A stretch of 64,000 nucleotides of DNA from Nonlabens agnitus. Lineage in GTDB: Bacteria > Bacteroidota > Bacteroidia > Flavobacteriales > Flavobacteriaceae. Below the pieces are notes generated by a model, which was given only the letters and a program-made list of their open reading frames with translations, was not told the origin of the DNA and searched no databases. The stretch lies in the NCBI RefSeq assembly GCF_002994045.1, contig NZ_MQUC01000003.1, positions 1,836,501 through 1,900,500 on the forward strand, in the 5' to 3' direction. The translations under genes and the position numbers were made by a program. Positions 1-64,000 of this stretch are shown here, one piece after another (the first letter of the stretch is position 1; each line of letters opens with the position of its first letter).

Positions 1-679
1 TCACACCACCTTGCGCCCAGAAACTGGTCACATGGTGACGCTCTTGAGCAAAGTCAAAGTAGGATCTGAAGGTGTTGTCAAAAAAGATCCCGTAAGACAT
101 CTTGTTGTGAAGCCCTAGGTAGAAAGGTACATTCTTATATAAAGGATCGGTTTGTTTTCCAAATGCGTATTGATCTGTACCCCAAAGTTCAAATCTCTTA
201 CCGCGCATATTATTGTCGGCTGGCTTGTCGCCTAGCCCATAATAACTCTCTGCAGGTTGCGCCTTCTTGGACATTTTGACAACCTCGCCACCATACTCAT
301 AGCTTTCTTCATAATGAAAGCCTAGTTCATCCTCACAAATGATTTTTCCATCAATGTCAAAGATGCGGCTGCGCAGATCGATTTTGGCAATCTGGCAAAT
401 GATCTTAGAAGTGGTAATTTCATAATAAGCCTCTTCTTCTGTGACTTTTAATTTGTTGTATCCTCTATTTCCATCGTCATCAATGGCATAGGAAAAATCT
501 TCTTCCATCTTGCCGCCTGTACCATATTTAAACCTCAGGACGCTGTCTCTCAAAACCTGTACTTGAAGGATGACACCGTTGTTAGAGTTGAAAATCAATG
601 TATCCACCACATGAGTGAAGCTGATAATCATCCCGGGAAAGACATTACCAGATTTATGTAATTCTGTATTTGTAATCAT
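1..679 (-). CDS. Alpha-glucosidase, GH31 family (N-terminal part; runs off window start)
   Basis: An open frame starts at ATG 679 on the minus strand and reads without a stop to base 1, giving about 226 residues of an N-terminal part. It contains SYYGLGDKPADN, RFELWGTDQYAF and YGIFFDNTFRS, which are typical of the beta-sandwich N-terminal domain of glycoside hydrolase family 31; the catalytic barrel lies outside the window. Family enzymes hydrolyse terminal alpha-glucosides. No signal peptide is visible (it starts MITNTELHKSG), so a cytoplasmic location is inferred. Its nearness to the glgE-maltokinase-glgB genes fits alpha-glucan metabolism. The family call is firm, the exact substrate is not. 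Confidence 0.85.
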   Translation of the reverse strand, partial: MITNTELHKSGNVFPGMIISFTHVVDTLIFNSNNGVILQVQVLRDSVLRFKYGTGGKMEEDFSYAIDDDGNRGYNKLKVTEEEAYYEITTSKIICQIAKIDLRSRIFDIDGKIICEDELGFHYEESYEYGGEVVKMSKKAQPAESYYGLGDKPADNNMRGKRFELWGTDQYAFGKQTDPLYKNVPFYLGLHNKMSYGIFFDNTFRSYFDFAQERHHVTSFWAQGGV

Positions 680-814
680 AAAATGATGTTGTTCAAATTT
701 CTTAAAGCACTAGTATGTACCGTACAAACGTGGGAAAGTATAAAAAAACCATTGGAATTTCACGCATAAATACGTTTAGTTACGCAACCGTTTTCTTCAA
801 GATGGAGAAGATAT

Positions 815-830
815 CGCTTTCGCGAAAGCG
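815..830. repeat. Interspersed 16-bp palindrome CGCTTTCGCGAAAGCG
   Basis: A perfect palindrome. Exact copies also lie at 6706, 16250, 18803, 45265, 47640, 51184, 58158 and 60577 (start positions). Near copies lie at 12634 (14-bp core) and 63967 (one base off). Copies occur both in genes and between genes. None is seen from 18819 to 45264. Confidence 0.95.
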
Positions 831-983
831 AAATTATTACAGTCCATATCATGTAAAAGTGAACTAGTGAAGAAATGGCGATCAGGACTTCCATTTTTTG
901 CCAATCCTGCATTTTTTCAAAGCTTGGAAAGAAAGATTCCTACTAAAAAAGAGCGCAAATTATAGCGTAGGTGTTTCATAAAA

Positions 984-1008
984 AAAGCCCGTTAATTAAA
1001 CGGGCTTT
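984..1008 (-). terminator. Rho-independent terminator
   Basis: A ten-base stem AAAGCCCGTT / AACGGGCTTT with a short AT loop and flanking A/T runs. It lies just after the stop of the DUF4136 lipoprotein gene on the minus strand. Confidence 0.8.
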
Positions 1009-1028
1009 CGTTCTATTTAGATTTCTAT

Positions 1029-1619
1029 CTATTTCAATAATGGGTATTCCTCAAAAATCGCGTTGACCAGACTGGTCATAGCAGCAGTGTCGCCACTGTT
1101 GTAGATACTGGTACTGCTTATTCCTTTCCACACCGTTTCACGTGACTCACGATCCACCAATTGAATGATCAATGTACCATCCTTATAATTATAGGTATCT
1201 GTATCGTACCCAACTACGGTTGGAAATGTGTTGTAACCATTGTAGTAGTAATTGTTGTAATAAGAATTGACTCTTAATCCTGGTCTATTATAGTATCCAT
1301 ATCGAGCATATACTGGATCTGTGGTTGTCTCTGTAGTTTCATCAACTTTAGTACTTACCAGTACCAACAAATCTGGTTTGGTTCTGTCTAATTCGTACCC
1401 AGCATCCATCATTCTATCGTTGATTTGCTGAATTACCAGTGTGTTCACATCATCATTCATAGCCATATCTGGCATCTCAATGGCAGAGTTAGGCAAATAG
1501 GAAAAGCTCTGATATTTTTTCAGGCTGTCGTCAGTGGGCTTGGTTGTATTAACCGCAGGACCACAGCTATAAATAAGAGCCACGGTAAGTATAAAAAATA
1601 AAGGTTTTAAAATTTTCAT
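1029..1619 (-). CDS. DUF4136-type lipoprotein
   Basis: The start at 1619 (MKILKPLFFILTV) is preferred over 1634 because it opens directly on a lipoprotein signal ending ALIYSC, with the lipidated Cys near residue 18. The mature part has the DUF4136 pattern: a Lys/Tyr-rich 'YQSFSYLP' start, a predicted helix with INDRMMDAGYELD, and a C-terminal strand pair around GTLIIQLVDRES and ETVWKG. A Tyr/Asn-rich insertion (NSYYNNYYYNGYN) sits in the middle. The family is of unknown function and probably faces the periplasm from a membrane anchor. The gene looks monocistronic, with a terminator directly downstream. Confidence 0.8.
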   Translation of the reverse strand: MKILKPLFFILTVALIYSCGPAVNTTKPTDDSLKKYQSFSYLPNSAIEMPDMAMNDDVNTLVIQQINDRMMDAGYELDRTKPDLLVLVSTKVDETTETTTDPVYARYGYYNRPGLRVNSYYNNYYYNGYNTFPTVVGYDTDTYNYKDGTLIIQLVDRESRETVWKGISSTSIYNSGDTAAMTSLVNAIFEEYPLLK

Positions 1620-1868
1620 AGTTTTTATTTTCAAGATACGACTGCACTGCAGCGACTTGTCCTACAAAAAGCCTAATTGATCTTATATTAACAACTCTCT
1701 CTATCACAGAATAAATTCCTCACCTGCCTGTTTCATTTTCTGTTTCAAATGTCAGATTGCTTTATAAAATCCAAATTGTTAAGAGTCTCTTTATTAACAA
1801 GCATATAGGAACCCAAGCCTGAAACTTAAATTAAGTTTGAACTCCTTAATTAATTTAAAACCCTAAAA

Positions 1869-2651
1869 ATGAAGAAACTAATTTATTCCCTGATGTTGGT
1901 TGCGATGACAACGACATTATTTTCTTGTAGCGACGACAATGACAGCACACAACCAGCTAGAGTTAACATTAAACTTGTGGATGCGCCTGGTGATTATGAT
2001 AACGTCTTTATAGATGTAGAGGCCGTTGCCATCAAATTTAACGGCGATGCAGATGATGAAGAATTGGTGCTTGATATGGATAATACCGGTATCTATGACC
2101 TTCTCGAATTGACAGGTGGAAATAACGTCGTGCTAGCAGATGACGAAATCCCAGCTGGAAGAATCAACCAAATCAGGTTGATCCTAGGAGACGACAACTC
2201 TGTTGTTGTTGACGGTCAAGAATTCCCATTATCAACGCCTAGCGCCCAACAATCTGGTTTGAAGCTTAATGTGAATCAAGAATTGGAAGGCGGTATTCTT
2301 TATGAATTCATTCTAGACTTTGACGCAGATAAATCCATCGTACGTCAAGGTAATGGTGGCTATTCTTTAAAACCCGTAATAAGAACTGAATTAGCGGCCT
2401 TGTCTGGAGCGATCATAGGTGATGTGGAACCAACAACCTTTCAGGTTGAAGTAACAGCCAGCAATGGAGTCAACGAGATAAGCACATTTACTGACGTGAA
2501 TGGACTGTATAGACTTAATGGTGTACCTAACGGGACTTACACCGTTACCATTGAAGCAGATCCAGCAGCCGAGTTACAAACCGTTGTGATCAATGATGTT
2601 GTCGTTGTGAATGGCGAGGTTACCGCCCTAGGCACTACTAACTTGAATTAA
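1869..2651 (+). CDS. DUF4382 lipoprotein with C-terminal carboxypeptidase-regulatory-like domain
   Basis: The protein has 260 residues. The N-terminus MKKLIYSLMLVAMTTTLFSC is a lipoprotein signal, followed by an Asp-rich linker typical of Bacteroidota surface lipoproteins. Residues about 30-170 read as DUF4382 (VNIKLVDAPGDYDNVFIDVE, IPAGRINQIRLIL). The last about 80 residues (LSGAIIGDV...TDVNGLYRLNGVPNGTYTV) form a small beta-sandwich like carboxypeptidase regulatory or CNA-B repeats. The function is unknown; a cell-surface binding or structural role is inferred. It is followed by a hairpin shared with the convergent DUF336 gene. Confidence 0.8.
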   Translation: MKKLIYSLMLVAMTTTLFSCSDDNDSTQPARVNIKLVDAPGDYDNVFIDVEAVAIKFNGDADDEELVLDMDNTGIYDLLELTGGNNVVLADDEIPAGRINQIRLILGDDNSVVVDGQEFPLSTPSAQQSGLKLNVNQELEGGILYEFILDFDADKSIVRQGNGGYSLKPVIRTELAALSGAIIGDVEPTTFQVEVTASNGVNEISTFTDVNGLYRLNGVPNGTYTVTIEADPAAELQTVVINDVVVVNGEVTALGTTNLN

Positions 2652-2708
2652 TCACATTCAAACACACAAACATTGAGATTGGAAATTTTCAATTGAGGTT
2701 TGAATAAA

Positions 2709-2740
2709 AAAAAGGTCCACTTGAACAAGTGGACCTTTTT
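2709..2740. terminator. Bidirectional terminator
   Basis: A stem AAAAAGGTCCACTTG / CAAGTGGACCTTTTT with an AA loop. It sits between two convergent genes, ending 2651 (+) and 2759 (-), and has the A/T tracts needed to serve both. Confidence 0.9.
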
Positions 2741-2758
2741 GCATTTATAGTGTTTTCA

Positions 2759-3157
2759 CTAGATGGCTGCTGCTCCAGCTGCTGCCACCTCGTGGTCATT
2801 TTCTACAGTACTGCCGCTCACACCTATGGCTCCTATGATGTCTCCATCCTTATTTATAACAGGTAGTCCACCTGGAAAACTGATCAGACCTCCATTAGAG
2901 TGCTCGATTCCAAAAAGAGATTCACCTGGTTGTGATATTTTGCCTATCTCACCGGTCGGCATGTCAAAAAATCGAGCAGTTTTGGCCTTTTTGAGAGCAA
3001 TGTCAGCACTTCCCAGCCATGCACCATCCATACGGACAAACGCGACTTGATTTGCACCAGCGTCTACGACACTGATGTTCATTTTTGTGTTGATTTCTTT
3101 TGCTTTGGCCATCGCTTTTTCAATGATCGCTTGGGCTTGTTTAAGTGTAATATTCAT
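2759..3157 (-). CDS. Heme-binding-type DUF336 protein (GlcG/HbpS family)
   Basis: The protein has 132 residues, the usual length for a single-domain GlcG/HbpS (DUF336) protein. It shows the family pattern: an N-terminal helix of alternating Ala ([15 protein letters not shown]), a [17 protein letters not shown] strand, FPGGLPVIN and GAIGVSG. The C-terminus is Ala-rich (AAAGAAAI). Family members bind heme or act as small sensor or accessory proteins; the role here is unknown. There is no signal peptide, so it is probably cytoplasmic. It is convergent with the DUF4382 gene and appears monocistronic. Confidence 0.85.
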
Positions 3158-3243
3158 GTTTAATTATTTGAACATTAAACTAATAGGTTTTCCATCTTAA
3201 AAAGTATGATTGTGTGAAGTTTAACGGGAAATCCAATTAATTG

Positions 3244-3525
3244 CTACTTACTGTGATATTTTCCATTGTGAAATTTAAGTATAGCAACATCATTCTTGGA
3301 AATACCCGTAATCTCTTCTTCTCCATCAATCATTTTACTTTTTAAAACCACCTCTTGAATTCTAAGATCTGAATGGTGTTGTGTTAGGTTCACTGGGATA
3401 ATAAGTCTTTTTAATTCTTTGTAAGATCCATTTAATCCGCCATCGTTTTCTCCAATGATCTCATGAATGACAAAGTCTTCGAGTGTTGTTTTTATTTCAT
3501 TGCCAACTCGCTCAAATGCATACAA
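3244..3525 (-). CDS. Hypothetical protein, likely the detached C-terminal part of the upstream gene
   Basis: A 93-residue frame whose only start is a TTG. The same frame stays open upstream to a stop at 3580-3582 and reads IEYYGSSRVNPHSSKNL before the TTG, with no ATG. The preceding gene on the same strand (3570-3983) ends right there in another frame. The simplest reading is one protein of about 245 residues split by an indel near 3571-3585. I recognise no domain. The C-terminal part contains LKRLIIPVNLTQHHSDLR and DVAILKFHNGKYHSK. It may not be made as an independent protein. Confidence 0.5.
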   Translation of the reverse strand: MYAFERVGNEIKTTLEDFVIHEIIGENDGGLNGSYKELKRLIIPVNLTQHHSDLRIQEVVLKSKMIDGEEEITGISKNDVAILKFHNGKYHSK

Positions 3526-3569
3526 GTTTTTTGAAGAGTGTGGATTGACACGACTGCTACCATAATATT

Positions 3570-3983
3570 CTATGATACACTAAGGGAATCGAATCGATCA
3601 GATACCATTATTGAATTGTAATCAACCTCGGCATTATACAATCTAGTGGCATCACTTGTCAAAAAGATTTGTTTTTGTAATTGCGACAGAATAAGTCCAG
3701 TCGAGTTTTGGACTATTACCAGGTCAAATTTGTAATCAATGAATTCTTCGCTTTGCTCTACAATCTCAGGAATTAGAATTGCTGACTCTTTTTCGGAAAT
3801 CATTTTAATGACAAGAAGATCTTCGGCAATATTAGATTTGCTCAGACTCAATTCCTTCAAAACCAATTCCACCAAATCTTCCCTACTGTCTTGAGCTATA
3901 GATAAAAAGGACAGAAATAAAACAACTATTATCAATACATATCTAAACCTGCCAATTTTAAACCCCATAAACCAAAACCCCAA
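3570..3983 (-). CDS. Hypothetical exported protein (N-terminal part, probably frameshifted)
   Basis: The 137-residue frame starts inside the last codons of glgB, overlapping it by 26 bp. A start at 3968 (MGFKIGRF) is equally possible. A hydrophobic segment YVLIIVVLFLSFLSIAQ looks like a signal peptide with cleavage after IAQ. The rest is acidic and helical, followed by a strand region (YKFDLVIVQNSTGLILSQL), with no family I recognise. It stops abruptly (DSLSVS) where another frame continues coherently, so the gene is probably interrupted. Its position suggests cotranscription with glgB, but no functional link can be claimed. Confidence 0.55.
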   Translation of the reverse strand: MGFWFMGFKIGRFRYVLIIVVLFLSFLSIAQDSREDLVELVLKELSLSKSNIAEDLLVIKMISEKESAILIPEIVEQSEEFIDYKFDLVIVQNSTGLILSQLQKQIFLTSDATRLYNAEVDYNSIMVSDRFDSLSVS

Positions 3984-5856
3984 GTGGCGGCAAGTTCAAC
4001 TCGACACTTTGATCGCGATATTGCCAGTTCTCCTTTTGAGCCGTAAAGGACTTTTTTATCTTGTAGTCAGATCCGCCGTACTTTGAATCGTCGCTGTTAA
4101 ATAGCAGTTTGTATTTACCTATTGCTGGCAAACCTACTCTATAATTTTCTCTAGGTACAGGTGTCATATTACAAACGACAACAATCTGAGAATCATTTCC
4201 CTTGCGCACATAGCTTATGACGCTGTTGTTTGCATCTTCATGGGAAATCCATTCAAATCCAGCGGCATCAAATTGCTTCTCGTGCAAAGCCGGTTGTTTT
4301 TTATACAACTTGTTCAAATCAGTAATCACATTCATAATTCCCTGATGATCTGCAAACTGTGTGAGATGCCAGTCCAGACTGCCATTGAATTTCCATTCAT
4401 CATGCTGGCCAAATTCTGATCCCATCATCAATAAATTACCGCCAGGATGCGTGAACATATAACCATAAAGCAATCGCAGGTTGGCAAACTTTTGCCATTT
4501 GTCGCCGGGCATTCTACCTATGATAGAGCTCTTACCATAAACCACCTCGTCATGCGATAGCGGTAGCATAAAATTTTCGGTAAACGCATAAGTCATCGAG
4601 AACGTCAAATCATTTTGATGGTGACGTCTATAAATAGGTTCCTTTTTAAAGTATTCCAAAGTATCGTGCATCCATCCCATCATCCATTTCATCCCAAAAC
4701 CAAGACCACCTATAGAAGTAGGTTTACTCACCATCGGGAAGCTGGTGCTCTCCTCGGCAATGGTTTGTGTATCTGGATAATTGAGGTAAACAGCCTCGTT
4801 CATTTCTCTTAAAAATGCCATGGCTTCCAAGTTTTCCCTACCGCCAAAAACATTAGGTTCCCACTCGCCATCTTCTCTGGAATAATCCAAAAACAACATG
4901 CTAGCCACGGCATCAACCCGCAAGCCGTCAATGTGGTATTGATCCATCCAGAACAGTGCATTTGAAATCAAGAAACTTTTGACCTCGTTGCGACCATAAT
5001 TAAATATCAAGGATTTCCAGTCCGGATGATAACCACGTCTGCGATCTGGATGCTCATATAAAGCGGTGCCGTCAAAAAATCCCAGTCCATGGGCATCTTC
5101 TGGAAAATGGGATGGTACCCAATCCAGGATGACTCCTATTCCAGCCTTATGCATCGCATCAACCAATTGCGCAAACTCTTCCGGATAACCAAATCTTGCT
5201 GTAGGCGCAAAATATCCCGTCAATTGGTAGCCCCATGAAGGATCATAGGGATATTCCATGATGGGCATGAACTCTACGTGGGTGAATTGTAACGCTTTCG
5301 CGTAAGCGACCAACTCATCTGCCAGTTCTAGATAACTCAAACTGCGATCCTCCTCAATCTTGCGTTTCCAACTGCCCAGATGTACCTCATAAACAGAATA
5401 GGGCGCATCAAGTGCGTTGTTTTTTGCCCTCGCTTTCATCCATTTTGCATCGCTCCACTTGGGATCATACTGCCATACGACGCTGGCCGTTTTGGGCGGA
5501 TGCTCACAGCGACGTGCATATGGATCTGCTTTTTCTGTCTTGATATCGTTGTGTGACGAGTGGATTTTGTATTTGTAGGTGACGCCTTGCTCCACTCCAG
5601 GAATAAATCCTTCCCATATACCGCTGCTGTCCCAACGTACCTGCAACTGGTGCTCACCTTCTACCCAAAAATTAAAATCTCCTATGACGCTCACAGCCTT
5701 AGCGCTTGGTGCCCAGACCGCAAAATAGGTTCCTTTGATGCCATCTTTTTCAAGAATGTGCGAGCCGAATTTTTCGTAAAGCCTGTAATGCTTTCCAGAT
5801 TTGAAAAGATTAATGTCAAAATCTGTAAATAGCGAGTGCGTGATTACCTGGCTCAT
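3958..5856 (-). CDS. glgB: 1,4-alpha-glucan branching enzyme
   Basis: This 632-residue GH13 enzyme makes alpha-1,6 branches in glycogen. After an N-terminal CBM48 module (GIKGTYFAVWAPSAKAVSVI) comes the barrel: YEVHLGSWKR, a catalytic Asp in DGLRVDAVASMLF, the acid in IAEESTSFP, and LPLSHDEVVYGKSS, all diagnostic of GlgB. The C-terminal all-beta domain ends LPPLGVLVYGV. The length is normal for the short form lacking the extra N1 module. Its ATG overlaps the stop of the maltokinase gene (ATGA, 5853-5856), which indicates translational coupling. With GlgE and maltokinase it forms the maltose-1-phosphate route to branched alpha-glucan. Confidence 0.96.
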   Translation of the reverse strand: MSQVITHSLFTDFDINLFKSGKHYRLYEKFGSHILEKDGIKGTYFAVWAPSAKAVSVIGDFNFWVEGEHQLQVRWDSSGIWEGFIPGVEQGVTYKYKIHSSHNDIKTEKADPYARRCEHPPKTASVVWQYDPKWSDAKWMKARAKNNALDAPYSVYEVHLGSWKRKIEEDRSLSYLELADELVAYAKALQFTHVEFMPIMEYPYDPSWGYQLTGYFAPTARFGYPEEFAQLVDAMHKAGIGVILDWVPSHFPEDAHGLGFFDGTALYEHPDRRRGYHPDWKSLIFNYGRNEVKSFLISNALFWMDQYHIDGLRVDAVASMLFLDYSREDGEWEPNVFGGRENLEAMAFLREMNEAVYLNYPDTQTIAEESTSFPMVSKPTSIGGLGFGMKWMMGWMHDTLEYFKKEPIYRRHHQNDLTFSMTYAFTENFMLPLSHDEVVYGKSSIIGRMPGDKWQKFANLRLLYGYMFTHPGGNLLMMGSEFGQHDEWKFNGSLDWHLTQFADHQGIMNVITDLNKLYKKQPALHEKQFDAAGFEWISHEDANNSVISYVRKGNDSQIVVVCNMTPVPRENYRVGLPAIGKYKLLFNSDDSKYGGSDYKIKKSFTAQKENWQYRDQSVELNLPPLGVLVYGV

Positions 5857-7475
5857 ACTTTTTCTTGTTTATGGTTCATGATACTGTGGATGCCTCGCAA
5901 TGGAATGATGGCCCAGCTAGGTCTAGAATTGAACTCATAGCCCAATTCATAAATGGCCTTTTCCAGCAGGCAAAACTGTAGTAAAAAATTGACTTCCTTG
6001 CGGTAGCCTATGTTCAAGTTATTATTGTGCACGTGATGCAAATACGTATCCATAAAAATGGAAATCAAATACTTATACAATAATTCACCTGCCTCGTAAA
6101 GGTCGTCTCTTGAAATTCCCGTGGTTTCTCCGTGATCGAAAATCGTGGAATAGATCGCGTAATGAAAACTGCGAAACATCCCAGCAAGATCCTTTTGTGG
6201 CATTTGCTTGACCTTGCGGTCTCGTATGGTACTTTCTGGTTCACCCTCAAAATCCAAAAGATAAAAGTCCTCGCCGTCCACCAGTACCTGGCCTAGATGG
6301 TAATCGCCATGGATACGTATGCGTTCACCTTTCATGTGGTGCCAGTCAAATTGTATAAAACGGTTGCGTATCTCATTTTTACGCTCGAGTAATTCCTGTG
6401 CTAGATCCAGCGCTTCTCCACTCAATTTATGCAGGTTATTTTCCACCGTGTTGAGCCTATTCTGGAACATGTACAACAATCGGTTTTTAAGCCAGACGTT
6501 GTAGTCGCCGTTATACTTATCTGCCGTGAATTTTAGATCGTTGCGCTCGCCGCCCATAGCCACGTGAAATTGTGCAGTGCGCAGTGCCAGGGTTCTGATT
6601 CTTTTCAAAAGGTCCAGTCCAGTCCAGTCGACCATCTCGTGTGGCACCTCTTGTAATTTTAATCTGGTAAATAGCTTGACGTCTGGTAAGGATTTGATGT
6701 CAATCCGCTTTCGCGAAAGCGTATTAAACACAACCTTCAACTCTTCCAACATCCATTCCCAACCATCACCATCATTGTCCACTAATTTTTGCATCAATGC
6801 CAGTGTGATATCGTGCTTTTTGACAATATTGAGGTTAATGGAACCTGTATACGTAGGCGAACGGTCAAACGAAGTTTGCTCTGTAAGGTAGCGCGATATT
6901 TGATAGTCTGGATTGGTACTACTATAAATCCTACGGAAAAACTTAATGATGTGTTTATCATTAAAGATGATACTGGTATTGGATTGCTCTGCGCCTAGAA
7001 AGCGGCTGGAAACGTATTGCGTTTCATCCAGTTCTTCTCCAGCATGGAAAGTGATCGTACCCAATCCTTCTACCGGTTGGGATTCAATGATTTTTTCAAA
7101 AAGTACCTTTCTAAAACTATCCAGATATAGCGCATCTACTAAATAACCATCCTGATCGCCCAGCTTGATGGGCGCGATCAAACCTTCTATTGCGGCAGAT
7201 TTATCCACTACAAAACCTAAGGGCAAAAAGTAATGCTGATAAAAAGCCTCTTTAAAATTGACTTCCAGCAATAAGCCGTAAAAGTGATCGCCCTTGTGAG
7301 CAATGGTAAAAAACTCACTAATCTCAAGATATTTGAGCGTGCTGCTCTTGCCACCATACCAGCGTTGCTGTACCACATAGCTCTCTAAAATATCATGAGT
7401 CAACTGCTTTTTAAAGGCAGCATCGTCTAGAAGTTGTTCCCAGGGTTTTGGGTTTGTGAGCTTGGTTTTGGACAC
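5853..7475 (-). CDS. mak: Maltokinase (Mak/Pep2 type)
   Basis: This 540-residue protein has an aminoglycoside-phosphotransferase-like fold. It carries the cap motif VVQQRWYGGKS near the N-terminus, the catalytic-loop motif IRIHGDYHLGQVLV, and the metal-binding LLDFEGEPESTIRDRK, all characteristic of maltokinases. It would phosphorylate maltose with ATP to maltose-1-phosphate, the substrate of GlgE. In many bacteria it is fused to or beside trehalose synthase (TreS). Here it stands alone and no TreS is seen in the window. A copy of the 16-bp palindrome lies inside the coding sequence at 6706-6721. It lies between glgE and glgB in one operon. Confidence 0.9.
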   Translation of the reverse strand: MSKTKLTNPKPWEQLLDDAAFKKQLTHDILESYVVQQRWYGGKSSTLKYLEISEFFTIAHKGDHFYGLLLEVNFKEAFYQHYFLPLGFVVDKSAAIEGLIAPIKLGDQDGYLVDALYLDSFRKVLFEKIIESQPVEGLGTITFHAGEELDETQYVSSRFLGAEQSNTSIIFNDKHIIKFFRRIYSSTNPDYQISRYLTEQTSFDRSPTYTGSINLNIVKKHDITLALMQKLVDNDGDGWEWMLEELKVVFNTLSRKRIDIKSLPDVKLFTRLKLQEVPHEMVDWTGLDLLKRIRTLALRTAQFHVAMGGERNDLKFTADKYNGDYNVWLKNRLLYMFQNRLNTVENNLHKLSGEALDLAQELLERKNEIRNRFIQFDWHHMKGERIRIHGDYHLGQVLVDGEDFYLLDFEGEPESTIRDRKVKQMPQKDLAGMFRSFHYAIYSTIFDHGETTGISRDDLYEAGELLYKYLISIFMDTYLHHVHNNNLNIGYRKEVNFLLQFCLLEKAIYELGYEFNSRPSWAIIPLRGIHSIMNHKQEKV

Positions 7476-7578
7476 TTATTATCAATAAATTGAGTAGATC
7501 TCAAAAATATAAGAATCTTCTTGAGAATTTGATTTGATTACCCTATAAATATAGAAAGATTATGAGGTAATCAAACAC

Positions 7579-9513
7579 TTATCTCTTCACCTCAAAAATA
7601 TGGAATGGCAATACGGGATTGATCTTTACATAATTGTGCGTGCCGCTCCAGTGGTAACTACTATCTGTAATGACATCTCTAACGGTAAAACCATGATGCT
7701 CATCAATTCCCATCTCTTGTAAAGGCATGGGCACCCAAGTTTCCTGCTCGTAGTAAGGATCAAGGTTTATGGCCACGATCACTTCGCTCTTTCGATCATC
7801 ACTCCATTTGTAGAAGGTGATCAATTGATTGTTGTCCTGGTGCAGGAACTTGATATTATTGGTTTGTTGTAGCGCCGCGAGATTCTTGCGCGCTTGATTG
7901 ATCTTAGTGATGATCAAGGTAAGTTTGGTTCTCTTGCTCCAGTCATAATTAGCGATCTGGAACTTTTCAGAATCCAGATATTCTTCCTTGCCAGGAAGAG
8001 CGCTGGAGATCATTTGCTCAAACACGGGACCATAAATTCCTATACTGGAACTCAACGTGGCTGCGAGTGCATATCGATTCAAGTGAACGCTCTCATTACC
8101 GGACTGTAAATGATATGGGTTGATGTCTGGCGTGTTGGGCCAGAAGTTGGGTTGCATGTATTCTCTTTGATGGCTGGTGGTGAGTTCGTGCACATATTCC
8201 TGCAATTCATGCTTGTTGTTGCGCCACGTGAAATACGTGTAGGATTGTTGGAAACCAACCTTAGCCAGCTGATTCATCACTTTAGGTGCTGTGAAAGCCT
8301 CTGCCAAAAAGATGACATCGTCGTGTTTTTTCTTGACTTCGCCAATGAGATATTCCCAGAAATGAAAAGGTTTAGTATGCGGATTATCTACTCTAAATAC
8401 CTTGATATCAAATTCTTCTACCCAATACAAGGCAACTCGCAGTAACTCTTTCCACAGATTTTTCCAATCGGTAGTTTCAAAATAGATAGGTAGAATGTCT
8501 TGATATTTCTTCGGCGGATTCTCTGCATACTGTACGGTTCCATCTGGTCGCCATCTAAACCATTCCTTGTGTTCTTTTACCCAAGGATGATCTGGTGCTG
8601 CCTGTAAGGCATAATCCATCGCTACTTCAATACCTCTGGATTTTGCCTCTTGCACCAGCTTCTTGAAATCCTTCTCATTACCTAATTGCGGGTGCAGCGA
8701 CATATGTCCGCCATTTTTTGAACCTATTCCCCAACAAGAACCTACATCATCACCATGTGCTGTTGTGGTGTTGTTTTTTCCTTTGCGGTTGACCTCTCCA
8801 ATAGGATGAACTGGTGGAAAATACAAGGTATCAAAGCCCATTTCTTCCACATAGGGCAATAGCTCGATACAATCCTTAAAAGTCCCGTGATTATAATTTT
8901 GTCCAGCGCTGCGTGGGAAAAATTCATACCATGTCGAGAATCTTGCCTTCTCGCGGTCTACACTACAAATGAAAACCTCACTTTCTGCGGCGATCTGCTT
9001 TGCGGGATATTTAAGGAATATGTCTTTTAGCCTATCTGATAGGGCGACCTCAACGGCCTCATCGTATCGAGAGTCGGTTTGAAATGACTCAATCCCGAAT
9101 TGTAGCAAGGACTGTTCGGTTTTGTTCGCTTTCGCGTAAGCGTGCTCTAAATGAATCACTCCATCAAGCAATTCACTTTTGACGTGTTGGCCATCGGCCA
9201 GTTTTCTGGAGATCCCATGGCGCCAGTTGAGGGCATAATCGACCCAACCTTGAACTTTATACTGGAGTTTGCCCAGTTTTTCTACTTGAAAACTCGCCTT
9301 GTAATCATCGTTCCCAATGGAGTCCATGCGCTGCTCCTGCCATTTTCTCGCCTTTTCATGTTTGTATAAAACGGCACTTTGAATGACATCGTGGCCGTCA
9401 ACAAGAACGGTGGCGCTCACCTGCACGGTTTCTCCTATTACTCTTTTGATGGCGTGACGACCAGCATTAATGACTGGCTGGACATTTTCTATAACTACAC
9501 GTTCTTGATTCAT
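7579..9513 (-). CDS. glgE: Alpha-1,4-glucan:maltose-1-phosphate maltosyltransferase
   Basis: A GH13_3 enzyme that transfers maltosyl units from maltose-1-phosphate to alpha-1,4-glucans. Start 9513 (MNQERVVIENVQP) matches the usual GlgE N-terminus; an upstream in-frame start at 9552 adds 13 unlikely residues. Visible landmarks are the N-terminal beta domain, WYEFFPRS, GFDTLYFPPVHPIG, the nucleophile region FRVDNPHTKPFHFWE, the general acid in FLAEAFTAPK, and the C-terminal WSGTHNYVKINP. The length (about 644 residues) is normal. It is the first gene of the glgE-mak-glgB operon and is divergent from the SRPBCC gene at 9626, so the promoter should lie at 9514-9625. Confidence 0.95.
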   Translation of the reverse strand: MNQERVVIENVQPVINAGRHAIKRVIGETVQVSATVLVDGHDVIQSAVLYKHEKARKWQEQRMDSIGNDDYKASFQVEKLGKLQYKVQGWVDYALNWRHGISRKLADGQHVKSELLDGVIHLEHAYAKANKTEQSLLQFGIESFQTDSRYDEAVEVALSDRLKDIFLKYPAKQIAAESEVFICSVDREKARFSTWYEFFPRSAGQNYNHGTFKDCIELLPYVEEMGFDTLYFPPVHPIGEVNRKGKNNTTTAHGDDVGSCWGIGSKNGGHMSLHPQLGNEKDFKKLVQEAKSRGIEVAMDYALQAAPDHPWVKEHKEWFRWRPDGTVQYAENPPKKYQDILPIYFETTDWKNLWKELLRVALYWVEEFDIKVFRVDNPHTKPFHFWEYLIGEVKKKHDDVIFLAEAFTAPKVMNQLAKVGFQQSYTYFTWRNNKHELQEYVHELTTSHQREYMQPNFWPNTPDINPYHLQSGNESVHLNRYALAATLSSSIGIYGPVFEQMISSALPGKEEYLDSEKFQIANYDWSKRTKLTLIITKINQARKNLAALQQTNNIKFLHQDNNQLITFYKWSDDRKSEVIVAINLDPYYEQETWVPMPLQEMGIDEHHGFTVRDVITDSSYHWSGTHNYVKINPVLPFHIFEVKR

Positions 9514-9625
9514 GGATGGAAAGGTTTTTTCAAATGTAATAAAAGAGCGCAACTGCTGTTGCTCTTTTTACGAAAGCGATTGCGCGATCCCCAAAATTTG
9601 AGGTCTATCTTTACAAAAAGTCTTC

Positions 9626-10105
9626 ATGCCTAAAATAGTCCTGCATACCAAAGTCAACGCACCGCTCGAGTTGGTTTTTGACCTGGCGCGCAGTATAGAC
9701 CTACATCAAGATTCCCTACAACACACCAAAGAGAAGGCCATTGCCGGCAGAACGACTGGACTGGTAGAAGAAGGTGAAACCGTGACCTGGGAAGCGGTAC
9801 ACTTTGGCATCAAACAGCAACTTACAAGTTTGATCACAGACGTGCGACCGCATCACTTTTTTGCTGATGAATTGGTGAGCGGTGCTTTTAAACACTTCCG
9901 TCATGAGCATCATTTTAGCCTTCAAGAAGATGGCAGTACATTGATGAAAGACATCTTTGACTACGACTCGCCACTAGGTTGGCTAGGCCATCTTGCCGAT
10001 TTCCTTTTTCTTGAGAAATATATGACTCGATTGTTAGAGCAACGCAACCACTTTTTAAAACAAACCGCCGAAGATGGTAGCTGGAAGGAGCTGCCTGGGA
10101 TGTGA
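9626..10105 (+). CDS. SRPBCC-family protein
   Basis: The protein has 159 residues and reads as a START/Bet v1-like SRPBCC fold: an initial strand IVLHTKVNAPLELVFDLARS, a central TTGLVEEGETVTWEAVHFGIKQQLTS, and the terminal helix FLFLEKYMTRLLEQRNHFLKQ. Relatives are annotated as polyketide-cyclase-like or cell-division-inhibitor-like proteins and bind small hydrophobic ligands; the ligand is unknown here. There is no signal peptide. It is divergent from glgE. Its stop is followed at once by a 23-24 bp tandem repeat tract. Confidence 0.8.
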   Translation: MPKIVLHTKVNAPLELVFDLARSIDLHQDSLQHTKEKAIAGRTTGLVEEGETVTWEAVHFGIKQQLTSLITDVRPHHFFADELVSGAFKHFRHEHHFSLQEDGSTLMKDIFDYDSPLGWLGHLADFLFLEKYMTRLLEQRNHFLKQTAEDGSWKELPGM

Positions 10106-10280
10106 CTTCGGCTACGCTCAGTCACCAGACTAGACTCTGGCTACGCTCAGTCACCCGACTCTGGCTACGCTCAGTCACCAGAATCTGGCTACGCCAGTCA
10201 CGCGACTCTGACCACGCTCAGTTACCTGAATCTGGCTACGCCAGTCACACGAATCTGACCACGTTGAGCCACCGCTCATT
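10104..10280. repeat. Imperfect 23-24 bp tandem repeat tract
   Basis: About seven direct repeats of a unit like TCTGGCTACGCTCAGTCACC plus four variable bases (CGAC, AGAA and so on). Units of 24 and 23 bp alternate as single bases are lost. It starts at the stop codon of the SRPBCC gene. The unit contains GGCTACGC/TCAGTCA. An open frame across it has no coding character. Confidence 0.85.
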
Positions 10281-10378
10281 CGGCTATGCTAACATAGCAC
10301 TTATTGGACATGAAAATTGTCTTGCAAAGCAGGTCATTGAGCGAAGTCGAAATGATCCGGATCCAGAAATCGAATTAT

Positions 10379-10690
10379 TTATTCCTTACGCCATTTCTCA
10401 TGGGAAGTTTCATTTAAACACTTTGCCAACCTTTTCAATTCGTCAGAAAATCCATTGATGAGTGCTTCTTTCTTAGCTCTGGACCAGCCCTGAACTTGTT
10501 TTTCTCGATAGAACGCATCCTGAACTCTATCAAATTCTTCAAAATAGATGAGTTCTACTGGTAAATACTTTTTGGTATGATTTGCACCTAACCCTGCTTG
10601 ATGTTTGATGATTCTGCGATTAAGATCATTGGTGCTGCCAGTATAGTAACTACCATTTGAACAAAGCAATATGTACATCCATCCTTTCAT
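10379..10690 (-). CDS. GIY-YIG nuclease superfamily protein
   Basis: Start 10690 gives 103 residues beginning MKGWMYILLCSNGSYYTGST. This is the GIY-YIG motif in its common short flavobacterial form (MYILLC ... YYTGST), followed by DLNRRIIKHQAGLGANHTKK. The longer frame to 10789 would add 33 unlikely residues across the upstream region. A conserved Arg/His stretch and YFEEFDRVQDAFYREKQVQGW match the UPF0213/YhbQ-type single-domain proteins. The cellular role of this family is poorly defined (suspected DNA repair or structure-specific nuclease). It appears to be a single-gene unit. Confidence 0.85.
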   Translation of the reverse strand: MKGWMYILLCSNGSYYTGSTNDLNRRIIKHQAGLGANHTKKYLPVELIYFEEFDRVQDAFYREKQVQGWSRAKKEALINGFSDELKRLAKCLNETSHEKWRKE

Positions 10691-10771
10691 CCTCGTAATA
10701 TAGTTACAACTAAGGGATGTTTTCAAAATAGAATCTATTTGTGATGGCTGAGCGGAGTCGAAGCCAAAAAA

Positions 10772-10795
10772 AAGCCCTTGATTTCTCAAGGGCTT
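10772..10795 (-). terminator. Terminator after yajC
   Basis: A stem AAGCCCTTGA / TCAAGGGCTT with a 4-nt loop. A run of A on the plus strand (10766-10773) becomes the U-tract for minus-strand transcripts ending after yajC. Confidence 0.85.
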
Positions 10796-10815
10796 GGTAC
10801 TACTATAAATTCAAA

Positions 10816-11109
10816 TTATTTCTTGACATCTGTTGGAGTGTTGAGCTTTTTAGTAAGCTCTACCGAAATGGCAGTTCTTTCAAAAAGCATCTTTCCTGCT
10901 CCAGTTTCAATCATTACGGTTCCCTTGTCTGCATTGATCTGGTTGACCTTACCGTGAATACCACTGGTGGTAATGACACGATCTCCTACTTTAAGGGATT
11001 CTGCAAATTGTTTTTCTTCTTTGCGACGTTTAGACTGTGGCCTGATAATTAGAAAATAAAATATCAGTGCAATACCTACGTAAGGCGCAAATGCTATAAA
11101 CTGCTCCAT
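10816..11109 (-). CDS. yajC: Sec translocon accessory subunit YajC
   Basis: The protein has 97 residues. A single N-terminal membrane helix (AFAPYVGIALIFYFLIIRPQ) runs directly into the signature RPQSKRRKEE. The rest is a small soluble domain with VGDRVITTSGIHGKV, typical of YajC. It is part of the SecDF-YajC complex that assists protein export and membrane insertion. It sits 8 bp after the DUF1573 lipoprotein gene, with nusB further upstream, an arrangement often seen in Bacteroidota. A terminator follows. Confidence 0.95.
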   Translation of the reverse strand: MEQFIAFAPYVGIALIFYFLIIRPQSKRRKEEKQFAESLKVGDRVITTSGIHGKVNQINADKGTVMIETGAGKMLFERTAISVELTKKLNTPTDVKK

Positions 11110-11117
11110 AAAAGGGA

Positions 11118-11591
11118 TTAGGCGTTAGGCGTACTGGACTTTCCAGTCACAAAACCTTTGATGACGATCACCTCTGTTCCAGCTTCAGTATTTGTAGTAA
11201 TAGTTACAGATTTACTCTGTGCATTAGGCTTACCACTGGTATTGAATTTGACAAGAAGGGTTCCTTCTTCTCCTGGCGCTACTGGCTCTTTAGTCCACGT
11301 AGGAACCGTACATCCACAACTACCTTTTGCATTCACGATGATCAATGGAGACGTTCCTGTGTTTTTGAAAGTATATTCTTTTTCAACAACGGTACCTTCA
11401 TTGACCGTTCCAAAATCATATTCTGGCTGGTCAAAAGTCATCACTGGATAATTTTCCTCTACGGACTCACGGTCTGCAGCAGCAGTAAGGTTAGCCTCAT
11501 CAATCTTTGCAGATGCGGATTCATTACAGCTTGTAAGTGTCACGGCAGCAACTGCTGCAAACAACAAAACTATTTTTTTCATTTTATTCAT
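11118..11591 (-). CDS. DUF1573 lipoprotein
   Basis: The protein has 157 residues. MNKMKKIVLLFAAVAAVTLTSC is a lipoprotein signal with the lipobox Cys at residue 22. The mature part is a single DUF1573 immunoglobulin-like domain: FDQPEYDFGTVNEGTVVEKEY, FKNTGTSPLIIVNAKGSCGC, and an AGEEG...VKFNTSGK pattern. These domains are common in Bacteroidota and have no assigned activity. Membrane-anchored, periplasm-facing placement is inferred. The gene is tightly linked to yajC (8 bp gap) and lies about 60 bp after nusB, so a nusB-DUF1573-yajC transcript is likely. Confidence 0.9.
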   Translation of the reverse strand: MNKMKKIVLLFAAVAAVTLTSCNESASAKIDEANLTAAADRESVEENYPVMTFDQPEYDFGTVNEGTVVEKEYTFKNTGTSPLIIVNAKGSCGCTVPTWTKEPVAPGEEGTLLVKFNTSGKPNAQSKSVTITTNTEAGTEVIVIKGFVTGKSSTPNA

Positions 11592-11652
11592 TTTTTAAAG
11601 CGTTCAAATATAAGGAAATGCTTGGGGATGAACAACGACAAAAACCATTCCG

Positions 11653-12591
11653 TTACATGGTGCCGCGCCCTATTTTATTGATCATATCATCCTTTTGGAA
11701 CTGCTTGAGCAAGTTGTCCAAAATTCCATTGATAAAGATGCGACTCTTGGGTGAGCTGTAATCTTTTGAGATCTCCAGATATTCGTTAAGAGATACCTTA
11801 ACCGGTATGCTAGGGAAATACAAGAATTCACATTGCGCCATCATGATCATGACCGCATCGATTTGTGCAATACGTTCTGAATCCCAGTTGGGGGTTTTTC
11901 CTTCCAGACGGTTCCATAATTCATCATGGTTCAAGATGGTACGTCTAAAAAGGTCCATCGCAAATTTGATGTCTTCACTGTCCTTGACTAATTCTGGAAG
12001 CGTGATCTCTTTATTGACTTTTATCTTTCTTACAAATTTGATGATCTCTGTATTCACCAGTGGATAATCATCCATCCATGTGATGTTCGCATCTTCCAAA
12101 TAACTCATCAATTCATCATCTGGTGCTATGATTTCAGAAAATATGGAATTGACAAAGTTTTGATCTTTCTTGATGCTATCACTTTCCTCACTGGCGTACA
12201 TGACAAAGATCTTGTCATTGACGATCTGCTCATAAAGACGCTCCACATATTTTGAATCTAGATGCCAAGGATCCAATTTGCGTTTCTTGAGAGCTTCCTT
12301 AAGGGCTGGACTTTTGGCAAGCTCGATCAAGACCTTGTTTTCTATAAGTGCGCGACTAGGGTTTTTGACAGCTTCAGATCCCGTGAAGCGGTCCTGGGCC
12401 AGCTTGAAGCGCTGTTCTGCCAGTTCATGGATTTTTACCAGTAGCTGCAACATGTAAAGAAACAGTACAAAGGTTTGCGTCATACTGCCATTGAGAAATT
12501 TTTCCAATTCCTTCAAGTCATCGGGTCGTTGTCTATGAAAGACAAAAACGGCCTGCATGACCTTGATGCGCAAATGTCTACGGGTAAGCAT
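11653..12591 (-). CDS. nusB: Transcription antitermination protein NusB (long flavobacterial form)
   Basis: The first residues MLTRRHLRIKVMQAVFVF match the start of NusB, which binds boxA RNA with S10 in rRNA antitermination. At 312 residues it is about twice the usual length. The NusB fold is split by a central insertion, and the C-terminal part (DLFRRTILNHDELW, ERIAQIDAVMIMMAQCEFL, SLNEYLEISKDYSSPKSRIFINGILD) is clearly NusB-like. This long form is common in Bacteroidota. It is the first gene of the likely nusB-DUF1573-yajC unit and is separated from the upstream dehydrogenase gene by a palindrome copy at 12634. Confidence 0.93.
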   Translation of the reverse strand: MLTRRHLRIKVMQAVFVFHRQRPDDLKELEKFLNGSMTQTFVLFLYMLQLLVKIHELAEQRFKLAQDRFTGSEAVKNPSRALIENKVLIELAKSPALKEALKKRKLDPWHLDSKYVERLYEQIVNDKIFVMYASEESDSIKKDQNFVNSIFSEIIAPDDELMSYLEDANITWMDDYPLVNTEIIKFVRKIKVNKEITLPELVKDSEDIKFAMDLFRRTILNHDELWNRLEGKTPNWDSERIAQIDAVMIMMAQCEFLYFPSIPVKVSLNEYLEISKDYSSPKSRIFINGILDNLLKQFQKDDMINKIGRGTM

Positions 12592-12704
12592 AAGAACGTT
12601 TTTTATAAATGCAACGCGGCTGGTGTTGAGTCAGCTTTCGCGAAAGCGTAATTATCAATATCCTCACTGCAAATTACAGCTTGAGGACTGCAAAAATACT
12701 ACTA

Positions 12705-13817
12705 TTAATGGGATTGACTGCTGTGTTCTGCTCGTCTTGCATCGATACGTGCCTGAGCGATCTGTAGCGCAGCGGTGTGCGTCGTGACCCCATTATCTGC
12801 GGCCTTTTTAAGGATCTCAATGGTCGTTGTATAGATGTTTTCTGTCTTGCGCATTATTTCTGAACGGTCGTAACCCTCCAGCTCTGCAAAGACATTTATG
12901 ATACCACCAGCGTTGATCAGGAAATCTGGCGCATATACGATACCGCGTTGCTGTAGCAACATGCCGTGTTTAGCCTCATCGGCTAGCTGGTTGTTAGCCG
13001 CTCCAGCGATGATTTGTGCCTGTAGCTTGTTGATAGAGTTGTCGTTGATCGTGGCACCTAACGCACAGGGCGCATAGATATCCATAGGTTCAGAATGCAG
13101 GTCTGCACCTTGATAGATGGTAGCTCTATATTTAGAGCTTACCTCTTCCAGGCGCTCGCGGTTGATGTCTGCGATGACGACTTTTGCACCTTCTTCAGTG
13201 AGGTATTCCACCAGGGTTTCACCTACATGGCCTACACCTTCTACATAGATGACTTTGTCCTCTAGTACATCACTACCATACTTGAACTGTGCTGCGGCTT
13301 TCATTCCCATAAACACACCATAGGCGGTGATGGGCGATGGGTTACCAGAGCCACCTTTACTTTCTGAAATTCCCGTGACGTAAGGAGTTACTTCACGCAC
13401 CAGGTCCATATCTTCTGTATTCATCCCAACATCCTCTGCAGTGATATACTTACCGCTAAGACTGTGCACGAATTCGCCAAATTTGCGCATCATCTCTGGA
13501 GTCTTCTGGGTTTTGGCGTCCCCAATGATCACTGCTTTACCACCACCTAGATTAAGACCGGTAATAGCGCTTTTATAAGTCATGCCTCGAGAGAGTCTTA
13601 AGGCATCATTTAGAGCAGACCATTCGTTGTCATAATTCCACATTCTCGTACCGCCCAAAGCTGGGCCCAATACCGTATTATGTATACTTATGATGGCCTT
13701 TAATCCTGTATCTTTGTCGTTGCAAAAAACCACTTGCTCATGATCGTTGAAGGACAACTGTCCAAAAACTGGATCCTGATTAATGATTTTTTCTAAAGTA
13801 GTATAGTCTTGAGACAT
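12705..13817 (-). CDS. Glu/Leu/Phe/Val dehydrogenase (leucine-dehydrogenase-like)
   Basis: Start 13817 (MSQDYTTLEKI) is preferred to 13829. The protein of about 370 residues shows the amino-acid dehydrogenase layout: LGPALGGTRMW, the substrate-binding Lys in LNLGGGKAVIIGD, the catalytic Asp region TAEDVGMNTEDMD, then a Rossmann domain with VEGVGHVGETLVEYL and VVIADINRE. The length and the GPALGGTRMW motif fit leucine or valine dehydrogenases rather than hexameric GDH. It would reversibly deaminate branched-chain amino acids with NAD+. The C-terminus is His/Ser-rich (RRAEHSSQSH). It is divergent from the ABC transporter gene. Confidence 0.9.
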   Translation of the reverse strand: MSQDYTTLEKIINQDPVFGQLSFNDHEQVVFCNDKDTGLKAIISIHNTVLGPALGGTRMWNYDNEWSALNDALRLSRGMTYKSAITGLNLGGGKAVIIGDAKTQKTPEMMRKFGEFVHSLSGKYITAEDVGMNTEDMDLVREVTPYVTGISESKGGSGNPSPITAYGVFMGMKAAAQFKYGSDVLEDKVIYVEGVGHVGETLVEYLTEEGAKVVIADINRERLEEVSSKYRATIYQGADLHSEPMDIYAPCALGATINDNSINKLQAQIIAGAANNQLADEAKHGMLLQQRGIVYAPDFLINAGGIINVFAELEGYDRSEIMRKTENIYTTTIEILKKAADNGVTTHTAALQIAQARIDARRAEHSSQSH

Positions 13818-13938
13818 GGTGTAACCCATTAAGGGCGTTTGATTTTGCGCTGCAAAAGTAGTTTGATTTTACATAATCAACAATGGACTTATCGCCTATT
13901 TTCAATTTACAATAGTTAACAATGTACGACACGTACCT

Positions 13939-15687
13939 ATGAAGGAATTACTGAAGCTCAATAAGCTGTTTGCCAAGTATAAATGGCAACTCATTTTTGG
14001 AATTATTGTCACGATTGCCTCCAGATATTTGTCTCTTTACTTGCCTAAGTACGTAGGTAAGATCATCAATCTTCTCAACGCCTATGGGAACGGTGAACGT
14101 ACCGATCTAGAACAGGTCAAGGACGATCTACTCCTTTACATAGGCATCATCTTAGGCACTACCCTACTTGCAGCGATTTTGACGTTTATCATGCGCCAAT
14201 TGATCATTGTGGTTTCCAGGCATCTAGAATATGATCTCAAGAATATCATTTACCAGCAATACCAGCGATTATCATTAAGCTTCTACAAACAGAATCGTAC
14301 GGGTGACTTGATGAATCGCATAAGCGAAGATGTTTCTAAAGTACGCATGTACATGGGTCCAGCCATCATGTATGGAATCAACATGATTACTTTATTTGCT
14401 GTGGTGATTCCTGCAATGATCGACACGGCACCAACGCTTGCACTCTACACCATCGTACCATTGCCATTTTTGTCTATCGCTATTTATGTGGTAAGCCGCG
14501 AGATTCACAAGCGCTCCACACTGGTACAGCAATACTTATCCAATCTCAACACCATATCTCAAGAGGCTTTTAGTGGCATTTCTGTCATTAAGGCCTACAA
14601 TCTCGCACCTCAAATGAACGTGCAGTTTGCACAAGTGGCTAATGACAGTAAGGACAAGAACATTGACCTTGCACGGGTTCAAGCCTTGTTTTTTCCTTTG
14701 ATGGTATTACTAATTGGACTTAGCAATATTCTGGTGATTTATGTAGGTGGTCGTCAGGTCATTGCAGGAGAAATTGAAGTAGGAACCATTCCAGAATTCC
14801 TGATTTATGTCAACATGCTCACCTGGCCGGTTGCCGTTGTAGGTTGGGTGACCAACATGATCCAGCAAGCTGAGGCTTCCCAAAAACGCATCAATCAATT
14901 TCTGGACATTGAACCCCAGATTCAAAACCTGGTAGAAGAAACTACTCGTGTGGAAGGAAGCATAGAGTTTGACAAGGTCAATTTTGTTTATGAAGACACC
15001 AACATTCACGCGCTTAAAGACCTTTCCTTTAAGATTCACAGTGGCGGCACACTGGCCATACTAGGTAAAACAGGTAGCGGTAAGTCTACTGTTCTGGAAT
15101 TGATTGGTCGCCTATACGATGTAACCGATGGCGTGATCAAGATTGACGGAAAACCTATTAAGAATTTGAATCTGGATGATTTGAGACAATCCATAGGATA
15201 CGTGCCTCAAGATGCCTTTTTATTTTCTGACACTATCGGGAACAATATAGCCTTTGGAAACAAGGATGCCAGTGAGGAAGAAATTGTTGCGGCCGCAAAA
15301 AATGCAGTCGTTCACAAGAACATCAAGAACTTCACTCACGGCTACGAAACTGTGCTGGGCGAGCGAGGCATCACCTTAAGCGGTGGACAAAAGCAACGAG
15401 TTTCCATTGCAAGGGCCATTATCAAAGAACCCAACATTTTGTTGTTTGACGACTGTTTGAGTGCCGTAGATACAGAGACTGAAGAGCAGATCCTCAATAA
15501 CCTCAAAAAAGTCACCCGAGACACCACGACCATTATCGTGAGCCACCGTGTGAGCTCTGCCAAGAATGCAGATCTTATCATCGTTTTAGAGGATGGTAGC
15601 ATCATAGAGAGCGGTGATCATGAGTCGTTACTGGAAGCAGACGGTTATTATGCCGATTTGTATGCCAATCAAATGCTGGAACAGTAA
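13939..15687 (+). CDS. ABC transporter, fused permease-ATPase (MsbA/LmrA-like exporter)
   Basis: This 582-residue half-transporter has an N-terminal six-helix membrane domain (residues about 15-315) and a C-terminal nucleotide-binding domain. That domain has Walker A LGKTGSGKST, Q-loop GYVPQDAFLFSD, signature LSGGQKQRVSIARAI, Walker B NILLFDDCLSAVD and the H-loop VSHRVSS. It would act as a homodimer exporting lipids, peptides or drugs across the inner membrane; the substrate cannot be read from the sequence. It is followed by the DUF3276 gene with a gap of about 70 bp. Confidence 0.92.
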   Translation: MKELLKLNKLFAKYKWQLIFGIIVTIASRYLSLYLPKYVGKIINLLNAYGNGERTDLEQVKDDLLLYIGIILGTTLLAAILTFIMRQLIIVVSRHLEYDLKNIIYQQYQRLSLSFYKQNRTGDLMNRISEDVSKVRMYMGPAIMYGINMITLFAVVIPAMIDTAPTLALYTIVPLPFLSIAIYVVSREIHKRSTLVQQYLSNLNTISQEAFSGISVIKAYNLAPQMNVQFAQVANDSKDKNIDLARVQALFFPLMVLLIGLSNILVIYVGGRQVIAGEIEVGTIPEFLIYVNMLTWPVAVVGWVTNMIQQAEASQKRINQFLDIEPQIQNLVEETTRVEGSIEFDKVNFVYEDTNIHALKDLSFKIHSGGTLAILGKTGSGKSTVLELIGRLYDVTDGVIKIDGKPIKNLNLDDLRQSIGYVPQDAFLFSDTIGNNIAFGNKDASEEEIVAAAKNAVVHKNIKNFTHGYETVLGERGITLSGGQKQRVSIARAIIKEPNILLFDDCLSAVDTETEEQILNNLKKVTRDTTTIIVSHRVSSAKNADLIIVLEDGSIIESGDHESLLEADGYYADLYANQMLEQ

Positions 15688-15755
15688 GCCAAAATTATAG
15701 ATAGGCTTTTCAAGTTTTTTCCTATTTTTGAGTGCTTAACACCCAAAAGACCGAC

Positions 15756-16142
15756 ATGAGCGATAGAGATTATCAGGAGCAGGAAGAAATTTATTCAAAA
15801 GTAGTTCGTGCAGGAAGACGCACTTATTTCTTTGACGTACGATCTACAAAGGCAGACGACTACTACCTCACAATTACAGAAAGTAAGAAGTTCACCAACG
15901 ATGATGGCAGCTTTCACTTCAAAAAACACAAGATTTACTTGTACAAGGAAGACTTTGCAGAATTTGGTGATACGCTTAAAGAGGTGACCAACTACATCAT
16001 TGACCAGAAAGGTGACGAGGTCATTTCAGAGCGTCACAAAGCCGATTTCAAAAAAGATGATACCGCCTCGCCAGCGTCAGATGATGCTGCAGAGCCTAAT
16101 CACCCAGCAAGCTTTACCAACGTCGATTTTGACGATATTTAA
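15756..16142 (+). CDS. DUF3276 / PUR-alpha-like nucleic-acid-binding protein
   Basis: The start at 15756 (MSDRDYQEQEEIYSKVVRAG) is preferred; an in-frame ATG upstream at 15732 would add eight residues. The protein of about 128 residues has the PUR-domain pattern VRAGRRTYFFDVRSTKADDYYL ... FHFKKHKIYLYKEDF ... LKEVTNYI, as in Bacteroidota Pur-alpha homologues that bind single-stranded RNA or DNA. The C-terminal tail is acidic and disordered (SPASDDAAEPNHPAS). The exact role is unknown. A terminator follows immediately. Confidence 0.87.
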   Translation: MSDRDYQEQEEIYSKVVRAGRRTYFFDVRSTKADDYYLTITESKKFTNDDGSFHFKKHKIYLYKEDFAEFGDTLKEVTNYIIDQKGDEVISERHKADFKKDDTASPASDDAAEPNHPASFTNVDFDDI

Positions 16143-16162
16143 AAATAAGCATATACACCATC

Positions 16163-16186
16163 AAGCCTTTCCCTGTGAAAGGCTTT
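16163..16186 (+). terminator. Terminator after the DUF3276 gene
   Basis: A stem AAGCCTTTC / GAAAGGCTT followed by a T-run, 20 bp after the stop codon. Confidence 0.85.
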
Positions 16187-16214
16187 TTATTTTATTGACC
16201 TAATCCAAAACCAC

Positions 16215-18755
16215 ATGAAGAATCTTTTACTAGTGCTGGCTGTTTTTTTCGCTTTCGCGAAAGCGATAACCGCACAAACCATTGTTGATCCACAAATGGA
16301 TTATTATTTACCCACAGACGTCACCTATAATCCTAACATCCCAACACCTGAAGAAGTGATAGGATACGTTCCTGGGAAATGGCACGTGACCCACGACAAG
16401 CTGGTCCAGTACATGACGGCGCTCGCCAGTGCCAGCGACCGCATCACTATTGAGAATAGAGGCAAGACCTTTGAGGACCGACCCTTGATCCTACTCACGG
16501 TGAGCTCGCCCAGCAATCTGCAAAATGTAGAGGCATTGCAACAGGCACGCCAAGATCGAATTGATGGGAAATCCAGCGAGAATGGTCCTATTGTGATTTA
16601 TCAGGGTTTTTCCATTCATGGAAATGAAGCCAGTGGTTCTAATGCTGCATTGCTTTATGCCTACTATCTGGCCGCTACACAAGGGCCCAAAATTGATGAG
16701 ATGCTGGACAATACCGTGGTGTTACTGGATCCCAGTTTTAATCCTGATGGACTGCAGCGATTTGCAGGTTGGGTGAATCAGCATAAAAATGAAAACATTA
16801 CTATCGATGGTAACGACCGCGAATATGACGAGGCGTGGCCTGGTGGACGTACCAATCACTATTGGTTTGATATGAATCGCGACTGGTTGCCGGTACAATT
16901 GCCAGAATCCAGAGCACGCATCGCTACTTTCAATAAATGGATGCCCAATATCTTGACCGACCATCACGAGATGGGAACCAATTCCAGCTTCTTTTTCCAG
17001 CCAGGAATTCCATCCAGAACTAATCCATTGACGCCGCAAATGAACCAAGACCTTACCAAGGAAATAGGAAACTATCATGCCGCGGCACTAGATAAAATAG
17101 GATCCTTCTATTATACAGAAGAAAGTTATGACGATTTTTACTATGGTAAAGGTTCTACTTTTCCAGATGTAAATGGTAGTATAGGAATTTTGTTTGAGCA
17201 GGCGAGTTCCCGTGGGCACGCACAGGAATCAGTTAATGGGGTTTTGACTTTCCCATTTACCATACGCAATCAATTTACCGCAGCGCTAAGCACGCTGGCT
17301 GCCGCCAACGGCATGAAAGACAAACTGTTGAATTATCAAACGAAGTTCTTCAAAGATGCTGCTAATGAAACCAAATCAGGCAATATCATTTTTGGCGATT
17401 CTAAAGACTCTGGGAAAACCGATGCGTTTGCAGAGGTTTTACTACGCCACGAGATACGATTAAAAGAACTCAACCAAGATGTCAAAGTAGACGGAAAAGA
17501 ATACAAGAAAGGTTATGCATATGTCATTCCCAAGTCGCAGAAGAAAAGCAGATTGATCCAAGCCTTGTTTCAAAAAGACACTGAATTTACAGACAGTCTT
17601 TTCTATGACATTAGCGCATGGACGTTCCCACTGGCTTTTGATCTGGACTATTCCATGAATGCTGGAAATATCGCTACCGGTGCCGATGTAACCGCCACGA
17701 TGGACCAAAATTCTTTTGAGGTCAATAAAGCTTCCAGTACCAAAAAGCCTCTTGCGGTTTCAGACTACGCCTACCTGATGGAATGGAATGAATACGAAAC
17801 ACCTAAGGTATTGAACCAACTGTTGAGGGATGAGATCATTGCCAAGGTAGCGATGCAGCCCTTCACGCTCAACGGTAAAACGTATGACTATGGTACGATC
17901 ATGATACCCGTATCGAGACAGCCTTTTTCCAAAAATGAACTGCAGGAGCGTTTGCAGGAATACACTAGCGAGACTGCAGTGGTTGTGGATGCTGTTTCTA
18001 CGGGATTAACGACAGGAATCGATCTAGGATCCAATTCATTTGTGCCTTTGCAAGACCCGAAAATTGCGCTAGTGATAGGCGATGGCATTGATTCTTATGA
18101 CGCTGGTGAGATCTGGCATTTGATGGACCAGCGTTATGATATTGCGATCACTAAGATAGAACGCGATCGTCTAGGCCGTGCCGACTTGAGCAATTACAAC
18201 ACCATCATATATCCCAATTCTTATGGGTCGCCAGACAAGAGCACGATGGAAAGCCTGCAGTCTTGGGTGCGCTCTGGCGGTACCCTTATAGGTTTTGGCA
18301 ACTCGCTGCGCTGGATGTCCAGTAGCAAAATTTTACCCGTGACGTTTAAGTCCACTGAAAATCCTGCCAAAAACGTGACCTTTGAGCAGCGTGGCGATTT
18401 TAACGGTGCGCAGGTCATAGGTGGAGCTATTTTTGAAACCCAACTGGATCGATCGCATCCTGTTGCTTTTGGGTATAAGGACAGCCAGCTGCCTATTTTT
18501 AGAAACTCTACCCTATTTGTAGAGGCTGATAGCACTTCCTATCGCAATCCCATCAAATACACCAATGAACCACTCATGGCTGGATATATTTCAAAACCCA
18601 ACCTAGAAGCTTTGAGAAATACCAGACCCTTTGTCCACAACAACTATGGCCGTGGCGATGTTATTGGCTTTACCGACAATACCAATTTTAGAGCCTTTTG
18701 GTACGGCACCAACAAGCTGATGATGAACGCGGTATTCTTTGCAAAGGCTATGTAA
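16215..18755 (+). CDS. Exported M14-family zinc carboxypeptidase
   Basis: The protein has 846 residues. The signal peptide MKNLLLVLAVFFAFAKAITAQ is partly encoded by a copy of the 16-bp palindrome (16250-16265). The M14 catalytic domain follows: zinc ligands in FSIHGNEASGSN (HxxE) and a histidine in LTDHHEMGTNSSFF, with WFDMNRDWLP and LDPSFNPDGLQRF between them. A glutamine-amidotransferase-like or beta-rich C-terminal half includes WVRSGGTLIGFGNSLRWM. Family members cleave C-terminal residues of peptides outside the cytoplasm, so periplasmic peptide degradation is inferred. It stands alone between two terminators. Confidence 0.9.
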   Translation: MKNLLLVLAVFFAFAKAITAQTIVDPQMDYYLPTDVTYNPNIPTPEEVIGYVPGKWHVTHDKLVQYMTALASASDRITIENRGKTFEDRPLILLTVSSPSNLQNVEALQQARQDRIDGKSSENGPIVIYQGFSIHGNEASGSNAALLYAYYLAATQGPKIDEMLDNTVVLLDPSFNPDGLQRFAGWVNQHKNENITIDGNDREYDEAWPGGRTNHYWFDMNRDWLPVQLPESRARIATFNKWMPNILTDHHEMGTNSSFFFQPGIPSRTNPLTPQMNQDLTKEIGNYHAAALDKIGSFYYTEESYDDFYYGKGSTFPDVNGSIGILFEQASSRGHAQESVNGVLTFPFTIRNQFTAALSTLAAANGMKDKLLNYQTKFFKDAANETKSGNIIFGDSKDSGKTDAFAEVLLRHEIRLKELNQDVKVDGKEYKKGYAYVIPKSQKKSRLIQALFQKDTEFTDSLFYDISAWTFPLAFDLDYSMNAGNIATGADVTATMDQNSFEVNKASSTKKPLAVSDYAYLMEWNEYETPKVLNQLLRDEIIAKVAMQPFTLNGKTYDYGTIMIPVSRQPFSKNELQERLQEYTSETAVVVDAVSTGLTTGIDLGSNSFVPLQDPKIALVIGDGIDSYDAGEIWHLMDQRYDIAITKIERDRLGRADLSNYNTIIYPNSYGSPDKSTMESLQSWVRSGGTLIGFGNSLRWMSSSKILPVTFKSTENPAKNVTFEQRGDFNGAQVIGGAIFETQLDRSHPVAFGYKDSQLPIFRNSTLFVEADSTSYRNPIKYTNEPLMAGYISKPNLEALRNTRPFVHNNYGRGDVIGFTDNTNFRAFWYGTNKLMMNAVFFAKAM

Positions 18756-18860
18756 TGGTAGTGCAAAAAGTTTTGTGATGCAGGCTGGACTTTAGGTGAT
18801 CTCGCTTTCGCGAAAGCGGAACACCACAACAGCACCAGTGCATGATACCTACATAAATCA

Positions 18861-18890
18861 AAAAAGCAGATTCTCACGAATCTGCTTTTT
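18861..18890. terminator. Bidirectional terminator
   Basis: A stem AAAAAGCAGATTC / GAATCTGCTTTTT with a TCAC loop, between the convergent M14 peptidase gene and typA. Confidence 0.9.
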
Positions 18891-18914
18891 TTTAATATAT
18901 GATTGAAGCTACAT

Positions 18915-20720
18915 CTAGTTCAATTCTTTACCTCTACGTTTGCGCTCATTCTCGTCAAGATAGATTTTACGCAATCTCAAGTGGTTAGGAGTTACCTCTA
19001 CATATTCATCCTTCTGGATGTATTCCAGGGCTTCTTCTAACGTGAACTTTACCGGTGGCGCAATCTTTACCTTGTCATCGTTTCCTGCACTACGTACGTT
19101 GGAAAGTTTTTTGGTTTTAGTCAAGTTGATCGCAAGATCATCTGGTCTTGAGTTCTCACCTACTACTTGTCCACCATAAATCTCTTCTCCTGGATGGATA
19201 AAGAATTTACCACGATCCTGAAGTTTGTCCATGGAGTAAGGAATCGCTGTTCCTTTTTCCATAGAGATCATGGAACCGTTGATACGTCCAGAAATCTCAC
19301 CCTTATAAGGTTCAAAACCTATAAAACGGTGGTTCATGATGGCCTCACCAGCAGTGGCGGTGATCAATTGGTTTCTCAACCCTATGATACCACGTGATGG
19401 GATCTTAAATTCGATCAACATACGGTCGCCCTTAGGTGCCATACTGGTCATTTCACCTTTACGCAAAGTAACCATGTCAACGGCCTTACCGCTTACATTC
19501 TCTGGCAAGTCGATAGACAACTCTTCAATAGGCTCACATTTTACACCATCTACTTCCTTGATGATTACCTGTGGTTGACCTATCTGTAATTCATAACCTT
19601 CGCGACGCATGGTTTCAATCAATACAGAAAGGTGCAATACGCCACGGCCAAATACCATGAACTTATCTGCAGCACCGGTATCGTGTACCTGCAACGCAAG
19701 GTTTTTCTCCAATTCCTTAGTCAAACGATCCTTGATGTGACGTGAGGTCACAAACTTACCGTCCTTACCAAAGAATGGTGAATCGTTTATGGTGAACAGC
19801 ATGCTCATGGTAGGCTCATCGATAGCGATGGTTTCCATAGCTTCTGGATTTTCAAAGTCAGCAACACTGTCGCCTATTTCAAAACCTTCCAGACCTACGA
19901 TCGCACAAATATCACCTGCCATGACTTCTTCTGCCTTGGCTTTTCCCATACCGTCAAAAACGTATACTTCTTTGACCTTTGTTTTGGTCATAGAACCATC
20001 ACGTTTGCACAACGTTACATTTTGTCCTTCTTTAATGGAGCCTCTTTTTACTCTACCTATCGCTATACGACCGGTGTAGTTTGAGAAGTCTAGAGAAGTA
20101 ATCAACATTTGAGTGGTTCCTTCTTCTACCTTTGGGGCAGGAACATGCTCAATCACCATATCCAGCAATGGCTCGATATTGCTTGTTTCATTTTTCCAGT
20201 CCTCTGACATCCAGTTGTTTTTTGCACTACCATAAACGGTAGGGAAATCCAGCTGCCATTCTTCTGCACCCAATTCAAACATCAAGTCAAAAACAGACTC
20301 GTGTACCTCGTCTGGTGTACAGTTTTCCTTATCTACTTTATTAACCACGACACAAGGCTTCAAACCAAGGTCGATAGCTTTTTGCAATACAAAGCGGGTT
20401 TGTGGCATAGGACCTTCAAAGGCATCTACCAACAGTAACACACCATCTGCCATGTTCAATACACGTTCTACCTCACCACCAAAATCTGCGTGACCAGGTG
20501 TGTCGATGATATTGATTTTAGTACCCTTGTACATTACAGATACATTCTTTGCAAGAATCGTGATCCCACGTTCTCTTTCAATATCGTTGTTATCAAGGAT
20601 TAATTCTCCCGTATTTTCATTCTCACGGAAAATCTCACAGTGGTGCAAGATCTTATCAACCAGTGTGGTTTTACCGTGGTCAACGTGAGCAATAATCGCA
20701 ATGTTTCTAATATCTTTCAT
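18915..20720 (-). CDS. typA: Ribosome-associated GTPase TypA/BipA
   Basis: Start 20720 (MKDIRNIAIIAHVDHGKTTL) is the family start; the frame to 20747 adds nine unlikely residues. The protein of about 600 residues carries G1 AHVDHGKTT, G2 RERGITI, G3 DTPGHADFGGEVER, G4 NKVDKE and G5 YGSAKN, then domains II, III and V and the BipA-specific C-terminal domain (SIDLPENVSGKAVDMVTLRK). It is a translational GTPase that aids 50S assembly and stress adaptation. It is a single-gene unit, convergent with the M14 peptidase. Confidence 0.97.
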   Translation of the reverse strand: MKDIRNIAIIAHVDHGKTTLVDKILHHCEIFRENENTGELILDNNDIERERGITILAKNVSVMYKGTKINIIDTPGHADFGGEVERVLNMADGVLLLVDAFEGPMPQTRFVLQKAIDLGLKPCVVVNKVDKENCTPDEVHESVFDLMFELGAEEWQLDFPTVYGSAKNNWMSEDWKNETSNIEPLLDMVIEHVPAPKVEEGTTQMLITSLDFSNYTGRIAIGRVKRGSIKEGQNVTLCKRDGSMTKTKVKEVYVFDGMGKAKAEEVMAGDICAIVGLEGFEIGDSVADFENPEAMETIAIDEPTMSMLFTINDSPFFGKDGKFVTSRHIKDRLTKELEKNLALQVHDTGAADKFMVFGRGVLHLSVLIETMRREGYELQIGQPQVIIKEVDGVKCEPIEELSIDLPENVSGKAVDMVTLRKGEMTSMAPKGDRMLIEFKIPSRGIIGLRNQLITATAGEAIMNHRFIGFEPYKGEISGRINGSMISMEKGTAIPYSMDKLQDRGKFFIHPGEEIYGGQVVGENSRPDDLAINLTKTKKLSNVRSAGNDDKVKIAPPVKFTLEEALEYIQKDEYVEVTPNHLRLRKIYLDENERKRRGKELN

Positions 20721-20747
20721 AAAAATAGCGCTTCTTAGCGGCTGCAA

Positions 20748-21158
20748 AAGTAGTCTTATTTATTGGTTTTTAAGCCTTTGATGCGTTAAAGTAGGTGTTG
20801 AGGTAATAATCTGATAATCAACTATTGTTTATCAACCAACACGAGTGGTAGTGTCTACGCTTTTTTGCCATTCTCCATGCGTTCTCCTTGCTTTTGCATC
20901 ATAACGCCTAGTACCCAGGAAAGAAAATAATAAAGTCAAGACCAGAGCATAACTCAAGGTTACTTGATCTATACTTGATCCATACTTATTTGTCGAGAAC
21001 GCCATACACTCGTCATACACTCGCCATACACTAACCATACACTAACCATACACTATCCCCTAAGTATCTCCCTAGTATCTCCCTGGTATCTGAAATGGGA
21101 AATAGCCTTAAAATTATATTTTCAAGGTCCCTAGGGATAGCTATGCTATTGTTAATGC
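20748..21158. other. Intergenic boundary region with short direct repeats
   Basis: This gap lies between typA and the recombinase remnant. At about 21001-21053 there are five copies of (AC)CATACACT-type 10-11 bp units (CGTCATACACT, CGCCATACACT, AACCATACACT). At 21060-21096 there are three copies of AGTATCTCCCT-like units. A 68-residue frame across it has no coding character. It marks the left edge of the accessory region. Confidence 0.6.
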
Positions 21159-21992
21159 TTAGGTAAGTTTTAAAAAATCCAGTGGGCTGGTCGTATTTGC
21201 GATATTACGGTCAGAAACCCTGGTGTAGAGCAGTGTTGTCTTAATATTATTGTGTCCCAATAAATTCTGTATGACTTTTAGGTTTGTTCCTGAATCTAAC
21301 AAATGCGTGGCATAGGAGTGTCGCAGGTTATGACAGGTTACATCTTTGGTAATTCCAGCGCGTTTGCATGCATTGTTGAAAACGGCTCGTAGGGATCCCG
21401 CACTATATTGTTCCCTTTTTTGACCTTCAAAAAGATAGGTTTTAGGCTTATACTCTTGATAGTAGGCTTTTAAAATAGGCTTTAGGGAATCTGGGTATGG
21501 TACGATTCTATCTTTACGACCTTTTCACTGACTAATGAAAACGCAATTGCGGTTTTTGTCCAGATCAGATATCCTGAGATTGATAAGTTCACCACTTCTA
21601 AGCCCAAGACTATACATTGTGGCCAGCATGGCCTTGTGCTTTTTATTTTCTGTCTTATTGAGCAGTAGCGTTACTTCTTCTAACGACAAGATTTGCGGTA
21701 ATACTTGCTGCGGAGCCCGAGGTTGTAACTTCTTAAAATCCACCTCTCTTTTGTGCATTTCAAACAGGTACAACCTGACGGCGCTCAACAATTGCTTTTG
21801 AGTTGTATATACGTAACTTTTGATAAGGATCAGTTCGCCTAATTTGTCAAAAAGGTAATAGTTATCTAACTTTTCTATAGGTGTTTGAAAGCCTACAAAG
21901 TCTTGAAATACGTGTAATAAGCCGATATAAGACCTGATAGTGTTATTACTGTACTTTTTAATCTGTAGTAGCGTTTTAAAGTCTTCAAACAT
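21159..21992 (-). pseudogene. Tyrosine recombinase (integron-integrase-like), interrupted by one in-frame TGA
   Basis: From ATG 21992 one frame runs 278 codons to TAA 21159, broken only by TGA at 21525-21527. The first part has a SAM-like N-terminal domain (YSNNTIRSYIGLLHVFQDF) and the first catalytic Arg in LATMYSLGLRSGEL. The second part has the Lys in KGRKDR, HNLRHSYATHLL (His and Arg), LLGHNNIKTT and the nucleophile Tyr in LLYTRV, and ends NTTSPLDFLKL. The stop falls where relatives have the first Gly of GKGxKDR, so GGA to TGA would explain it. The insertion domain typical of classical IntI is absent. The gene is divergent from the cassette array, exactly as intI is in integrons. Without readthrough the product lacks most catalytic residues. 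Confidence 0.85.
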
Positions 21993-22104
21993 GCTGATAT
22001 TTTTGTAGGATAAATATCATGCAAAAAGAGATATATCTTATGATATTAAGTTAAGAAGGTATTGATTTAATTGGGGTTAAGTATTAACTTGCTTCTATAC
22101 ACTA
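21993..22104. other. Putative primary attachment region (attI-like) between recombinase and first cassette
   Basis: This 112-bp AT-rich stretch separates the recombinase start from the first GTT cassette boundary at 22105. By position it corresponds to attI plus the divergent promoters of an integron. I see no hairpin of the cassette type and no clear Bacteroidota promoter (TTG ... TAnnTTTG), so the call rests on context only. Confidence 0.35.
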
Positions 22105-22161
22105 GTTGTGTGTAATGTGACAAACGAAAATTAAATTATTAACAAATTAAATTATATAATT

Positions 22162-22500
22162 ATGAAAAATTTATTTCTTGCAATTGCTCTGATTATTGGA
22201 TTAAATTCCTTTGCTCAAGACAAAACCGAAATTAAAAATGACAAACCTGAATTCAAATGTGATGTAGTTAAATTTAATAAAGAAACTAACACAATTGAAT
22301 TATTAGGAAATGTTAGTTTTAAAACTGACATTATTGAATTGGAAAAAGCAGAAAAAATACTCTTGAACAAAGAAACGAACGAAATTATTGTTAGCGGATT
22401 AGCACAGTTTACAATCGATGGAGCAATCCAGATTTCTGAAAAAGCCGATAAAAAAATTATGAGGTATAAAATCGGAGAACGAATAGCTTACGTCGAATAA
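22162..22500 (+). CDS. Small exported OstA/LptA-like protein (cassette 1)
   Basis: The protein has 112 residues and starts MKNLFLAIALIIGLNSFAQ, a clear signal peptide with cleavage after FAQ. The mature part (EFKCDVVKFNKETNTIELLGN, then VSFKTDIIELEKAEKIL, then IIVSGLAQFTIDGAIQI) reads like a short beta-jellyroll of the OstA/LptA kind, where successive strands describe a substrate trough. Lipopolysaccharide transport is the role of true LptA; this short version is probably a relative of unknown function. It is the first cassette next to the recombinase. Its ends are GTTGTGTGTAAT (22105) and ACTACACACAAC (22503). Confidence 0.6.
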   Translation: MKNLFLAIALIIGLNSFAQDKTEIKNDKPEFKCDVVKFNKETNTIELLGNVSFKTDIIELEKAEKILLNKETNEIIVSGLAQFTIDGAIQISEKADKKIMRYKIGERIAYVE

Positions 22501-22502
22501 AC

Positions 22503-22636
22503 ACTACACACAACAACGGCTATAGTTCATTGCGGCGGAATTTCCTCTCGGAAATTCCTGCGTATTTGCAATGTTTGGTTTACGGCGGAATAATTCTGCC
22601 GAATCATTCCGCAACGAAACCATAGCCCAAACCGTT
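22503..22636 (+). repeat. attC-like site of cassette 1
   Basis: R'' ACTACACACAAC, then AAC + GGCTATAGTT...TGCGG pairing with CCGCA...CATAGCC, then a 5-6 nt spacer and GTT. An inner GCGGAATxxTTC hairpin repeats twice. Confidence 0.8.
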
Positions 22637-23094
22637 CAGGCCAATTGCCTGCGGCCGTAGCTCTCCGCTATGAAATTTTAATTTTAAGGCTTGAGCACCA
22701 ATCAATTCGAATGTGAGTATGGTTAAAAACTACTAATCAGCCTGAAGAGCTTCAAAATTTCAAGACCTGCCTGCCGGCAGGCTCCCAATTTACTCATGTG
22801 TCTTCCTCTCGCTCCTACCTCGCTCGTCGGAGACAGAAAAGGCAACCGTGATCAAACGCCTTTTCAAAAGGTTGGTGTTTACCTGGCTAGGATCTCGCTT
22901 CCTACACCAACTGGCACGAACATAGCATAAAGCGCATAAGGTATGCATTCCTCTCGCTGTGCTCGTCGGATGCAGGATGCTCCACGTGAGGCTTCTATTC
23001 AATAACAATAACTATCTTCATCCATCAAAACCAATCAATGGAAAGGTAACAGCCAAAGATGAGGGAACGCCTCACACGCATAATACCTTTGCCG
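22635..23094 (+). repeat. ORF-less cassette, copy E1
   Basis: First of six near-identical non-coding cassettes (E1-E6). It begins TTCAGGCCAATTGCC and ends ACCTTTGCC-GTT. It contains three hairpin-forming inserts relative to E5: CTGCCTGCCGGCAGGC near 22770-22786, TGTCTTCC...GGAGACA near 22799-22836, and GCATTCC...GGATGC near 22946-22975. The insert next to its expected R'' removed the sequence complementary to its start. No open frame is conserved among the copies. Confidence 0.8.
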
Positions 23095-23104
23095 TTAGGT
23101 GCAA

Positions 23105-23323
23105 TTAGTACGCACCATTACTAAACCAATATTTCGTTTCACAATCTTCGCAACAATGTACTTCTTCCCAATCCCAATAACTACCATCCATAGTTGAGCC
23201 TTTACTTTCATTAAAGCATTTTGGATATTGCTCGTTGTTCACTTCATATTGTTCGTCACTATCATTATGCCATTTTCCACAATTAGGGCATTTGTAATCC
23301 TTAACCTTAACTGCACCTAACAA
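23105..23323 (-). CDS. Small cysteine-rich, probably zinc-binding protein (inverted cassette gene)
   Basis: The 72-residue frame is on the minus strand, opposite to every other cassette gene. It has CPNCGKW near residue 12 and a HCCEDCETKYW cluster near the C-terminus, which together look like a zinc ribbon; the function is unknown. There is no ATG. The first possible start is a TTG at 23323 that lies inside the cassette's own R'' (23310-23321), so the start is uncertain. The stop lies about 10 bp from the left boundary, so the gene fills the cassette exactly. Confidence 0.6.
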   Translation of the reverse strand: MLGAVKVKDYKCPNCGKWHNDSDEQYEVNNEQYPKCFNESKGSTMDGSYWDWEEVHCCEDCETKYWFSNGAY

Positions 23324-23439
23324 TGGCTATAAGTAATTGCTTGTTCTCGCCTACTTCTGAAAATCCTCGCGGACTTTCTATTCGGTTTGTATTTGCTAAA
23401 TTAGTGAATTAAAGACGCCAATAATTATACACAAACACC
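23310..23439 (+). repeat. attC-like site of cassette 3
   Basis: R'' ACTGCACCTAAC pairs with its start GTTAGGTGCAAT (23094), 11 of 12 bases. The left arm GGCTATAAGTAATTGC is standard. The right arm (GCCAATAATTATACAC) is diverged and the terminal GTT is CTT. Confidence 0.75.
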
Positions 23440-23463
23440 TTGTGCACAATTAAAAACCAACAT

Positions 23464-24642
23464 ATGAAACATTTAATTTATTTTCTTACAGTTATGACCT
23501 TTCTATTAAGTTGCCAAGAAGAAAAGTCAATTGATTTGATTATTGAGAACTTTGAAAAGCAAGTTGAAAAGAATAAATCTTGGGAATATGACATTAACTA
23601 CAAGATGAAATACTTTAGTTCCGATGAAGATACTTTAAACTATAATTCAAATGTTCGATTAATAAAACATAAAAATGACACCATTTTCGGTGGAAGTTTT
23701 TGGATAAAAAACGATAGCATTGACAGATACTACGACTTAGAAAATATCTATATTATCAATCACAAACAGAAAAAGATAACTAAATTCTTTCCACACAAAG
23801 GTCAAGATTGGGCAATTAATGGAAATACAATAAGTGGTGTTCTAGATTCTTATTTTTTAAAAGCAAATCGATTATCAAAATACTGGAAAGACTCTACCAC
23901 AGTTGCCAGATTAACTGATACAATTTTTCGAGATTCAAATAGAAATGCTATAAAATTCAGATTTAAAGACAACTTACCAATTGAAAAACAAAGAAAGATT
24001 TTCTTTTTCAACGAAGATGACAACTTAAAAAATATAATCTACTCAGTTAAATTTCAAAATGAGCATCAATACAATGAATGGCATTTCACCAATGAGAAAT
24101 ATAACAGCATAACCGATAGTGATTTACAATTAGAGTTAAGCAATCTAATTGACAGCTACAAAATCGAAGATTATAAAGAAACTGACCCAAAAGAAATGGA
24201 ACCTATAGCTAACGGAATTGAAGCACCAGTATTTGAAGGCTTTAATTTTCAACTTAATGACTCCATCAGTTTAAAAGATTACAGAAACAAATATGTTTTG
24301 GTTGACTTTTGGTACAAGGATTGTTTTCCCTGTATAAAAGCAATCGCCTCATTAAATAAAATACGAACTGAATATTCAAAAAATGATTTGGCGATTCTCG
24401 GATTAAATCCATACGACAATAAAGAAAAGGATAAGGAGAAACTTGAAGAGTTCATCGAAATAAATGAAATGAATTATCCAACGATATTTGTTGATAATGA
24501 AGTCACTAAAATATATAATGTTAGAGCATATCCAACTTTTTATATTATAGATACTAATGGCGAAATTGTTTATTCAAAAATTGGACATAGTGAAAAGAAT
24601 GAAAAGGAGATCGATAGTTTACTAAATAAATGGATAAAATAA
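23464..24642 (+). CDS. Lipoprotein with C-terminal thioredoxin/TlpA-like domain
   Basis: Start ATG 23464 (MKHLIYFLTVMTFLLSC) opens directly on a lipoprotein signal; an upstream TTG frame is discarded. The protein of about 392 residues has an N-terminal 230-residue region unlike anything I can name, rich in Lys/Asp/Asn. A TlpA/ResA-type thioredoxin domain follows: LNDSISLKDYRNKYVLVDF, active site WYKDCFPCIKA (CxxC), cis-Pro region RAYPTFYIIDTNG. It is probably anchored facing the periplasm as a thiol-disulfide reductase. It is a single gene in its cassette, followed by the attC site that carries IS copies 1 and 2. Confidence 0.85.
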   Translation: MKHLIYFLTVMTFLLSCQEEKSIDLIIENFEKQVEKNKSWEYDINYKMKYFSSDEDTLNYNSNVRLIKHKNDTIFGGSFWIKNDSIDRYYDLENIYIINHKQKKITKFFPHKGQDWAINGNTISGVLDSYFLKANRLSKYWKDSTTVARLTDTIFRDSNRNAIKFRFKDNLPIEKQRKIFFFNEDDNLKNIIYSVKFQNEHQYNEWHFTNEKYNSITDSDLQLELSNLIDSYKIEDYKETDPKEMEPIANGIEAPVFEGFNFQLNDSISLKDYRNKYVLVDFWYKDCFPCIKAIASLNKIRTEYSKNDLAILGLNPYDNKEKDKEKLEEFIEINEMNYPTIFVDNEVTKIYNVRAYPTFYIIDTNGEIVYSKIGHSEKNEKEIDSLLNKWIK

Positions 24643-24655
24643 CTGCACACAACAA

Positions 24656-25869
24656 AGAACTGAGGTAAAAAACAAGCTATTTCCTAATTTAAATTAGCCC
24701 ATAAGTTTCCCTTCCAAAGATTTGATGACCCTTTGGATATGTATTTCTCTCTAAAGTGAGACCTTTTAGGCTACTCGACTCACGTATGCCGGATCGAAAG
24801 GCAGGCCACTCTTACCTATCGCAAAGGCCTGTCTGAGCAGTTTGTTCCCAACAGCTATCAAAGCCAGTTTCTTGCTCTTGCCCTTTGCCGTGATGCGCTC
24901 ATACATTGCCTTGCATCCTGGATTGTGCTTACAGGCGTTAAAGGCGCACATGAACATCAAATTGCGCAGCCTCCTGTTGCCCATCTTGCTGATCCTGCTG
25001 CGACCTCTCACGCTACTGCCCGATTCACGTATCACCGGACTCATCCCGGCATAGCTGATGAGCTGTGAGGCCGTTTGAAAACGGGAAAAGCCATCGGTCA
25101 GTGCCAAAAGATAGATAGCCGTGCGGTCTCCTATTCCAGGGATGCTGCACAGATGGGCCTTTTGATTGCCGTAGAGCATCTTGACCAGATCTGCCAATTC
25201 GTTTTCCAGCACTTGTATCTGTTGATCCATATGCGTAATGCTGCACTGTAGGCTCTTGACCAATACCTCGGATGGCTCACCAAGGGTCTTCTCACCGTGT
25301 AGCTTATTCTTCAGCATCGTACGCTGCTTCAGGTACACCTCCAGCATACTACAGGTCTGAAGCATTGCTTTGGATTCCACACTCTTATTCTGATAAATGG
25401 CGACCTTTTCCTGTAGGCCATAGCTGCGTATCATCTCTGCATCGCTCTTGTCCGTCTTTACACGCTTCAATCTCATCTGGATAAAACGCTTTACCGACAG
25501 AGGATTGAGAAGGGATGACGGTACTCCAAAACCATTCAGGAACTCAAGTAACAAAACGTGGTAATATCCCGTTGCCTCCATGACCACCAGGTCCGTATCG
25601 TACAGACCCTCCAGAAACCTATGGAACCCATCATCGTTGTTACTGAAACGTTCATGTCCATAACGCTCACTAAAGACATCAAAGTGGTCCTTGCTGATGT
25701 CTACTCCAAAGACTTCTGTATATTTATCCATAATAAATAGTTTTATGAAAGGACGATTCTACAGACATTACAACAACTTAAAAACGAGATCTCAAGTCTC
25801 ATAGAACTGAACGTAGTACTGTAGAAAAAGGGAAGTGGTAATCAATGTTGACGAAGTCCAATGCTTCAA
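24656..25869 (-). mobile_element. IS110-family element, copy 1 (truncated at its upstream end)
   Basis: Starts AGAACTGAGG directly after ACAACAA. The transposase is intact, but the non-coding upstream end stops after ...ATGCTTCAA, where copy 2 begins. The outer about 75 bp (TGTATATCTG to GATTAAGA) present in copies 2, 3 and 5 is missing, so the putative guide RNA locus is cut. Confidence 0.88.
24766..25731 (-). CDS. IS110-family transposase (copy 1)
   Basis: The 321-residue protein is identical in all five copies. The N-terminal RuvC-like DEDD domain starts VFGVDISKDHFDV and contains VVMEATGYYH and KTDKSDAEMI. The C-terminal Transposase_20 domain has LCSIPGIGDRTA, LISYAGMSP and VRGRSRISKMGNRRLR. 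A Ser-dependent recombinase activity guided by a bridge RNA is known for IS110 relatives. Here the coding sequence is whole but its upstream RNA region is truncated by copy 2. Confidence 0.95.
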   Translation of the reverse strand: MDKYTEVFGVDISKDHFDVFSERYGHERFSNNDDGFHRFLEGLYDTDLVVMEATGYYHVLLLEFLNGFGVPSSLLNPLSVKRFIQMRLKRVKTDKSDAEMIRSYGLQEKVAIYQNKSVESKAMLQTCSMLEVYLKQRTMLKNKLHGEKTLGEPSEVLVKSLQCSITHMDQQIQVLENELADLVKMLYGNQKAHLCSIPGIGDRTAIYLLALTDGFSRFQTASQLISYAGMSPVIRESGSSVRGRSRISKMGNRRLRNLMFMCAFNACKHNPGCKAMYERITAKGKSKKLALIAVGNKLLRQAFAIGKSGLPFDPAYVSRVA

Positions 25870-25979
25870 AGAACTGAGGTAAAAAACAAGCTATTTCCTA
25901 ATTTAAATTAGCCCATAAGTTTCCCTTCCAAAGATTTGATGACCCTTTGGATATGTATTTCTCTCTAAAGTGAGACCTT

Positions 25980-26945
25980 TTAGGCTACTCGACTCACGTA
26001 TGCCGGATCGAAAGGCAGGCCACTCTTACCTATCGCAAAGGCCTGTCTGAGCAGTTTGTTCCCAACAGCTATCAAAGCCAGTTTCTTGCTCTTGCCCTTT
26101 GCCGTGATGCGCTCATACATTGCCTTGCATCCTGGATTGTGCTTACAGGCGTTAAAGGCGCACATGAACATCAAATTGCGCAGCCTCCTGTTGCCCATCT
26201 TGCTGATCCTGCTGCGACCTCTCACGCTACTGCCCGATTCACGTATCACCGGACTCATCCCGGCATAGCTGATGAGCTGTGAGGCCGTTTGAAAACGGGA
26301 AAAGCCATCGGTCAGTGCCAAAAGATAGATAGCCGTGCGGTCTCCTATTCCAGGGATGCTGCACAGATGGGCCTTTTGATTGCCGTAGAGCATCTTGACC
26401 AGATCTGCCAATTCGTTTTCCAGCACTTGTATCTGTTGATCCATATGCGTAATGCTGCACTGTAGGCTCTTGACCAATACCTCGGATGGCTCACCAAGGG
26501 TCTTCTCACCGTGTAGCTTATTCTTCAGCATCGTACGCTGCTTCAGGTACACCTCCAGCATACTACAGGTCTGAAGCATTGCTTTGGATTCCACACTCTT
26601 ATTCTGATAAATGGCGACCTTTTCCTGTAGGCCATAGCTGCGTATCATCTCTGCATCGCTCTTGTCCGTCTTTACACGCTTCAATCTCATCTGGATAAAA
26701 CGCTTTACCGACAGAGGATTGAGAAGGGATGACGGTACTCCAAAACCATTCAGGAACTCAAGTAACAAAACGTGGTAATATCCCGTTGCCTCCATGACCA
26801 CCAGGTCCGTATCGTACAGACCCTCCAGAAACCTATGGAACCCATCATCGTTGTTACTGAAACGTTCATGTCCATAACGCTCACTAAAGACATCAAAGTG
26901 GTCCTTGCTGATGTCTACTCCAAAGACTTCTGTATATTTATCCAT
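25980..26945 (-). CDS. IS110-family transposase (copy 2)
   Basis: Same 321-residue DEDD/Transposase_20 protein as copy 1. Unlike copy 1 it keeps the full 213-bp non-coding upstream region with both predicted stem-loops, so this copy could be autonomous. The minus-strand orientation is shared by all five copies, set by the orientation of the attC targets. Confidence 0.95.
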   Translation of the reverse strand: MDKYTEVFGVDISKDHFDVFSERYGHERFSNNDDGFHRFLEGLYDTDLVVMEATGYYHVLLLEFLNGFGVPSSLLNPLSVKRFIQMRLKRVKTDKSDAEMIRSYGLQEKVAIYQNKSVESKAMLQTCSMLEVYLKQRTMLKNKLHGEKTLGEPSEVLVKSLQCSITHMDQQIQVLENELADLVKMLYGNQKAHLCSIPGIGDRTAIYLLALTDGFSRFQTASQLISYAGMSPVIRESGSSVRGRSRISKMGNRRLRNLMFMCAFNACKHNPGCKAMYERITAKGKSKKLALIAVGNKLLRQAFAIGKSGLPFDPAYVSRVA

Positions 26946-26970
26946 AATAAATAGTTTTATGAAAGGACGA

Positions 26971-27112
26971 TTCTACAGACATTACAACAACTTAAAAACG
27001 AGATCTCAAGTCTCATAGAACTGAACGTAGTACTGTAGAAAAAGGGAAGTGGTAATCAATGTTGACGAAGTCCAATGCTTCAATGTATATCTGTACCTTA
27101 ACCTTCCCTTTT
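26971..27112 (-). ncRNA. Predicted bridge RNA of IS copy 2
   Basis: Two stem-loops lie upstream of the transposase. Loop A (outer stem 27040-27049 / 27103-27112, ten perfect bp) holds GAAG/CTTC, CAATGTATA (27081-27089), equal to the attC target across the insertion point, and TGTTG, the complement of CAACA on the target's left side. Loop B (stem TTCTACAG / CTGTAGAA, 26971-27040) holds AGAACTGA (27017-27024), equal to the IS end, and CTTAA, the complement of the other IS end. On the minus strand the order is target loop then donor loop, as in known IS110 bridge RNAs. Confidence 0.6.
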
Positions 27113-27358
27113 GTTCTTTCTGTTTGATTTTAAAAATAAAGAGAATACAAGATTAAGATGGCTATAAGTAATTGCTTGTCCTCGCCTACTTCTTAAAATC
27201 CTCGCGGATTTACAGTTTGATGTGTACTTGCAAAGTTAAGTGCTAAAACACGCAACTACTCATAGCCGAGACCGTTAGCTGTTCGGTGTGATTTGAGCGA
27301 AAATCGAGAAAATTTGATTTTTTACCAAAAATTGGTATGTTTGATAAAAATGATTAAA

Positions 27359-27607
27359 ATGAAAAATACATCAATATCGCTCGGAAATTATTTTGACCAG
27401 TTTGTACAAACCCAAGTTTCTGCTGGACGGTACAAAAATGTAAGCGAAGTAATCAGAGCTGGACTTCGACTTTTAGAAAATGAGGAAAGCAAAGTAATTG
27501 CGTTAAGAAATGCTATTCAAGAAGGAATTGATAGTGGAATTGCTCACGATTTCGACCCAAAAAAAAATCTTGAGGAATTAAAAGCTAAACGCAAAAAGAA
27601 TGGCTAA
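27359..27607 (+). CDS. parD: ParD/CC2985-type antitoxin
   Basis: Start ATG 27359 (MKNTSISLGNYFDQFV) matches the usual start of ParD antitoxins; an ATG at 27350 adds three residues. The 82-residue product has the ribbon-helix-helix pattern NTSISLGNYFDQFVQTQV, SAGRYKNVSEVIRAGLRLLE, then a toxin-binding tail ending Lys/Arg-rich. It would bind its own promoter and neutralise the toxin encoded next. Its stop overlaps the toxin start by 8 bp. As a cassette gene pair it could stabilise the array against loss. Confidence 0.88.
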   Translation: MKNTSISLGNYFDQFVQTQVSAGRYKNVSEVIRAGLRLLENEESKVIALRNAIQEGIDSGIAHDFDPKKNLEELKAKRKKNG

Positions 27608-27899
27608 ATACGAATTGACCAATAAGGCTGTAGCTGACTTAAATAGAATTTGGGAGTATACAGTTGAGAATTGGTCTGAAAATCAAGCTGACAGATACTA
27701 CGATATGCTTCTTGATATTTGCCGAGATATAGCTGACAATCCAGAATTAGGAAAAAACTATAATGGGATTAAATCTGACCTTTTCGGATTAAAAGCAAAT
27801 CGACACATAATATTTTATCGAAAAAGAATTGACCATCCGATTGAAATAACAAGAATTTTACACGGTCAAATGGATTTGAAAAACAGAATAACCGAATAA
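27600..27899 (+). CDS. parE: ParE/RelE-type toxin
   Basis: The 99-residue protein has the RelE/ParE fold signature: YELTNKAVADLNRIWEYTVENW at the start, a central RDIADNPELGKNY, and the terminal strands FGLKANRHIIFYRK and IEITRILHGQMD. The ParD partner favours a ParE-like gyrase poison over an mRNA interferase, but that is inference. It is translationally coupled to the antitoxin. Its cassette is one of two carrying two genes. Its end (ACTACACTCAAC) is poorly complementary to its start (GTTAGCTGTTCG), an exception in the array. Confidence 0.88.
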   Translation: MAKYELTNKAVADLNRIWEYTVENWSENQADRYYDMLLDICRDIADNPELGKNYNGIKSDLFGLKANRHIIFYRKRIDHPIEITRILHGQMDLKNRITE

Positions 27900-27903
27900 A
27901 AAA

Positions 27904-28035
27904 ACTACACTCAACAATGGCTATAAGTAATTGCTTGTTCTCGCCTACTTCTGAAAATCCTCACGGATTTTCAGTTCGGTGTTTACTTGCAAAATTAAGT
28001 GCTAAACCACGCAACTACTAATAGCCGAGACCTTT
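27904..28035 (+). repeat. attC-like site of the toxin-antitoxin cassette
   Basis: ACTACACTCAAC, then AAT-GGCTATAAGTAATTGC pairing with GCAACTACTAATAGCC, spacer GAGACC, then TTT in place of GTT. The inner hairpin AAAATCCTCACGGATTTT is shared with other sites. Confidence 0.75.
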
Positions 28036-28493
28036 CAGGCCAATTGCCTGCAGCCGTAGCTCTCCGCTATGAATTTTGAAGCTAAGGCTTCGAATCCCAA
28101 AACATTTGAGTGCCTGCATTAGCAAGATTTTCAAACAGTGACATTACTACAAAATTTCAAAACCTGCCTGCCGGCAGGCAGGCTGCCGATCTACTCCTGT
28201 GTCTTCCTCTCGCTCCTACCTCGCTCGTCGGAGACAGAAACGGCAAAGGTGTGAAACGCCTTGATCAATAGGTATGTCTATACTTGGCAAGGCTACGCTT
28301 CCTCCACCAACTGGCACGAACAGAGCATAAAGCGCATAAGACATACATTCCTCTCGTTGCACTCGTCGGATGCAGGATGCTCCACGCGAGGCTTCTATTC
28401 CACAACATTAACTATCTTCATCCATCAAAACCAATTAAGGCAAGGTAACAGCCAAACGTGAGGGAACGCCTCACACGCATTATATCTTTGCTG
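28034..28493 (+). repeat. ORF-less cassette, copy E2
   Basis: Same layout as E1, with a longer GC palindrome (CCTGCCTGCCGGCAGGCAGG near 28165-28185). It keeps AACGGCAAAGGTGTGAAACGCC, which pairs with the terminal CCTTTGCC-type arm. It ends TATCTTTGCT-GTT. Confidence 0.8.
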
Positions 28494-28532
28494 TTGTAAG
28501 TAATGAGAAACAAAAATTTAGAAAAAAATCAA

Positions 28533-29240
28533 ATGAAAATAGCATATAAAATCTGCTGCATTTTTCTACTGTGCATTTTATCGATTAAACTAAATGCCCA
28601 AATTAATGTGCGAATAGAGAATGACGACAACCTATTTTGGCAACCGAACATTGAATTAAGCTACTCGGATTTTAAATCAAAATCAAATGAAGATTGCGAA
28701 AAATTCAACGAAAAATATGGTTGGGAAATGTCTGGCACTATCGAGTTAAAGGGAATTGTTGATGTGCCTAAATCACACCTGTCAAAAAGAATAAGAAAAC
28801 GAAAGGGCGATGACAAATCTTATATCGCTCCAGTATTTTGTAAAAATTGCTCCTGCAAACTTTCTGAAAATTCATCAGAATTAGAAGTTCATAAATTGCT
28901 TTTCGATGTCGCTGAAATGTGCTCAAGAGCTTTGAGAAGAGAACTAAGTGAGACAAAAGCCAAAATGGAGATTAACAATGTAAATACTATGTTTTTCACA
29001 ACGGCTAAGAATAAATGGGATGAGAGAATGAGAAAAATTTGGGGTACGATTCTTCAAGATATTCTAATCGAAAATAAAAAAGGAGCATATTTGGAATGGC
29101 GAAATCTCATAAATGAGTTAATGGAAAAAAATGAAGAGTTTGCTACAAAACCGAATGAAATAAAAAGATTGATGTCAGAAATGCCGATAGAAGAAGGTTA
29201 TGTAGAAGCAGATAGAATTGTTGGAGACCTTGATAATTAA
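28533..29240 (+). CDS. Hypothetical exported protein with Cys motif (cassette gene)
   Basis: An in-frame ATG at 28503 exists, but the signal peptide begins at ATG 28533 (MKIAYKICCIFLLCILSIK), with cleavage after LNAQ. The mature part of about 210 residues starts with DDNLFWQPNIELSYSDFKS. It contains a CKNCSC cluster and a helical, charged C-terminal half (HKLLFDVAEMCSRALRRELSE, then WRNLINELMEKNEEFATK). I do not recognise the family; the start resembles exported DUF922-like proteins, but no HExxH is present. The cassette ends are GTTGTAAGTAAT and ACTGCCTACAAC. Confidence 0.65.
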   Translation: MKIAYKICCIFLLCILSIKLNAQINVRIENDDNLFWQPNIELSYSDFKSKSNEDCEKFNEKYGWEMSGTIELKGIVDVPKSHLSKRIRKRKGDDKSYIAPVFCKNCSCKLSENSSELEVHKLLFDVAEMCSRALRRELSETKAKMEINNVNTMFFTTAKNKWDERMRKIWGTILQDILIENKKGAYLEWRNLINELMEKNEEFATKPNEIKRLMSEMPIEEGYVEADRIVGDLDN

Positions 29241-29251
29241 ATGAACAAAGC

Positions 29252-29451
29252 ACTGCCTACAACATGGGCTATATGTAATACGGGCTAAGTTGCTTAATCT
29301 AAAATAATCGCTAATTTGCAATGACCTCCATAACCTCATTATGGCTTTTTGAAATAATAAAATAAAATACCAGAAAACAAGGTTTTGGCTCTGTGCTCAA
29401 CTGAATAGACATCGCCTGTTTGCGCCCGCACTACTCATAGCCACAAACGTT
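29252..29451 (+). repeat. attC-like site of cassette 7 (long type)
   Basis: About 200 bp. Arms GGCTATATGTAATACGGGC and GCCCGCACTACTCATAGCC, with an inner AACAAGGTTTTGGC segment. The same long type occurs at 40337-40537. Confidence 0.8.
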
Positions 29452-29894
29452 CAGGCCAATCGCCTACGGCCGTAGCTCTCCGCTATGAAATTTTAATTTT
29501 AAGGCTTGAGCACCAATCAATTCGAATGTGAATATGGCTAAAACCGCTAATCAGCCTGAAGCGCTTCAAAATTTCAAGACCTGCCTGCCGGCAGGCAGGC
29601 TCCCGATCTACTCTTGTGTCTTCCTCTCGCTCCTACCTCACTCGTCGGAGACAGAACCGGCAACCGTGATTCAACGCCTTTTCAAAAGGTAGGTGTTTAC
29701 CTCGCTAGAATCTCGCTTCCTCGACTAACTAGCACGAACATAGCATAAAGCGCATCAGGTATGCATTCCTTTCGCTGTGCTCGTCAGATGCAGGATGCTC
29801 CACGCGAGGCTTCTATTCAACAACATTAACTATCTTCATCAACCAAAAACAATCAAAGGCAAGGGAACGCTTCACACGCATTATACCTTTGCCG
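29450..29894 (+). repeat. ORF-less cassette, copy E3
   Basis: Shares the layout of E1, including CTGCCTGCCGGCAGGCAG and the two TTCCTCTCGCT-type hairpins. It has a short deletion near 29860 relative to other copies (the AGGTAACAGCC segment is missing). It ends ACCTTTGCC-GTT. Confidence 0.8.
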
Positions 29895-29906
29895 TTACCC
29901 ATATTT

Positions 29907-30884
29907 ATGAAAAACATCTGGCTTATTATTTCTGCTTGTCTTTTTCTGACATCTTGCGCAACGATTTTAAAGAAAGAAGATTATGATTTAAGGGTTACAT
30001 CGAATGTTAGAAATGCGAAAGTGAAAGTATATGATAGTCTATACGATTTACCAAATAACATAAAAGTAGTTAGGTCAAAGAAAGATTTAAAACTAACCTT
30101 GATTTCTGATACTCTAAATCTTGATTACATTGTTAAATCATCACCAAATCCTACTTTTCTTTATTTGAACTCACTTGGAATGCAACTTTCACCAGCATAT
30201 TATGCTATTGATTTGACTAATCAAAAAAGGTTTTACTATGGCGACAATGTCTACCTCAATACTAATGATACAACAAGAATAATACATCCACCAGTCAGAA
30301 AATTTTGGAATGAGTATTTTGGAAAGAAATATCCGAAAAATAAAGAACATATTAATCTATCATTATCGATACCATATATCAATGGTTTTAATTTTGAACC
30401 AAATGAAATAGGAACAAAAGTTAATACTGGATTTTGGGGAATATCTGCTGGACTTGAATACTTTTATAGAGATGACAAGTACGTTGCTTTAAAATTTGTT
30501 GCAGCAACAGATTTTTTCGTTCCGATACCAGCTGCGGCAACATTGGATGATGTAAGAGAAGATTTAAGTACTACATATATTGACTTGACAGATAATTACA
30601 AGCTAGGAAGATTGAATTTTGGTTATGGAATAAACTATTCAGTAAATAACTATCGCCTTATCGACCAGACTTATCCAGACGAAAACATAGAATTTAGAAG
30701 AAAAAACCAGAGTTTTGGATTAACAGCTAACACTTACTTCCAATTTGGAAAATCCCTATTTGCTGGTGTAGTTTATAGACCTACATTCATAAGAATAAAT
30801 CCTACCATTGATTTTAAATATGAGCATTTAATAAGCGTAGATTTTGCTTTTAAAATACCAATGAGGAAAAATAACTACGGGTAA
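29907..30884 (+). CDS. Lipoprotein, possible beta-barrel-like C-terminal region (cassette gene)
   Basis: Start ATG 29907 (MKNIWLIISACLFLTSCATI) opens on a lipoprotein signal with Cys 17; the longer TTG frame from 29889 begins inside the attC boundary. The protein has about 325 residues. The N-terminal half reads as a small beta domain (DYDLRVTSNVRNAKVKVYDS). The C-terminal 190 residues alternate polar and aromatic residues like outer-membrane strands (INLSLSIPYINGFNF, GRLNFGYGINYSVNNYRL) and end FAFKIPM. The function is unknown. The stop codon overlaps R'' of its attC. Confidence 0.7.
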   Translation: MKNIWLIISACLFLTSCATILKKEDYDLRVTSNVRNAKVKVYDSLYDLPNNIKVVRSKKDLKLTLISDTLNLDYIVKSSPNPTFLYLNSLGMQLSPAYYAIDLTNQKRFYYGDNVYLNTNDTTRIIHPPVRKFWNEYFGKKYPKNKEHINLSLSIPYINGFNFEPNEIGTKVNTGFWGISAGLEYFYRDDKYVALKFVAATDFFVPIPAAATLDDVREDLSTTYIDLTDNYKLGRLNFGYGINYSVNNYRLIDQTYPDENIEFRRKNQSFGLTANTYFQFGKSLFAGVVYRPTFIRINPTIDFKYEHLISVDFAFKIPMRKNNYG

Positions 30885-31069
30885 CAAGGTATATATCTCA
30901 TATCTAGGTAGTTGTATAATAGGAAGTTGAGGTATATTGTGAAGTTCGCCATTTTTTTTAATTTGGCTTATTGAAAAGAAAAGGTAATAAGAAAATTAAA
31001 AGATTCGGCTCGTGTTTAACTGAATGGTTATGGATAATTTGTACGCTAGGAGCCATATACACAACCGTT
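30874..31069 (+). repeat. attC-like site of cassette 9 (diverged)
   Basis: R'' ACTACGGGTAAC pairs with the start GTTACCCATATT. Arms are diverged (GGTATATATCT ... AGCCATATAC) and a spacer ACAACC precedes GTT at 31067. About 195 bp long. Confidence 0.7.
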
Positions 31070-31078
31070 GCCATTAAT

Positions 31079-31729
31079 ATGAAAAACACTACGATTCTAG
31101 TCATATTTCTAATTTCCATTAAAGTCTTTGCTCAAGATTTCAATGAGAAAACAAGATTTTTATTTGGAACTTTCCATACACAAAATACAACTATAAATGG
31201 AATTTCAGTTGGAGCATTTCCGCAATTCAATGACGAAAAAAGGTTTGTTAGAACAAATGGAATACGACTTGAAATCCCTGGACTTGGACTTATAGGATTA
31301 TTAGCAAATGGTAGTTTAATTAGAAAAGAAGAAACTGATGAAATAATAAATGGCTTGAATATTTCAGGTGGAACAATGGGAAATGTTTCTTTCAATGGAA
31401 TTACGCTTGCTTTTTTAGTTCAAAGTGGAACTGAAAATAACGGAATTGCAATTGCTGGTTTGTGGAATGGAATGGACAATTCAAACGGAATTCAAATTTC
31501 TGGATTGCTCAACGAAACAACATATAGCAACGGAATTCAAATTGCATTATCGAATTCAACTGAATATATGTCAGGAATTCAAATTGGTGGCGCGAATTAT
31601 GCGAACGAAAAAATGGTTGGTCTACAAATTGGAATTTGGAATGAAAGTAAAAATACAAAAGGAATTCAATTAGGACTTTGGAATATTAACGAAAAACGTA
31701 AACTACCGATAATTAATTGGAATTTTTAG
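31079..31729 (+). CDS. Exported protein with NGIQI-type surface repeats (cassette gene)
   Basis: Start ATG 31079 gives MKNTTILVIFLISIKVFAQ, a signal peptide; the TTG frame from 30971 runs through the attC and is rejected. The mature protein of about 197 residues ends in repeated strands of the pattern NGIQISGL / NGIQIALS / SGIQIGGAN / VGLQIGIWN / KGIQLGLWN. This is a right-handed repeat architecture as in LA_2272-type surface proteins of Bacteroidota and Leptospira. It probably has a surface or periplasmic role, activity unknown. Cassette ends are GTTGCCATTAAT and ACTAATGGCAAC, complementary except for one base. Confidence 0.75.
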   Translation: MKNTTILVIFLISIKVFAQDFNEKTRFLFGTFHTQNTTINGISVGAFPQFNDEKRFVRTNGIRLEIPGLGLIGLLANGSLIRKEETDEIINGLNISGGTMGNVSFNGITLAFLVQSGTENNGIAIAGLWNGMDNSNGIQISGLLNETTYSNGIQIALSNSTEYMSGIQIGGANYANEKMVGLQIGIWNESKNTKGIQLGLWNINEKRKLPIINWNF

Positions 31730-31743
31730 AACGGAAATAAAAT

Positions 31744-31876
31744 ACTAATGGCAACACAGTGTATAATTAATGGCTAGTTCGAACTTGCTTACGAAAATCC
31801 TCTCGGATTTGCTATCTGGTGTTTATTTGCTAAATTAGGTGCTTAAACCACGCAACAAATCATATACAAACAAGTT
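31744..31876 (+). repeat. attC-like site of cassette 10
   Basis: R'' ACTAATGGCAAC, left arm GTATAATTAATGGC, inner AAAATCCTCTCGGATTT, right arm GCAACAAATCATATAC, spacer AAACAA, GTT. A GTATA-type variant of the GGCTAT arm. Confidence 0.8.
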
Positions 31877-32313
31877 CAGGCCAATAGCCTGCGGCCGTAG
31901 CTCTCCGCTATAAAATTTTGATTTTAAGGCTTGAGTACCAATCAATTCGAATGTGAGTATGGCTAAAACCGCTAATCAGCCTGAAGAGCTTCAAAATTTC
32001 AAGACCTGCCGGCAGGCAAGCTCCCGATCTACTCTTGTGTCTTCCTCTCGCTCCTACCTCGCTCGTCGGAGACAGAAACGACAACCGTGATTCAACGCCT
32101 TTTCATAAGTTATGGGCTTACCTGGATAGGATCTTGCTTCCTCTACCAACTTGTATGAGGTATGCATTCCTCTCGTTGCACTCGTCGAATGCAGGATGCT
32201 CCACGCGAGGCTTCTATTCAACAACATTAACTATCTTCATCACACAAAACCAATCAATGGCAAGGTAACAGCCAAACGTGAGGGAACGCCTCACACGCAT
32301 TATACCTTTGCCG
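31875..32313 (+). repeat. ORF-less cassette, copy E4
   Basis: Like E1, with a shorter GC palindrome (CCTGCCGGCAGG), both TTCCTCTCGCT-type hairpins, and a small deletion around 32148 (the ACGAACATAGCATAAAG segment is missing). It ends ACCTTTGCC-GTT. Confidence 0.8.
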
Positions 32314-32339
32314 TTGTAAAACATACCCAAGAAACACCT

Positions 32340-33026
32340 GTGATTGAAATAAAACCAATAGTTGAAGAAAAAATTAATTCACTCTGGAAAGAATTTAGCA
32401 ACGAAGAATATTGCCAATTTTCACCGAATTCAATTGCGGAAATACCAAATGATGGAATTGTATTTATTGGAATCAATCCATCAATGACTGATAAAGTAAA
32501 GGAAAGATTGATTGAAAAAAATGACATCAACTGTGAATTTCATAAACTTTCTTACGATGTTAACCTTGATTACAGATACTTCAAAAAGTTTTTTGACATT
32601 GCTGAAAAAACAGGACTGAATTGGGGACATATGGACTTGCTTTATAATAGAGAGACAAATCAAAAAAAAGTCTCTAGTTTACTAAAAACTGAACGTGGTG
32701 TTGATTTCATCTATAAACAATGTATGATTTCAAAAATTATTTTGGATAAAATAATCGACAGAAATAACCCACGAATTTTTGTTGTGAATAATACTTTAGC
32801 AAGAGAACTTTTAGGAGAATATCATTTATCTGAACCGACTGAAAAAAGTAATCATTGGATTGGCTATGACTTTGTCTGGAATGAAAATTTTGGAACTTAT
32901 ACATATAAAAATAATGCATTTTTCTTTACGAGTATGTTGACTGGACAAAGAGCTTTGGATAATGGTTCGTATCAAAGGCTGATATGGCACATTAATTACA
33001 TAAAAAACAAACAAGGTATTGAATAA
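32340..33026 (+). CDS. Uracil-DNA-glycosylase-like superfamily protein (cassette gene)
   Basis: The open frame begins far upstream in the non-coding cassette, but the first plausible start after the GTT boundary is GTG 32340 (MIEIKPIVEEKINSLW); the start is uncertain. The protein of about 228 residues has GIVFIGINPSMTDK, like the active-site loop of UDG-superfamily proteins, an aromatic-rich centre (DLDYRYFKKFFDIA, then LNWGHMDLLYNRE), IFVVNNTLAREL, and the C-terminal FFTSMLTGQRALDNGSYQRL. DNA-base excision or a related base-recognition role is possible but not shown. Cassette ends are GTTGTAAAACAT and ACGTTTTACAAC. Confidence 0.65.
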   Translation: MIEIKPIVEEKINSLWKEFSNEEYCQFSPNSIAEIPNDGIVFIGINPSMTDKVKERLIEKNDINCEFHKLSYDVNLDYRYFKKFFDIAEKTGLNWGHMDLLYNRETNQKKVSSLLKTERGVDFIYKQCMISKIILDKIIDRNNPRIFVVNNTLARELLGEYHLSEPTEKSNHWIGYDFVWNENFGTYTYKNNAFFFTSMLTGQRALDNGSYQRLIWHINYIKNKQGIE

Positions 33027-33153
33027 AGTACGTTTTACAACAAAGAACTGAGGTAAAAAACAAGCTATTTCCTAATTTAAATTAGCCCATAAGTTTCCCT
33101 TCCAAAGATTTGATGACCCTTTGGATATGTATTTCTCTCTAAAGTGAGACCTT

Positions 33154-34119
33154 TTAGGCTACTCGACTCACGTATGCCGGATCGAAAGGCAGGCCACTCT
33201 TACCTATCGCAAAGGCCTGTCTGAGCAGTTTGTTCCCAACAGCTATCAAAGCCAGTTTCTTGCTCTTGCCCTTTGCCGTGATGCGCTCATACATTGCCTT
33301 GCATCCTGGATTGTGCTTACAGGCGTTAAAGGCGCACATGAACATCAAATTGCGCAGCCTCCTGTTGCCCATCTTGCTGATCCTGCTGCGACCTCTCACG
33401 CTACTGCCCGATTCACGTATCACCGGACTCATCCCGGCATAGCTGATGAGCTGTGAGGCCGTTTGAAAACGGGAAAAGCCATCGGTCAGTGCCAAAAGAT
33501 AGATAGCCGTGCGGTCTCCTATTCCAGGGATGCTGCACAGATGGGCCTTTTGATTGCCGTAGAGCATCTTGACCAGATCTGCCAATTCGTTTTCCAGCAC
33601 TTGTATCTGTTGATCCATATGCGTAATGCTGCACTGTAGGCTCTTGACCAATACCTCGGATGGCTCACCAAGGGTCTTCTCACCGTGTAGCTTATTCTTC
33701 AGCATCGTACGCTGCTTCAGGTACACCTCCAGCATACTACAGGTCTGAAGCATTGCTTTGGATTCCACACTCTTATTCTGATAAATGGCGACCTTTTCCT
33801 GTAGGCCATAGCTGCGTATCATCTCTGCATCGCTCTTGTCCGTCTTTACACGCTTCAATCTCATCTGGATAAAACGCTTTACCGACAGAGGATTGAGAAG
33901 GGATGACGGTACTCCAAAACCATTCAGGAACTCAAGTAACAAAACGTGGTAATATCCCGTTGCCTCCATGACCACCAGGTCCGTATCGTACAGACCCTCC
34001 AGAAACCTATGGAACCCATCATCGTTGTTACTGAAACGTTCATGTCCATAACGCTCACTAAAGACATCAAAGTGGTCCTTGCTGATGTCTACTCCAAAGA
34101 CTTCTGTATATTTATCCAT
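33154..34119 (-). CDS. IS110-family transposase (copy 3)
   Basis: The 321-residue protein is identical to the other copies (DEDD domain VFGVDISKDH ... KTDKSDAEM; Transposase_20 domain SISKMGNRRLR-like). The coding sequence is followed at its 3' side by 110 bp to the element end. The 5' side holds a complete 213-bp RNA region. Confidence 0.95.
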   Translation of the reverse strand: MDKYTEVFGVDISKDHFDVFSERYGHERFSNNDDGFHRFLEGLYDTDLVVMEATGYYHVLLLEFLNGFGVPSSLLNPLSVKRFIQMRLKRVKTDKSDAEMIRSYGLQEKVAIYQNKSVESKAMLQTCSMLEVYLKQRTMLKNKLHGEKTLGEPSEVLVKSLQCSITHMDQQIQVLENELADLVKMLYGNQKAHLCSIPGIGDRTAIYLLALTDGFSRFQTASQLISYAGMSPVIRESGSSVRGRSRISKMGNRRLRNLMFMCAFNACKHNPGCKAMYERITAKGKSKKLALIAVGNKLLRQAFAIGKSGLPFDPAYVSRVA

Positions 34120-34144
34120 AATAAATAGTTTTATGAAAGGACGA

Positions 34145-34286
34145 TTCTACAGACATTACAACAACTTAAAAACGAGATCTCAAGTCTCATAGAACTGAAC
34201 GTAGTACTGTAGAAAAAGGGAAGTGGTAATCAATGTTGACGAAGTCCAATGCTTCAATGTATATCTGTACCTTAACCTTCCCTTTT
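34145..34286 (-). ncRNA. Predicted bridge RNA of IS copy 3
   Basis: Same sequence and two-loop fold as described for copy 2. At this site the target-matching CAATGTATA equals all nine bases across the insertion point (CAA left, TGTATA right), the best match of the three insertion sites together with copy 5. Confidence 0.6.
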
Positions 34287-34459
34287 GTTCTTTCTGTTTG
34301 ATTTTAAAAATAAAGAGAATACAAGATTAAGATGTATAACCGCAATTACGGCGGATTCGACTACGTCCGAATCCACTCGGAATTGCTAACGTCTGTGCTA
34401 AACCGAAAATTAACGCATATTAACCCGTAACTGACGGTTATACTTCACCGTTGCCACCA

Positions 34460-34789
34460 ATGCGAAAAATGAGAACATTAACAATAATACTGACCCTTGC
34501 GACACTCGCGACTTTTACCTCGTGTGATTGCGTACAAAATGTAACAGGGACAGTCATAGACGAACAGACTGAGCAACCAATTCAGAACGCGCATGTCCAG
34601 AAGGAAAATAAGGAAAATGACCAAGCAGACACAGACGATAAAGGCAACTTTGAAATAATGAGCATTTCAGGTGGAATTTTTGGTTGTCCTCCAATGACCA
34701 TTATTGTTAGTAAAGAAGGATACGAGTCAAAAACATTAGAAATCGACAATGCCCAACACGAAACGATAAAGCTTCAAAAAATAGAATGA
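34460..34789 (+). CDS. Small lipoprotein with carboxypeptidase-regulatory-like domain (cassette gene)
   Basis: Starts at ATG 34460 or 34469 are both possible; the latter gives MRTLTIILTLATLATFTSC, an ideal lipoprotein signal. The mature about 90 residues have the pattern NVTGTVIDEQTEQPIQNAHV, DTDDKGNFEI and MTIIVSKEGYESKTLEI, which is a CNA-B/CarboxypepD_reg-like beta sandwich as found at the front of many Bacteroidota surface proteins. Here it stands alone. It overlaps the next small membrane-protein gene by 4 bp (ATGA), so the cassette carries a two-gene operon. Confidence 0.75.
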   Translation: MRKMRTLTIILTLATLATFTSCDCVQNVTGTVIDEQTEQPIQNAHVQKENKENDQADTDDKGNFEIMSISGGIFGCPPMTIIVSKEGYESKTLEIDNAQHETIKLQKIE

Positions 34790-35061
34790 CCATTTCGTGG
34801 AAACATATTATGCTCGGAATTGGAATAGTCATTATCGACTTGACAGTTTACATCCTACTCGGACTATTGCTCATGAACTATGACGACTTCTACACCGAAA
34901 GTGAAGGTGAATATTGGAGTTTAGCGAGCATGACAACCACAGAAAAAATCACTTATATCGGACTGAATGCATGGCATGTAATAAACATACTTGGAATTGT
35001 ATATATAATCTACCGACTGACAAGAAAATTAAAAAAGCACTGGTGGCAACAACGCATATAG
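34786..35061 (+). CDS. Small two-helix membrane protein (cassette gene)
   Basis: The 91-residue protein has two predicted membrane helices (HIMLGIGIVIIDLTVYILLGLLL and VINILGIVYIIYRL) and a basic C-terminus KLKKHWWQQ. No family is recognised. It is translationally coupled to the preceding lipoprotein gene, so the two may act together. The last codons run into the attC: R'' (35039-35050) encodes part of HWWQQ, meaning the reading frame ends inside the recombination site. Confidence 0.65.
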   Translation: MTISWKHIMLGIGIVIIDLTVYILLGLLLMNYDDFYTESEGEYWSLASMTTTEKITYIGLNAWHVINILGIVYIIYRLTRKLKKHWWQQRI

Positions 35062-35169
35062 CTTATGGCGGGTGAACGGCTGCCAGCAAGGCTTTCGCTC
35101 CGTAGCCAACTTTGGTTTCGGTGGACAGGAAAGTGCTTCGAAACCGCCACAAGCCATATGCAAACCGTT
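35039..35169 (+). repeat. attC-like site of cassette 13
   Basis: R'' ACTGGTGGCAAC pairs with the start GTTGCCACCAAT. Arms GCATATAGCTTATGGCGG / CCGCCACAAGCCATATGC, spacer AAACC, GTT. The inner part has GGTTTCGGTGG ... TTCGAAACCGCC. Confidence 0.85.
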
Positions 35170-35185
35170 GTACAACATACCCGAA

Positions 35186-35881
35186 ATGAAAAAACTGCTA
35201 ACAATTTTACTTCTGACTTTCTTATTTCTGTCTTGTAAAAACGACAAGAAATCTGAATTGGAATTTTACGCAGAAAACCAAACTTCGTTTTTTGATTTGA
35301 GAAATGGAGACTGGACAAAAAACTCGTGGATTAGAAAACCTGAAAATCTAAAAATGGTTCACGAATCATTTAAAAAATTTGGTTACGAAAAACTCGAAAA
35401 TCTGATTTTTAAAAGCGATAACGAATTTTTAATTCAAGGAATTTACATAAAACGGAATTTCGAGAATTTAATAGACAGTTTAGAATTGACCTATAACAAA
35501 CCAGAAAGACAAACAAAATATTACGCTGAATTTTGGAATCGCAGAAAAGCGGAGAAAAACGACTCAATCGTTTATGAAATTATCCGAGAATTCAACTCTA
35601 TGAAATCGGACAAGAAACAGCTTAATTATGAAAATCAGTCTGTAAACGACACATTAGTTGACCTTTTGCAAATTGAGTTTGACATTGACAATCTGAATTC
35701 TAAAAAAGCGGAATTGAATTTTTACATATTAAAAAAATACGGACTTAATCAATCGGCTTATAATCTACTCTATGAACGAGCAGAATATTCTGAATTTGAA
35801 TTAGACCGAGAAAAATTAAAAAAGGAATTAATAAAAACAACGGAATTTGAGCAACCTTGGCTTATTGATAATGAAAAATAA
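35186..35881 (+). CDS. Hypothetical lipoprotein (cassette gene)
   Basis: Start ATG 35186 (MKKLLTILLLTFLFLSCKND) is a clear lipoprotein start; the longer frame from 35072 lies across the preceding attC and is rejected. The mature part of about 215 residues is strongly charged and helical (LKMVHESFKKFGYEKLENLI, then NFENLIDSLELTYNKPERQT), with no motif I recognise. It is probably an anchored periplasmic protein of unknown role. Cassette ends are GTTGTACAACAT and ACGTTGTACAAC; its N6 is itself part of a palindrome. Confidence 0.65.
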   Translation: MKKLLTILLLTFLFLSCKNDKKSELEFYAENQTSFFDLRNGDWTKNSWIRKPENLKMVHESFKKFGYEKLENLIFKSDNEFLIQGIYIKRNFENLIDSLELTYNKPERQTKYYAEFWNRRKAEKNDSIVYEIIREFNSMKSDKKQLNYENQSVNDTLVDLLQIEFDIDNLNSKKAELNFYILKKYGLNQSAYNLLYERAEYSEFELDREKLKKELIKTTEFEQPWLIDNEK

Positions 35882-35898
35882 AGTACGTTGTACAACAA

Positions 35899-37112
35899 AG
35901 AACTGAGGTAAAAAACAAGCTATTTCCTAATTTAAATTAGCCCATAAGTTTCCCTTCCAAAGATTTGATGACCCTTTGGATATGTATTTCTCTCTAAAGT
36001 GAGACCTTTTAGGCTACTCGACTCACGTATGCCGGATCGAAAGGCAGGCCACTCTTACCTATCGCAAAGGCCTGTCTGAGCAGTTTGTTCCCAACAGCTA
36101 TCAAAGCCAGTTTCTTGCTCTTGCCCTTTGCCGTGATGCGCTCATACATTGCCTTGCATCCTGGATTGTGCTTACAGGCGTTAAAGGCGCACATGAACAT
36201 CAAATTGCGCAGCCTCCTGTTGCCCATCTTGCTGATCCTGCTGCGACCTCTCACGCTACTGCCCGATTCACGTATCACCGGACTCATCCCGGCATAGCTG
36301 ATGAGCTGTGAGGCCGTTTGAAAACGGGAAAAGCCATCGGTCAGTGCCAAAAGATAGATAGCCGTGCGGTCTCCTATTCCAGGGATGCTGCACAGATGGG
36401 CCTTTTGATTGCCGTAGAGCATCTTGACCAGATCTGCCAATTCGTTTTCCAGCACTTGTATCTGTTGATCCATATGCGTAATGCTGCACTGTAGGCTCTT
36501 GACCAATACCTCGGATGGCTCACCAAGGGTCTTCTCACCGTGTAGCTTATTCTTCAGCATCGTACGCTGCTTCAGGTACACCTCCAGCATACTACAGGTC
36601 TGAAGCATTGCTTTGGATTCCACACTCTTATTCTGATAAATGGCGACCTTTTCCTGTAGGCCATAGCTGCGTATCATCTCTGCATCGCTCTTGTCCGTCT
36701 TTACACGCTTCAATCTCATCTGGATAAAACGCTTTACCGACAGAGGATTGAGAAGGGATGACGGTACTCCAAAACCATTCAGGAACTCAAGTAACAAAAC
36801 GTGGTAATATCCCGTTGCCTCCATGACCACCAGGTCCGTATCGTACAGACCCTCCAGAAACCTATGGAACCCATCATCGTTGTTACTGAAACGTTCATGT
36901 CCATAACGCTCACTAAAGACATCAAAGTGGTCCTTGCTGATGTCTACTCCAAAGACTTCTGTATATTTATCCATAATAAATAGTTTTATGAAAGGACGAT
37001 TCTACAGACATTACAACAACTTAAAAACGAGATCTCAAGTCTCATAGAACTGAACGTAGTACTGTAGAAAAAGGGAAGTGGTAATCAATGTTGACGAAGT
37101 CCAATGCTTCAA
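35899..37112 (-). mobile_element. IS110-family element, copy 4 (truncated at its upstream end)
   Basis: The same truncated state as copy 1. It ends at ...ATGCTTCAA, where copy 5 begins, losing the outer about 75 bp. The junction is base-for-base the same as in the copy 1/2 tandem. Confidence 0.88.
36009..36974 (-). CDS. IS110-family transposase (copy 4)
   Basis: Intact 321-residue transposase identical to the other four. Its own upstream RNA region is cut by copy 5, so it would depend on guide RNA supplied by another copy. Confidence 0.95.
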   Translation of the reverse strand: MDKYTEVFGVDISKDHFDVFSERYGHERFSNNDDGFHRFLEGLYDTDLVVMEATGYYHVLLLEFLNGFGVPSSLLNPLSVKRFIQMRLKRVKTDKSDAEMIRSYGLQEKVAIYQNKSVESKAMLQTCSMLEVYLKQRTMLKNKLHGEKTLGEPSEVLVKSLQCSITHMDQQIQVLENELADLVKMLYGNQKAHLCSIPGIGDRTAIYLLALTDGFSRFQTASQLISYAGMSPVIRESGSSVRGRSRISKMGNRRLRNLMFMCAFNACKHNPGCKAMYERITAKGKSKKLALIAVGNKLLRQAFAIGKSGLPFDPAYVSRVA

Positions 37113-37222
37113 AGAACTGAGGTAAAAAACAAGCTATTTCCTAATTTAAATTAGCCCATAAGTTTCCCTTCCAAAGATTTGATGACCCTTTGGATATGTA
37201 TTTCTCTCTAAAGTGAGACCTT

Positions 37223-38188
37223 TTAGGCTACTCGACTCACGTATGCCGGATCGAAAGGCAGGCCACTCTTACCTATCGCAAAGGCCTGTCTGAGCAGTTT
37301 GTTCCCAACAGCTATCAAAGCCAGTTTCTTGCTCTTGCCCTTTGCCGTGATGCGCTCATACATTGCCTTGCATCCTGGATTGTGCTTACAGGCGTTAAAG
37401 GCGCACATGAACATCAAATTGCGCAGCCTCCTGTTGCCCATCTTGCTGATCCTGCTGCGACCTCTCACGCTACTGCCCGATTCACGTATCACCGGACTCA
37501 TCCCGGCATAGCTGATGAGCTGTGAGGCCGTTTGAAAACGGGAAAAGCCATCGGTCAGTGCCAAAAGATAGATAGCCGTGCGGTCTCCTATTCCAGGGAT
37601 GCTGCACAGATGGGCCTTTTGATTGCCGTAGAGCATCTTGACCAGATCTGCCAATTCGTTTTCCAGCACTTGTATCTGTTGATCCATATGCGTAATGCTG
37701 CACTGTAGGCTCTTGACCAATACCTCGGATGGCTCACCAAGGGTCTTCTCACCGTGTAGCTTATTCTTCAGCATCGTACGCTGCTTCAGGTACACCTCCA
37801 GCATACTACAGGTCTGAAGCATTGCTTTGGATTCCACACTCTTATTCTGATAAATGGCGACCTTTTCCTGTAGGCCATAGCTGCGTATCATCTCTGCATC
37901 GCTCTTGTCCGTCTTTACACGCTTCAATCTCATCTGGATAAAACGCTTTACCGACAGAGGATTGAGAAGGGATGACGGTACTCCAAAACCATTCAGGAAC
38001 TCAAGTAACAAAACGTGGTAATATCCCGTTGCCTCCATGACCACCAGGTCCGTATCGTACAGACCCTCCAGAAACCTATGGAACCCATCATCGTTGTTAC
38101 TGAAACGTTCATGTCCATAACGCTCACTAAAGACATCAAAGTGGTCCTTGCTGATGTCTACTCCAAAGACTTCTGTATATTTATCCAT
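37223..38188 (-). CDS. IS110-family transposase (copy 5)
   Basis: 321 residues, identical to the other copies, with the complete upstream RNA region. Identity of all five proteins indicates recent spread. Confidence 0.95.
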   Translation of the reverse strand: MDKYTEVFGVDISKDHFDVFSERYGHERFSNNDDGFHRFLEGLYDTDLVVMEATGYYHVLLLEFLNGFGVPSSLLNPLSVKRFIQMRLKRVKTDKSDAEMIRSYGLQEKVAIYQNKSVESKAMLQTCSMLEVYLKQRTMLKNKLHGEKTLGEPSEVLVKSLQCSITHMDQQIQVLENELADLVKMLYGNQKAHLCSIPGIGDRTAIYLLALTDGFSRFQTASQLISYAGMSPVIRESGSSVRGRSRISKMGNRRLRNLMFMCAFNACKHNPGCKAMYERITAKGKSKKLALIAVGNKLLRQAFAIGKSGLPFDPAYVSRVA

Positions 38189-38213
38189 AATAAATAGTTT
38201 TATGAAAGGACGA

Positions 38214-38355
38214 TTCTACAGACATTACAACAACTTAAAAACGAGATCTCAAGTCTCATAGAACTGAACGTAGTACTGTAGAAAAAGGGAAGTGGTAATC
38301 AATGTTGACGAAGTCCAATGCTTCAATGTATATCTGTACCTTAACCTTCCCTTTT
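38214..38355 (-). ncRNA. Predicted bridge RNA of IS copy 5
   Basis: Same two-loop region as in copies 2 and 3, with the target-matching CAATGTATA at 38324-38332 and the donor-matching AGAACTGA at 38260-38267. Confidence 0.6.
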
Positions 38356-38578
38356 GTTCTTTCTGTTTGATTTTAAAAATAAAGAGAATACAAGATTAAG
38401 ATGTATAACCGCAATTACGGCGGATTCGACTACGTCCGAATCCACCCGGAATTGCTAACGTCAGTTTTTAACCGAAAATCATTAACTTTAATCCCGTAAC
38501 TTACGGTTATACGAGACCGTTGGCAAACATTTTGACGCAACCTTATAAATGGAATCTCATCTACAAATAAATAGAATT

Positions 38579-39112
38579 ATGAAAAATAAATTGATTCTGA
38601 TTTTATCAATATTGACATTCATTGCTTGCGATACAGCGTCTGTCGATTTAGACGATAAAAACTATGTATTTGACGGACGAGGAGGCGTGAAATGTGAGGT
38701 TAACGGTAACCTATTAAAACCATCTGTAGTAACAAGTCCAGGTGCTAGATCCGTTTGGTTCAGTATAGCTGACTATGATGATTTAAATCGTATGTACCTT
38801 TCGTTTAGGAATAGAGGTCAATCACCTGATTTCATAGACCAATTTGTAACAATAGAAGTTACTGACGTTAGCACAACGACTTCAATGGTCGGAAATATTT
38901 ATAATCTTGGTAATGAACCAAATCAAGGAGAATACAATATTGATACCGCCAATTCTGTTTTCAAAACGAATGACATATATTTTGGAACTTTAGAAATTTT
39001 ATATCACGACATTGATAATTATATTTTAGGTGGTCGTTTTGAGTTTGATGCAGTAAATGAAGATGGAGAAGTTATTGAAATAAGAGAAGGAGAATTTGAT
39101 TTAAAATATTAA
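38579..39112 (+). CDS. Hypothetical lipoprotein (cassette gene)
   Basis: ATG 38579 (MKNKLILILSILTFIACDT) gives a lipoprotein signal; ATG 38549 upstream adds ten residues before it. The mature about 160 residues look all-beta (GGVKCEVNGNLLKPSVV, then RMYLSFRNRG, then YILGGRFEFDAVNEDGE, then IEIREGEFDLKY), a pattern common in single-domain Bacteroidota lipoproteins related to DUF5025/DUF6252-like families. The exact family is not certain. The end GATTTGCCAAC matches the start GTTGGCAAAC over nine bases. Confidence 0.7.
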   Translation: MKNKLILILSILTFIACDTASVDLDDKNYVFDGRGGVKCEVNGNLLKPSVVTSPGARSVWFSIADYDDLNRMYLSFRNRGQSPDFIDQFVTIEVTDVSTTTSMVGNIYNLGNEPNQGEYNIDTANSVFKTNDIYFGTLEILYHDIDNYILGGRFEFDAVNEDGEVIEIREGEFDLKY

Positions 39113-39119
39113 TAAAAAA

Positions 39120-39251
39120 CGATTTGCCAACAATGGCTATACGTAATTGCTTGTCCTCGCCTACTTCTGAAAATCCTAGCGGATTTTCAGTTTGGTGTGT
39201 ACTTGAAAAATTAAGTGCTAACCCACGCAACTACTCATAGCCGAGACCGTT
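39120..39251 (+). repeat. attC-like site of cassette 15
   Basis: GGCTATACGTAATTGC ... GCAACTACTCATAGCC arms, spacer GAGACC, GTT, inner AAAATCCTAGCGGATTTT. Same subtype as the sites at 23310, 24642 and 27904. Confidence 0.85.
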
Positions 39252-39632
39252 CAGGCCAATTGCCTACGGCCGTAGCTCTCCGCTATGAAATTTTAATTTT
39301 AAGGCTTGAGCACCAATCAATTCGAATGTGAATATGGCTAAAACCGCTAATCAACCTGAAGCGCTTCAAAATTTCAAGACTCCCAATCTACTCAATTGGC
39401 CTGAACGGCAAAGGTGTGAAACGCCTTGATCAATAGGTAAGTTTATACCTAGCAAGGCTACGCTTCCTCCACCAACTGGCACGAACATAGCATAAAGCGC
39501 ATAAGGCGTTCCAAATGCTCCACGCGAGGCTTCTATTCAACAACATTAACTATCTTCATCACACAAAACCAATCAATGGCAAGGTAACAGCCAAACGTGA
39601 GGGAACGCCTCACACGCATTATACCTTTGCCG
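39250..39632 (+). repeat. ORF-less cassette, copy E5 (insert-free, R'' intact)
   Basis: The shortest copy (383 bp), lacking all three hairpin inserts of the others. It alone keeps CAATTGGCCTGAAC (39393-39406), complementary to its own start GTTCAGGCCAATTG over 14 bases. It therefore looks like the ancestral, still recognisable form of this cassette. Its attC-like part is 39395-39634, and here no unpaired spacer separates AAC from GGCAAAGG. Confidence 0.85.
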
Positions 39633-39646
39633 TTGTGCATAATATT

Positions 39647-40333
39647 ATGAAATACAGTTTTTTAATCATAATTCTGGCATTTGGATTTAAGGCATTCGCT
39701 AACACGACACCACAAATCCCAGATAAACTCATCTATGGCGGTAAAGAATACGAATGGAGTGGTATTAGTCCAGCATATGACTATTTTGAGAAAAATAACT
39801 TTGAACCGCCAAAAGATGCATTAGAAACAACAGCAAATTATGGGATTTTCATTTACACATATTCTATTATTGATAATGCGCTTTATCTAACAGACGTTGA
39901 AATCTTGATTGAAAAACATGTCAAATATGGAGAAAATTATGTTCCTGAACTTGCTGACAAATCTGTATTTAAAGACTACTTCCCAAACTCAGATAAAATA
40001 TTAATGCAAGAACATTCAAATATTCAGGTTATACCATATGGGAAAATGGTCGAAGTAACTAAAAACGGCTGGACAGATATACATAACAAAAGCTACTTAA
40101 TTTTTGATTTTAAAAATGGTCTTATTTTAAAAGAGTTTGACTTAAATCACAGACGGTTTAAAAAACTTAAAGAAAAACAATTTGAGAAATTTAAGAATAC
40201 GAAACTCTATCATAAAGCAAAAATTGAAAGAAAAAGTAATTTTGAGGGTTTCAACGAATTCAGACCAAATAAGTATTCAATAGATGAATATTTGGAACTG
40301 ATAATTTTTCGATTGATTGAGCATTTCGTGTAA
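39647..40333 (+). CDS. Hypothetical exported protein (cassette gene)
   Basis: Start ATG 39647 (MKYSFLIIILAFGFKAFANT) is a signal peptide start; the long frame from 39515 runs through E5 and is rejected. The mature about 210 residues contain IYGGKEYEWSGISPAYDYFEKN, LYLTDVEILIEK and WTDIHNKSYLIFDFKNG, then a basic C-terminal region (RRFKKLKEKQFEKFKN). I do not recognise the family; it is probably periplasmic. The cassette ends GTTGTGCATAAT and ACTATGCACAAC are complementary except for the conserved one-base mismatch. Confidence 0.65.
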   Translation: MKYSFLIIILAFGFKAFANTTPQIPDKLIYGGKEYEWSGISPAYDYFEKNNFEPPKDALETTANYGIFIYTYSIIDNALYLTDVEILIEKHVKYGENYVPELADKSVFKDYFPNSDKILMQEHSNIQVIPYGKMVEVTKNGWTDIHNKSYLIFDFKNGLILKEFDLNHRRFKKLKEKQFEKFKNTKLYHKAKIERKSNFEGFNEFRPNKYSIDEYLELIIFRLIEHFV

Positions 40334-40336
40334 AAT

Positions 40337-40537
40337 ACTATGCACAACAACGGCTATAAGTAATGCGGGATTAGGTGCTTAACCGAAAAGAAATAGCTAT
40401 TTTGCAACGACCGCCAAAACCTTGTTTTGGCTTTTTGAAATATTAAGATAAAAAACCAGAAAACAAGGTTTTGGCTCTGTGCTCAACCGAAAGGAAAGTG
40501 CGTGTTTGCGCCCGCACTACTTATAGCCACGACCGTT
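40337..40537 (+). repeat. attC-like site of cassette 17 (long type)
   Basis: GGCTATAAGTAATGCGGG ... CCCGCACTACTTATAGCC, spacer ACGACC, GTT. Inner CAAAACCTTGTTTTGGC and AACAAGGTTTTGGC. A sister of the site at 29252. Confidence 0.85.
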
Positions 40538-40551
40538 GGCAGTAATATGAA

Positions 40552-41541
40552 ATGAAGAAAGACGGAATAAATATCATTGGTTATGTTGAACAGAAGTTTT
40601 CAAAACCAAAACCTGTTTTATACTCTAATGGAAAAGGATTTGAACTCAAATTTTCAGAAGAAGATGAAATAAGAATGGGTCTATGGGCAAGTGACTTATC
40701 AATCTATAAGAACGTAAAGAACATTTCAAGCCAGCTATTGACCAAAAACTTTTTAGCGACTTTACCGAATAATTACGAACCTTTCTCCAATAGTGGCAGA
40801 TACTGTTTAATTCCGACTTGTCCTATTCTTGACAACCCTTCTCTTATTGTCATAGACACCGAAAATTTAACTAAAGAAGAATTAAATATAAAAGGAGCTT
40901 TAATGAGTAATCAATTTGCTCCTAATACAGAAACAGTCTTAATCTCAGGTTACACAAAAATCTTTCTTTTCGATTGTAGCAGTAACGAATCGACAGAAAT
41001 TGAGATACCATATAAACCAAATGAAATTAACCATTCATACTGGATTGACTCCGTTACAATTAGATTAATGGTTTCACCCAGAACCGACAGAGTTCAAAGA
41101 ATATTAAACTATAATACTGACACAAAAAAATATGAGACTTTTGAGATTATTTCTCCAGGTGAAGTATTTGGTTTTGAACCTTTGGAAGAAATTGTTACAT
41201 CTGACAACTTCTGTTTGTTCAATGCAAAAGGATATTCATCTGCTGCTGTTGGTAGACTTCTAAACCAATGGACATTTATCAATTTTGATAATGAGTCAAA
41301 CCTATACAAACTAAGAACGAATGTCCCAGTTTCTGGTATCTTCTACAGTAAAAGTTGGAAAATGAAAGGGATAAAGACTATTCAACAGGATGTAGAGTTC
41401 AACTTTAATGGAAAAGGAATAACTGGAAAAGAAAATACTACTGCCAACATTGGCTATACGGCAATGGCGGATGAAGTGGAAGAAGGAAAGTCAGAAGTTA
41501 AATCAAAAATTTGGTCAAAACTGAAACGCATGTGGTCTTAA
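40552..41541 (+). CDS. Hypothetical cytoplasmic protein, possible beta-propeller-like (cassette gene)
   Basis: The 329-residue protein has no signal peptide, which is unusual in this array. It has repeated short strand patterns (GRYCLIPTCPILDNPSLIVID, TVLISGYTKIFLFDCSSNE, SYWIDSVTIRLMV) that suggest a beta-rich, perhaps propeller-like fold; no family is recognised. The last about 33 codons (from TANIGYTAMADEVEEG on) are encoded by the attC itself (41437-41569), so the natural C-terminus depends on the recombination site. Cassette ends are GTTGGCAGTAAT and ACTACTGCCAAC. Confidence 0.65.
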   Translation: MKKDGINIIGYVEQKFSKPKPVLYSNGKGFELKFSEEDEIRMGLWASDLSIYKNVKNISSQLLTKNFLATLPNNYEPFSNSGRYCLIPTCPILDNPSLIVIDTENLTKEELNIKGALMSNQFAPNTETVLISGYTKIFLFDCSSNESTEIEIPYKPNEINHSYWIDSVTIRLMVSPRTDRVQRILNYNTDTKKYETFEIISPGEVFGFEPLEEIVTSDNFCLFNAKGYSSAAVGRLLNQWTFINFDNESNLYKLRTNVPVSGIFYSKSWKMKGIKTIQQDVEFNFNGKGITGKENTTANIGYTAMADEVEEGKSEVKSKIWSKLKRMWS

Positions 41542-41569
41542 ACCGCCACTGCGCATAGCCGAGACCGTT
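41437..41569 (+). repeat. attC-like site of cassette 18
   Basis: R'' ACTACTGCCAAC, ATT, GGCTATACGGCAATGGCGG paired with CCGCCACTGCGCATAGCC, spacer GAGACC, GTT. It overlaps the 3' end of the gene. Confidence 0.85.
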
Positions 41570-42025
41570 CAGGCCAATTGCCTGCGGCCGTAGCTCTCCG
41601 CTATGAAATTTTGATTTTAAGGCTTGAGCACCAATCAATTCGAATGTGAGTAGGGGTAAAAACTACTAATCAGCCTGAAGAGCTTCAAAATTTCAAGACC
41701 TGCCTGCCGGCAGGCTCCCAATTTACTCATGTGTCTTCCTCTCGCTCCTACCTCGCTCGTCGGAGACATAAACGGCAAAGGTGTGAAACGCCTTGATCAA
41801 TAGGTAAGTGTATACTTGGCAAGGCCAAGCTTCCTCCACCAACTGGCACGAACATAGCATGAAGCGAATAAGGCACGCATTCCTCTCGCTGTGCTCGTCG
41901 GATGCAGGATGCTCCACGCGAGGCTTCTATTCAACAACATTAACTATATTCATCCATCAAAACCAATATATGGCAAGGTAACAGCCAAAGGTGAGGGAAC
42001 GCCTCACACGCATTATACCTTTGCC
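41568..42025 (+). repeat. ORF-less cassette, copy E6
   Basis: Full set of three hairpin inserts as in E1. It ends TATACCTTTGCC-GTT directly before the last cassette gene. Confidence 0.8.
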
Positions 42026-42041
42026 GTTGCCAGTAATTTAA

Positions 42042-42740
42042 ATGAACCACTTCAACCTCATATCGAGTTTAATTTTATTAGGATTAACAGTCCTTAGTAT
42101 TTGGCTTCCATTTAAAGAAGGAAATAAACGAACTGGAATTATAACTGGAATTATTTTGTTCATAATTATTGCTTGGACAATTTTAGCAGAATTGGAATTT
42201 CTTGTGATTTTTATTTGGCCATTTATTTTGGCATTTCAAATCATATTTCTGACTTATTGGACTTTTAGAGTATTTAAAAGACCGAAAATCGGAAAATATG
42301 TCTCAACTTTTTTGACTTTGGGTTTCATCTTATTATGTATGTCACCTTGGATAAGTGACTGGACTTTTACCAAAAATGATGCACGAAAATTATTAGCGCA
42401 ACATAATATTGAATTGAAAGACGATTTTAAAATCCTGAATAATGAAAGTGGCGGATTTATGGACTACACACACACTCTAAAAATTCAAATCTCGGATTCT
42501 GACAAATCGAGAATTGAAAAGGAAATAAGAGAATCCAAAGGGTTTTTAAAGATTGTAGATTTTAAAAATAATTTCCCTTCAGCGGACTATGAAACTTTTG
42601 AAAAATTGAATTTTGAAACGGAGAATTATCTTAATCGAGAATACTATATAAAAGAACCTATGGAAGATGGAACTATTCACTTTCATTTTCAACTTTCAAA
42701 GACAGAAAACGAATTACAATATATAGGAACTGATGAATAA
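42042..42740 (+). CDS. Hypothetical membrane protein (last cassette gene)
   Basis: The 232-residue protein has about four N-terminal membrane helices (LISSLILLGLTVLSIWL, TGIITGIILFIIIAW, FLVIFIWPFILAFQIIF, VSTFLTLGFILLCMSP). A soluble C-terminal domain of about 120 residues follows (NDARKLLAQHNIELKDDFKI, then HTLKIQISDSDKSRIEKEI, then HFHFQLSKTENELQYIG). No family is recognised. The cassette ends GTTGCCAGTAAT and ACTACTGGCAAC are complementary except for one base. Confidence 0.7.
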   Translation: MNHFNLISSLILLGLTVLSIWLPFKEGNKRTGIITGIILFIIIAWTILAELEFLVIFIWPFILAFQIIFLTYWTFRVFKRPKIGKYVSTFLTLGFILLCMSPWISDWTFTKNDARKLLAQHNIELKDDFKILNNESGGFMDYTHTLKIQISDSDKSRIEKEIRESKGFLKIVDFKNNFPSADYETFEKLNFETENYLNREYYIKEPMEDGTIHFHFQLSKTENELQYIGTDE

Positions 42741-42743
42741 AAA

Positions 42744-42830
42744 ACTACTGGCAACACCGTATATAATTTATTGCTAGTTCTAGCCTACTTACGAAAATCC
42801 TCTCGGATTTTCGCTTTGATAAGAAGAGCA
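42744..42830 (+). repeat. Truncated attC-like site closing the array
   Basis: R'' ACTACTGGCAAC, CCGTATATAATTTATTGC, then AAAATCCTCTCGGATTTTCGC, after which the right arm and GTT are missing. The array therefore ends in a half site. Confidence 0.75.
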
Positions 42831-43126
42831 ATTAAAACCCATCCAGCACGCATTCCTCTTTTCATACATAGCAATGCCATATGTACCACATGAGTCACCA
42901 TTTGAGAAAATCGCCTTACACCGTCAATTCAAAGCAGTCAAACATTCAAGTACAAGTAAACAATTACTCCATTTGAACAAAATTTGGTTCCCAATCACGC
43001 TGTCATTTAACAAACAGCGTGTTAAGCTGTTAAGTCTTTCTTAATCCAGCTGGTTATCATGGGATTAGTTTGGGTTTGGCCATTGCATTTTTCACCTTTA
43101 CCACTCACACAAAAAAGTGAATTATT
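42831..43126. other. Right boundary region without a gene
   Basis: Between the half attC and the FKBP gene. It contains ACGCTG...CAGCGT (42990-43020), able to form a small hairpin. Nothing else is recognised. Confidence 0.5.
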
Positions 43127-43558
43127 ATGAGTCAAGTACAAGCAAACGATACGGTAAAAGTTCATTACACGGGTAAATTGAAAAATGACGGTCGTGTTTT
43201 TGATACATCAGAAAATAGAGAACCTTTAGAAGCAAAATTGGGCCAGAACCAATTGATTCCAGGTTTTGAAAAAGGACTGACTGGAATGAAAGTGAATGAG
43301 AAAAAAACAATTGAAATCCCTATGGCTGAAGCCTACGGTGATGTTCAAAAAGAATTGTTCCATAAAGTTGAACGCAATCAACTGCCAGAAGAAATCAAAC
43401 CAGAAGTAGGAATGGGATTGATGGCAAAAAATCCAGATGGGTCTGAGCGTCAATTGCGCGTTGCAGATGTGAAGGATGATTTTATCATTGTAGATGCCAA
43501 TCACCCACTTGCCGGACAAGACCTAGTATTTGAACTAGAAGTTGTCGGTATCAACTAG
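43127..43558 (+). CDS. FKBP-type peptidyl-prolyl cis-trans isomerase (SlyD-like)
   Basis: The 143-residue protein has the SlyD-type layout: the FKBP core (DTVKVHYTGKLKNDGRVFD, LIPGFEKGLTGMKVNEKK, EAYGDV), the inserted chaperone flap (ELFHKVERNQLPEEIKPEVG), and the closing strands ANHPLAGQDLVFELEVVGI. The His/Cys-rich metal-binding tail of E. coli SlyD is absent. It catalyses proline isomerisation and aids folding in the cytoplasm. It is the first core gene right of the array and is followed by a strong terminator. Confidence 0.93.
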   Translation: MSQVQANDTVKVHYTGKLKNDGRVFDTSENREPLEAKLGQNQLIPGFEKGLTGMKVNEKKTIEIPMAEAYGDVQKELFHKVERNQLPEEIKPEVGMGLMAKNPDGSERQLRVADVKDDFIIVDANHPLAGQDLVFELEVVGIN

Positions 43559-43584
43559 AAGTTGGATCTCAATTGAGATTTGAA

Positions 43585-43623
43585 TAAAAAATCCCTTCTG
43601 TATAAACTACAGAAGGGATTTTT
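43585..43623 (+). terminator. Terminator after the FKBP gene
   Basis: A stem AAAAAATCCCTTCTGT / ACAGAAGGGATTTTT with a 7-nt loop, 27 bp after the stop codon. Confidence 0.9.
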
Positions 43624-43749
43624 CTTTGGTCCTCAATCAGCACGGTTTTATCAATACTCGTGATGAAAAGATTATCTGATATCAAAATCTAAAACTTCAG
43701 GATTGAACTGAAATCACCTATGTGGTAGTATGGATGGCTAGATCTTATT

Positions 43750-44127
43750 CTAGCATGTCTTCGTCGCCAGCAGTCTTTGTACCTTATAAACATCTACTGC
43801 CTTTGAGAATTTCTTACTTACACTGGGCAAGTTCTCGCTTGAGATCCAGATTTTAAGTTCTGCATCACGGTCAAAGGTCCCAGCAGTCTCCAGTGAGAAT
43901 CTTGAGATGCTTTTGTAAGGCATGGACTTCATGTCCATTTTTTTTCCCGTGAGCCCTTGTTTGTCAATCAAGATCAAGCGCTTTGTGGTAAACAGGAATA
44001 CATCTCTAAAAAGGACAAATCCCATTTCAATAGTTTCGCCTTCAATAAGGAGATGTCCATATTCTTTCAACAATTCTTCTGCAGTAACTTCTCCTGCATT
44101 ACCTAACATTTTATCTATAAAACTCAT
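43750..44127 (-). CDS. PH-domain-containing protein (bacterial PH, YokE/PF08000-like)
   Basis: The 125-residue protein reads as a single bacterial pleckstrin-homology fold: VTAEELLKEYGHLLIEGETIEM, FVLFRDVFLFTTKRLILIDKQG, then MDMKSMPYKSISRFSLETAG, then LKIWISSE, and a closing helix. Such proteins are small cytosolic or membrane-associated proteins of unknown biochemical role. No signal peptide. It lies downstream of the rhodopsin gene on the same strand, but a terminator separates the two, so it is probably independently expressed. Confidence 0.85.
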   Translation of the reverse strand: MSFIDKMLGNAGEVTAEELLKEYGHLLIEGETIEMGFVLFRDVFLFTTKRLILIDKQGLTGKKMDMKSMPYKSISRFSLETAGTFDRDAELKIWISSENLPSVSKKFSKAVDVYKVQRLLATKTC

Positions 44128-44230
44128 GTGCTATTACCTAGTTATTGATTTGTAATAAAAATAGAAATAGTTAGCAGCAAGCATGGTATAATGGTGTTAA
44201 AGAATGTCGTCCGATTCATAAATTAAAAAA

Positions 44231-44254
44231 GCCACTTCCCAAAAGGAAAGTGGC
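44231..44254 (-). terminator. Terminator after the proteorhodopsin gene
   Basis: A stem GCCACTTCC / GGAAAGTGGC. The A-run at 44225-44230 gives a U-tract on the minus-strand transcript. Confidence 0.85.
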
Positions 44255-44277
44255 TCGTTTATTAGTATTTAAAAAAC

Positions 44278-45042
44278 TTATGCGGTTTCTTTCTCCTTCA
44301 TAGAGCTCGTTGCCAGAGCATAAATTACTAGACCAAAACCGATTTTGTTAATGGCATCTCCTATGTTGTACACCACATCCATAGACTCTTGAGCCGCCTT
44401 AGGATCTTCTACTAACTGTAGACCGAATAAACCACCTTCAGTTCCTAAAATGTATCCTAGTGGATAGATCGCCCATCCAACAAGAACGAACCAACAAAGT
44501 ATTTTGTGCGCTTTTAAGACGGACCCACCTGCAGATACGGCAAGTTTCTTAGCCTCACCAAACCAGATGATGTAAACGATCACAAAGTATGCGATACCTG
44601 AGATCAATCCCCAAACCCATTGCGCTGTCGGGTTTCCTAAAGCTACAACCTCGCCAAAGTATCCTGTTACCAGCATGACTACAGATAGGAAAATCAACTT
44701 CCACATCAAGCCTACTTTTGCACCAGCTACCTTTAAAATAAGATAAAACTCCACACACATAAGTGGCACGGTCAATACCCAGTCAACGTATCTAAAAAAC
44801 GTTGGAGACTCGTCAAATGAGGAATAATAATCTCTCATGTAGAAGTAATGCACTGCTGCAATAAAGGTTATCAAACCAGAAACTAACACAGATGTTCTCC
44901 ATTTAGTATTGAAATTACTCAATGACAAAAAGAAGAATGCGCTGGCGGCCATCATGGCCATACTACCTACAAAAAAGGTAAAACCAACATAATCGTCGGT
45001 AGCCATTTGCGCTACGTCCAAACTTAAAAGTAAAGATTTCAT
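44278..45042 (-). CDS. Proteorhodopsin, light-driven proton pump (green-tuned)
   Basis: The 254-residue, seven-helix protein. Helix C reads RYVDWVLTVPLMCVEFYLI: Arg84, proton acceptor Asp87, Thr91 and donor Glu98 form the DTE pattern of H+ pumps. Met95 stands at the spectral-tuning position (105 in GPR), predicting green absorption. His65 (AAVHYFYMR) would pair with the acceptor Asp, and the retinal Lys233 is in NIGDAINKIGFG. It pumps protons outward in light. No blh or carotenoid gene is present in the window, so retinal synthesis must be encoded elsewhere. It is a single-gene unit with its own terminator. Confidence 0.96.
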   Translation of the reverse strand: MKSLLLSLDVAQMATDDYVGFTFFVGSMAMMAASAFFFLSLSNFNTKWRTSVLVSGLITFIAAVHYFYMRDYYSSFDESPTFFRYVDWVLTVPLMCVEFYLILKVAGAKVGLMWKLIFLSVVMLVTGYFGEVVALGNPTAQWVWGLISGIAYFVIVYIIWFGEAKKLAVSAGGSVLKAHKILCWFVLVGWAIYPLGYILGTEGGLFGLQLVEDPKAAQESMDVVYNIGDAINKIGFGLVIYALATSSMKEKETA

Positions 45043-45379
45043 AAAATAATAGTTTTGTTGTTATTTGGTTAATGTCGTCGTTAGCAATTAAAGCTAACGC
45101 CGTTTTGTTGAAAAAAGATAATTTTTTAGAAATTATTAATTATTCAGGATTAAGATACTGTATAAATCACGATAATCTAAACTTACACCCTGTTTTCCTA
45201 CAAATACCATAAACAACCATATCTGTTCTATGATATAGCAGATTATTTTCTTGAAGCAAGATCTCGCTTTCGCGAAAGCGAACACACCCATTGCCATATC
45301 TAGTAGATTAACATTGTAAAACCTTGAACGCCATGCAACGAAATTCTATCTTTGCTATCTTCAAAAACGAGTATAGAAT
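45043..45379. other. Divergent intergenic region between proteorhodopsin and ffh
   Basis: It should hold both promoters. Close to the rhodopsin start a small hairpin CGTTAGC / GCTAACG (45079-45099) lies in the presumed leader. A palindrome copy is at 45265-45280. No clear TTG/TAnnTTTG promoter was found by eye. Confidence 0.5.
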
Positions 45380-46708
45380 ATGTTTGATAATTTAACGGAT
45401 AAGCTGGACAAAGCGATGCACGTCCTTAAGGGACACGGTAGCATCACAGAAGTCAACGTTGCAGATACACTAAAAGAAATACGTCGCGCACTCGTAGATG
45501 CCGATGTCAATTATAAAATTGCCAAAGAATTTACCGCAACGGCAAAGCAAAAGGCACTAGGTCAAGGCGTTCTCACAACCCTCAAACCGGGACAGCTGCT
45601 TACTAAAATTGTCAAGGACGAGTTAACAGAACTAATGGGCGGCTCTGTAGAGGGCATCAATCTTTCTGGTAACCCTAGCATCATCTTGATGTCTGGTCTA
45701 CAAGGTTCTGGTAAAACGACCTTTTCTGGTAAACTGGCTAACTTCCTTAAAACCAAAAAGAGTAAAAAACCTTTGTTGGTTGCCTGCGATATCTATCGTC
45801 CTGCGGCGATCGACCAGCTGCACGTTGTAGGTGAACAAATAGGTGTTGAAGTATTTTCCAATCGTGATGAGAAAGATCCTGTAAAGATCTCTCAAGCCGC
45901 GATCGCCTATGCCAAGCAAAACGGATTTAATGCGGTGATTATAGATACCGCTGGTCGACTTGCCATTGATGAGCAAATGATGACTGAGATTGCAGACGTT
46001 CATGCTGCGGTCAAACCACACGAGACCTTATTTGTAGTAGATTCCATGACGGGTCAGGATGCGGTCAATACGGCCAAGGCCTTTAACGAGCGCCTAAATT
46101 TTGATGGTGTCGTCTTAACTAAGCTTGATGGTGATACTCGCGGTGGTGCGGCCTTGTCGATCAAGTCTGTCGTGGACAAGCCTATCAAGTTTATTGGTAC
46201 TGGTGAGAAAATGGAAGCGATCGATGTGTTCTATCCAGAACGTATGGCAGATCGTATTCTGGGAATGGGTGATGTCGTATCACTGGTAGAGCGTGCCCAA
46301 GAGCAGTTTGATGAAGAGGAAGCCCGCAAGCTGAGTAAGAAGATTGCTAAAAATCAATTCGGGTTTGATGATTTCTTGAACCAGATCCAGCAGATCAAGA
46401 AAATGGGAAACATGAAGGATCTCATGGGAATGATTCCTGGCGCTGGTAAAATGTTGAAAGATGTGGATATTGACGATGATGCCTTTAAAGGTATTGAAGC
46501 CATTATCCATTCCATGACCGTGCAGGAAAGAACACAGCCACAAGTCATCAACGGCTCCCGTAAAAAACGCATTGCTGCCGGTAGTGGTACGTCAGTAACA
46601 GAGGTCAATCAGCTGTTAAAACAATTTGACCAGATGAGTAAAATGATGAAGATGATGCAAGGCGGCAAAGGCAAGGCGATGATGCAGGCCATGAGTAAAA
46701 TGAGGTAA
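45380..46708 (+). CDS. ffh: Signal recognition particle protein Ffh
   Basis: 442 residues, normal length. N domain, then G domain with GLQGSGKTTFSGKLA (P-loop), DIYRPAAIDQL, IIDTAGRLAIDE, TKLDGDTRGGAAL and IGTGEKMEAIDVFYPERMADRILGMGD, then the Met-rich M domain (KKMGNMKDLMGMIPGAGKM; MMKMMQGGKGKAMMQAMSKM) that binds 4.5S RNA and signal sequences. It targets nascent membrane proteins to FtsY and the translocon. folD follows after 26 bp and is likely cotranscribed. Confidence 0.98.
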   Translation: MFDNLTDKLDKAMHVLKGHGSITEVNVADTLKEIRRALVDADVNYKIAKEFTATAKQKALGQGVLTTLKPGQLLTKIVKDELTELMGGSVEGINLSGNPSIILMSGLQGSGKTTFSGKLANFLKTKKSKKPLLVACDIYRPAAIDQLHVVGEQIGVEVFSNRDEKDPVKISQAAIAYAKQNGFNAVIIDTAGRLAIDEQMMTEIADVHAAVKPHETLFVVDSMTGQDAVNTAKAFNERLNFDGVVLTKLDGDTRGGAALSIKSVVDKPIKFIGTGEKMEAIDVFYPERMADRILGMGDVVSLVERAQEQFDEEEARKLSKKIAKNQFGFDDFLNQIQQIKKMGNMKDLMGMIPGAGKMLKDVDIDDDAFKGIEAIIHSMTVQERTQPQVINGSRKKRIAAGSGTSVTEVNQLLKQFDQMSKMMKMMQGGKGKAMMQAMSKMR

Positions 46709-46734
46709 TTCCAGTAAATTTTAAAAAAGATCCA

Positions 46735-47625
46735 ATGATTATTCTTGACGGTAAAAAAACTTCAAATGATATAAAGGACGAGATCACAGAGATCGTCCAG
46801 GAAATGAAGAACAATGGTGAGAAGGTACCACACCTGGCCGCGGTAATTGTTGGAAACGATGGTGCGAGTTTGACTTATGTAGGTTCAAAAGTTCGCGCTT
46901 GTGAGCGTGTAGGTTTTGAAAGTACCATGGTACGCATGCCCAACACCACTAGTGAAACGGAATTACTGCGTGAGATCCATAAACTGAACAACAATCCAGA
47001 CATCGACGGCTTTATCGTCCAGTTGCCATTACCCAAGCAAATCGATACCCAAAAAGTCTTGATGGCCGTAGACCCAGATAAGGATGTGGATGGATTCCAT
47101 CCTACCAACTTTGGCCGCATGGCGCTGGATATGAGCACCTTTATTCCCGCAACGCCTTTTGGTATTCTGGAATTGCTGGAGCGTTACGAGGTTTCTACAA
47201 AAGGGAAACATACCGTAGTTATAGGGCGTTCCCATATCGTGGGTCGTCCCATGAGTATCTTGATGGGTAGAAAAGGGTTCCCAGGTAATTCTACCGTGAC
47301 CCTAACGCACAGTCACACTAAAAATATTACTCAGATCACCTCTCAGGCAGATATCATCATCACTGCTTTGGGAGTTCCAGGTTTCCTTAAAGCCGAAATG
47401 GTCAAAGACGGCGCCGTTATCATCGATGTGGGAATCACACGCGTTCCAGATGAAACCCGCGAGCGCGGTTATTACATCACGGGAGATGTGGACTATGAAA
47501 ACGTTTCCAAAAAAGCCAGTCACATCACTCCAGTTCCTGGCGGTGTTGGTCCTATGACTATCGCCATGTTGTTGAAAAACACGCTTTTAGCTAGAGAAAG
47601 ACATAGAGAAGCTGCAAAAAAATAG
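46735..47625 (+). CDS. folD: Bifunctional methylenetetrahydrofolate dehydrogenase/cyclohydrolase
   Basis: 296 residues with the FolD signatures VGNDGASLTYVGSKVRACE (catalytic Lys), GFIVQLPLPKQID, PDKDVDGFHPTNFGRM, the Rossmann GRSHIVGRPMSILMG, and ITPVPGGVGPMTIAMLL. It interconverts 5,10-methylene- and 10-formyl-tetrahydrofolate in the cytoplasm. It is separated from ffh by 26 bp in the same direction. A palindrome copy follows 14 bp after the stop (47640-47655). Confidence 0.98.
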   Translation: MIILDGKKTSNDIKDEITEIVQEMKNNGEKVPHLAAVIVGNDGASLTYVGSKVRACERVGFESTMVRMPNTTSETELLREIHKLNNNPDIDGFIVQLPLPKQIDTQKVLMAVDPDKDVDGFHPTNFGRMALDMSTFIPATPFGILELLERYEVSTKGKHTVVIGRSHIVGRPMSILMGRKGFPGNSTVTLTHSHTKNITQITSQADIIITALGVPGFLKAEMVKDGAVIIDVGITRVPDETRERGYYITGDVDYENVSKKASHITPVPGGVGPMTIAMLLKNTLLARERHREAAKK

Positions 47626-47722
47626 TGGTTTGTTGAGTTCGCTTTCGCGAAAGCGAACTAAAAATATCATCTTGCCCTACGCAACCTTTTGAGGAATGGA
47701 TCATCTATAGAGAAACCAATCT

Positions 47723-48202
47723 ATGAAAGCTGTTCGTGTTTACTCCATTCTATTGGGCCTGGTACTATTAACCACGGCTTTCCAGTGCGACGAAGATTCT
47801 GTTTTTAATCAAGACCTTGTGGGCACTTGGGAACATGTCACCACCGATGGTGATATTGAACGAAAGGAGTTTTTCAATTTTAGGGCTGATGGTACCTACA
47901 TCTACAGCGTTACGGGAATCGATCTCGGCACCCAAGAGGTTCTGGGTTTCCAGAAGTATGAAGAAGGTCGATGGGTTGCCATCAATGGCAACAAACTCGA
48001 GCTTTATCTGGAGGTATTTGAGATAAGTACCGATGGTGGTTATACTACAAGGGAAAATCTTGAACGAACCAATTCTGGAGATCCAGTTTATTTCTACACT
48101 TTAAATGAATCAGGTCAAGAATTAACTCTTGAACCTGATTGCCCACCAAATGCCAGCTGTATTGGCCCTGTCACCTACCTGAGAATCGTACAAGAAATCT
48201 AG
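47723..48202 (+). CDS. Lipocalin-like exported protein of unknown function
   Basis: 159 residues. The N-terminus MKAVRVYSILLGLVLLTTAFQC is a signal with a Cys at position 22, so it is probably a lipoprotein although the lipobox is weak. The mature part has DLVGTWEHVTTDGDIERKEFF, a lipocalin-like opening with GTW, then regular strands FRADGTYIYSV, RWVAINGNKLELYLEV and SGQELTLEPDCPP. No ligand can be inferred. It converges with the metalloprotease-like gene ending at 48207, only 4 bp away. Confidence 0.75.
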   Translation: MKAVRVYSILLGLVLLTTAFQCDEDSVFNQDLVGTWEHVTTDGDIERKEFFNFRADGTYIYSVTGIDLGTQEVLGFQKYEEGRWVAINGNKLELYLEVFEISTDGGYTTRENLERTNSGDPVYFYTLNESGQELTLEPDCPPNASCIGPVTYLRIVQEI

Positions 48203-48206
48203 AAGC

Positions 48207-48980
48207 TTACCTGCCGCCATTCGCACGCAAATCTGCCAGACATTGTGCATCGAGTTGTGGTATGCTGCTCATGTTCATCATGTTTAGAACATTACCACCG
48301 TTAATTTCAAAAAACATCAAACAACCCTGTACATCGCAATGATTCTCGTTATCGGCATCTTCATGCTGGCTTTGTAAAGGTGTACCTAGATTGACTAAGC
48401 CCATAAGATGGGTAAACTCATGGTTGTAAACCGTGGTTTCCAGATTCACTCGTGATGGCTGATTCAAACCACCGCTAAAACGCTCGATGGTACTTTGATA
48501 GATGACCAGCGATGTGTTGCGATACGCGGTTCCCAAAACCACAGAATTACCTTCATCTCTTTCATTAGGTTTATCTGCCACAATGATGCTCACGGCGATA
48601 GTATTATCTCTAGTAAAACTCGTTCTGTTCGCTTGTTCCAGATCGTCAATTTCTTCTATAGTGTAGTTCTCTCCAGTGCTGTCTGTAATGTTGCGTTCAA
48701 TGATGGTAATACCATCAGGTTTATTAAGTCGCTCTTGCAAAAACGTTCTTAGGTTCACTAGCGTTTCCGTTTCTGGTCTTGCACCGTTGATATAGATCAC
48801 CTCAATCTCAAGTTGATCATATTCTGCAGATCTTAGTAGCTCTTCTGCACTGGCACCGGTAGCCCTTAGGTTAGCATTTCCATTGCCTGCGTTGTTACCG
48901 TTATCCACATGATTATTACCATCATCGCTGGAGCAACCCATTAGACTGATGGCGAATAAAAGCGTTATTAATTTTTTCAT
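48207..48980 (-). CDS. Metzincin-like zinc metalloprotease lipoprotein
   Basis: 257 residues. MKKLITLLFAISLMGCSSDD is a lipoprotein signal (Cys16) followed by an Asn/Gly/Asp-rich linker. Zinc-site motif NHEFTHLMGLVNLG (HExxHxxG) at about residue 190, with later His/Cys residues (QHEDADNENHCDVQGCLMFF) that could provide the third ligand and Met-turn. Strands before it include TIAVSIIVADKP. A membrane-anchored extracytoplasmic protease is inferred; the substrate is unknown. The third zinc ligand is not in the canonical spacing, so activity is unproven. Confidence 0.75.
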   Translation of the reverse strand: MKKLITLLFAISLMGCSSDDGNNHVDNGNNAGNGNANLRATGASAEELLRSAEYDQLEIEVIYINGARPETETLVNLRTFLQERLNKPDGITIIERNITDSTGENYTIEEIDDLEQANRTSFTRDNTIAVSIIVADKPNERDEGNSVVLGTAYRNTSLVIYQSTIERFSGGLNQPSRVNLETTVYNHEFTHLMGLVNLGTPLQSQHEDADNENHCDVQGCLMFFEINGGNVLNMMNMSSIPQLDAQCLADLRANGGR

Positions 48981-49078
48981 TTTTAAGTATTATAGTTACA
49001 AATTAGGTGGATCACACCTAAAAGCCAAAAGCTTCTTTTTAAATTGCCATAACTTTAAGAAATGGCCTTGAGCCCTGC

Positions 49079-49570
49079 ATGATTTCACCAGAAGATCTTC
49101 CATCATTAGCTGCACAACGCAAAAAAGAGAATGTCGCCTTTTTTAAGAAATTGAAGCGCAAAGCGCCTAAGAATCTGGATTCCATTACTCAAGAACTTCA
49201 CGATGAAGCCTTTGAAGAAATAGATTGCCTTACTTGCGCCAACTGTTGCAAAACCACTGGACCATTATTTACGCAAAATGACATCAACCGGATTGCAAAA
49301 CACTTCAAAATGAAGCCAGCAGCCTTTATCGATACCTATTTGCGCATTGACGAGGATCAGGATTATGTGTTACAAACGGTTCCTTGTCCCTTTTTAGGCG
49401 CTGATAATTATTGTGGGATTTATGAAGTTCGTCCTAAAGCCTGTAGTGAGTATCCACATACAGATCGCAGGAAGCTTACACAGATCGCATCGCTCACCAT
49501 TGCCAATACTTTTATCTGCCCTGCTGCCTTTCAGGTGGTAGAGCGCATGAAGGAATTGATTAAATCCTGA
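49079..49570 (+). CDS. YkgJ family cysteine-cluster protein
   Basis: 163 residues. The Cys signature CLTCANCCKTTGPLF, then CPFLGADNYCGIYEVRPKAC and a late Cys in TFICPAAF define the YkgJ/Fe-S oxidoreductase-like (UPF0153) family, thought to bind zinc or an iron-sulfur cluster. The N-terminal 45 residues are charged and helical. The biochemical role is unknown. It stands about 85 bp before the thioredoxin pair in the same direction. Confidence 0.88.
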   Translation: MISPEDLPSLAAQRKKENVAFFKKLKRKAPKNLDSITQELHDEAFEEIDCLTCANCCKTTGPLFTQNDINRIAKHFKMKPAAFIDTYLRIDEDQDYVLQTVPCPFLGADNYCGIYEVRPKACSEYPHTDRRKLTQIASLTIANTFICPAAFQVVERMKELIKS

Positions 49571-49673
49571 TTTGTAATATTTTACCTATTAAATTCCTAC
49601 AATATTTGTCACGATATAGCTAAGGTTAGTTAAATATCAATATCAAATTACACTGTTGAATTATCTTCCGCAC

Positions 49674-50150
49674 GTGAAAAAAATAACCCTTTTATTATTG
49701 ATAGCGATCGCAGCAGTTTCCTGTACAACTAGGGAGCCAAGCATTACTGAAGTAGTCCAAAGAGACTACCTTACTCAGTTGATCGATCAACCGGCAACTG
49801 ATAAAGTTCAAGTGATCAATTTTTGGGCAACCTGGTGTCTACCTTGTGTGGAAGAATTGCCAGCCTTTGTTGCCATTGATGACAATGAAAAGGTCGAGGT
49901 GATTTTAATCAGTCTTGACGATGTTGAAAATGTGGAGGAATTGGTCAATCCCTTTCTACAAGAAAACAACATTACCGCAACCGTCAAATTGTTGGACGAT
50001 CCCTATGCGGCAGAATGGATTCCTATGGTAGATCAGCATTGGGATGGAGCCATTCCAGCGACATTGATTCAAAAAGGCTCAAAAAAAATGTTCTATAACA
50101 CTTCTTTCACTGCTACAGAGTTGGAAGAAGAAGTCAATAAATTTCTATGA
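49674..50150 (+). CDS. TlpA-family thioredoxin lipoprotein
   Basis: Start GTG 49674 (MKKITLLLLIAIAAVSCTTR) gives a lipoprotein signal with Cys17; a TTG at 49656 is the alternative. The thioredoxin fold has the active site NFWATWCLPCVEELPAF (CxxC = CLPC) and ends with IPATLIQKGSKKMFYN, where the cis-Pro lies. It is probably a membrane-anchored periplasmic disulfide reductase. Its stop overlaps the next thioredoxin-like gene by 4 bp (ATGA), so the two are translationally coupled. Confidence 0.9.
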   Translation: MKKITLLLLIAIAAVSCTTREPSITEVVQRDYLTQLIDQPATDKVQVINFWATWCLPCVEELPAFVAIDDNEKVEVILISLDDVENVEELVNPFLQENNITATVKLLDDPYAAEWIPMVDQHWDGAIPATLIQKGSKKMFYNTSFTATELEEEVNKFL

Positions 50151-50863
50151 AAACGCTCAAAATATTAACTGTTGTATGCTTGATTGCACTATCGGCGGCG
50201 ATCCTTTTTGGTGTGATGGATTACACGTCATCAGATCAATTATACGCCGACAATCCTGAGAAGGACCGCGATACCGAAGTTGTCGATGAAGATCCCAATT
50301 ATGAAATCGATCAAGTTGAGGAACTAGCAGGCTATCAAATAGGTGATGTAGCAACCGACTTTAAATTGAAAAATATCGATGGTACCTATAAATCATTGAG
50401 TGATTACCCAAAAGCGCAAGGTTTTATCGTCATTTTTACCTGTAATCACTGCCCATATAGCAAAGCCTATGAAGATAGGATTATCGCCATTGATAAAGAA
50501 TACAAAAAGAAGGGTTATCCAGTGATCGCTATCAATCCCAATAATCCAGAGTTATATCCAGAGGATAGCTTTGAGAACATGAAAAAACGTGCGAGAGAAA
50601 AGGGATTTACGTTTCCTTATTTATTTGATGAAAAGCAAGACATCTATCCGCAATACGGCGCGACTAAAACACCTCATGTATTCCTGTTGAAAAAAGAAAG
50701 TGACAAAAACGTGGTACGTTATATAGGTGCCATCGATGATAACCATAAAGATGCCAGCGCGGTTAAAAACCACTTTTTGAGAGATGCCCTGGATGCACTG
50801 CTTAACAACAGAGAGATTGAGCCTAAAACTACCGTGGCGATAGGTTGTTCCATCAAAAAGTAG
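50147..50863 (+). CDS. Thioredoxin/AhpC-TSA-like redoxin with CxxC
   Basis: 238 residues. An N-terminal helix LKILTVVCLIALSAAILFGVMD acts as signal or anchor. A redoxin domain follows: IGDVATDFKLKNIDGTYKSLSDY, active-site region IFTCNHCPYSKAYEDRI (CNHC), YPVIAINPNNPELYPEDS, and the cis-Pro in TKTPHVFLLKK. Relatives are periplasmic peroxiredoxin-like proteins of unclear substrate. It is coupled to the TlpA gene, which may reduce it. The C-terminus TTVAIGCSIK has an extra Cys. Confidence 0.88.
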   Translation: MKTLKILTVVCLIALSAAILFGVMDYTSSDQLYADNPEKDRDTEVVDEDPNYEIDQVEELAGYQIGDVATDFKLKNIDGTYKSLSDYPKAQGFIVIFTCNHCPYSKAYEDRIIAIDKEYKKKGYPVIAINPNNPELYPEDSFENMKKRAREKGFTFPYLFDEKQDIYPQYGATKTPHVFLLKKESDKNVVRYIGAIDDNHKDASAVKNHFLRDALDALLNNREIEPKTTVAIGCSIKK

Positions 50864-50932
50864 AGGGCTAGGCTTCTTCTCCATTTCCTCTCAACCCACA
50901 AGATTATGCGTATTTTTGCATAAACAGTTGAC

Positions 50933-52333
50933 ATGGTATTAGAGCAATATTATACAAAATGTCTGGCGCAGGGAACCTATTATATTTCTTCGGGAAACGA
51001 GGCTGCGGTAATTGATCCTTTAAGGGAAGTACAGCAATACATTGATCGCGCGAGCGAGGATAATGCCACTATTAAATATATTTTTTTAACCCATTTTCAT
51101 GCAGATTTTGTGAGCGGTCATGTAGACCTTGCTCAAAAAACAGGTGCCACGATTGTTATAGGTCCCAATGCTGAGACGAGTTACGCTTTCGCGAAAGCGA
51201 GACACCATCAATCTTTCTCCATTGGAAACGTCAGTATTACCTTGCTACATACACCTGGTCACACGATGGAATCTTCCTGCTACTTATTAAAAGATAATAC
51301 TGGCAAAGCCAAAGCGCTTTTTACCGGAGATACCTTGTTTATAGGTGATGTGGGAAGACCAGATCTTGCCGTAAAATCTGATTTGACCAAGGAAGACCTT
51401 GCAAGATTATTATATGATTCATTGCGCAATGTCATCATGCCATTGCCAGATCATGTTATTGTATATCCAGCTCATGGTGCTGGTAGTGCTTGTGGTAAAA
51501 ATATGAGCAGCGAGACTAGCGATTCTTTAGGCAATCAAAAAGCTACCAACTATGCTCTTGCAGCAGATTTGAGTAAAGAAGACTTTGTTAAAGAGGTCAC
51601 CCAAGGTATTGCGCCACCACCAGCCTATTTCCCTATGAACGTCCAGATGAATCGTGGTGTCAACTCTAGCATCGACGAGGTGCTGAGACGTGGATTAACG
51701 GCCATCAAACCCAAAGCCTTTAAAAGCCTAGCAGAAGATGAGGCTTATTTAGTCCTCGATGTTAGAAGCCCGCAAGAATTTACCGCAGGTCACATTGAAG
51801 GATCGTGGTTTATAGGACTTGATGGACAGTTTGCACCATGGGTAGGTTCATTGATTCAGGATATTGATCAAAAAATAGTTCTAGTAGCGCCAGATGGACG
51901 TGAAGAAGAAGCGGTTACCAGACTGGCCAGAGTAGGCTATGATAACGTAAACGGATTTTTGCAAGGAGGTTTTGAGGCCTGGCGAGAAGCTGGATTTAAA
52001 GTGGAGACTATTGAAAATATCTCGGCAGCTGACTTTGTTAGAAAACTAGAGCAAGGTCAGGTACAACAAGTTCTTGATGTAAGAAAACCTGTGGAATATC
52101 AAAAATCCCACTTGAAAAATGTCCCTTTGTATACCTTAGACGAGGCGCACGATAATATCAAAAAACTGAAAGCAGATACCACTTACCATGTTCACTGTGC
52201 TGGCGGATATAGATCTGTGATATATGCGAGTATGGCACAGTCTCAAGGACTTAAAAACATGATTAACGTAGAAGGTGGTTATGGAGCCATCAAAAACATT
52301 GCGGGTGCACCCGTAGAAACCCAAGCATTATGA
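50933..52333 (+). CDS. MBL-fold persulfide-dioxygenase-like hydrolase fused to two rhodanese domains
   Basis: 466 residues. The metallo-beta-lactamase domain has THFHADFVSGHVDLA, LLHTPGHTMESSCYLL, FTGDTLFIGDVGRPDL and VYPAHGAGSACG, which fits ETHE1-like persulfide dioxygenases. Two rhodanese domains follow: one near 260-355 (VLDVRSPQEFTAGHIEGS) whose active-site Cys appears replaced (VLVAPDGREE), and one near 365-460 (VLDVRKPVEYQKSH, HVHCAGGYRSVIYAS) with Cys present. It would oxidise glutathione or other persulfides to sulfite. The stop overlaps the next rhodanese gene by 4 bp. A palindrome copy lies in the coding sequence at 51184. Confidence 0.9.
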   Translation: MVLEQYYTKCLAQGTYYISSGNEAAVIDPLREVQQYIDRASEDNATIKYIFLTHFHADFVSGHVDLAQKTGATIVIGPNAETSYAFAKARHHQSFSIGNVSITLLHTPGHTMESSCYLLKDNTGKAKALFTGDTLFIGDVGRPDLAVKSDLTKEDLARLLYDSLRNVIMPLPDHVIVYPAHGAGSACGKNMSSETSDSLGNQKATNYALAADLSKEDFVKEVTQGIAPPPAYFPMNVQMNRGVNSSIDEVLRRGLTAIKPKAFKSLAEDEAYLVLDVRSPQEFTAGHIEGSWFIGLDGQFAPWVGSLIQDIDQKIVLVAPDGREEEAVTRLARVGYDNVNGFLQGGFEAWREAGFKVETIENISAADFVRKLEQGQVQQVLDVRKPVEYQKSHLKNVPLYTLDEAHDNIKKLKADTTYHVHCAGGYRSVIYASMAQSQGLKNMINVEGGYGAIKNIAGAPVETQAL

Positions 52334-52647
52334 AAAATCTAAGCAATCAAGAGTGGAAAGAGTTGACTGAAAAAGATGACAACAAAGTCATCTTAGACGT
52401 TCGTACCGATGAAGAAGTAGCAGAAGGAATCATTCCTGGAGCCCAGCAACTGGACTTATACCAGCCACAAGAATTTATGAACGGAATCCAAGAAATGGAC
52501 GCCTCTAAAAATTATTACGTTTACTGTAGAGCAGGCAGTCGTAGTGTACAGGCTTGCCAGATCATGAAGCAGGCAGGACTTGATAACCTCTACAATTTAA
52601 CTGGTGGTTACAGCAATTGGGATGGTGATACCGTTATTCCTGAATAA
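52330..52647 (+). CDS. Single-domain rhodanese-like sulfurtransferase
   Basis: 105 residues with one rhodanese domain: VILDVRTDEEVAEGIIPGA, then YVYCRAGSRSVQACQIM containing the catalytic Cys, and LYNLTGGYSNWDGD. It transfers or accepts sulfane sulfur. It is translationally coupled (ATGA overlap) to the MBL-rhodanese gene, which supports a joint role in persulfide handling. No signal peptide, so it is cytoplasmic. Confidence 0.93.
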   Translation: MKNLSNQEWKELTEKDDNKVILDVRTDEEVAEGIIPGAQQLDLYQPQEFMNGIQEMDASKNYYVYCRAGSRSVQACQIMKQAGLDNLYNLTGGYSNWDGDTVIPE

Positions 52648-52689
52648 ACATACCGATTCCCATTATTAATTTCTATTCCATATTGTTAT

Positions 52690-53511
52690 ATGAATCTATC
52701 TAAAATACCACAGCTTCAACATCTAGACGCTAACAACTTTTTTCTACTCTCTGGACCTTGTGCCATTGAAAGTGAAGAAATGGCGTTGCGAATTGCAGAG
52801 AAAGTGGTGGAAATCACGGCGAAGCTTGAGATACCTTACGTTTTCAAAGGAAGTTTCAAGAAAGCTAACCGCAGTAGAATCGATAGTTTCACGGGAATAG
52901 GTGATGAAAAAGCCTTAAAGATCTTGCGCAAAGTGAGCGAGACTTTTAACGTTCCTACCGTCACTGATATTCATGAAGTAAGTGATGCCGCCATGGCTGC
53001 AGAATATGTAGATGTACTGCAAATCCCTGCGTTTCTTGTACGACAGACAGACCTTGTGGTCGCCGCTGCAGAAACGGGTAAGGTCGTGAATCTTAAGAAG
53101 GGACAATTTATGTCTCCAGAGAGCATGAAACACGCCGCAATGAAAGTAACTGATTCTGGAAACGAACAAGTGATGATTACAGATCGTGGAACCATGTTCG
53201 GTTATCAAGATATGATTGTAGATTTTAGAGGTATTCCTACCATGCGCCAGTATGCACCAACAGTTCTAGATGTCACACATAGTTTGCAGCAGCCCAATCA
53301 ATCAAGTGGTGTTACCGGAGGCCGCCCAGATATGATTGAAACCATTGCACGTGCAGGTATTGTCAACCAAGTGGACGGTCTATTTATCGAAACACACTTT
53401 GATCCCGCTAATGCTAAAAGCGATGGAGCAAACATGCTGGACTTAAAATATTTGGAGGGTTTGCTGACTAGGTTAGTAAGCATTAGAAAAACCATCAACT
53501 CTTTTGAATAA
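52690..53511 (+). CDS. kdsA: 3-deoxy-8-phosphooctulonate synthase
   Basis: 273 residues. It condenses arabinose-5-phosphate and PEP to Kdo-8-phosphate for lipopolysaccharide. Family marks are FFLLSGPCAIESEEMALRI, VFKGSFKKANRSRIDSF, TDIHEVSDA, LQIPAFLVRQTDL, KKGQFMSPESM, TDRGTMFGYQDMIVD and THSLQQPNQ...GGRPDM. The length is normal for the family. It sits 42 bp after the rhodanese gene and may be in the same transcript, though unrelated in function. Confidence 0.97.
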   Translation: MNLSKIPQLQHLDANNFFLLSGPCAIESEEMALRIAEKVVEITAKLEIPYVFKGSFKKANRSRIDSFTGIGDEKALKILRKVSETFNVPTVTDIHEVSDAAMAAEYVDVLQIPAFLVRQTDLVVAAAETGKVVNLKKGQFMSPESMKHAAMKVTDSGNEQVMITDRGTMFGYQDMIVDFRGIPTMRQYAPTVLDVTHSLQQPNQSSGVTGGRPDMIETIARAGIVNQVDGLFIETHFDPANAKSDGANMLDLKYLEGLLTRLVSIRKTINSFE

Positions 53512-53792
53512 GATAGATGCTGGCAAAAAAGTGAATAGTTATAGGGGTTTCGTTAGACATAGTCTTGCTAAATAACCGTTTAAATAGCTTTTGAACACCT
53601 AAAATAGAGCTATTTGAGCTTCATTCACGACCATATTTTCTTCACAAAATCAAAATAATTTGAAGTAAGCTTCATTTTAACGAGTGATTGTATCGATTAA
53701 AGTTATTTTTCATAGTCCTACGTCGATTAATTAATTTTTCAAAGTGATTTGTAAGTAACAAATTTACTTTTGTAGTTACTAAATTGACCCAA

Positions 53793-54452
53793 ATGAAAAA
53801 TATCTTTACTCTAATAATGGCCGTAACCCTATCTACAGGCTTTTTTGCACAAGCGCAAATTGGGGTTAATACAAATGCTCCAACCGCAAACCTTGACGTC
53901 AATGGTACCCTAAGGGTAAGAAGCTTGGATAAGACTAACGAAAGCTTTCAGGCGACTGGAGATGTAGTTTACATCATGGGTGTGGATGCTAATGGTAAGG
54001 TAATCCCGATTGAAATTGATGAAAATATTGTGTTAGAAGGCAACAAGCTTAGAGTTCAACTTCCAGAAGTTGAAACATCAATAGCCGAATTACCTAACGG
54101 AACTAATTTAGAAGATAATTATGCTCCTGGCGAGAATGGAGTCATAAACGATTTAGATTTAGGTATAGTTATTTTACCAGGAGACCGTCGAGGTACCTGG
54201 CCGGTAATTAGACTGCCAAATGGCGATAACGATGCTAAAGTAGATATTACAGGTTTTAAAGCAGTCCCAGATGGTACTATGGCTTTTATATATCCAACCT
54301 CTGGTGATATTCAATTAAAAAAAGATAGCGATGAATCACAGCCAGAAAATAGAATTGCTGGAGAAAATGATCATAATATAAAGAAAAACGAAATGATGTT
54401 GCTCATGTATGATGGCGAGATCAAAAAGTGGATTGTTGTATCGAAGCATTAG
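53793..54452 (+). CDS. Hypothetical exported protein with tail-fibre-like start
   Basis: About 219 residues from ATG 53793 (MKNIFTLIMAVTLSTGFFAQ), a signal peptide. The mature start IGVNTNAPTANLDVNGTLRVR is typical of Bacteroidota secreted proteins whose first repeats resemble phage tail-fibre strands. A middle beta domain contains LGIVILPGDRRGTWPVIRLP, and the end reads MLLMYDGEIKKWIVVSKH. The function is unknown; a structural surface role is a guess. A terminator follows. Confidence 0.7.
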   Translation: MKNIFTLIMAVTLSTGFFAQAQIGVNTNAPTANLDVNGTLRVRSLDKTNESFQATGDVVYIMGVDANGKVIPIEIDENIVLEGNKLRVQLPEVETSIAELPNGTNLEDNYAPGENGVINDLDLGIVILPGDRRGTWPVIRLPNGDNDAKVDITGFKAVPDGTMAFIYPTSGDIQLKKDSDESQPENRIAGENDHNIKKNEMMLLMYDGEIKKWIVVSKH

Positions 54453-54480
54453 ATGAATTAACATCTTATGGAATTATAGA

Positions 54481-54513
54481 AAAAGCCTTGACAAAAACTG
54501 TCAAGGCTTTTTT
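54481..54513. terminator. Terminator
   Basis: A stem AAAAGCCTTGACA / TGTCAAGGCTTTT with flanking A/T runs, 28 bp after the stop at 54452. Confidence 0.9.
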
Positions 54514-54734
54514 ATGTGGTGTAGTTCTTATTTGCCATTTTGATTTCATGAATAGCATCACAACTATCCTATTCCAAACTAAAGAGCTTATGTTACTCTA
54601 GTGCGATAGAAAGCCAAAATATCAAAATTGAAAGAGCGATTATAGAGCATTAGATTGATAGGTCTTTCACTTTAGTAAGCGTGGTAAATAGAAATTACGG
54701 GATGTCACCAGAGATTAAGACTTATACTATTTGC

Positions 54735-57005
54735 CTATTTAATATTCTTAAATATTTTGCTTAAGAAATCTTCACTCTTAAAAGGCTTGATAAGATAGTC
54801 GTTCATTGAAGAATTCTTCATACGTTCTTCAATTTCTATCTGTTCCACAGCCGTTAGAGCGATGATAGGAACCTCAGGTCTAAATTCTCTAATCTTTATT
54901 GTTGCTTCAAACCCATCCATTCCTGGCGGCATGTTGATATCCATTAATATCAAATCATATTCATTTTCCCTTGCCTTTTCAATGGCCATAGCGCCTGAAT
55001 CTGCTAAATCATAATCTCCATTTAGCCCTTTAATAATCTTTTTCGTCACAAGCTGATTTATTTTATTGTCTTCAACAATGAGCACCTTTAAACCGTTCAG
55101 AGTCTTAGAGCGAGAAATATTCTTTTCAGTCTTCTTTTCTTTTATAACATCGACTCTTTGCAATCTTAGTTCGAATTTGACTTCAGTTCCATTGCCTCGC
55201 TCACTTTGAACACTTAGTTGAGAGTCTTGCAATTCTAAAATTTTATTAGAAATAGGCAACCCTAAGCCCGTTCCTTCATTTTCTTCATTGTGATTGATAA
55301 ATTTATTTTCGTCAAACAAATCCTTTAGTTTTCTTTTCTCAATTCCTTTTCCAGTATCTTTTATTGAAAACTCAAGTAAATCAAAATGCTCTTCACTTCT
55401 AACTTTAGAGATATTCAACGTAACAACACCATTTTTAGTGAATTTATTAGAATTACCCAAAACATTGATAAGTACCTGCATTAGCTTGACGGCGTCTCCA
55501 TTATACACCTGTTTGACATCCTGCGTAATTTTTATTTTGAAAGTATTCGTATGGTGTGGCATGATAAACTTTGCAGACTCAACCGCATGATGAGAAAGTT
55601 CTCGAATATCAAAATTCTCTTGAGCCAAGGTTAGATTGGATGATCTGTTGAGCTTATTCATCTCTAGGACATTATTTATCAGGGATAATAAATAATCTGC
55701 ACTATATTTTAGAGATTGAACGTTCTTTTTATTCTCTCCCTTGATGTCTTTATCGTCAATCAACATGTTAGAAATTCCTACGATACCATACATAGGAGTT
55801 CTTAATTCATGGCTAATTCTGGAGAACAGAGCATTTCTTGCAACGAGCAATTGATCGCTTTTTTCCTTCTCCTTCAAGTAGATTGTGTTTTTGACAACTA
55901 ACTCCTTATTCAATTTTTTTCGCCTATTGAATCCTATAAAGAGCGCTATGATTAGAATGATGGCAATGAATAAAGCGATCGACGACCACAGGACCGTATT
56001 TTCTTGAAGCGCCTTCGCACGAATGTTCTCTGCTTTTAGTTGTTCAGCCTCCATTTCTGCCTGCATCCTGCGCTCCACTTCGTCCACATTAAATTTAGCT
56101 CTGGCATTTTGTAATGCTTCTACACTCTCAGATTCAAATTTTTCCTTTTCAAGTATGTCTAAAGCTTCAGAAAGTTCATACGCCTTTTTCCAATTTTGCA
56201 AATTAGCTTCAGAAGCAGCCCAATTTCTGTAGGCGTCTACTAAAACCTCTTTGTTACTAGAAGCCATTGCAAAATCAACGCTTTGCTGTAATTCTTGGGA
56301 AGCTCGTGTGTATTCACCTGATTTAACGAAAAATTTTCCTAATAATAGTTTTGAGCTTGCTGCATACGCATCTATACCAATGGTTTTCGATAATTTTTCT
56401 GATTCATAAACAAATGGAGCTGCTTGGCTTATTTTATCCAACTGTATATATGATTCAGCTATATTAAAATTTGTAATAAAGAGGCCGTGTATATCAGTAT
56501 CATCAGTTAATTGTAAGGCAGCCTTATACTTAGCTATTGCCTCTTCAAACCTTCCTACTAACGCACTAATATTTGCCAAATCAATATTAGCGGTAATTAA
56601 AGTCTTATATCTTCTTGCAATAGGAAATTTGGTGTCTTGAAATGATTCAGCCTTTTCCAAAGATTCTTCGAATACTTCTATTGCTTGTAATGTATCGCCA
56701 ATTTGGAATAAGGCGTTTCCTAAGTTACTGGAAATACCTACATAATAATTGTAAAATCTTGGCGTATCACTTAAAGCTCTTCCTTTTTGACTTAAAGAAA
56801 TGGTATTAACAAAATCCTGAGACCCATACTTCTGACGAATCTCTCCTAAAATTTCCCGCAATTGCTGCTCCTTTTTCAGTTCCTCTGGAGAATATTCACT
56901 TTGAGATTCTCCTTGAGCCTTAATCCCAAAAGGTAAGCATAGGCAAATCAACAAGAAAAACATCCTTAGGACGAGTAGATTGAAACGTGATTTGATTGTA
57001 AACAA
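54735..57005 (-). CDS. Hybrid sensor histidine kinase / response regulator with periplasmic TPR region
   Basis: 756 residues. Signal peptide, then about 300 residues of tetratricopeptide-type helices (ALFQIGDTLQAIEVFEESLEKA, RFEEAIAKYKAALQL), a membrane helix (WSSIALFIAIILIIALFIGF) and a coiled coil. The HisKA domain has the phospho-His in FSRISHELRTPMYGI. The ATPase domain has NVLGNSNKFTKNG, DTGKGI and GTGLGLPIS. The C-terminal receiver has LIVEDNKINQLV and the phospho-Asp in LILMDINMPPGMDGF. No DNA-binding output, so it signals to another protein. The stimulus is unknown. No partner gene is adjacent. Confidence 0.92.
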   Translation of the reverse strand: MFTIKSRFNLLVLRMFFLLICLCLPFGIKAQGESQSEYSPEELKKEQQLREILGEIRQKYGSQDFVNTISLSQKGRALSDTPRFYNYYVGISSNLGNALFQIGDTLQAIEVFEESLEKAESFQDTKFPIARRYKTLITANIDLANISALVGRFEEAIAKYKAALQLTDDTDIHGLFITNFNIAESYIQLDKISQAAPFVYESEKLSKTIGIDAYAASSKLLLGKFFVKSGEYTRASQELQQSVDFAMASSNKEVLVDAYRNWAASEANLQNWKKAYELSEALDILEKEKFESESVEALQNARAKFNVDEVERRMQAEMEAEQLKAENIRAKALQENTVLWSSIALFIAIILIIALFIGFNRRKKLNKELVVKNTIYLKEKEKSDQLLVARNALFSRISHELRTPMYGIVGISNMLIDDKDIKGENKKNVQSLKYSADYLLSLINNVLEMNKLNRSSNLTLAQENFDIRELSHHAVESAKFIMPHHTNTFKIKITQDVKQVYNGDAVKLMQVLINVLGNSNKFTKNGVVTLNISKVRSEEHFDLLEFSIKDTGKGIEKRKLKDLFDENKFINHNEENEGTGLGLPISNKILELQDSQLSVQSERGNGTEVKFELRLQRVDVIKEKKTEKNISRSKTLNGLKVLIVEDNKINQLVTKKIIKGLNGDYDLADSGAMAIEKARENEYDLILMDINMPPGMDGFEATIKIREFRPEVPIIALTAVEQIEIEERMKNSSMNDYLIKPFKSEDFLSKIFKNIK

Positions 57006-57338
57006 GGATTGGATGGTTTTCAGTTATTGCCAAAAATGAAAATACAACTTTCCTAGATTTTGGTAGCTTGTAAACTACAATTAACAACTTTTTAAAGTTA
57101 AACATTATGACTTTACTCTTAGAAATCATGATTAAATAGAAAATCAGTCAAAATAATTGAATAAATCAATTATTAATTGAATCCAAAATTCGATGAATGC
57201 ACCTTTCGAGATTCAAAAGATCTTTTAATTTCATCAAAAAGATACCGTTAATCGAATTTATGCCCAAAGCATCTTAATTAACCTTATTATTGTAGGTGAT
57301 GGAAACCATTGATCACCATTATCTTATAAGATTTCTTT
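57006..57338. other. AT-rich divergent intergenic region
   Basis: Lies between the kinase gene and the T9SS-sorted protein gene, which diverge. It must hold both promoters. I see no structured element. Confidence 0.4.
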
Positions 57339-58028
57339 ATGTTGAAAATTACTTTTCTGTTGCTATTCGCTGCAACTATCGCGACCGCGCAAGATCTGAC
57401 TTTAACCAGTACCAGTAGTTTATCGATTAACGATGGTGGATCGTTATATATCAATGGTGCGGAATTAGATCCTTCTGTGAATTATGATTTGGTAGGACCC
57501 AATGAGGTGACTACAACTAAAACAGCATTGACCAGTCCCAGAAGTATTAATAAAGTTATAGAGTGGTCTAGCCCAGTTGAAGATTACCAAGGCATGATAT
57601 ATTTTCATTACGGCAATCAGGATCTCAACCAGCTGGAAGAGTCATCCTTAGGATTGATCATAAGAGATGTCAATTCAGAATGGATCGGCCTAGACAGTAA
57701 TTTAGATCAAGGTAGCCGCACAATAGGTTTTGGTTTTTCTAGCCCAACTAACATATCTGGAATTTCTGTAAGTGAAAAACAAACAGCAAGTAGTAATAGT
57801 TTTGATTCAGCACAACTACAATTGTATCCAAACCCAACAACTTCTACTTTAACTCTTGAATATAATAGTGAAGTTGAGACAGAAATCTACAACCTTCAAG
57901 GAAGCTCTTTATTCAAAACCTCTGAGAAAAAAATTGACTTTTCAAACTTAAGTTCAGGCGTTTATTTGATCAAAATCACAGATCAACAAACACAAGACTC
58001 AATCTATAAAAAAATCATTAAAAAGTAG
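57339..58028 (+). CDS. Secreted protein with type IX secretion sorting domain (type A)
   Basis: 229 residues. Signal peptide MLKITFLLLFAATIATAQ. The C-terminal about 75 residues are a type A T9SS sorting domain: LQLYPNPTTSTLTLEYNSEV, TEIYNLQGSSLFKTS and LSSGVYLIKITDQQT ... KKIIKK. The N-terminal 150 residues are a small beta domain (SSLSINDGGSLYINGAEL) with no known family. It is exported through the outer membrane by the Por system and attached or released. It indicates that the organism has T9SS. Confidence 0.9.
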   Translation: MLKITFLLLFAATIATAQDLTLTSTSSLSINDGGSLYINGAELDPSVNYDLVGPNEVTTTKTALTSPRSINKVIEWSSPVEDYQGMIYFHYGNQDLNQLEESSLGLIIRDVNSEWIGLDSNLDQGSRTIGFGFSSPTNISGISVSEKQTASSNSFDSAQLQLYPNPTTSTLTLEYNSEVETEIYNLQGSSLFKTSEKKIDFSNLSSGVYLIKITDQQTQDSIYKKIIKK

Positions 58029-58489
58029 TTAGAGAACTCTATATCATCAAGATATTGATTCTGTTGCAAAAACTTAGTTTTACGTGATCACCTGTGATTT
58101 AGATTGACATCTGAATCATTATTCCTGCCCTATCGTTGCGATGATTTTCAGTTATATCGCTTTCGCGAAAGCGATAACATCAAATTTCCCGGAGCAAATT
58201 ATTGACCGCTAAGCCCTTTAATATTGTTGGAGATATCATGACAATCCATTTTTAACCATCGAATGGAATTGCATTTTATAACCAATTACTCCTCGAATAT
58301 CTACAAACCTCGGTAGTTATTGCGATAAGCTATTACCCACAATTGTTTCTCTTTTGAATTTTTGTTATTTTGATGTCATATTTTGAGTTTTGTTATTGTA
58401 TTTATCTCAAATTCATATGCAATTTTTGGTAGTCGATATGATGTGCAGTTCTCATGACATTCTGGAAACGATCCCTTTAAAACGTTATC
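58029..58489. other. Intergenic region with one palindrome copy
   Basis: 461 bp without a gene. The 16-bp palindrome lies at 58158-58173, flanked by TAT/ATA that extends the symmetry by a few bases. Nothing else is recognised. Confidence 0.5.
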
Positions 58490-59560
58490 ATGAAATATAA
58501 AAAGGCTTTTTTTATAATCTTTTTTATCGCAATCCAATTAGCTACACCTTTATGGGCCCAAGAAAGTGAATGGAGAAAATGCCACAACTACCTACCCTTT
58601 TATTATGTAAACGATGGAGTAACACAAGAATATGAGATGGTACCGCGTACGGCTCAGGAGCTTGGGCTTAAAGGTAACATACGTGCTCTGGAATACGATT
58701 ATAAAAAAGGATACAGTCTTAAGAGTCAGGAAAACGAATACCTATACGCCAATGCCATCACCTTTGAGCGCAACGGCTACATACGTTCAAAATTACGGTT
58801 GAGGAAGAAACCAAAACAAAGGCCGCAAACCATCAAAAAAGTCAATTATGGTTACGGTAATGAAGCAATTGTAAACGGCAAGATCCTATACATCGAAAAC
58901 AGTGTTTTGGACGAGTCCACTACAAATAGTTTTAAAGAAGAAGACCCTAGAATCACCTTTGATTACGATTACATTACAGAAGATGGCAAGATCACCTTTG
59001 ATACCACAAGCCTGATGCAAGTCATGATTTACATAGGCGATAATTTTAAGATTCAGCGGGTGTATAATAACAAAGGTAAACTCTTCAAAGAAAGACGCTA
59101 CAGCAAGGTCAGCAATAAAATTAAAAGCAACGGTTTAGCCACTGCAGTAAAAAACACTCCCTTTTATCTATCTCGTATCACGTCATTTTCCTATGATGAT
59201 GAAATGAGGCTTGTAAAAACCTTTATGACAAAAAAACGTCCAGATGGGAGTTCAGAGGGATTTAATGAGGTAACATACAGCTATAAAGAAATCGGTGATA
59301 AATTACAGGTTACAAAGGAATATGAAGAAAATAACAGAGTCTATGAGGAATTAAAAATCTTTAATTCTGCTAAATTGTTGACTGAGGTCACTGAAAAAGT
59401 AAGCTATCCATCTGGTCGTACTACAAGCCAGACCTATCAATATCAATACGAGTACGACGCACAAGGAAACTGGACTGAAAGACGCGCTTATCAACTAGTT
59501 CCCAATCAAGCTAACAAATTGATTCAAACCACAAACCGCGAGATCATCTATCGCGATTAA
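58490..59560 (+). CDS. Hypothetical exported protein with YD-like strand repeats
   Basis: 356 residues. Signal peptide MKYKKAFFIIFFIAIQLATPLWAQ. The mature part has repeated strand patterns typical of Bacteroidota proteins related to YD or MORN-type repeats (QRVYNNKGKLFKERRYSKV, SFSYDDEMRLVKTFM, YQYEYDAQGNWTERRAYQ). Such proteins are exported and of unknown function. It stands alone with long intergenic regions on both sides. Confidence 0.7.
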   Translation: MKYKKAFFIIFFIAIQLATPLWAQESEWRKCHNYLPFYYVNDGVTQEYEMVPRTAQELGLKGNIRALEYDYKKGYSLKSQENEYLYANAITFERNGYIRSKLRLRKKPKQRPQTIKKVNYGYGNEAIVNGKILYIENSVLDESTTNSFKEEDPRITFDYDYITEDGKITFDTTSLMQVMIYIGDNFKIQRVYNNKGKLFKERRYSKVSNKIKSNGLATAVKNTPFYLSRITSFSYDDEMRLVKTFMTKKRPDGSSEGFNEVTYSYKEIGDKLQVTKEYEENNRVYEELKIFNSAKLLTEVTEKVSYPSGRTTSQTYQYQYEYDAQGNWTERRAYQLVPNQANKLIQTTNREIIYRD

Positions 59561-59957
59561 ATTCTTTGAACTGCTACGACTTAATAGCTGTTTTCAGTTA
59601 CGCTTTATACATATCTTAATTTATGTTGTAAAGGGTTCTAAAATTTAAAGTGAAGAATACCGATATTATCTCCTAATACAATTTTGAAATATGTGTATTG
59701 GAATATGAGTCCAATATATCAGTTGGCTATCCTTATTCTCAGGTTCGAATAAAAATCACGAAAGAGTTGATGGTCTAGCAATCGCAATATCTTAAAAACA
59801 TAAGTTTTCGAAATTTCATGAGTCATGATTCCATAATTTATTTGGATCAAAAATATCGATACGGTAATTATAATCTTAAGTAATTGCCGTATTAATAAAT
59901 ATATTCAGAAATAAATAGTAAATTACTGCTAGATAACAATCTTTAAATCTGCTACTT
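59561..59957. other. AT-rich intergenic region
   Basis: 397 bp with no open frame, repeat or hairpin that I could support. Confidence 0.4.
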
Positions 59958-60434
59958 ATGAAAAATCTACTTTTAGGGATCATGCTGGCTATCGCAGGCA
60001 TATCCACCGCTCAAGTCTCAATGGAAATAGATGGGTTTTCTTCCATTAAAATTGATAGTGACGCCATAATAGAGATAAGGTACGCGCCAACTTCTAAGAT
60101 TCAGTTCAATGGAAGTATGGAAGATATGAAATCTATGATCTCTTCCACTTCAAATAGATTACAGGTAAATGGTGGTAATTCTGCCACAAAAATCAGAATC
60201 TACACTAGAGATTTGAATGCCATACAAATATCTGGTGCAGCAAGTGTTACTGTGAATGGTTTTAACGCACTGGACAGACTTACAGTAATGACTAATGAAA
60301 GTGCAAGTTTAGATCTAGGAAATACGAGAATAAATAATCTATCCATTAACCAAAGTGGCAATAGTAATGTAACCGCTACCGGTGCAACTTCAAAAACTGT
60401 CATTAAAGATGGAGTAGTAGTTTCATCAAAATAG
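59958..60434 (+). CDS. GIN/DUF2807-like exported protein
   Basis: 158 residues. Signal peptide MKNLLLGIMLAIAGISTAQ. The mature part is a short right-handed beta-helix-like domain of the DUF2807 (GIN) type: FSSIKIDSDAIIEIRYAPTS, then RLQVNGGNSATKIRIYTRDL, AIQISGAASVTVNGF, DRLTVMTNESASLDLG and LSINQSGNSNVTATGA. The 'SGAASVTV' and 'SGNSNVTATG' pattern is typical of the family. The function is unknown; probably periplasmic or outer-membrane. A terminator follows. Confidence 0.8.
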   Translation: MKNLLLGIMLAIAGISTAQVSMEIDGFSSIKIDSDAIIEIRYAPTSKIQFNGSMEDMKSMISSTSNRLQVNGGNSATKIRIYTRDLNAIQISGAASVTVNGFNALDRLTVMTNESASLDLGNTRINNLSINQSGNSNVTATGATSKTVIKDGVVVSSK

Positions 60435-60452
60435 ATGCGGTTTACCATCTTT

Positions 60453-60479
60453 AAATGCCTTGTTCACAAGGCATTTTTT
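60453..60479 (+). terminator. Terminator after the DUF2807-like gene
   Basis: A stem AAATGCCTTG / CAAGGCATTT with a TTCA loop and a T-run. Confidence 0.9.
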
Positions 60480-60646
60480 ATGACTGGATATTCCAGCTTT
60501 CCGCAATAACCCGGTACGTTATAAAATAACATTAGCTAATATTAAGAGATCGATCGACTTATTGATATGAATATTTCGCTTTCGCGAAAGCGACAACTCC
60601 ATTTTAACGAGTATTGAGTATCTTAGGGTTCCCATAAACAAAGCCC

Positions 60647-63600
60647 ATGAAATCTGTACTCCAAATCGTCCTTGCACTAACCTGCCTATTGGGATTCTCT
60701 CAAGGAACTAAATTGCTAAGACAGCCCACCATTCACGGTGACCAGGTTGTCTTTGTCTATGCAAACGACCTGTGGAAAGCTACCGTCAATGGCACCACCA
60801 CCCAGCGATTGACCAGTGATATAGGCTATGAAAGCGTGCCACATTTTTCACCAGATGGAAACCATATCGCATTTACTGCAGAATATGATGGCAACATAGA
60901 TGTATTTGTAATACCATCCATGGGTGGCACACCTCAGCGACTTACCTATCATCCAGGCGGTGACTTTGTTACAGGCTGGACGCCTGACGGTAAGGTATTG
61001 TTTAGATCAGATCGTGAGGGAACGCCCACACAAACTACTAAGTTCTTTACCATTGGCATGAATGATTCTTATCCAGTCTCTATGAAACTTGCCAGAGCGG
61101 CTTATGGTGAGATCTCGCCAGATGGCAACTATGTCGCCTACACGCCCATTACTTCTTGGGATCCAGAATGGCGCAATTACCGCGGTGGACAGGCCATGCC
61201 CATCTGGATCGTAAACCTGAAGACCATGGAACTTCAAACCACTTCGCAGCCCACAAAGGAGCGTCATCTCGATCCCGTATGGCTAAACGGCAAGGTGTAT
61301 TTCCTTTCAGAGCGTGATTATACAAGCAACATCTGGTCGTATGACCCACAAACCAAAAAAGAAACCCAGGTAACCTTTCATAAAAAGTTTGACGTCAAAA
61401 GTCTGGATGCAGACGATAGCCGCATAGTCTATGAACATGGTGGTCACCTCAACCTATTGGATCCTGCAACTGGCAACATGAGAATCATTCCCATAACGGT
61501 AAACGCAGACCTCAACACCTCAAGAGAACGCTGGGAAGACGCTAGTGCCAGAGACCTAAACAACGCTACCCTTTCGCCCAACGGTATGCGCGCCCTTTTT
61601 GAATACAGAGGCGAGATCTTTAGCGTACCCAAAGAAAATGGAACATGGCGCAACCTTTCCAATGCACCAGGATCTGCAGAGCGTAGTCCTGTCTGGTCGT
61701 CTCAAGGGAATAGGATCGCATGGTTTTCTGATGCCAGTGGCGAGTATGAACTGGTCATCGCAGATCAATACGGCACCATTATCAAGAGTATATCATTTAA
61801 CGATCCTACCTTCTACTTCAATCCTCAATGGTCGCCAGACGGCAATCACATTGCCTACACAGACACACATTATAATATTTGGATTACCAACGTCAACAGC
61901 GGTAAAAGCGTTAAAGCAGATACAGATAGCTATGCACATCCCAATCGTGCGATGAATCCCGTATGGTCGCCAGACAGCCAGTGGATCGCTTATGCGAAGC
62001 AACAACAATCCCACTTTAAGGCAGTTTACGCCTACAACATTAGCAGTAAAAATATCATTCAAATCACAGACCCCTTGGCAGATGCTATCACGCCAGTCTG
62101 GGACGAGTCCGGTAAATACTTATTCACGCTTGCAAGTACCAATTACGGCTTAAATTCGGGATGGCTGGATATGAGCTCTTTCGATCCATCCACCACACGT
62201 TCCCTTTACGCCATCGTACTTTCCAGCGATGGGAAGGCACCCAACCTACCAGAATCTGATGAAGAAACCATAGAAGGTGTCGTTGAGGAGAAAAAGAAAG
62301 AGAAAAAAGAACGCGAGAAAAAAGGATTTGACGCTGCCACAGATGAGCCTGCCAAAATAAATGTCGTTATCGACGAGAACGGCATATTTGATCGTATCGT
62401 GGCTATGAGCCTGCCCGATAGAAACTATATCGCTCTTGCGAAAGCGGAACAAGGAAATGTCTTTGTCATGGAACAAATCCAAAATACAGACGGATTCAAG
62501 CTGCATTTATATGATACCAAAAAGCAGGAAGCCACCGAATTCACCACTGGAATTCAAGGATTGCAGACCAGTTATGATGGTAAGCACGTTCTAATAAATC
62601 ATGGGAACAGCTATTCCATAAACGCCACTAAGGCACCCATCAAGTCAGGAGATGGCAAAATTGACACCAATGTCAAAGTAAAGATTGATCCACGAGCAGA
62701 GTACAGGCAAATCTTTAAAGAAGGATGGCGATACATGCGTGATTTTCTGTATGTAGATAACGTGCACGGTGCCCCATGGGATGATATTTATAAATGGTAC
62801 TCGCCATGGATCAAAGATGTAAGACACCGTACCGATTTGAACTATGTGGTAGATATCATGAGTGGTGAAGTTGCGATAGGACATTCCTACGTTTCTGGTG
62901 GTGACCTTCCAGATACCAAAAGAATACCAGTAGGTCTTCTAGGCGCAGACTTAGAAGTTCAAAACAATCGGTACAGAATTTCAAAAATTTACAACGGTGA
63001 GCGATGGAACCCTGATATGCAAAGCCCGTTGGGCCTACCGGGAATCAATGTCAAAGAAGGAAGTTATTTGATCTCCATCAATGGTAAAGAACTCACCGCA
63101 GACCTCAATCCTTACCAATTACTGGAACAAACCGCTGGTCGTGAGATTATGATAGAGGTAAGTGACAACGCCAACGGTACTGCCAGCAAGCGAGTCCTTG
63201 TTAAACCCATTTCCAGTGATCGTGGCTTGCGCTATATCGATTGGGTAGAAGGCAACCGCAGGAAAGTCGATGAATTATCAGGCGGCAAGCTGGCCTACGT
63301 TTACATTCCCAATACCAGTCAACCTGGATTCACCTCTTTCAACAGGTACCTCTTCAGCCAGCAGGATAAAAAAGGGATCGTTTTGGACGAGCGCAACAAT
63401 GGCGGCGGTAGCGCGGCAGATTATATGATCGATATCCTTAAGAGAGAGCCTTTCGGGTATTTCAATAGCAAGGCAAATGACAATAGACCGTGGACCACAC
63501 CCATGGCTGGTATTTTTGGTCCAAAGGTCATGATCATCAATGAGCGTGCAGGCTCTGGCGGCGACCTACTGCCCTATATGTTCAAACAGCAAAACCTGGG

Positions 63601-63922
63601 ACCGCTAGTGGGCACTAGGACTTGGGGCGGCCTGGTCGGGACGTGGGACACGCCGCCATTTATCGATGGTGGTAGAATGGTGGCGCCACGCGGTGGCTTT
63701 TACGACCTCAATGGTGAATGGGCTGTTGAAGGCGAAGGCGTTGCACCAGACATCGAGGTCACTCAAAAACCTATCCTAACGTCCCAAGGTCAAGACCCAC
63801 AATTGGAACGCGCCGTTGAGGAAGCCTTGAAGCTACTGCCATCTCAGGAGTTCAAATTTAAGCCAGAGCCTGCTGCTCCGGTGAGATGGAAACGCCCTGA
63901 AGGCTACGACAAGGACAATTAA
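60647..63922 (+). CDS. Tricorn-like S41 family protease
   Basis: 1091 residues. Signal peptide MKSVLQIVLALTCLLGFSQ, then a beta-propeller region of TolB/WD40-like repeats (HFSPDGNHIAFTAEYDGNID, PQWSPDGNHIAYT, PVWSPDSQWIAYA) across about 30-560. A charged Lys/Glu linker (EEKKKEKKEREKKG) and a second propeller part follow. Then comes the tricorn C1 core (EGWRYMRDFLYVDNVHG), a PDZ domain (GINVKEGSYLISINGKEL), and the S41 catalytic domain with LDERNNGGGSAADYM and the nucleophile Ser in NERAGSGGDLLPYMF. It is a periplasmic peptide-degrading protease. The length is normal for the bacterial family. Confidence 0.93.
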   Translation: MKSVLQIVLALTCLLGFSQGTKLLRQPTIHGDQVVFVYANDLWKATVNGTTTQRLTSDIGYESVPHFSPDGNHIAFTAEYDGNIDVFVIPSMGGTPQRLTYHPGGDFVTGWTPDGKVLFRSDREGTPTQTTKFFTIGMNDSYPVSMKLARAAYGEISPDGNYVAYTPITSWDPEWRNYRGGQAMPIWIVNLKTMELQTTSQPTKERHLDPVWLNGKVYFLSERDYTSNIWSYDPQTKKETQVTFHKKFDVKSLDADDSRIVYEHGGHLNLLDPATGNMRIIPITVNADLNTSRERWEDASARDLNNATLSPNGMRALFEYRGEIFSVPKENGTWRNLSNAPGSAERSPVWSSQGNRIAWFSDASGEYELVIADQYGTIIKSISFNDPTFYFNPQWSPDGNHIAYTDTHYNIWITNVNSGKSVKADTDSYAHPNRAMNPVWSPDSQWIAYAKQQQSHFKAVYAYNISSKNIIQITDPLADAITPVWDESGKYLFTLASTNYGLNSGWLDMSSFDPSTTRSLYAIVLSSDGKAPNLPESDEETIEGVVEEKKKEKKEREKKGFDAATDEPAKINVVIDENGIFDRIVAMSLPDRNYIALAKAEQGNVFVMEQIQNTDGFKLHLYDTKKQEATEFTTGIQGLQTSYDGKHVLINHGNSYSINATKAPIKSGDGKIDTNVKVKIDPRAEYRQIFKEGWRYMRDFLYVDNVHGAPWDDIYKWYSPWIKDVRHRTDLNYVVDIMSGEVAIGHSYVSGGDLPDTKRIPVGLLGADLEVQNNRYRISKIYNGERWNPDMQSPLGLPGINVKEGSYLISINGKELTADLNPYQLLEQTAGREIMIEVSDNANGTASKRVLVKPISSDRGLRYIDWVEGNRRKVDELSGGKLAYVYIPNTSQPGFTSFNRYLFSQQDKKGIVLDERNNGGGSAADYMIDILKREPFGYFNSKANDNRPWTTPMAGIFGPKVMIINERAGSGGDLLPYMFKQQNLGPLVGTRTWGGLVGTWDTPPFIDGGRMVAPRGGFYDLNGEWAVEGEGVAPDIEVTQKPILTSQGQDPQLERAVEEALKLLPSQEFKFKPEPAAPVRWKRPEGYDKDN

Positions 63923-64000
63923 CATTTCACAAAAATCCTGTTATGGATAAAGGTTTAAAAGGTTTTCGCTTTCGCGAAAGCAAAACTAAATTACTGCATA

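Follow-up and report, generated by a model that had tools for sequence, protein, structure and literature searches.

An integron-type cassette array in Nonlabens agnitus, probably served by a tyrosine recombinase lacking the IntI insertion

Results

Organization of the cassette array

The window, i.e. the whole stretch of DNA analysed, comprises 64,000 nt of the Nonlabens agnitus genome (GCF_002994045.1, contig NZ_MQUC01000003.1, positions 1,836,501-1,900,500). Positions 22105-42830 are occupied by an array of approximately 20 kb, made up of 20 cassettes, of which 14 are coding and 6 are noncoding (all on the plus strand), in agreement with the original prediction of about 20 gene cassettes. 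Beside the array lies a tyrosine recombinase gene (21162..21992, minus strand; about 277 codons from an ATG at 21992). The segment between the start of this gene and the first cassette (21993..22105, plus strand) constitutes an attI-like site, whose end is CTTGCTTCTATACACTAG|TT.

Cassette 1 (22105..22633; pair of complementary ends at 22105/22514) encodes a 112-aa protein with a weak OstA_2 match and carries an attC, while cassette 2 (23094..23438; pair 23094/23321) contains a minus-strand ORF of 72 aa with weak Zn-ribbon matches. An AhpC/TSA-thioredoxin-like protein (23464-24642) is encoded by cassette 3 (23439..27273), the attC of which is split by two tandem IS110-family copies, and a ParD/ParE toxin-antitoxin pair by cassette 4 (27274..28032). 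No Pfam match was obtained for the products of cassettes 5 (28493..29448; 245 aa; pair 28493/29263), 6 (29894..31066; 325 aa; pair 29894/30885) and 7 (31067..31873; 216 aa; pair 31067/31755), each with an attC, or of cassette 8 (32313..34449; 234 aa), whose attC is interrupted by one IS110-family copy, starting at 33041. Cassette 9 (34450..35166; pair 34450/35050) encodes a CarboxypepD_reg-like protein, together with a 91-aa ORF, and has an attC. The attC of cassette 10 (35167..38518; 235 aa) is again split by two tandem IS110-family copies. Cassettes 11 (38519..39248; 187 aa; pair 38519/39131, with positions 10-12 unpaired) and 12 (39632..40534; 228 aa; pair 39632/40348) both carry an attC, the 329-aa ORF of cassette 13 (40535..41566; pair 40535/41448) extends into its own attC, and cassette 14 (42026..42830; 232 aa; pair 42026/42755), with a truncated last attC, ends the array.

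Interspersed among the coding cassettes are six copies of a noncoding cassette (start GTTCAGGCC; family D16, six right ends), located at 22634..23093, 28033..28492 (boundary T|TT), 29449..29893 (variant start GTTCAGGCCAATCGCC), 31874..32312, 39249..39631 and 41567..42025. Only the copy at 39249 has kept a perfect own end, complementary over 14 bases.

The cassettes are arranged in tandem and joined at G|TT, with one attC each. Minimum-energy folding of 32 Nonlabens sites yielded attC-like hairpins, built from R''/R' and L''/L', with a median outer stem of 36 bp. The cassette genes are read toward their own attC in 131 of the 140 cassette ORFs of at least 60 aa; 15 further cassettes have no ORF of that length.

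Complementarity of the cassette ends

All start/end pairs quoted in the original prediction are present, each displaced by one base at most. It had also proposed that the ends of every cassette are reverse complements unique to that cassette. This holds for most of them: in 10 of the 14 coding cassettes, the initial 9 bases are fully complementary to the cassette's own end, and the own end is strictly the best partner in 12 of the 14 when 14 positions are counted. The remaining four are imperfect (8/9 at 29894, 7/9 at 28493, and 6/9 at both 23439 and 27274, the latter being the ParD/ParE cassette, with degenerate own-end pairing). Mean pairing over 14 positions was 11.9 with the own end and 7.3 with the ends of other cassettes, and the own-end total of the 14 coding cassettes was matched by none of 200,000 permutations.

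A larger sample covered the window together with the Nonlabens stretches L119, L121 and L126, with starts picked solely because they follow a noncoding cassette. Of the 26 starts found, one, near the end of its stretch, was dropped. A perfect 9-base downstream partner was detected for 21 of 25 starts, compared with 21 of 617 after swapping starts between cassettes. In total, 77 unique coding start/end pairs were collected in Nonlabens; their N6 sequence differs from cassette to cassette, with the pairing preserved.

Pairing had been estimated at about 12 bases. It is indeed extended, but actually spans 14 positions, of which position 11 is mismatched (as A.C in 11 of the 14 coding cassettes). 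As had been pointed out, the starts do not fit GTTRRRY (only 1 of 14 does); this is, however, weak evidence of distinctness, because the starts of canonical IntI arrays from the same phylum also often deviate. Nor does own-end complementarity alone distinguish the array, as it also occurs in the cassettes of canonical integrons.

Strand asymmetry of the sites

The Nonlabens sites pair over arms of 14-15 bp, and position 11 is A.C in the top strand, i.e. G.T in the bottom strand, in 72 of the 77 pairs. When orientation was taken from gene direction only, A.C was found in 55/59 Nonlabens pairs and in 0/20 pairs from canonical arrays. In Pollutibacter (L030) this position is occupied mostly by Watson-Crick pairs.

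The bottom strand folds more stably in 34/35 Nonlabens sites and in 40/45 other sites of the recombinase family described below, compared with 8/15 canonical sites. With the arms excluded, the bias was still observed in 29/32 Nonlabens vs 6/15 canonical sites; where the array lies on the 3' side of the recombinase gene, the inner-stem bias is weak (10/18). Single-base bulges, counted as candidate extrahelical bases of the attC bottom strand, are fewer, not absent: 0.56 per site in 32 Nonlabens sites, 0.53 in 36 other family sites and 1.80 in 10 canonical sites, with at least one bulge in 17/32, 12/36 and 7/10 of them, respectively.

Cassette boundaries and exchange between Nonlabens species

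Across four genomes, 30 starts and 26 ends of the noncoding cassette were compared; the sequences are conserved inside the G|TT boundary and variable outside it. Comparing related strains for shuffling at G|TT had been suggested, and a comparison with other Nonlabens species shows cassettes in exchanged positions. The ParD/ParE cassette is 98% identical in Nonlabens sp. YIK11, where it lies between other neighbours and homology stops at both cassette boundaries, and the gene part of cassette 10 recurs in G014 at 88% identity, next to another left neighbour. Homology between Nonlabens species breaks at G|TT, the same cassettes having different neighbours.

At the head of the array, ATACACTAG|TT recurs in five stretches besides the window (L119, L121, L126, L127 and L128), from four genomes; this attI-like start is common to the loci, while the first cassette differs. 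The putative attI lies beside the recombinase gene, where cassettes would enter. Among 8 loci tested, direct repeats in attI exceeded those of shuffled sequences in L123 and L125 and were borderline in L127 and L129; the remaining four, among them the window, did no better than shuffles.

The shared cassettes with different neighbours, the breaks at G|TT and the common attI followed by differing first cassettes indicate that, judged from its sequence, the Nonlabens array belongs to a cassette system of the integron type without being a canonical integron.

The neighbouring tyrosine recombinase

One in-frame TGA (21525-21527, after codon 155) interrupts the recombinase frame, whereas Nonlabens sp. 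YIK11 and N. marinus carry unbroken versions (95% and 84% identical, respectively). The N. agnitus array may therefore be frozen now or served in trans.

The protein matches the IntI profile TIGR02249 only at profile positions 3-181 and 239-314, leaving 182-238 unmatched, with a score of 166 bits against a cutoff of 265; both it and the intact orthologue P0001 fall about 100 bits short. The best profile matches were XerA (NF040815, 189 bits) and XerD (TIGR02225, 173 bits), with no insertion in the catalytic domain. Classification as XerC, XerD or XerA was rejected, as the scores lie below the respective cutoffs (XerA 189/220, XerD 173/329.6 and XerC 155/335 bits); P0001 gave similar Xer-family scores (the cutoffs were checked for these two proteins).

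The spacing between two catalytic motifs is 59-67 residues in all 46 measured of the 47 family rows, compared with 106-108 in 14/14 IntI rows and 69-72 in 2 Xer rows. Aligned to the IntI4 structure 2a3v, the protein shows a gap from 177/180 to 193/239, and the predicted structure (mean pLDDT 82.5) has no helix between helices 171-181 and 198-212, the place of the IntI insertion. In a tree of 62 rows, IntI formed a single clade (support 100/100) with the 47 family rows outside it; the unity of these rows received support of only 75/76 (tree rooted on the two Xer rows). Identity with canonical IntI was consequently rejected, the IntI-specific additional domain (I2) being missing and the protein lying outside the IntI clade. 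The C-terminal tail is an IntI-like SPL. In fold comparison the first match of the model was the archaeal Xer protein 4a8e, and the model's resemblance to IntI4 (2a3v, TM 0.74) is at least equal to that to Xer proteins.

Linkage to arrays and distribution

Orthologues of the recombinase head arrays in Nonlabens, and family members adjoin arrays in Chryseobacterium, Pedobacter and Chitinophagaceae. Chains of own-end pairs beside the gene reached 22 in YIK11, 13 in N. marinus and 8-9 in L123, L125 and L127 (some members are chance pairs), compared with a maximum of 2 in shuffled controls (ten per stretch). Adjacency is not strict, since YIK11 has a second array with no recombinase next to it.

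Of the 80 loci in the first set, 27 carried signature pairs, as did 13 of 15 further stretches, in a single orientation in each of these 40; five shuffles of 1.59 Mb yielded 2 A.C and 2 G.T pairs. No signature pair was found in the other 53 of the 80 loci, Bacteroides and Phocaeicola included, many loci being cut by contig ends, or at the four examined (L136 and L193-L195) of the six other tyrosine-recombinase loci of the N. agnitus genome. Among 20 hand-picked family loci from across the class, 8 had a signature pair (6/9 where the full 20-kb context was available); in 11 of the 20, contig ends lie at most 3.3 kb from the recombinase gene. In 7 of these 8, and in five of the earlier loci, the array lies on the 3' side of the recombinase gene, unlike in canonical integrons.

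The family was identified in 126 of the 247 sampled genomes of the class Bacteroidia, and canonical IntI in 1 of 247. A profile search found no IntI above the cutoff in the N. agnitus genome. For Bacteroidetes proper, the cited text on IntegronFinder 2.0 gives one complete integron, that of Salinibacter.

Discussion

The locus is very probably an integron-type array whose cassettes have been exchanged between Nonlabens species at G|TT, probably through the neighbouring recombinase without the IntI insertion. The sequence shows a cassette to consist of G|TT, a gene and an attC-like end, with a conserved attI next to the recombinase gene opening the array. Since the ends of most cassettes are complementary over 14 positions, a circular cassette would reconstitute one long hairpin site.

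In canonical integrons, the strand is chosen by extrahelical bases that dock in the I2 helix. The Nonlabens-type recombinase would act, without this helix, on the folded bottom strand. Two features suggest this: N6 varies while pairing is kept, as if shape rather than sequence were recognized, and the mismatches fall on one side only, a top-strand A.C corresponding to a G.T pair in the bottom strand. Together with an uneven spacer, these wobble pairs would mark the strand for the enzyme. It is thus likely, on sequence grounds, that the cassettes are moved as folded single strands by a family lacking the segment that defines integron integrases. A double-strand mechanism, with the ends acting as ordinary inverted repeats recognized in duplex form and no role for single-strand folding, would look identical at the R'/R'' level, and it fits a recombinase without I2, given that tyrosine recombinases typically act on duplex DNA (cited part of PMC7790495). 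It is nevertheless improbable, as the arm sequence is free while pairing is preserved, and neither the near-fixed arm mismatch nor the strand-biased inner-stem wobble would be expected. Spread of the repeats by transposition or gene conversion could draw on the identical IS110-family copies and the repeated noncoding elements of the array; it is scarcely credible, since most coding cassettes have their own matched ends and one of them occurs whole in another species with breaks at the boundary on both sides.

The locus might also be an ordinary sedentary chromosomal integron with a merely divergent IntI: in the window, the divergent recombinase gene, attI, array, G|TT attC sites and own-end pairing are canonical-like, as are the SPL tail and the fold match to IntI4. 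This is unlikely in view of the insertion missing from every measured family row and from the predicted structure, the scores of the window protein and its intact orthologue far under the IntI cutoff, the separate, fully supported IntI clade, and the position-11 A.C that canonical pairs lack. Xer dif sites are conserved in sequence, which array sites are not; this counts against movement in trans by host XerC/XerD (or by an IntI encoded elsewhere), with the neighbouring recombinase a bystander. The broken local gene, the YIK11 array away from its recombinase and the hairpin integration by Xer known for IMEX phages (cited part of PMC7790495) speak for such a mover. We consider it quite unlikely, given the near absence of IntI from the sampled genomes of the class and its absence above the cutoff from this genome, the family members beside arrays in several genera, and the lack of signature pairs at four of the six other tyrosine-recombinase loci.

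Originally, the array had been read as a system for capturing cassettes, related to classical integrons yet distinct from them; the exchange at G|TT, the shared attI, the non-IntI recombinase and the systematic differences of its sites from canonical attC of the phylum bear this out. Three features set the system apart: its recombinase has no IntI insertion, its arms are longer and carry A.C at position 11 (G.T in the bottom strand), and its wobble pairs are strand-biased. We lean slightly toward regarding it as a second kind of integron in Bacteroidia, in which an IntI-related, I2-less recombinase captures cassettes as folded single strands, the strand being coded by the G.T wobble of arm position 11 and not by extrahelical bases. 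Such a kind would have been overlooked because surveys search for IntI, and, with the family present in about half of the sampled genomes, it may be the main cassette system of the class. Possibly, the I2-less system is a living relative of the state that preceded I2.

In the accepted account, as given in the cited part of PMC7790495, integron integrases owe single-strand recombination to the I2 helix, which cassette capture requires, and they alone recombine both single- and double-stranded sites; capture is reported to be abolished in IntI1 without the insertion (work cited there). A widespread cassette system with an I2-less recombinase would make this account directly testable, the alternatives being that single-strand recombination is older than I2 or has two origins. 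It also brings a large reservoir of mobile genes to light, the recombinase family being so much commoner than canonical IntI among the sampled genomes.

Comparison with known systems

CALINs, described in the cited text as attC clusters without an integron integrase (PMC8618304), are likewise attC arrays without IntI; here, however, a non-IntI recombinase family heads the array with its own attI. The "integron-like" subgroup of tyrosine recombinases, whose insertion is reported as incompletely conserved (PMC8138268), may include such proteins; the cited passage describes no array or site structure for its insertion-less members.

Recombinases of the XerA/XerD type give the best profile matches and share a catalytic domain without the insertion, but the array recombinase lies under the family cutoffs, has an IntI-like SPL C-terminus and is linked to cassette arrays. 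The pdif modules are Xer-dependent modules. In these, as probably in the array, Xer-like enzymes move DNA, but their sites are conserved in sequence, whereas the arms of the array vary per cassette; a Xer-dif module system was rejected on this basis, the 77 coding pairs being unique. IMEX are further Xer-dependent elements (cited part of PMC7790495).

Canonical integrons (IntI, attI, attC) share with the Nonlabens array its layout, the attI by the recombinase gene, the G|TT boundaries, own-end complementarity and genes directed toward attC. They differ from it in that the Nonlabens-type recombinase has no IntI insertion and falls outside the IntI clade, its sites have arms of 14-15 bp with the A.C/G.T at position 11, a bottom-strand wobble bias and about 0.5 single-base bulges per site (1.8 in 10 canonical sites), and several loci of the family place the array on the 3' side of the recombinase gene.

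The cassette array and the pairing of its ends

Fourteen of the cassettes in the array of the window (22105-42830) are coding; the other six are copies of a single noncoding cassette. The first nine bases of a coding cassette paired perfectly with its own end in 10 of the 14 cases, and the own end was strictly the best partner for 12 of them; the observed pairing total was reached by none of 200,000 permutations. The cassette-specific matched ends described in the original prediction were therefore found in most coding cassettes, the pairing being degenerate in those at 23439 and 27274. Among the noncoding copies the perfect own end was retained in one and had been lost from the other five. 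The misfit of the sites to GTTRRRY, previously taken as proof of their distinctness, was abandoned as an argument.

An exact-stem attC scan recovered one true site, because there are mismatches in the inner stems; own-end chaining and a 15-base signature (a start/end pair with A.C at arm position 11, i.e. G.T in the bottom strand) were used in its place. No match was obtained in an Rfam search of the window or in a PADLOC search with nine cassette proteins.

Cassette exchange and the head of the array

Nonlabens sp. YIK11 carries an own-end chain of 22 cassettes headed by an orthologous recombinase, and the chain of N. marinus comprises 13. Further chains were identified in the fetched stretches L125 and L127 (nine cassettes each), L123 (eight), L131 (six), L126 and L128 (five each) and L129 (two), while shuffled stretches (ten each) gave chains of at most two; the chains of L121, L127 and L131 seem to open with chance pairs. 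Gene-covering BLAST matches were found for just two of the 14 coding cassettes of the window (search of nine other array stretches and the second array of YIK11).

The comparison at G/TT suggested in the original prediction, made here between Nonlabens genomes, supports cassette exchange. The ParDE cassette of the window has a 98% identical copy in YIK11 with other neighbours to the left and right, and homology ends at the boundary on both sides (the right boundary in the window being T/TT). Another window cassette shares its gene part with the Nonlabens genome G014, where the left neighbour and the attC differ. Boundaries of the noncoding cassette were located by inner motifs, so that the initial bases within its start and the final ones of its end, GTT included, are fixed by the search itself (30 starts from five stretches and 26 ends from four stretches, in four genomes). 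The sequence was conserved inside the boundary over the 30 bases shown and variable outside it, and the base preceding TT at the starts was G in 28 of 30 cases and A or T in two. By these sequence comparisons, cassettes appear to move at G/TT.

The array head, ending in ATACACTAG/TT, is common to the window, L119, L121, L126, L127 and L128; variants of it occur in L129 and L131, and the ends in L123 and L125 are more divergent. Judged by sequence, this head is the putative attI. A tandem 11-bp repeat, CCATACACTAA, which resembles the attI end ATACACTAG, lies just downstream of the recombinase gene (21002-21055); a single repeat is present at the corresponding YIK11 site.

Structure of the sites and strand bias

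Site structure was analyzed in 77 unique Nonlabens coding cassettes, chosen by their first nine bases and an L''-like motif. At position 11, A (start) was opposite C (end) in 72 cassettes and a Watson-Crick pair was present in none. Pairing was observed at positions 12, 13 and 14 in 72, 75 and 74 cassettes, respectively, at position 10 in 61 and at position 15 in 11. With orientation set by gene direction alone, 55 of 59 Nonlabens pairs had A.C at position 11, as did 54 of 91 pairs from other loci with a recombinase of this family (14 were Watson-Crick; this set includes chance pairs), as against 0 of 20 pairs at canonical IntI loci, 17 of which were Watson-Crick. The canonical sites available for comparison were few (20 pairs from seven loci; 10-15 sites folded).

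Signature pairs had a single orientation in all 40 stretches containing any, and in all 28 containing two or more. The shuffle control (five times 1.59 Mb) yielded two A.C and two G.T pairs, and no signature pair was found in ten stretches around canonical IntI genes. In the signature orientation, 131 of 140 cassette ORFs that are 60 aa or longer read toward attC.

A.C in the top strand means G.T in the bottom strand. Circle-form sites were folded with DNA parameters and the stability of both strands was compared. The bottom strand was the more stable one for 34 of 35 Nonlabens sites (three of them noncoding), 40/45 sites of the other family loci, 9/13 of Pollutibacter and 8/15 canonical sites. 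The corresponding numbers of G.T pairs (bottom:top) were 185:32, 191:92, 44:12 and 26:18. This strand bias is partly circular in two groups, Pollutibacter and four of nine other family loci (those with a 3'-side array), because there the mismatch itself set the orientation. With the arms left out, the bottom strand was more stable in 29/32 Nonlabens sites, 16/18 from 5'-side loci, 10/18 from 3'-side loci and 6/15 canonical sites; the window alone gave 7/9. Single-base bulges numbered about 0.5 per family site (the three noncoding Nonlabens sites being excluded) versus 1.8 in ten canonical sites.

The recombinase

The recombinase gene of the window runs from 21992 down to 21162 on the minus strand, as one frame interrupted by a single TGA. 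Its product is 95% identical to the YIK11 protein and 84% identical to that of N. marinus, which places the window in a Nonlabens genome. In-frame stops were considered as a common feature of these recombinases and rejected, most of the flagged stops probably being the ordinary terminal stop; among the Nonlabens frames examined, only those of the window's genome and of G017 look internally broken.

XerA/XerD models gave the best profile scores, none of which reached the cutoff. With the IntI model TIGR02249 the score was 166 bits (cutoff 265) and profile positions 182-238 were skipped, and the alignment with the solved IntI4 (2a3v) breaks at the same place. The K-motif and the HxxR motif are separated by 59-67 residues in all 46 family rows measured (of 47), by 106-108 in 14/14 IntI rows, and by 69 and 72 in two Xer rows. 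In the wider alignment, all 47 members match the XerA, XerD and IntI models; some family members are of a longer form that has an additional N-terminal part. A tree of 62 rows, rooted on two Xer rows, placed IntI in one clade (100/100) with the family outside it, the unity of the family itself being weakly supported (75/76). The recombinase of the window does not belong to IntI.

The structure of the YIK11 protein, predicted from the 47-row alignment (mean pLDDT 82.5, pTM 0.68), contains no helix between helices 171-181 and 198-212. The first fold matches were an archaeal Xer (4a8e, TM 0.54) and IntI4 (2a3v, TM 0.74), so in overall fold the protein is equally close to IntI and Xer.

Distribution and locus history

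Canonical IntI exceeded the cutoff in one of 247 genomes of the class, and 126 of the 247 had a family match at E<=1e-40, a threshold of our own choice. In a wider sample of the phylum, IntI exceeded the cutoff in 84 of 296 genomes, all of them, by the listed values, outside the class except G094. Among the taxa with arrays beside family members are Chryseobacterium, Pedobacter and Chitinophagaceae. Twenty loci were picked by hand from the class-wide family matches, and in 11 of these the contig ends within 3.3 kb of the gene. Signature pairs were present in 8/20, of which five had two or more; among the loci with the full 20-kb context, 6/9 had a signature pair. Five shuffles of these loci gave no A.C or G.T pair. 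As a separate observation, a contig of Kerfeldbacteria (candidate phyla radiation; L082) contains a five-cassette own-end chain beside a partial recombinase match.

The array is placed at the 5' side of the recombinase gene, and reads away from it, in Nonlabens and Chryseobacterium. At L030 (Pollutibacter), L036, L050, L052 and L053, and in seven of the eight positive hand-picked loci, it lies at the 3' side and reads in the same direction as the gene; the layout of the window is therefore not the only one. In weighing the overall reading, the predicted structure and the 3'-side layout offset each other and leave its likelihood as it was.

All seven other Nonlabens searched have both sequences that flank the site in the window; these adjoin in six, the exception being G014. 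Between them lie 1.1 kb in N. marinus, 0.3 kb in N. arenilitoris, and 2.9, 4.4 and 10 kb in G020, G002 and G022, the last three stretches giving no BLAST match to the window array. In YIK11 this site (L165, G007:C1:3008000-3018000) holds a 9-kb cassette array without a recombinase, whereas the recombinase, with another array, is located elsewhere on the contig (about 1.02 Mb versus 3.01 Mb). Recombinase and array can therefore part company.

Insertion sequences and noncoding cassettes

An IS110-family (RNA-guided) insertion sequence is present in the window's genome as eight identical 1214-bp units at five sites: 24653-27154, 33041-34330 and 35896-38400 of the window, about 9761 in L191 and about 8279-9493 in L192. 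Four of the sites are attC, judged by their flanks, and are cut at one point just after R'' (following CAACAA); two of the four hold tandem pairs. The fifth, in L192, has a tandem pair in a similar target with no obvious cassette. The element resembles the IS1111-attC elements, its target here being a non-canonical attC. The copy in L191 (G000:C4, about 507.8-509.7 kb) exposed a second small cassette site with one signature pair; no family recombinase for this site is among the genome's listed recombinase matches.

Three high-copy families of noncoding cassettes, which look unrelated, are interspersed among the coding cassettes of different Nonlabens species: GTTGTCGGTGATTG (L127/L128), GTTGCTGGACGATA (L131) and GTTCAGGCC (window, L119/L121/L126). 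The end of the window's family, TACCTTTG, resembles the Bacteroidetes -7 box. The idea that noncoding cassettes carry promoters was dropped, as no TACCTTTG-like end was seen in the L127/L128 and L131 families. Short palindromic inserts (CTCGCTC / CTCGTCGGA) were also seen inside noncoding copies, at the expected place of the R'' box (e.g. 22800-22850, 28205-28240, 29625-29660, 32040-32080 and 41735-41775); they look like REP-type elements.

Proposed mechanism and comparison with canonical integrons

Searches of open PMC papers on this system and on the IS element retrieved no description of the system, which does not prove that none exists. The arm sequence is free while pairing is kept, which argues for recognition of shape, and the one-sidedness of the mismatches argues for the use of one strand, the bottom. 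We propose that wobble pairs and an uneven spacer would mark the strand to be used.

Bottom-strand use, proposed here, would be shared with canonical integrons; the 3'-side layout of some family loci differs from theirs. According to PMC7790495, canonical integrases use the I2 helix to read extrahelical bases, and capture and the blocking of second-strand exchange are both held to depend on it. In contrast, the recombinases of this family lack I2, and their sites have fewer bulges.
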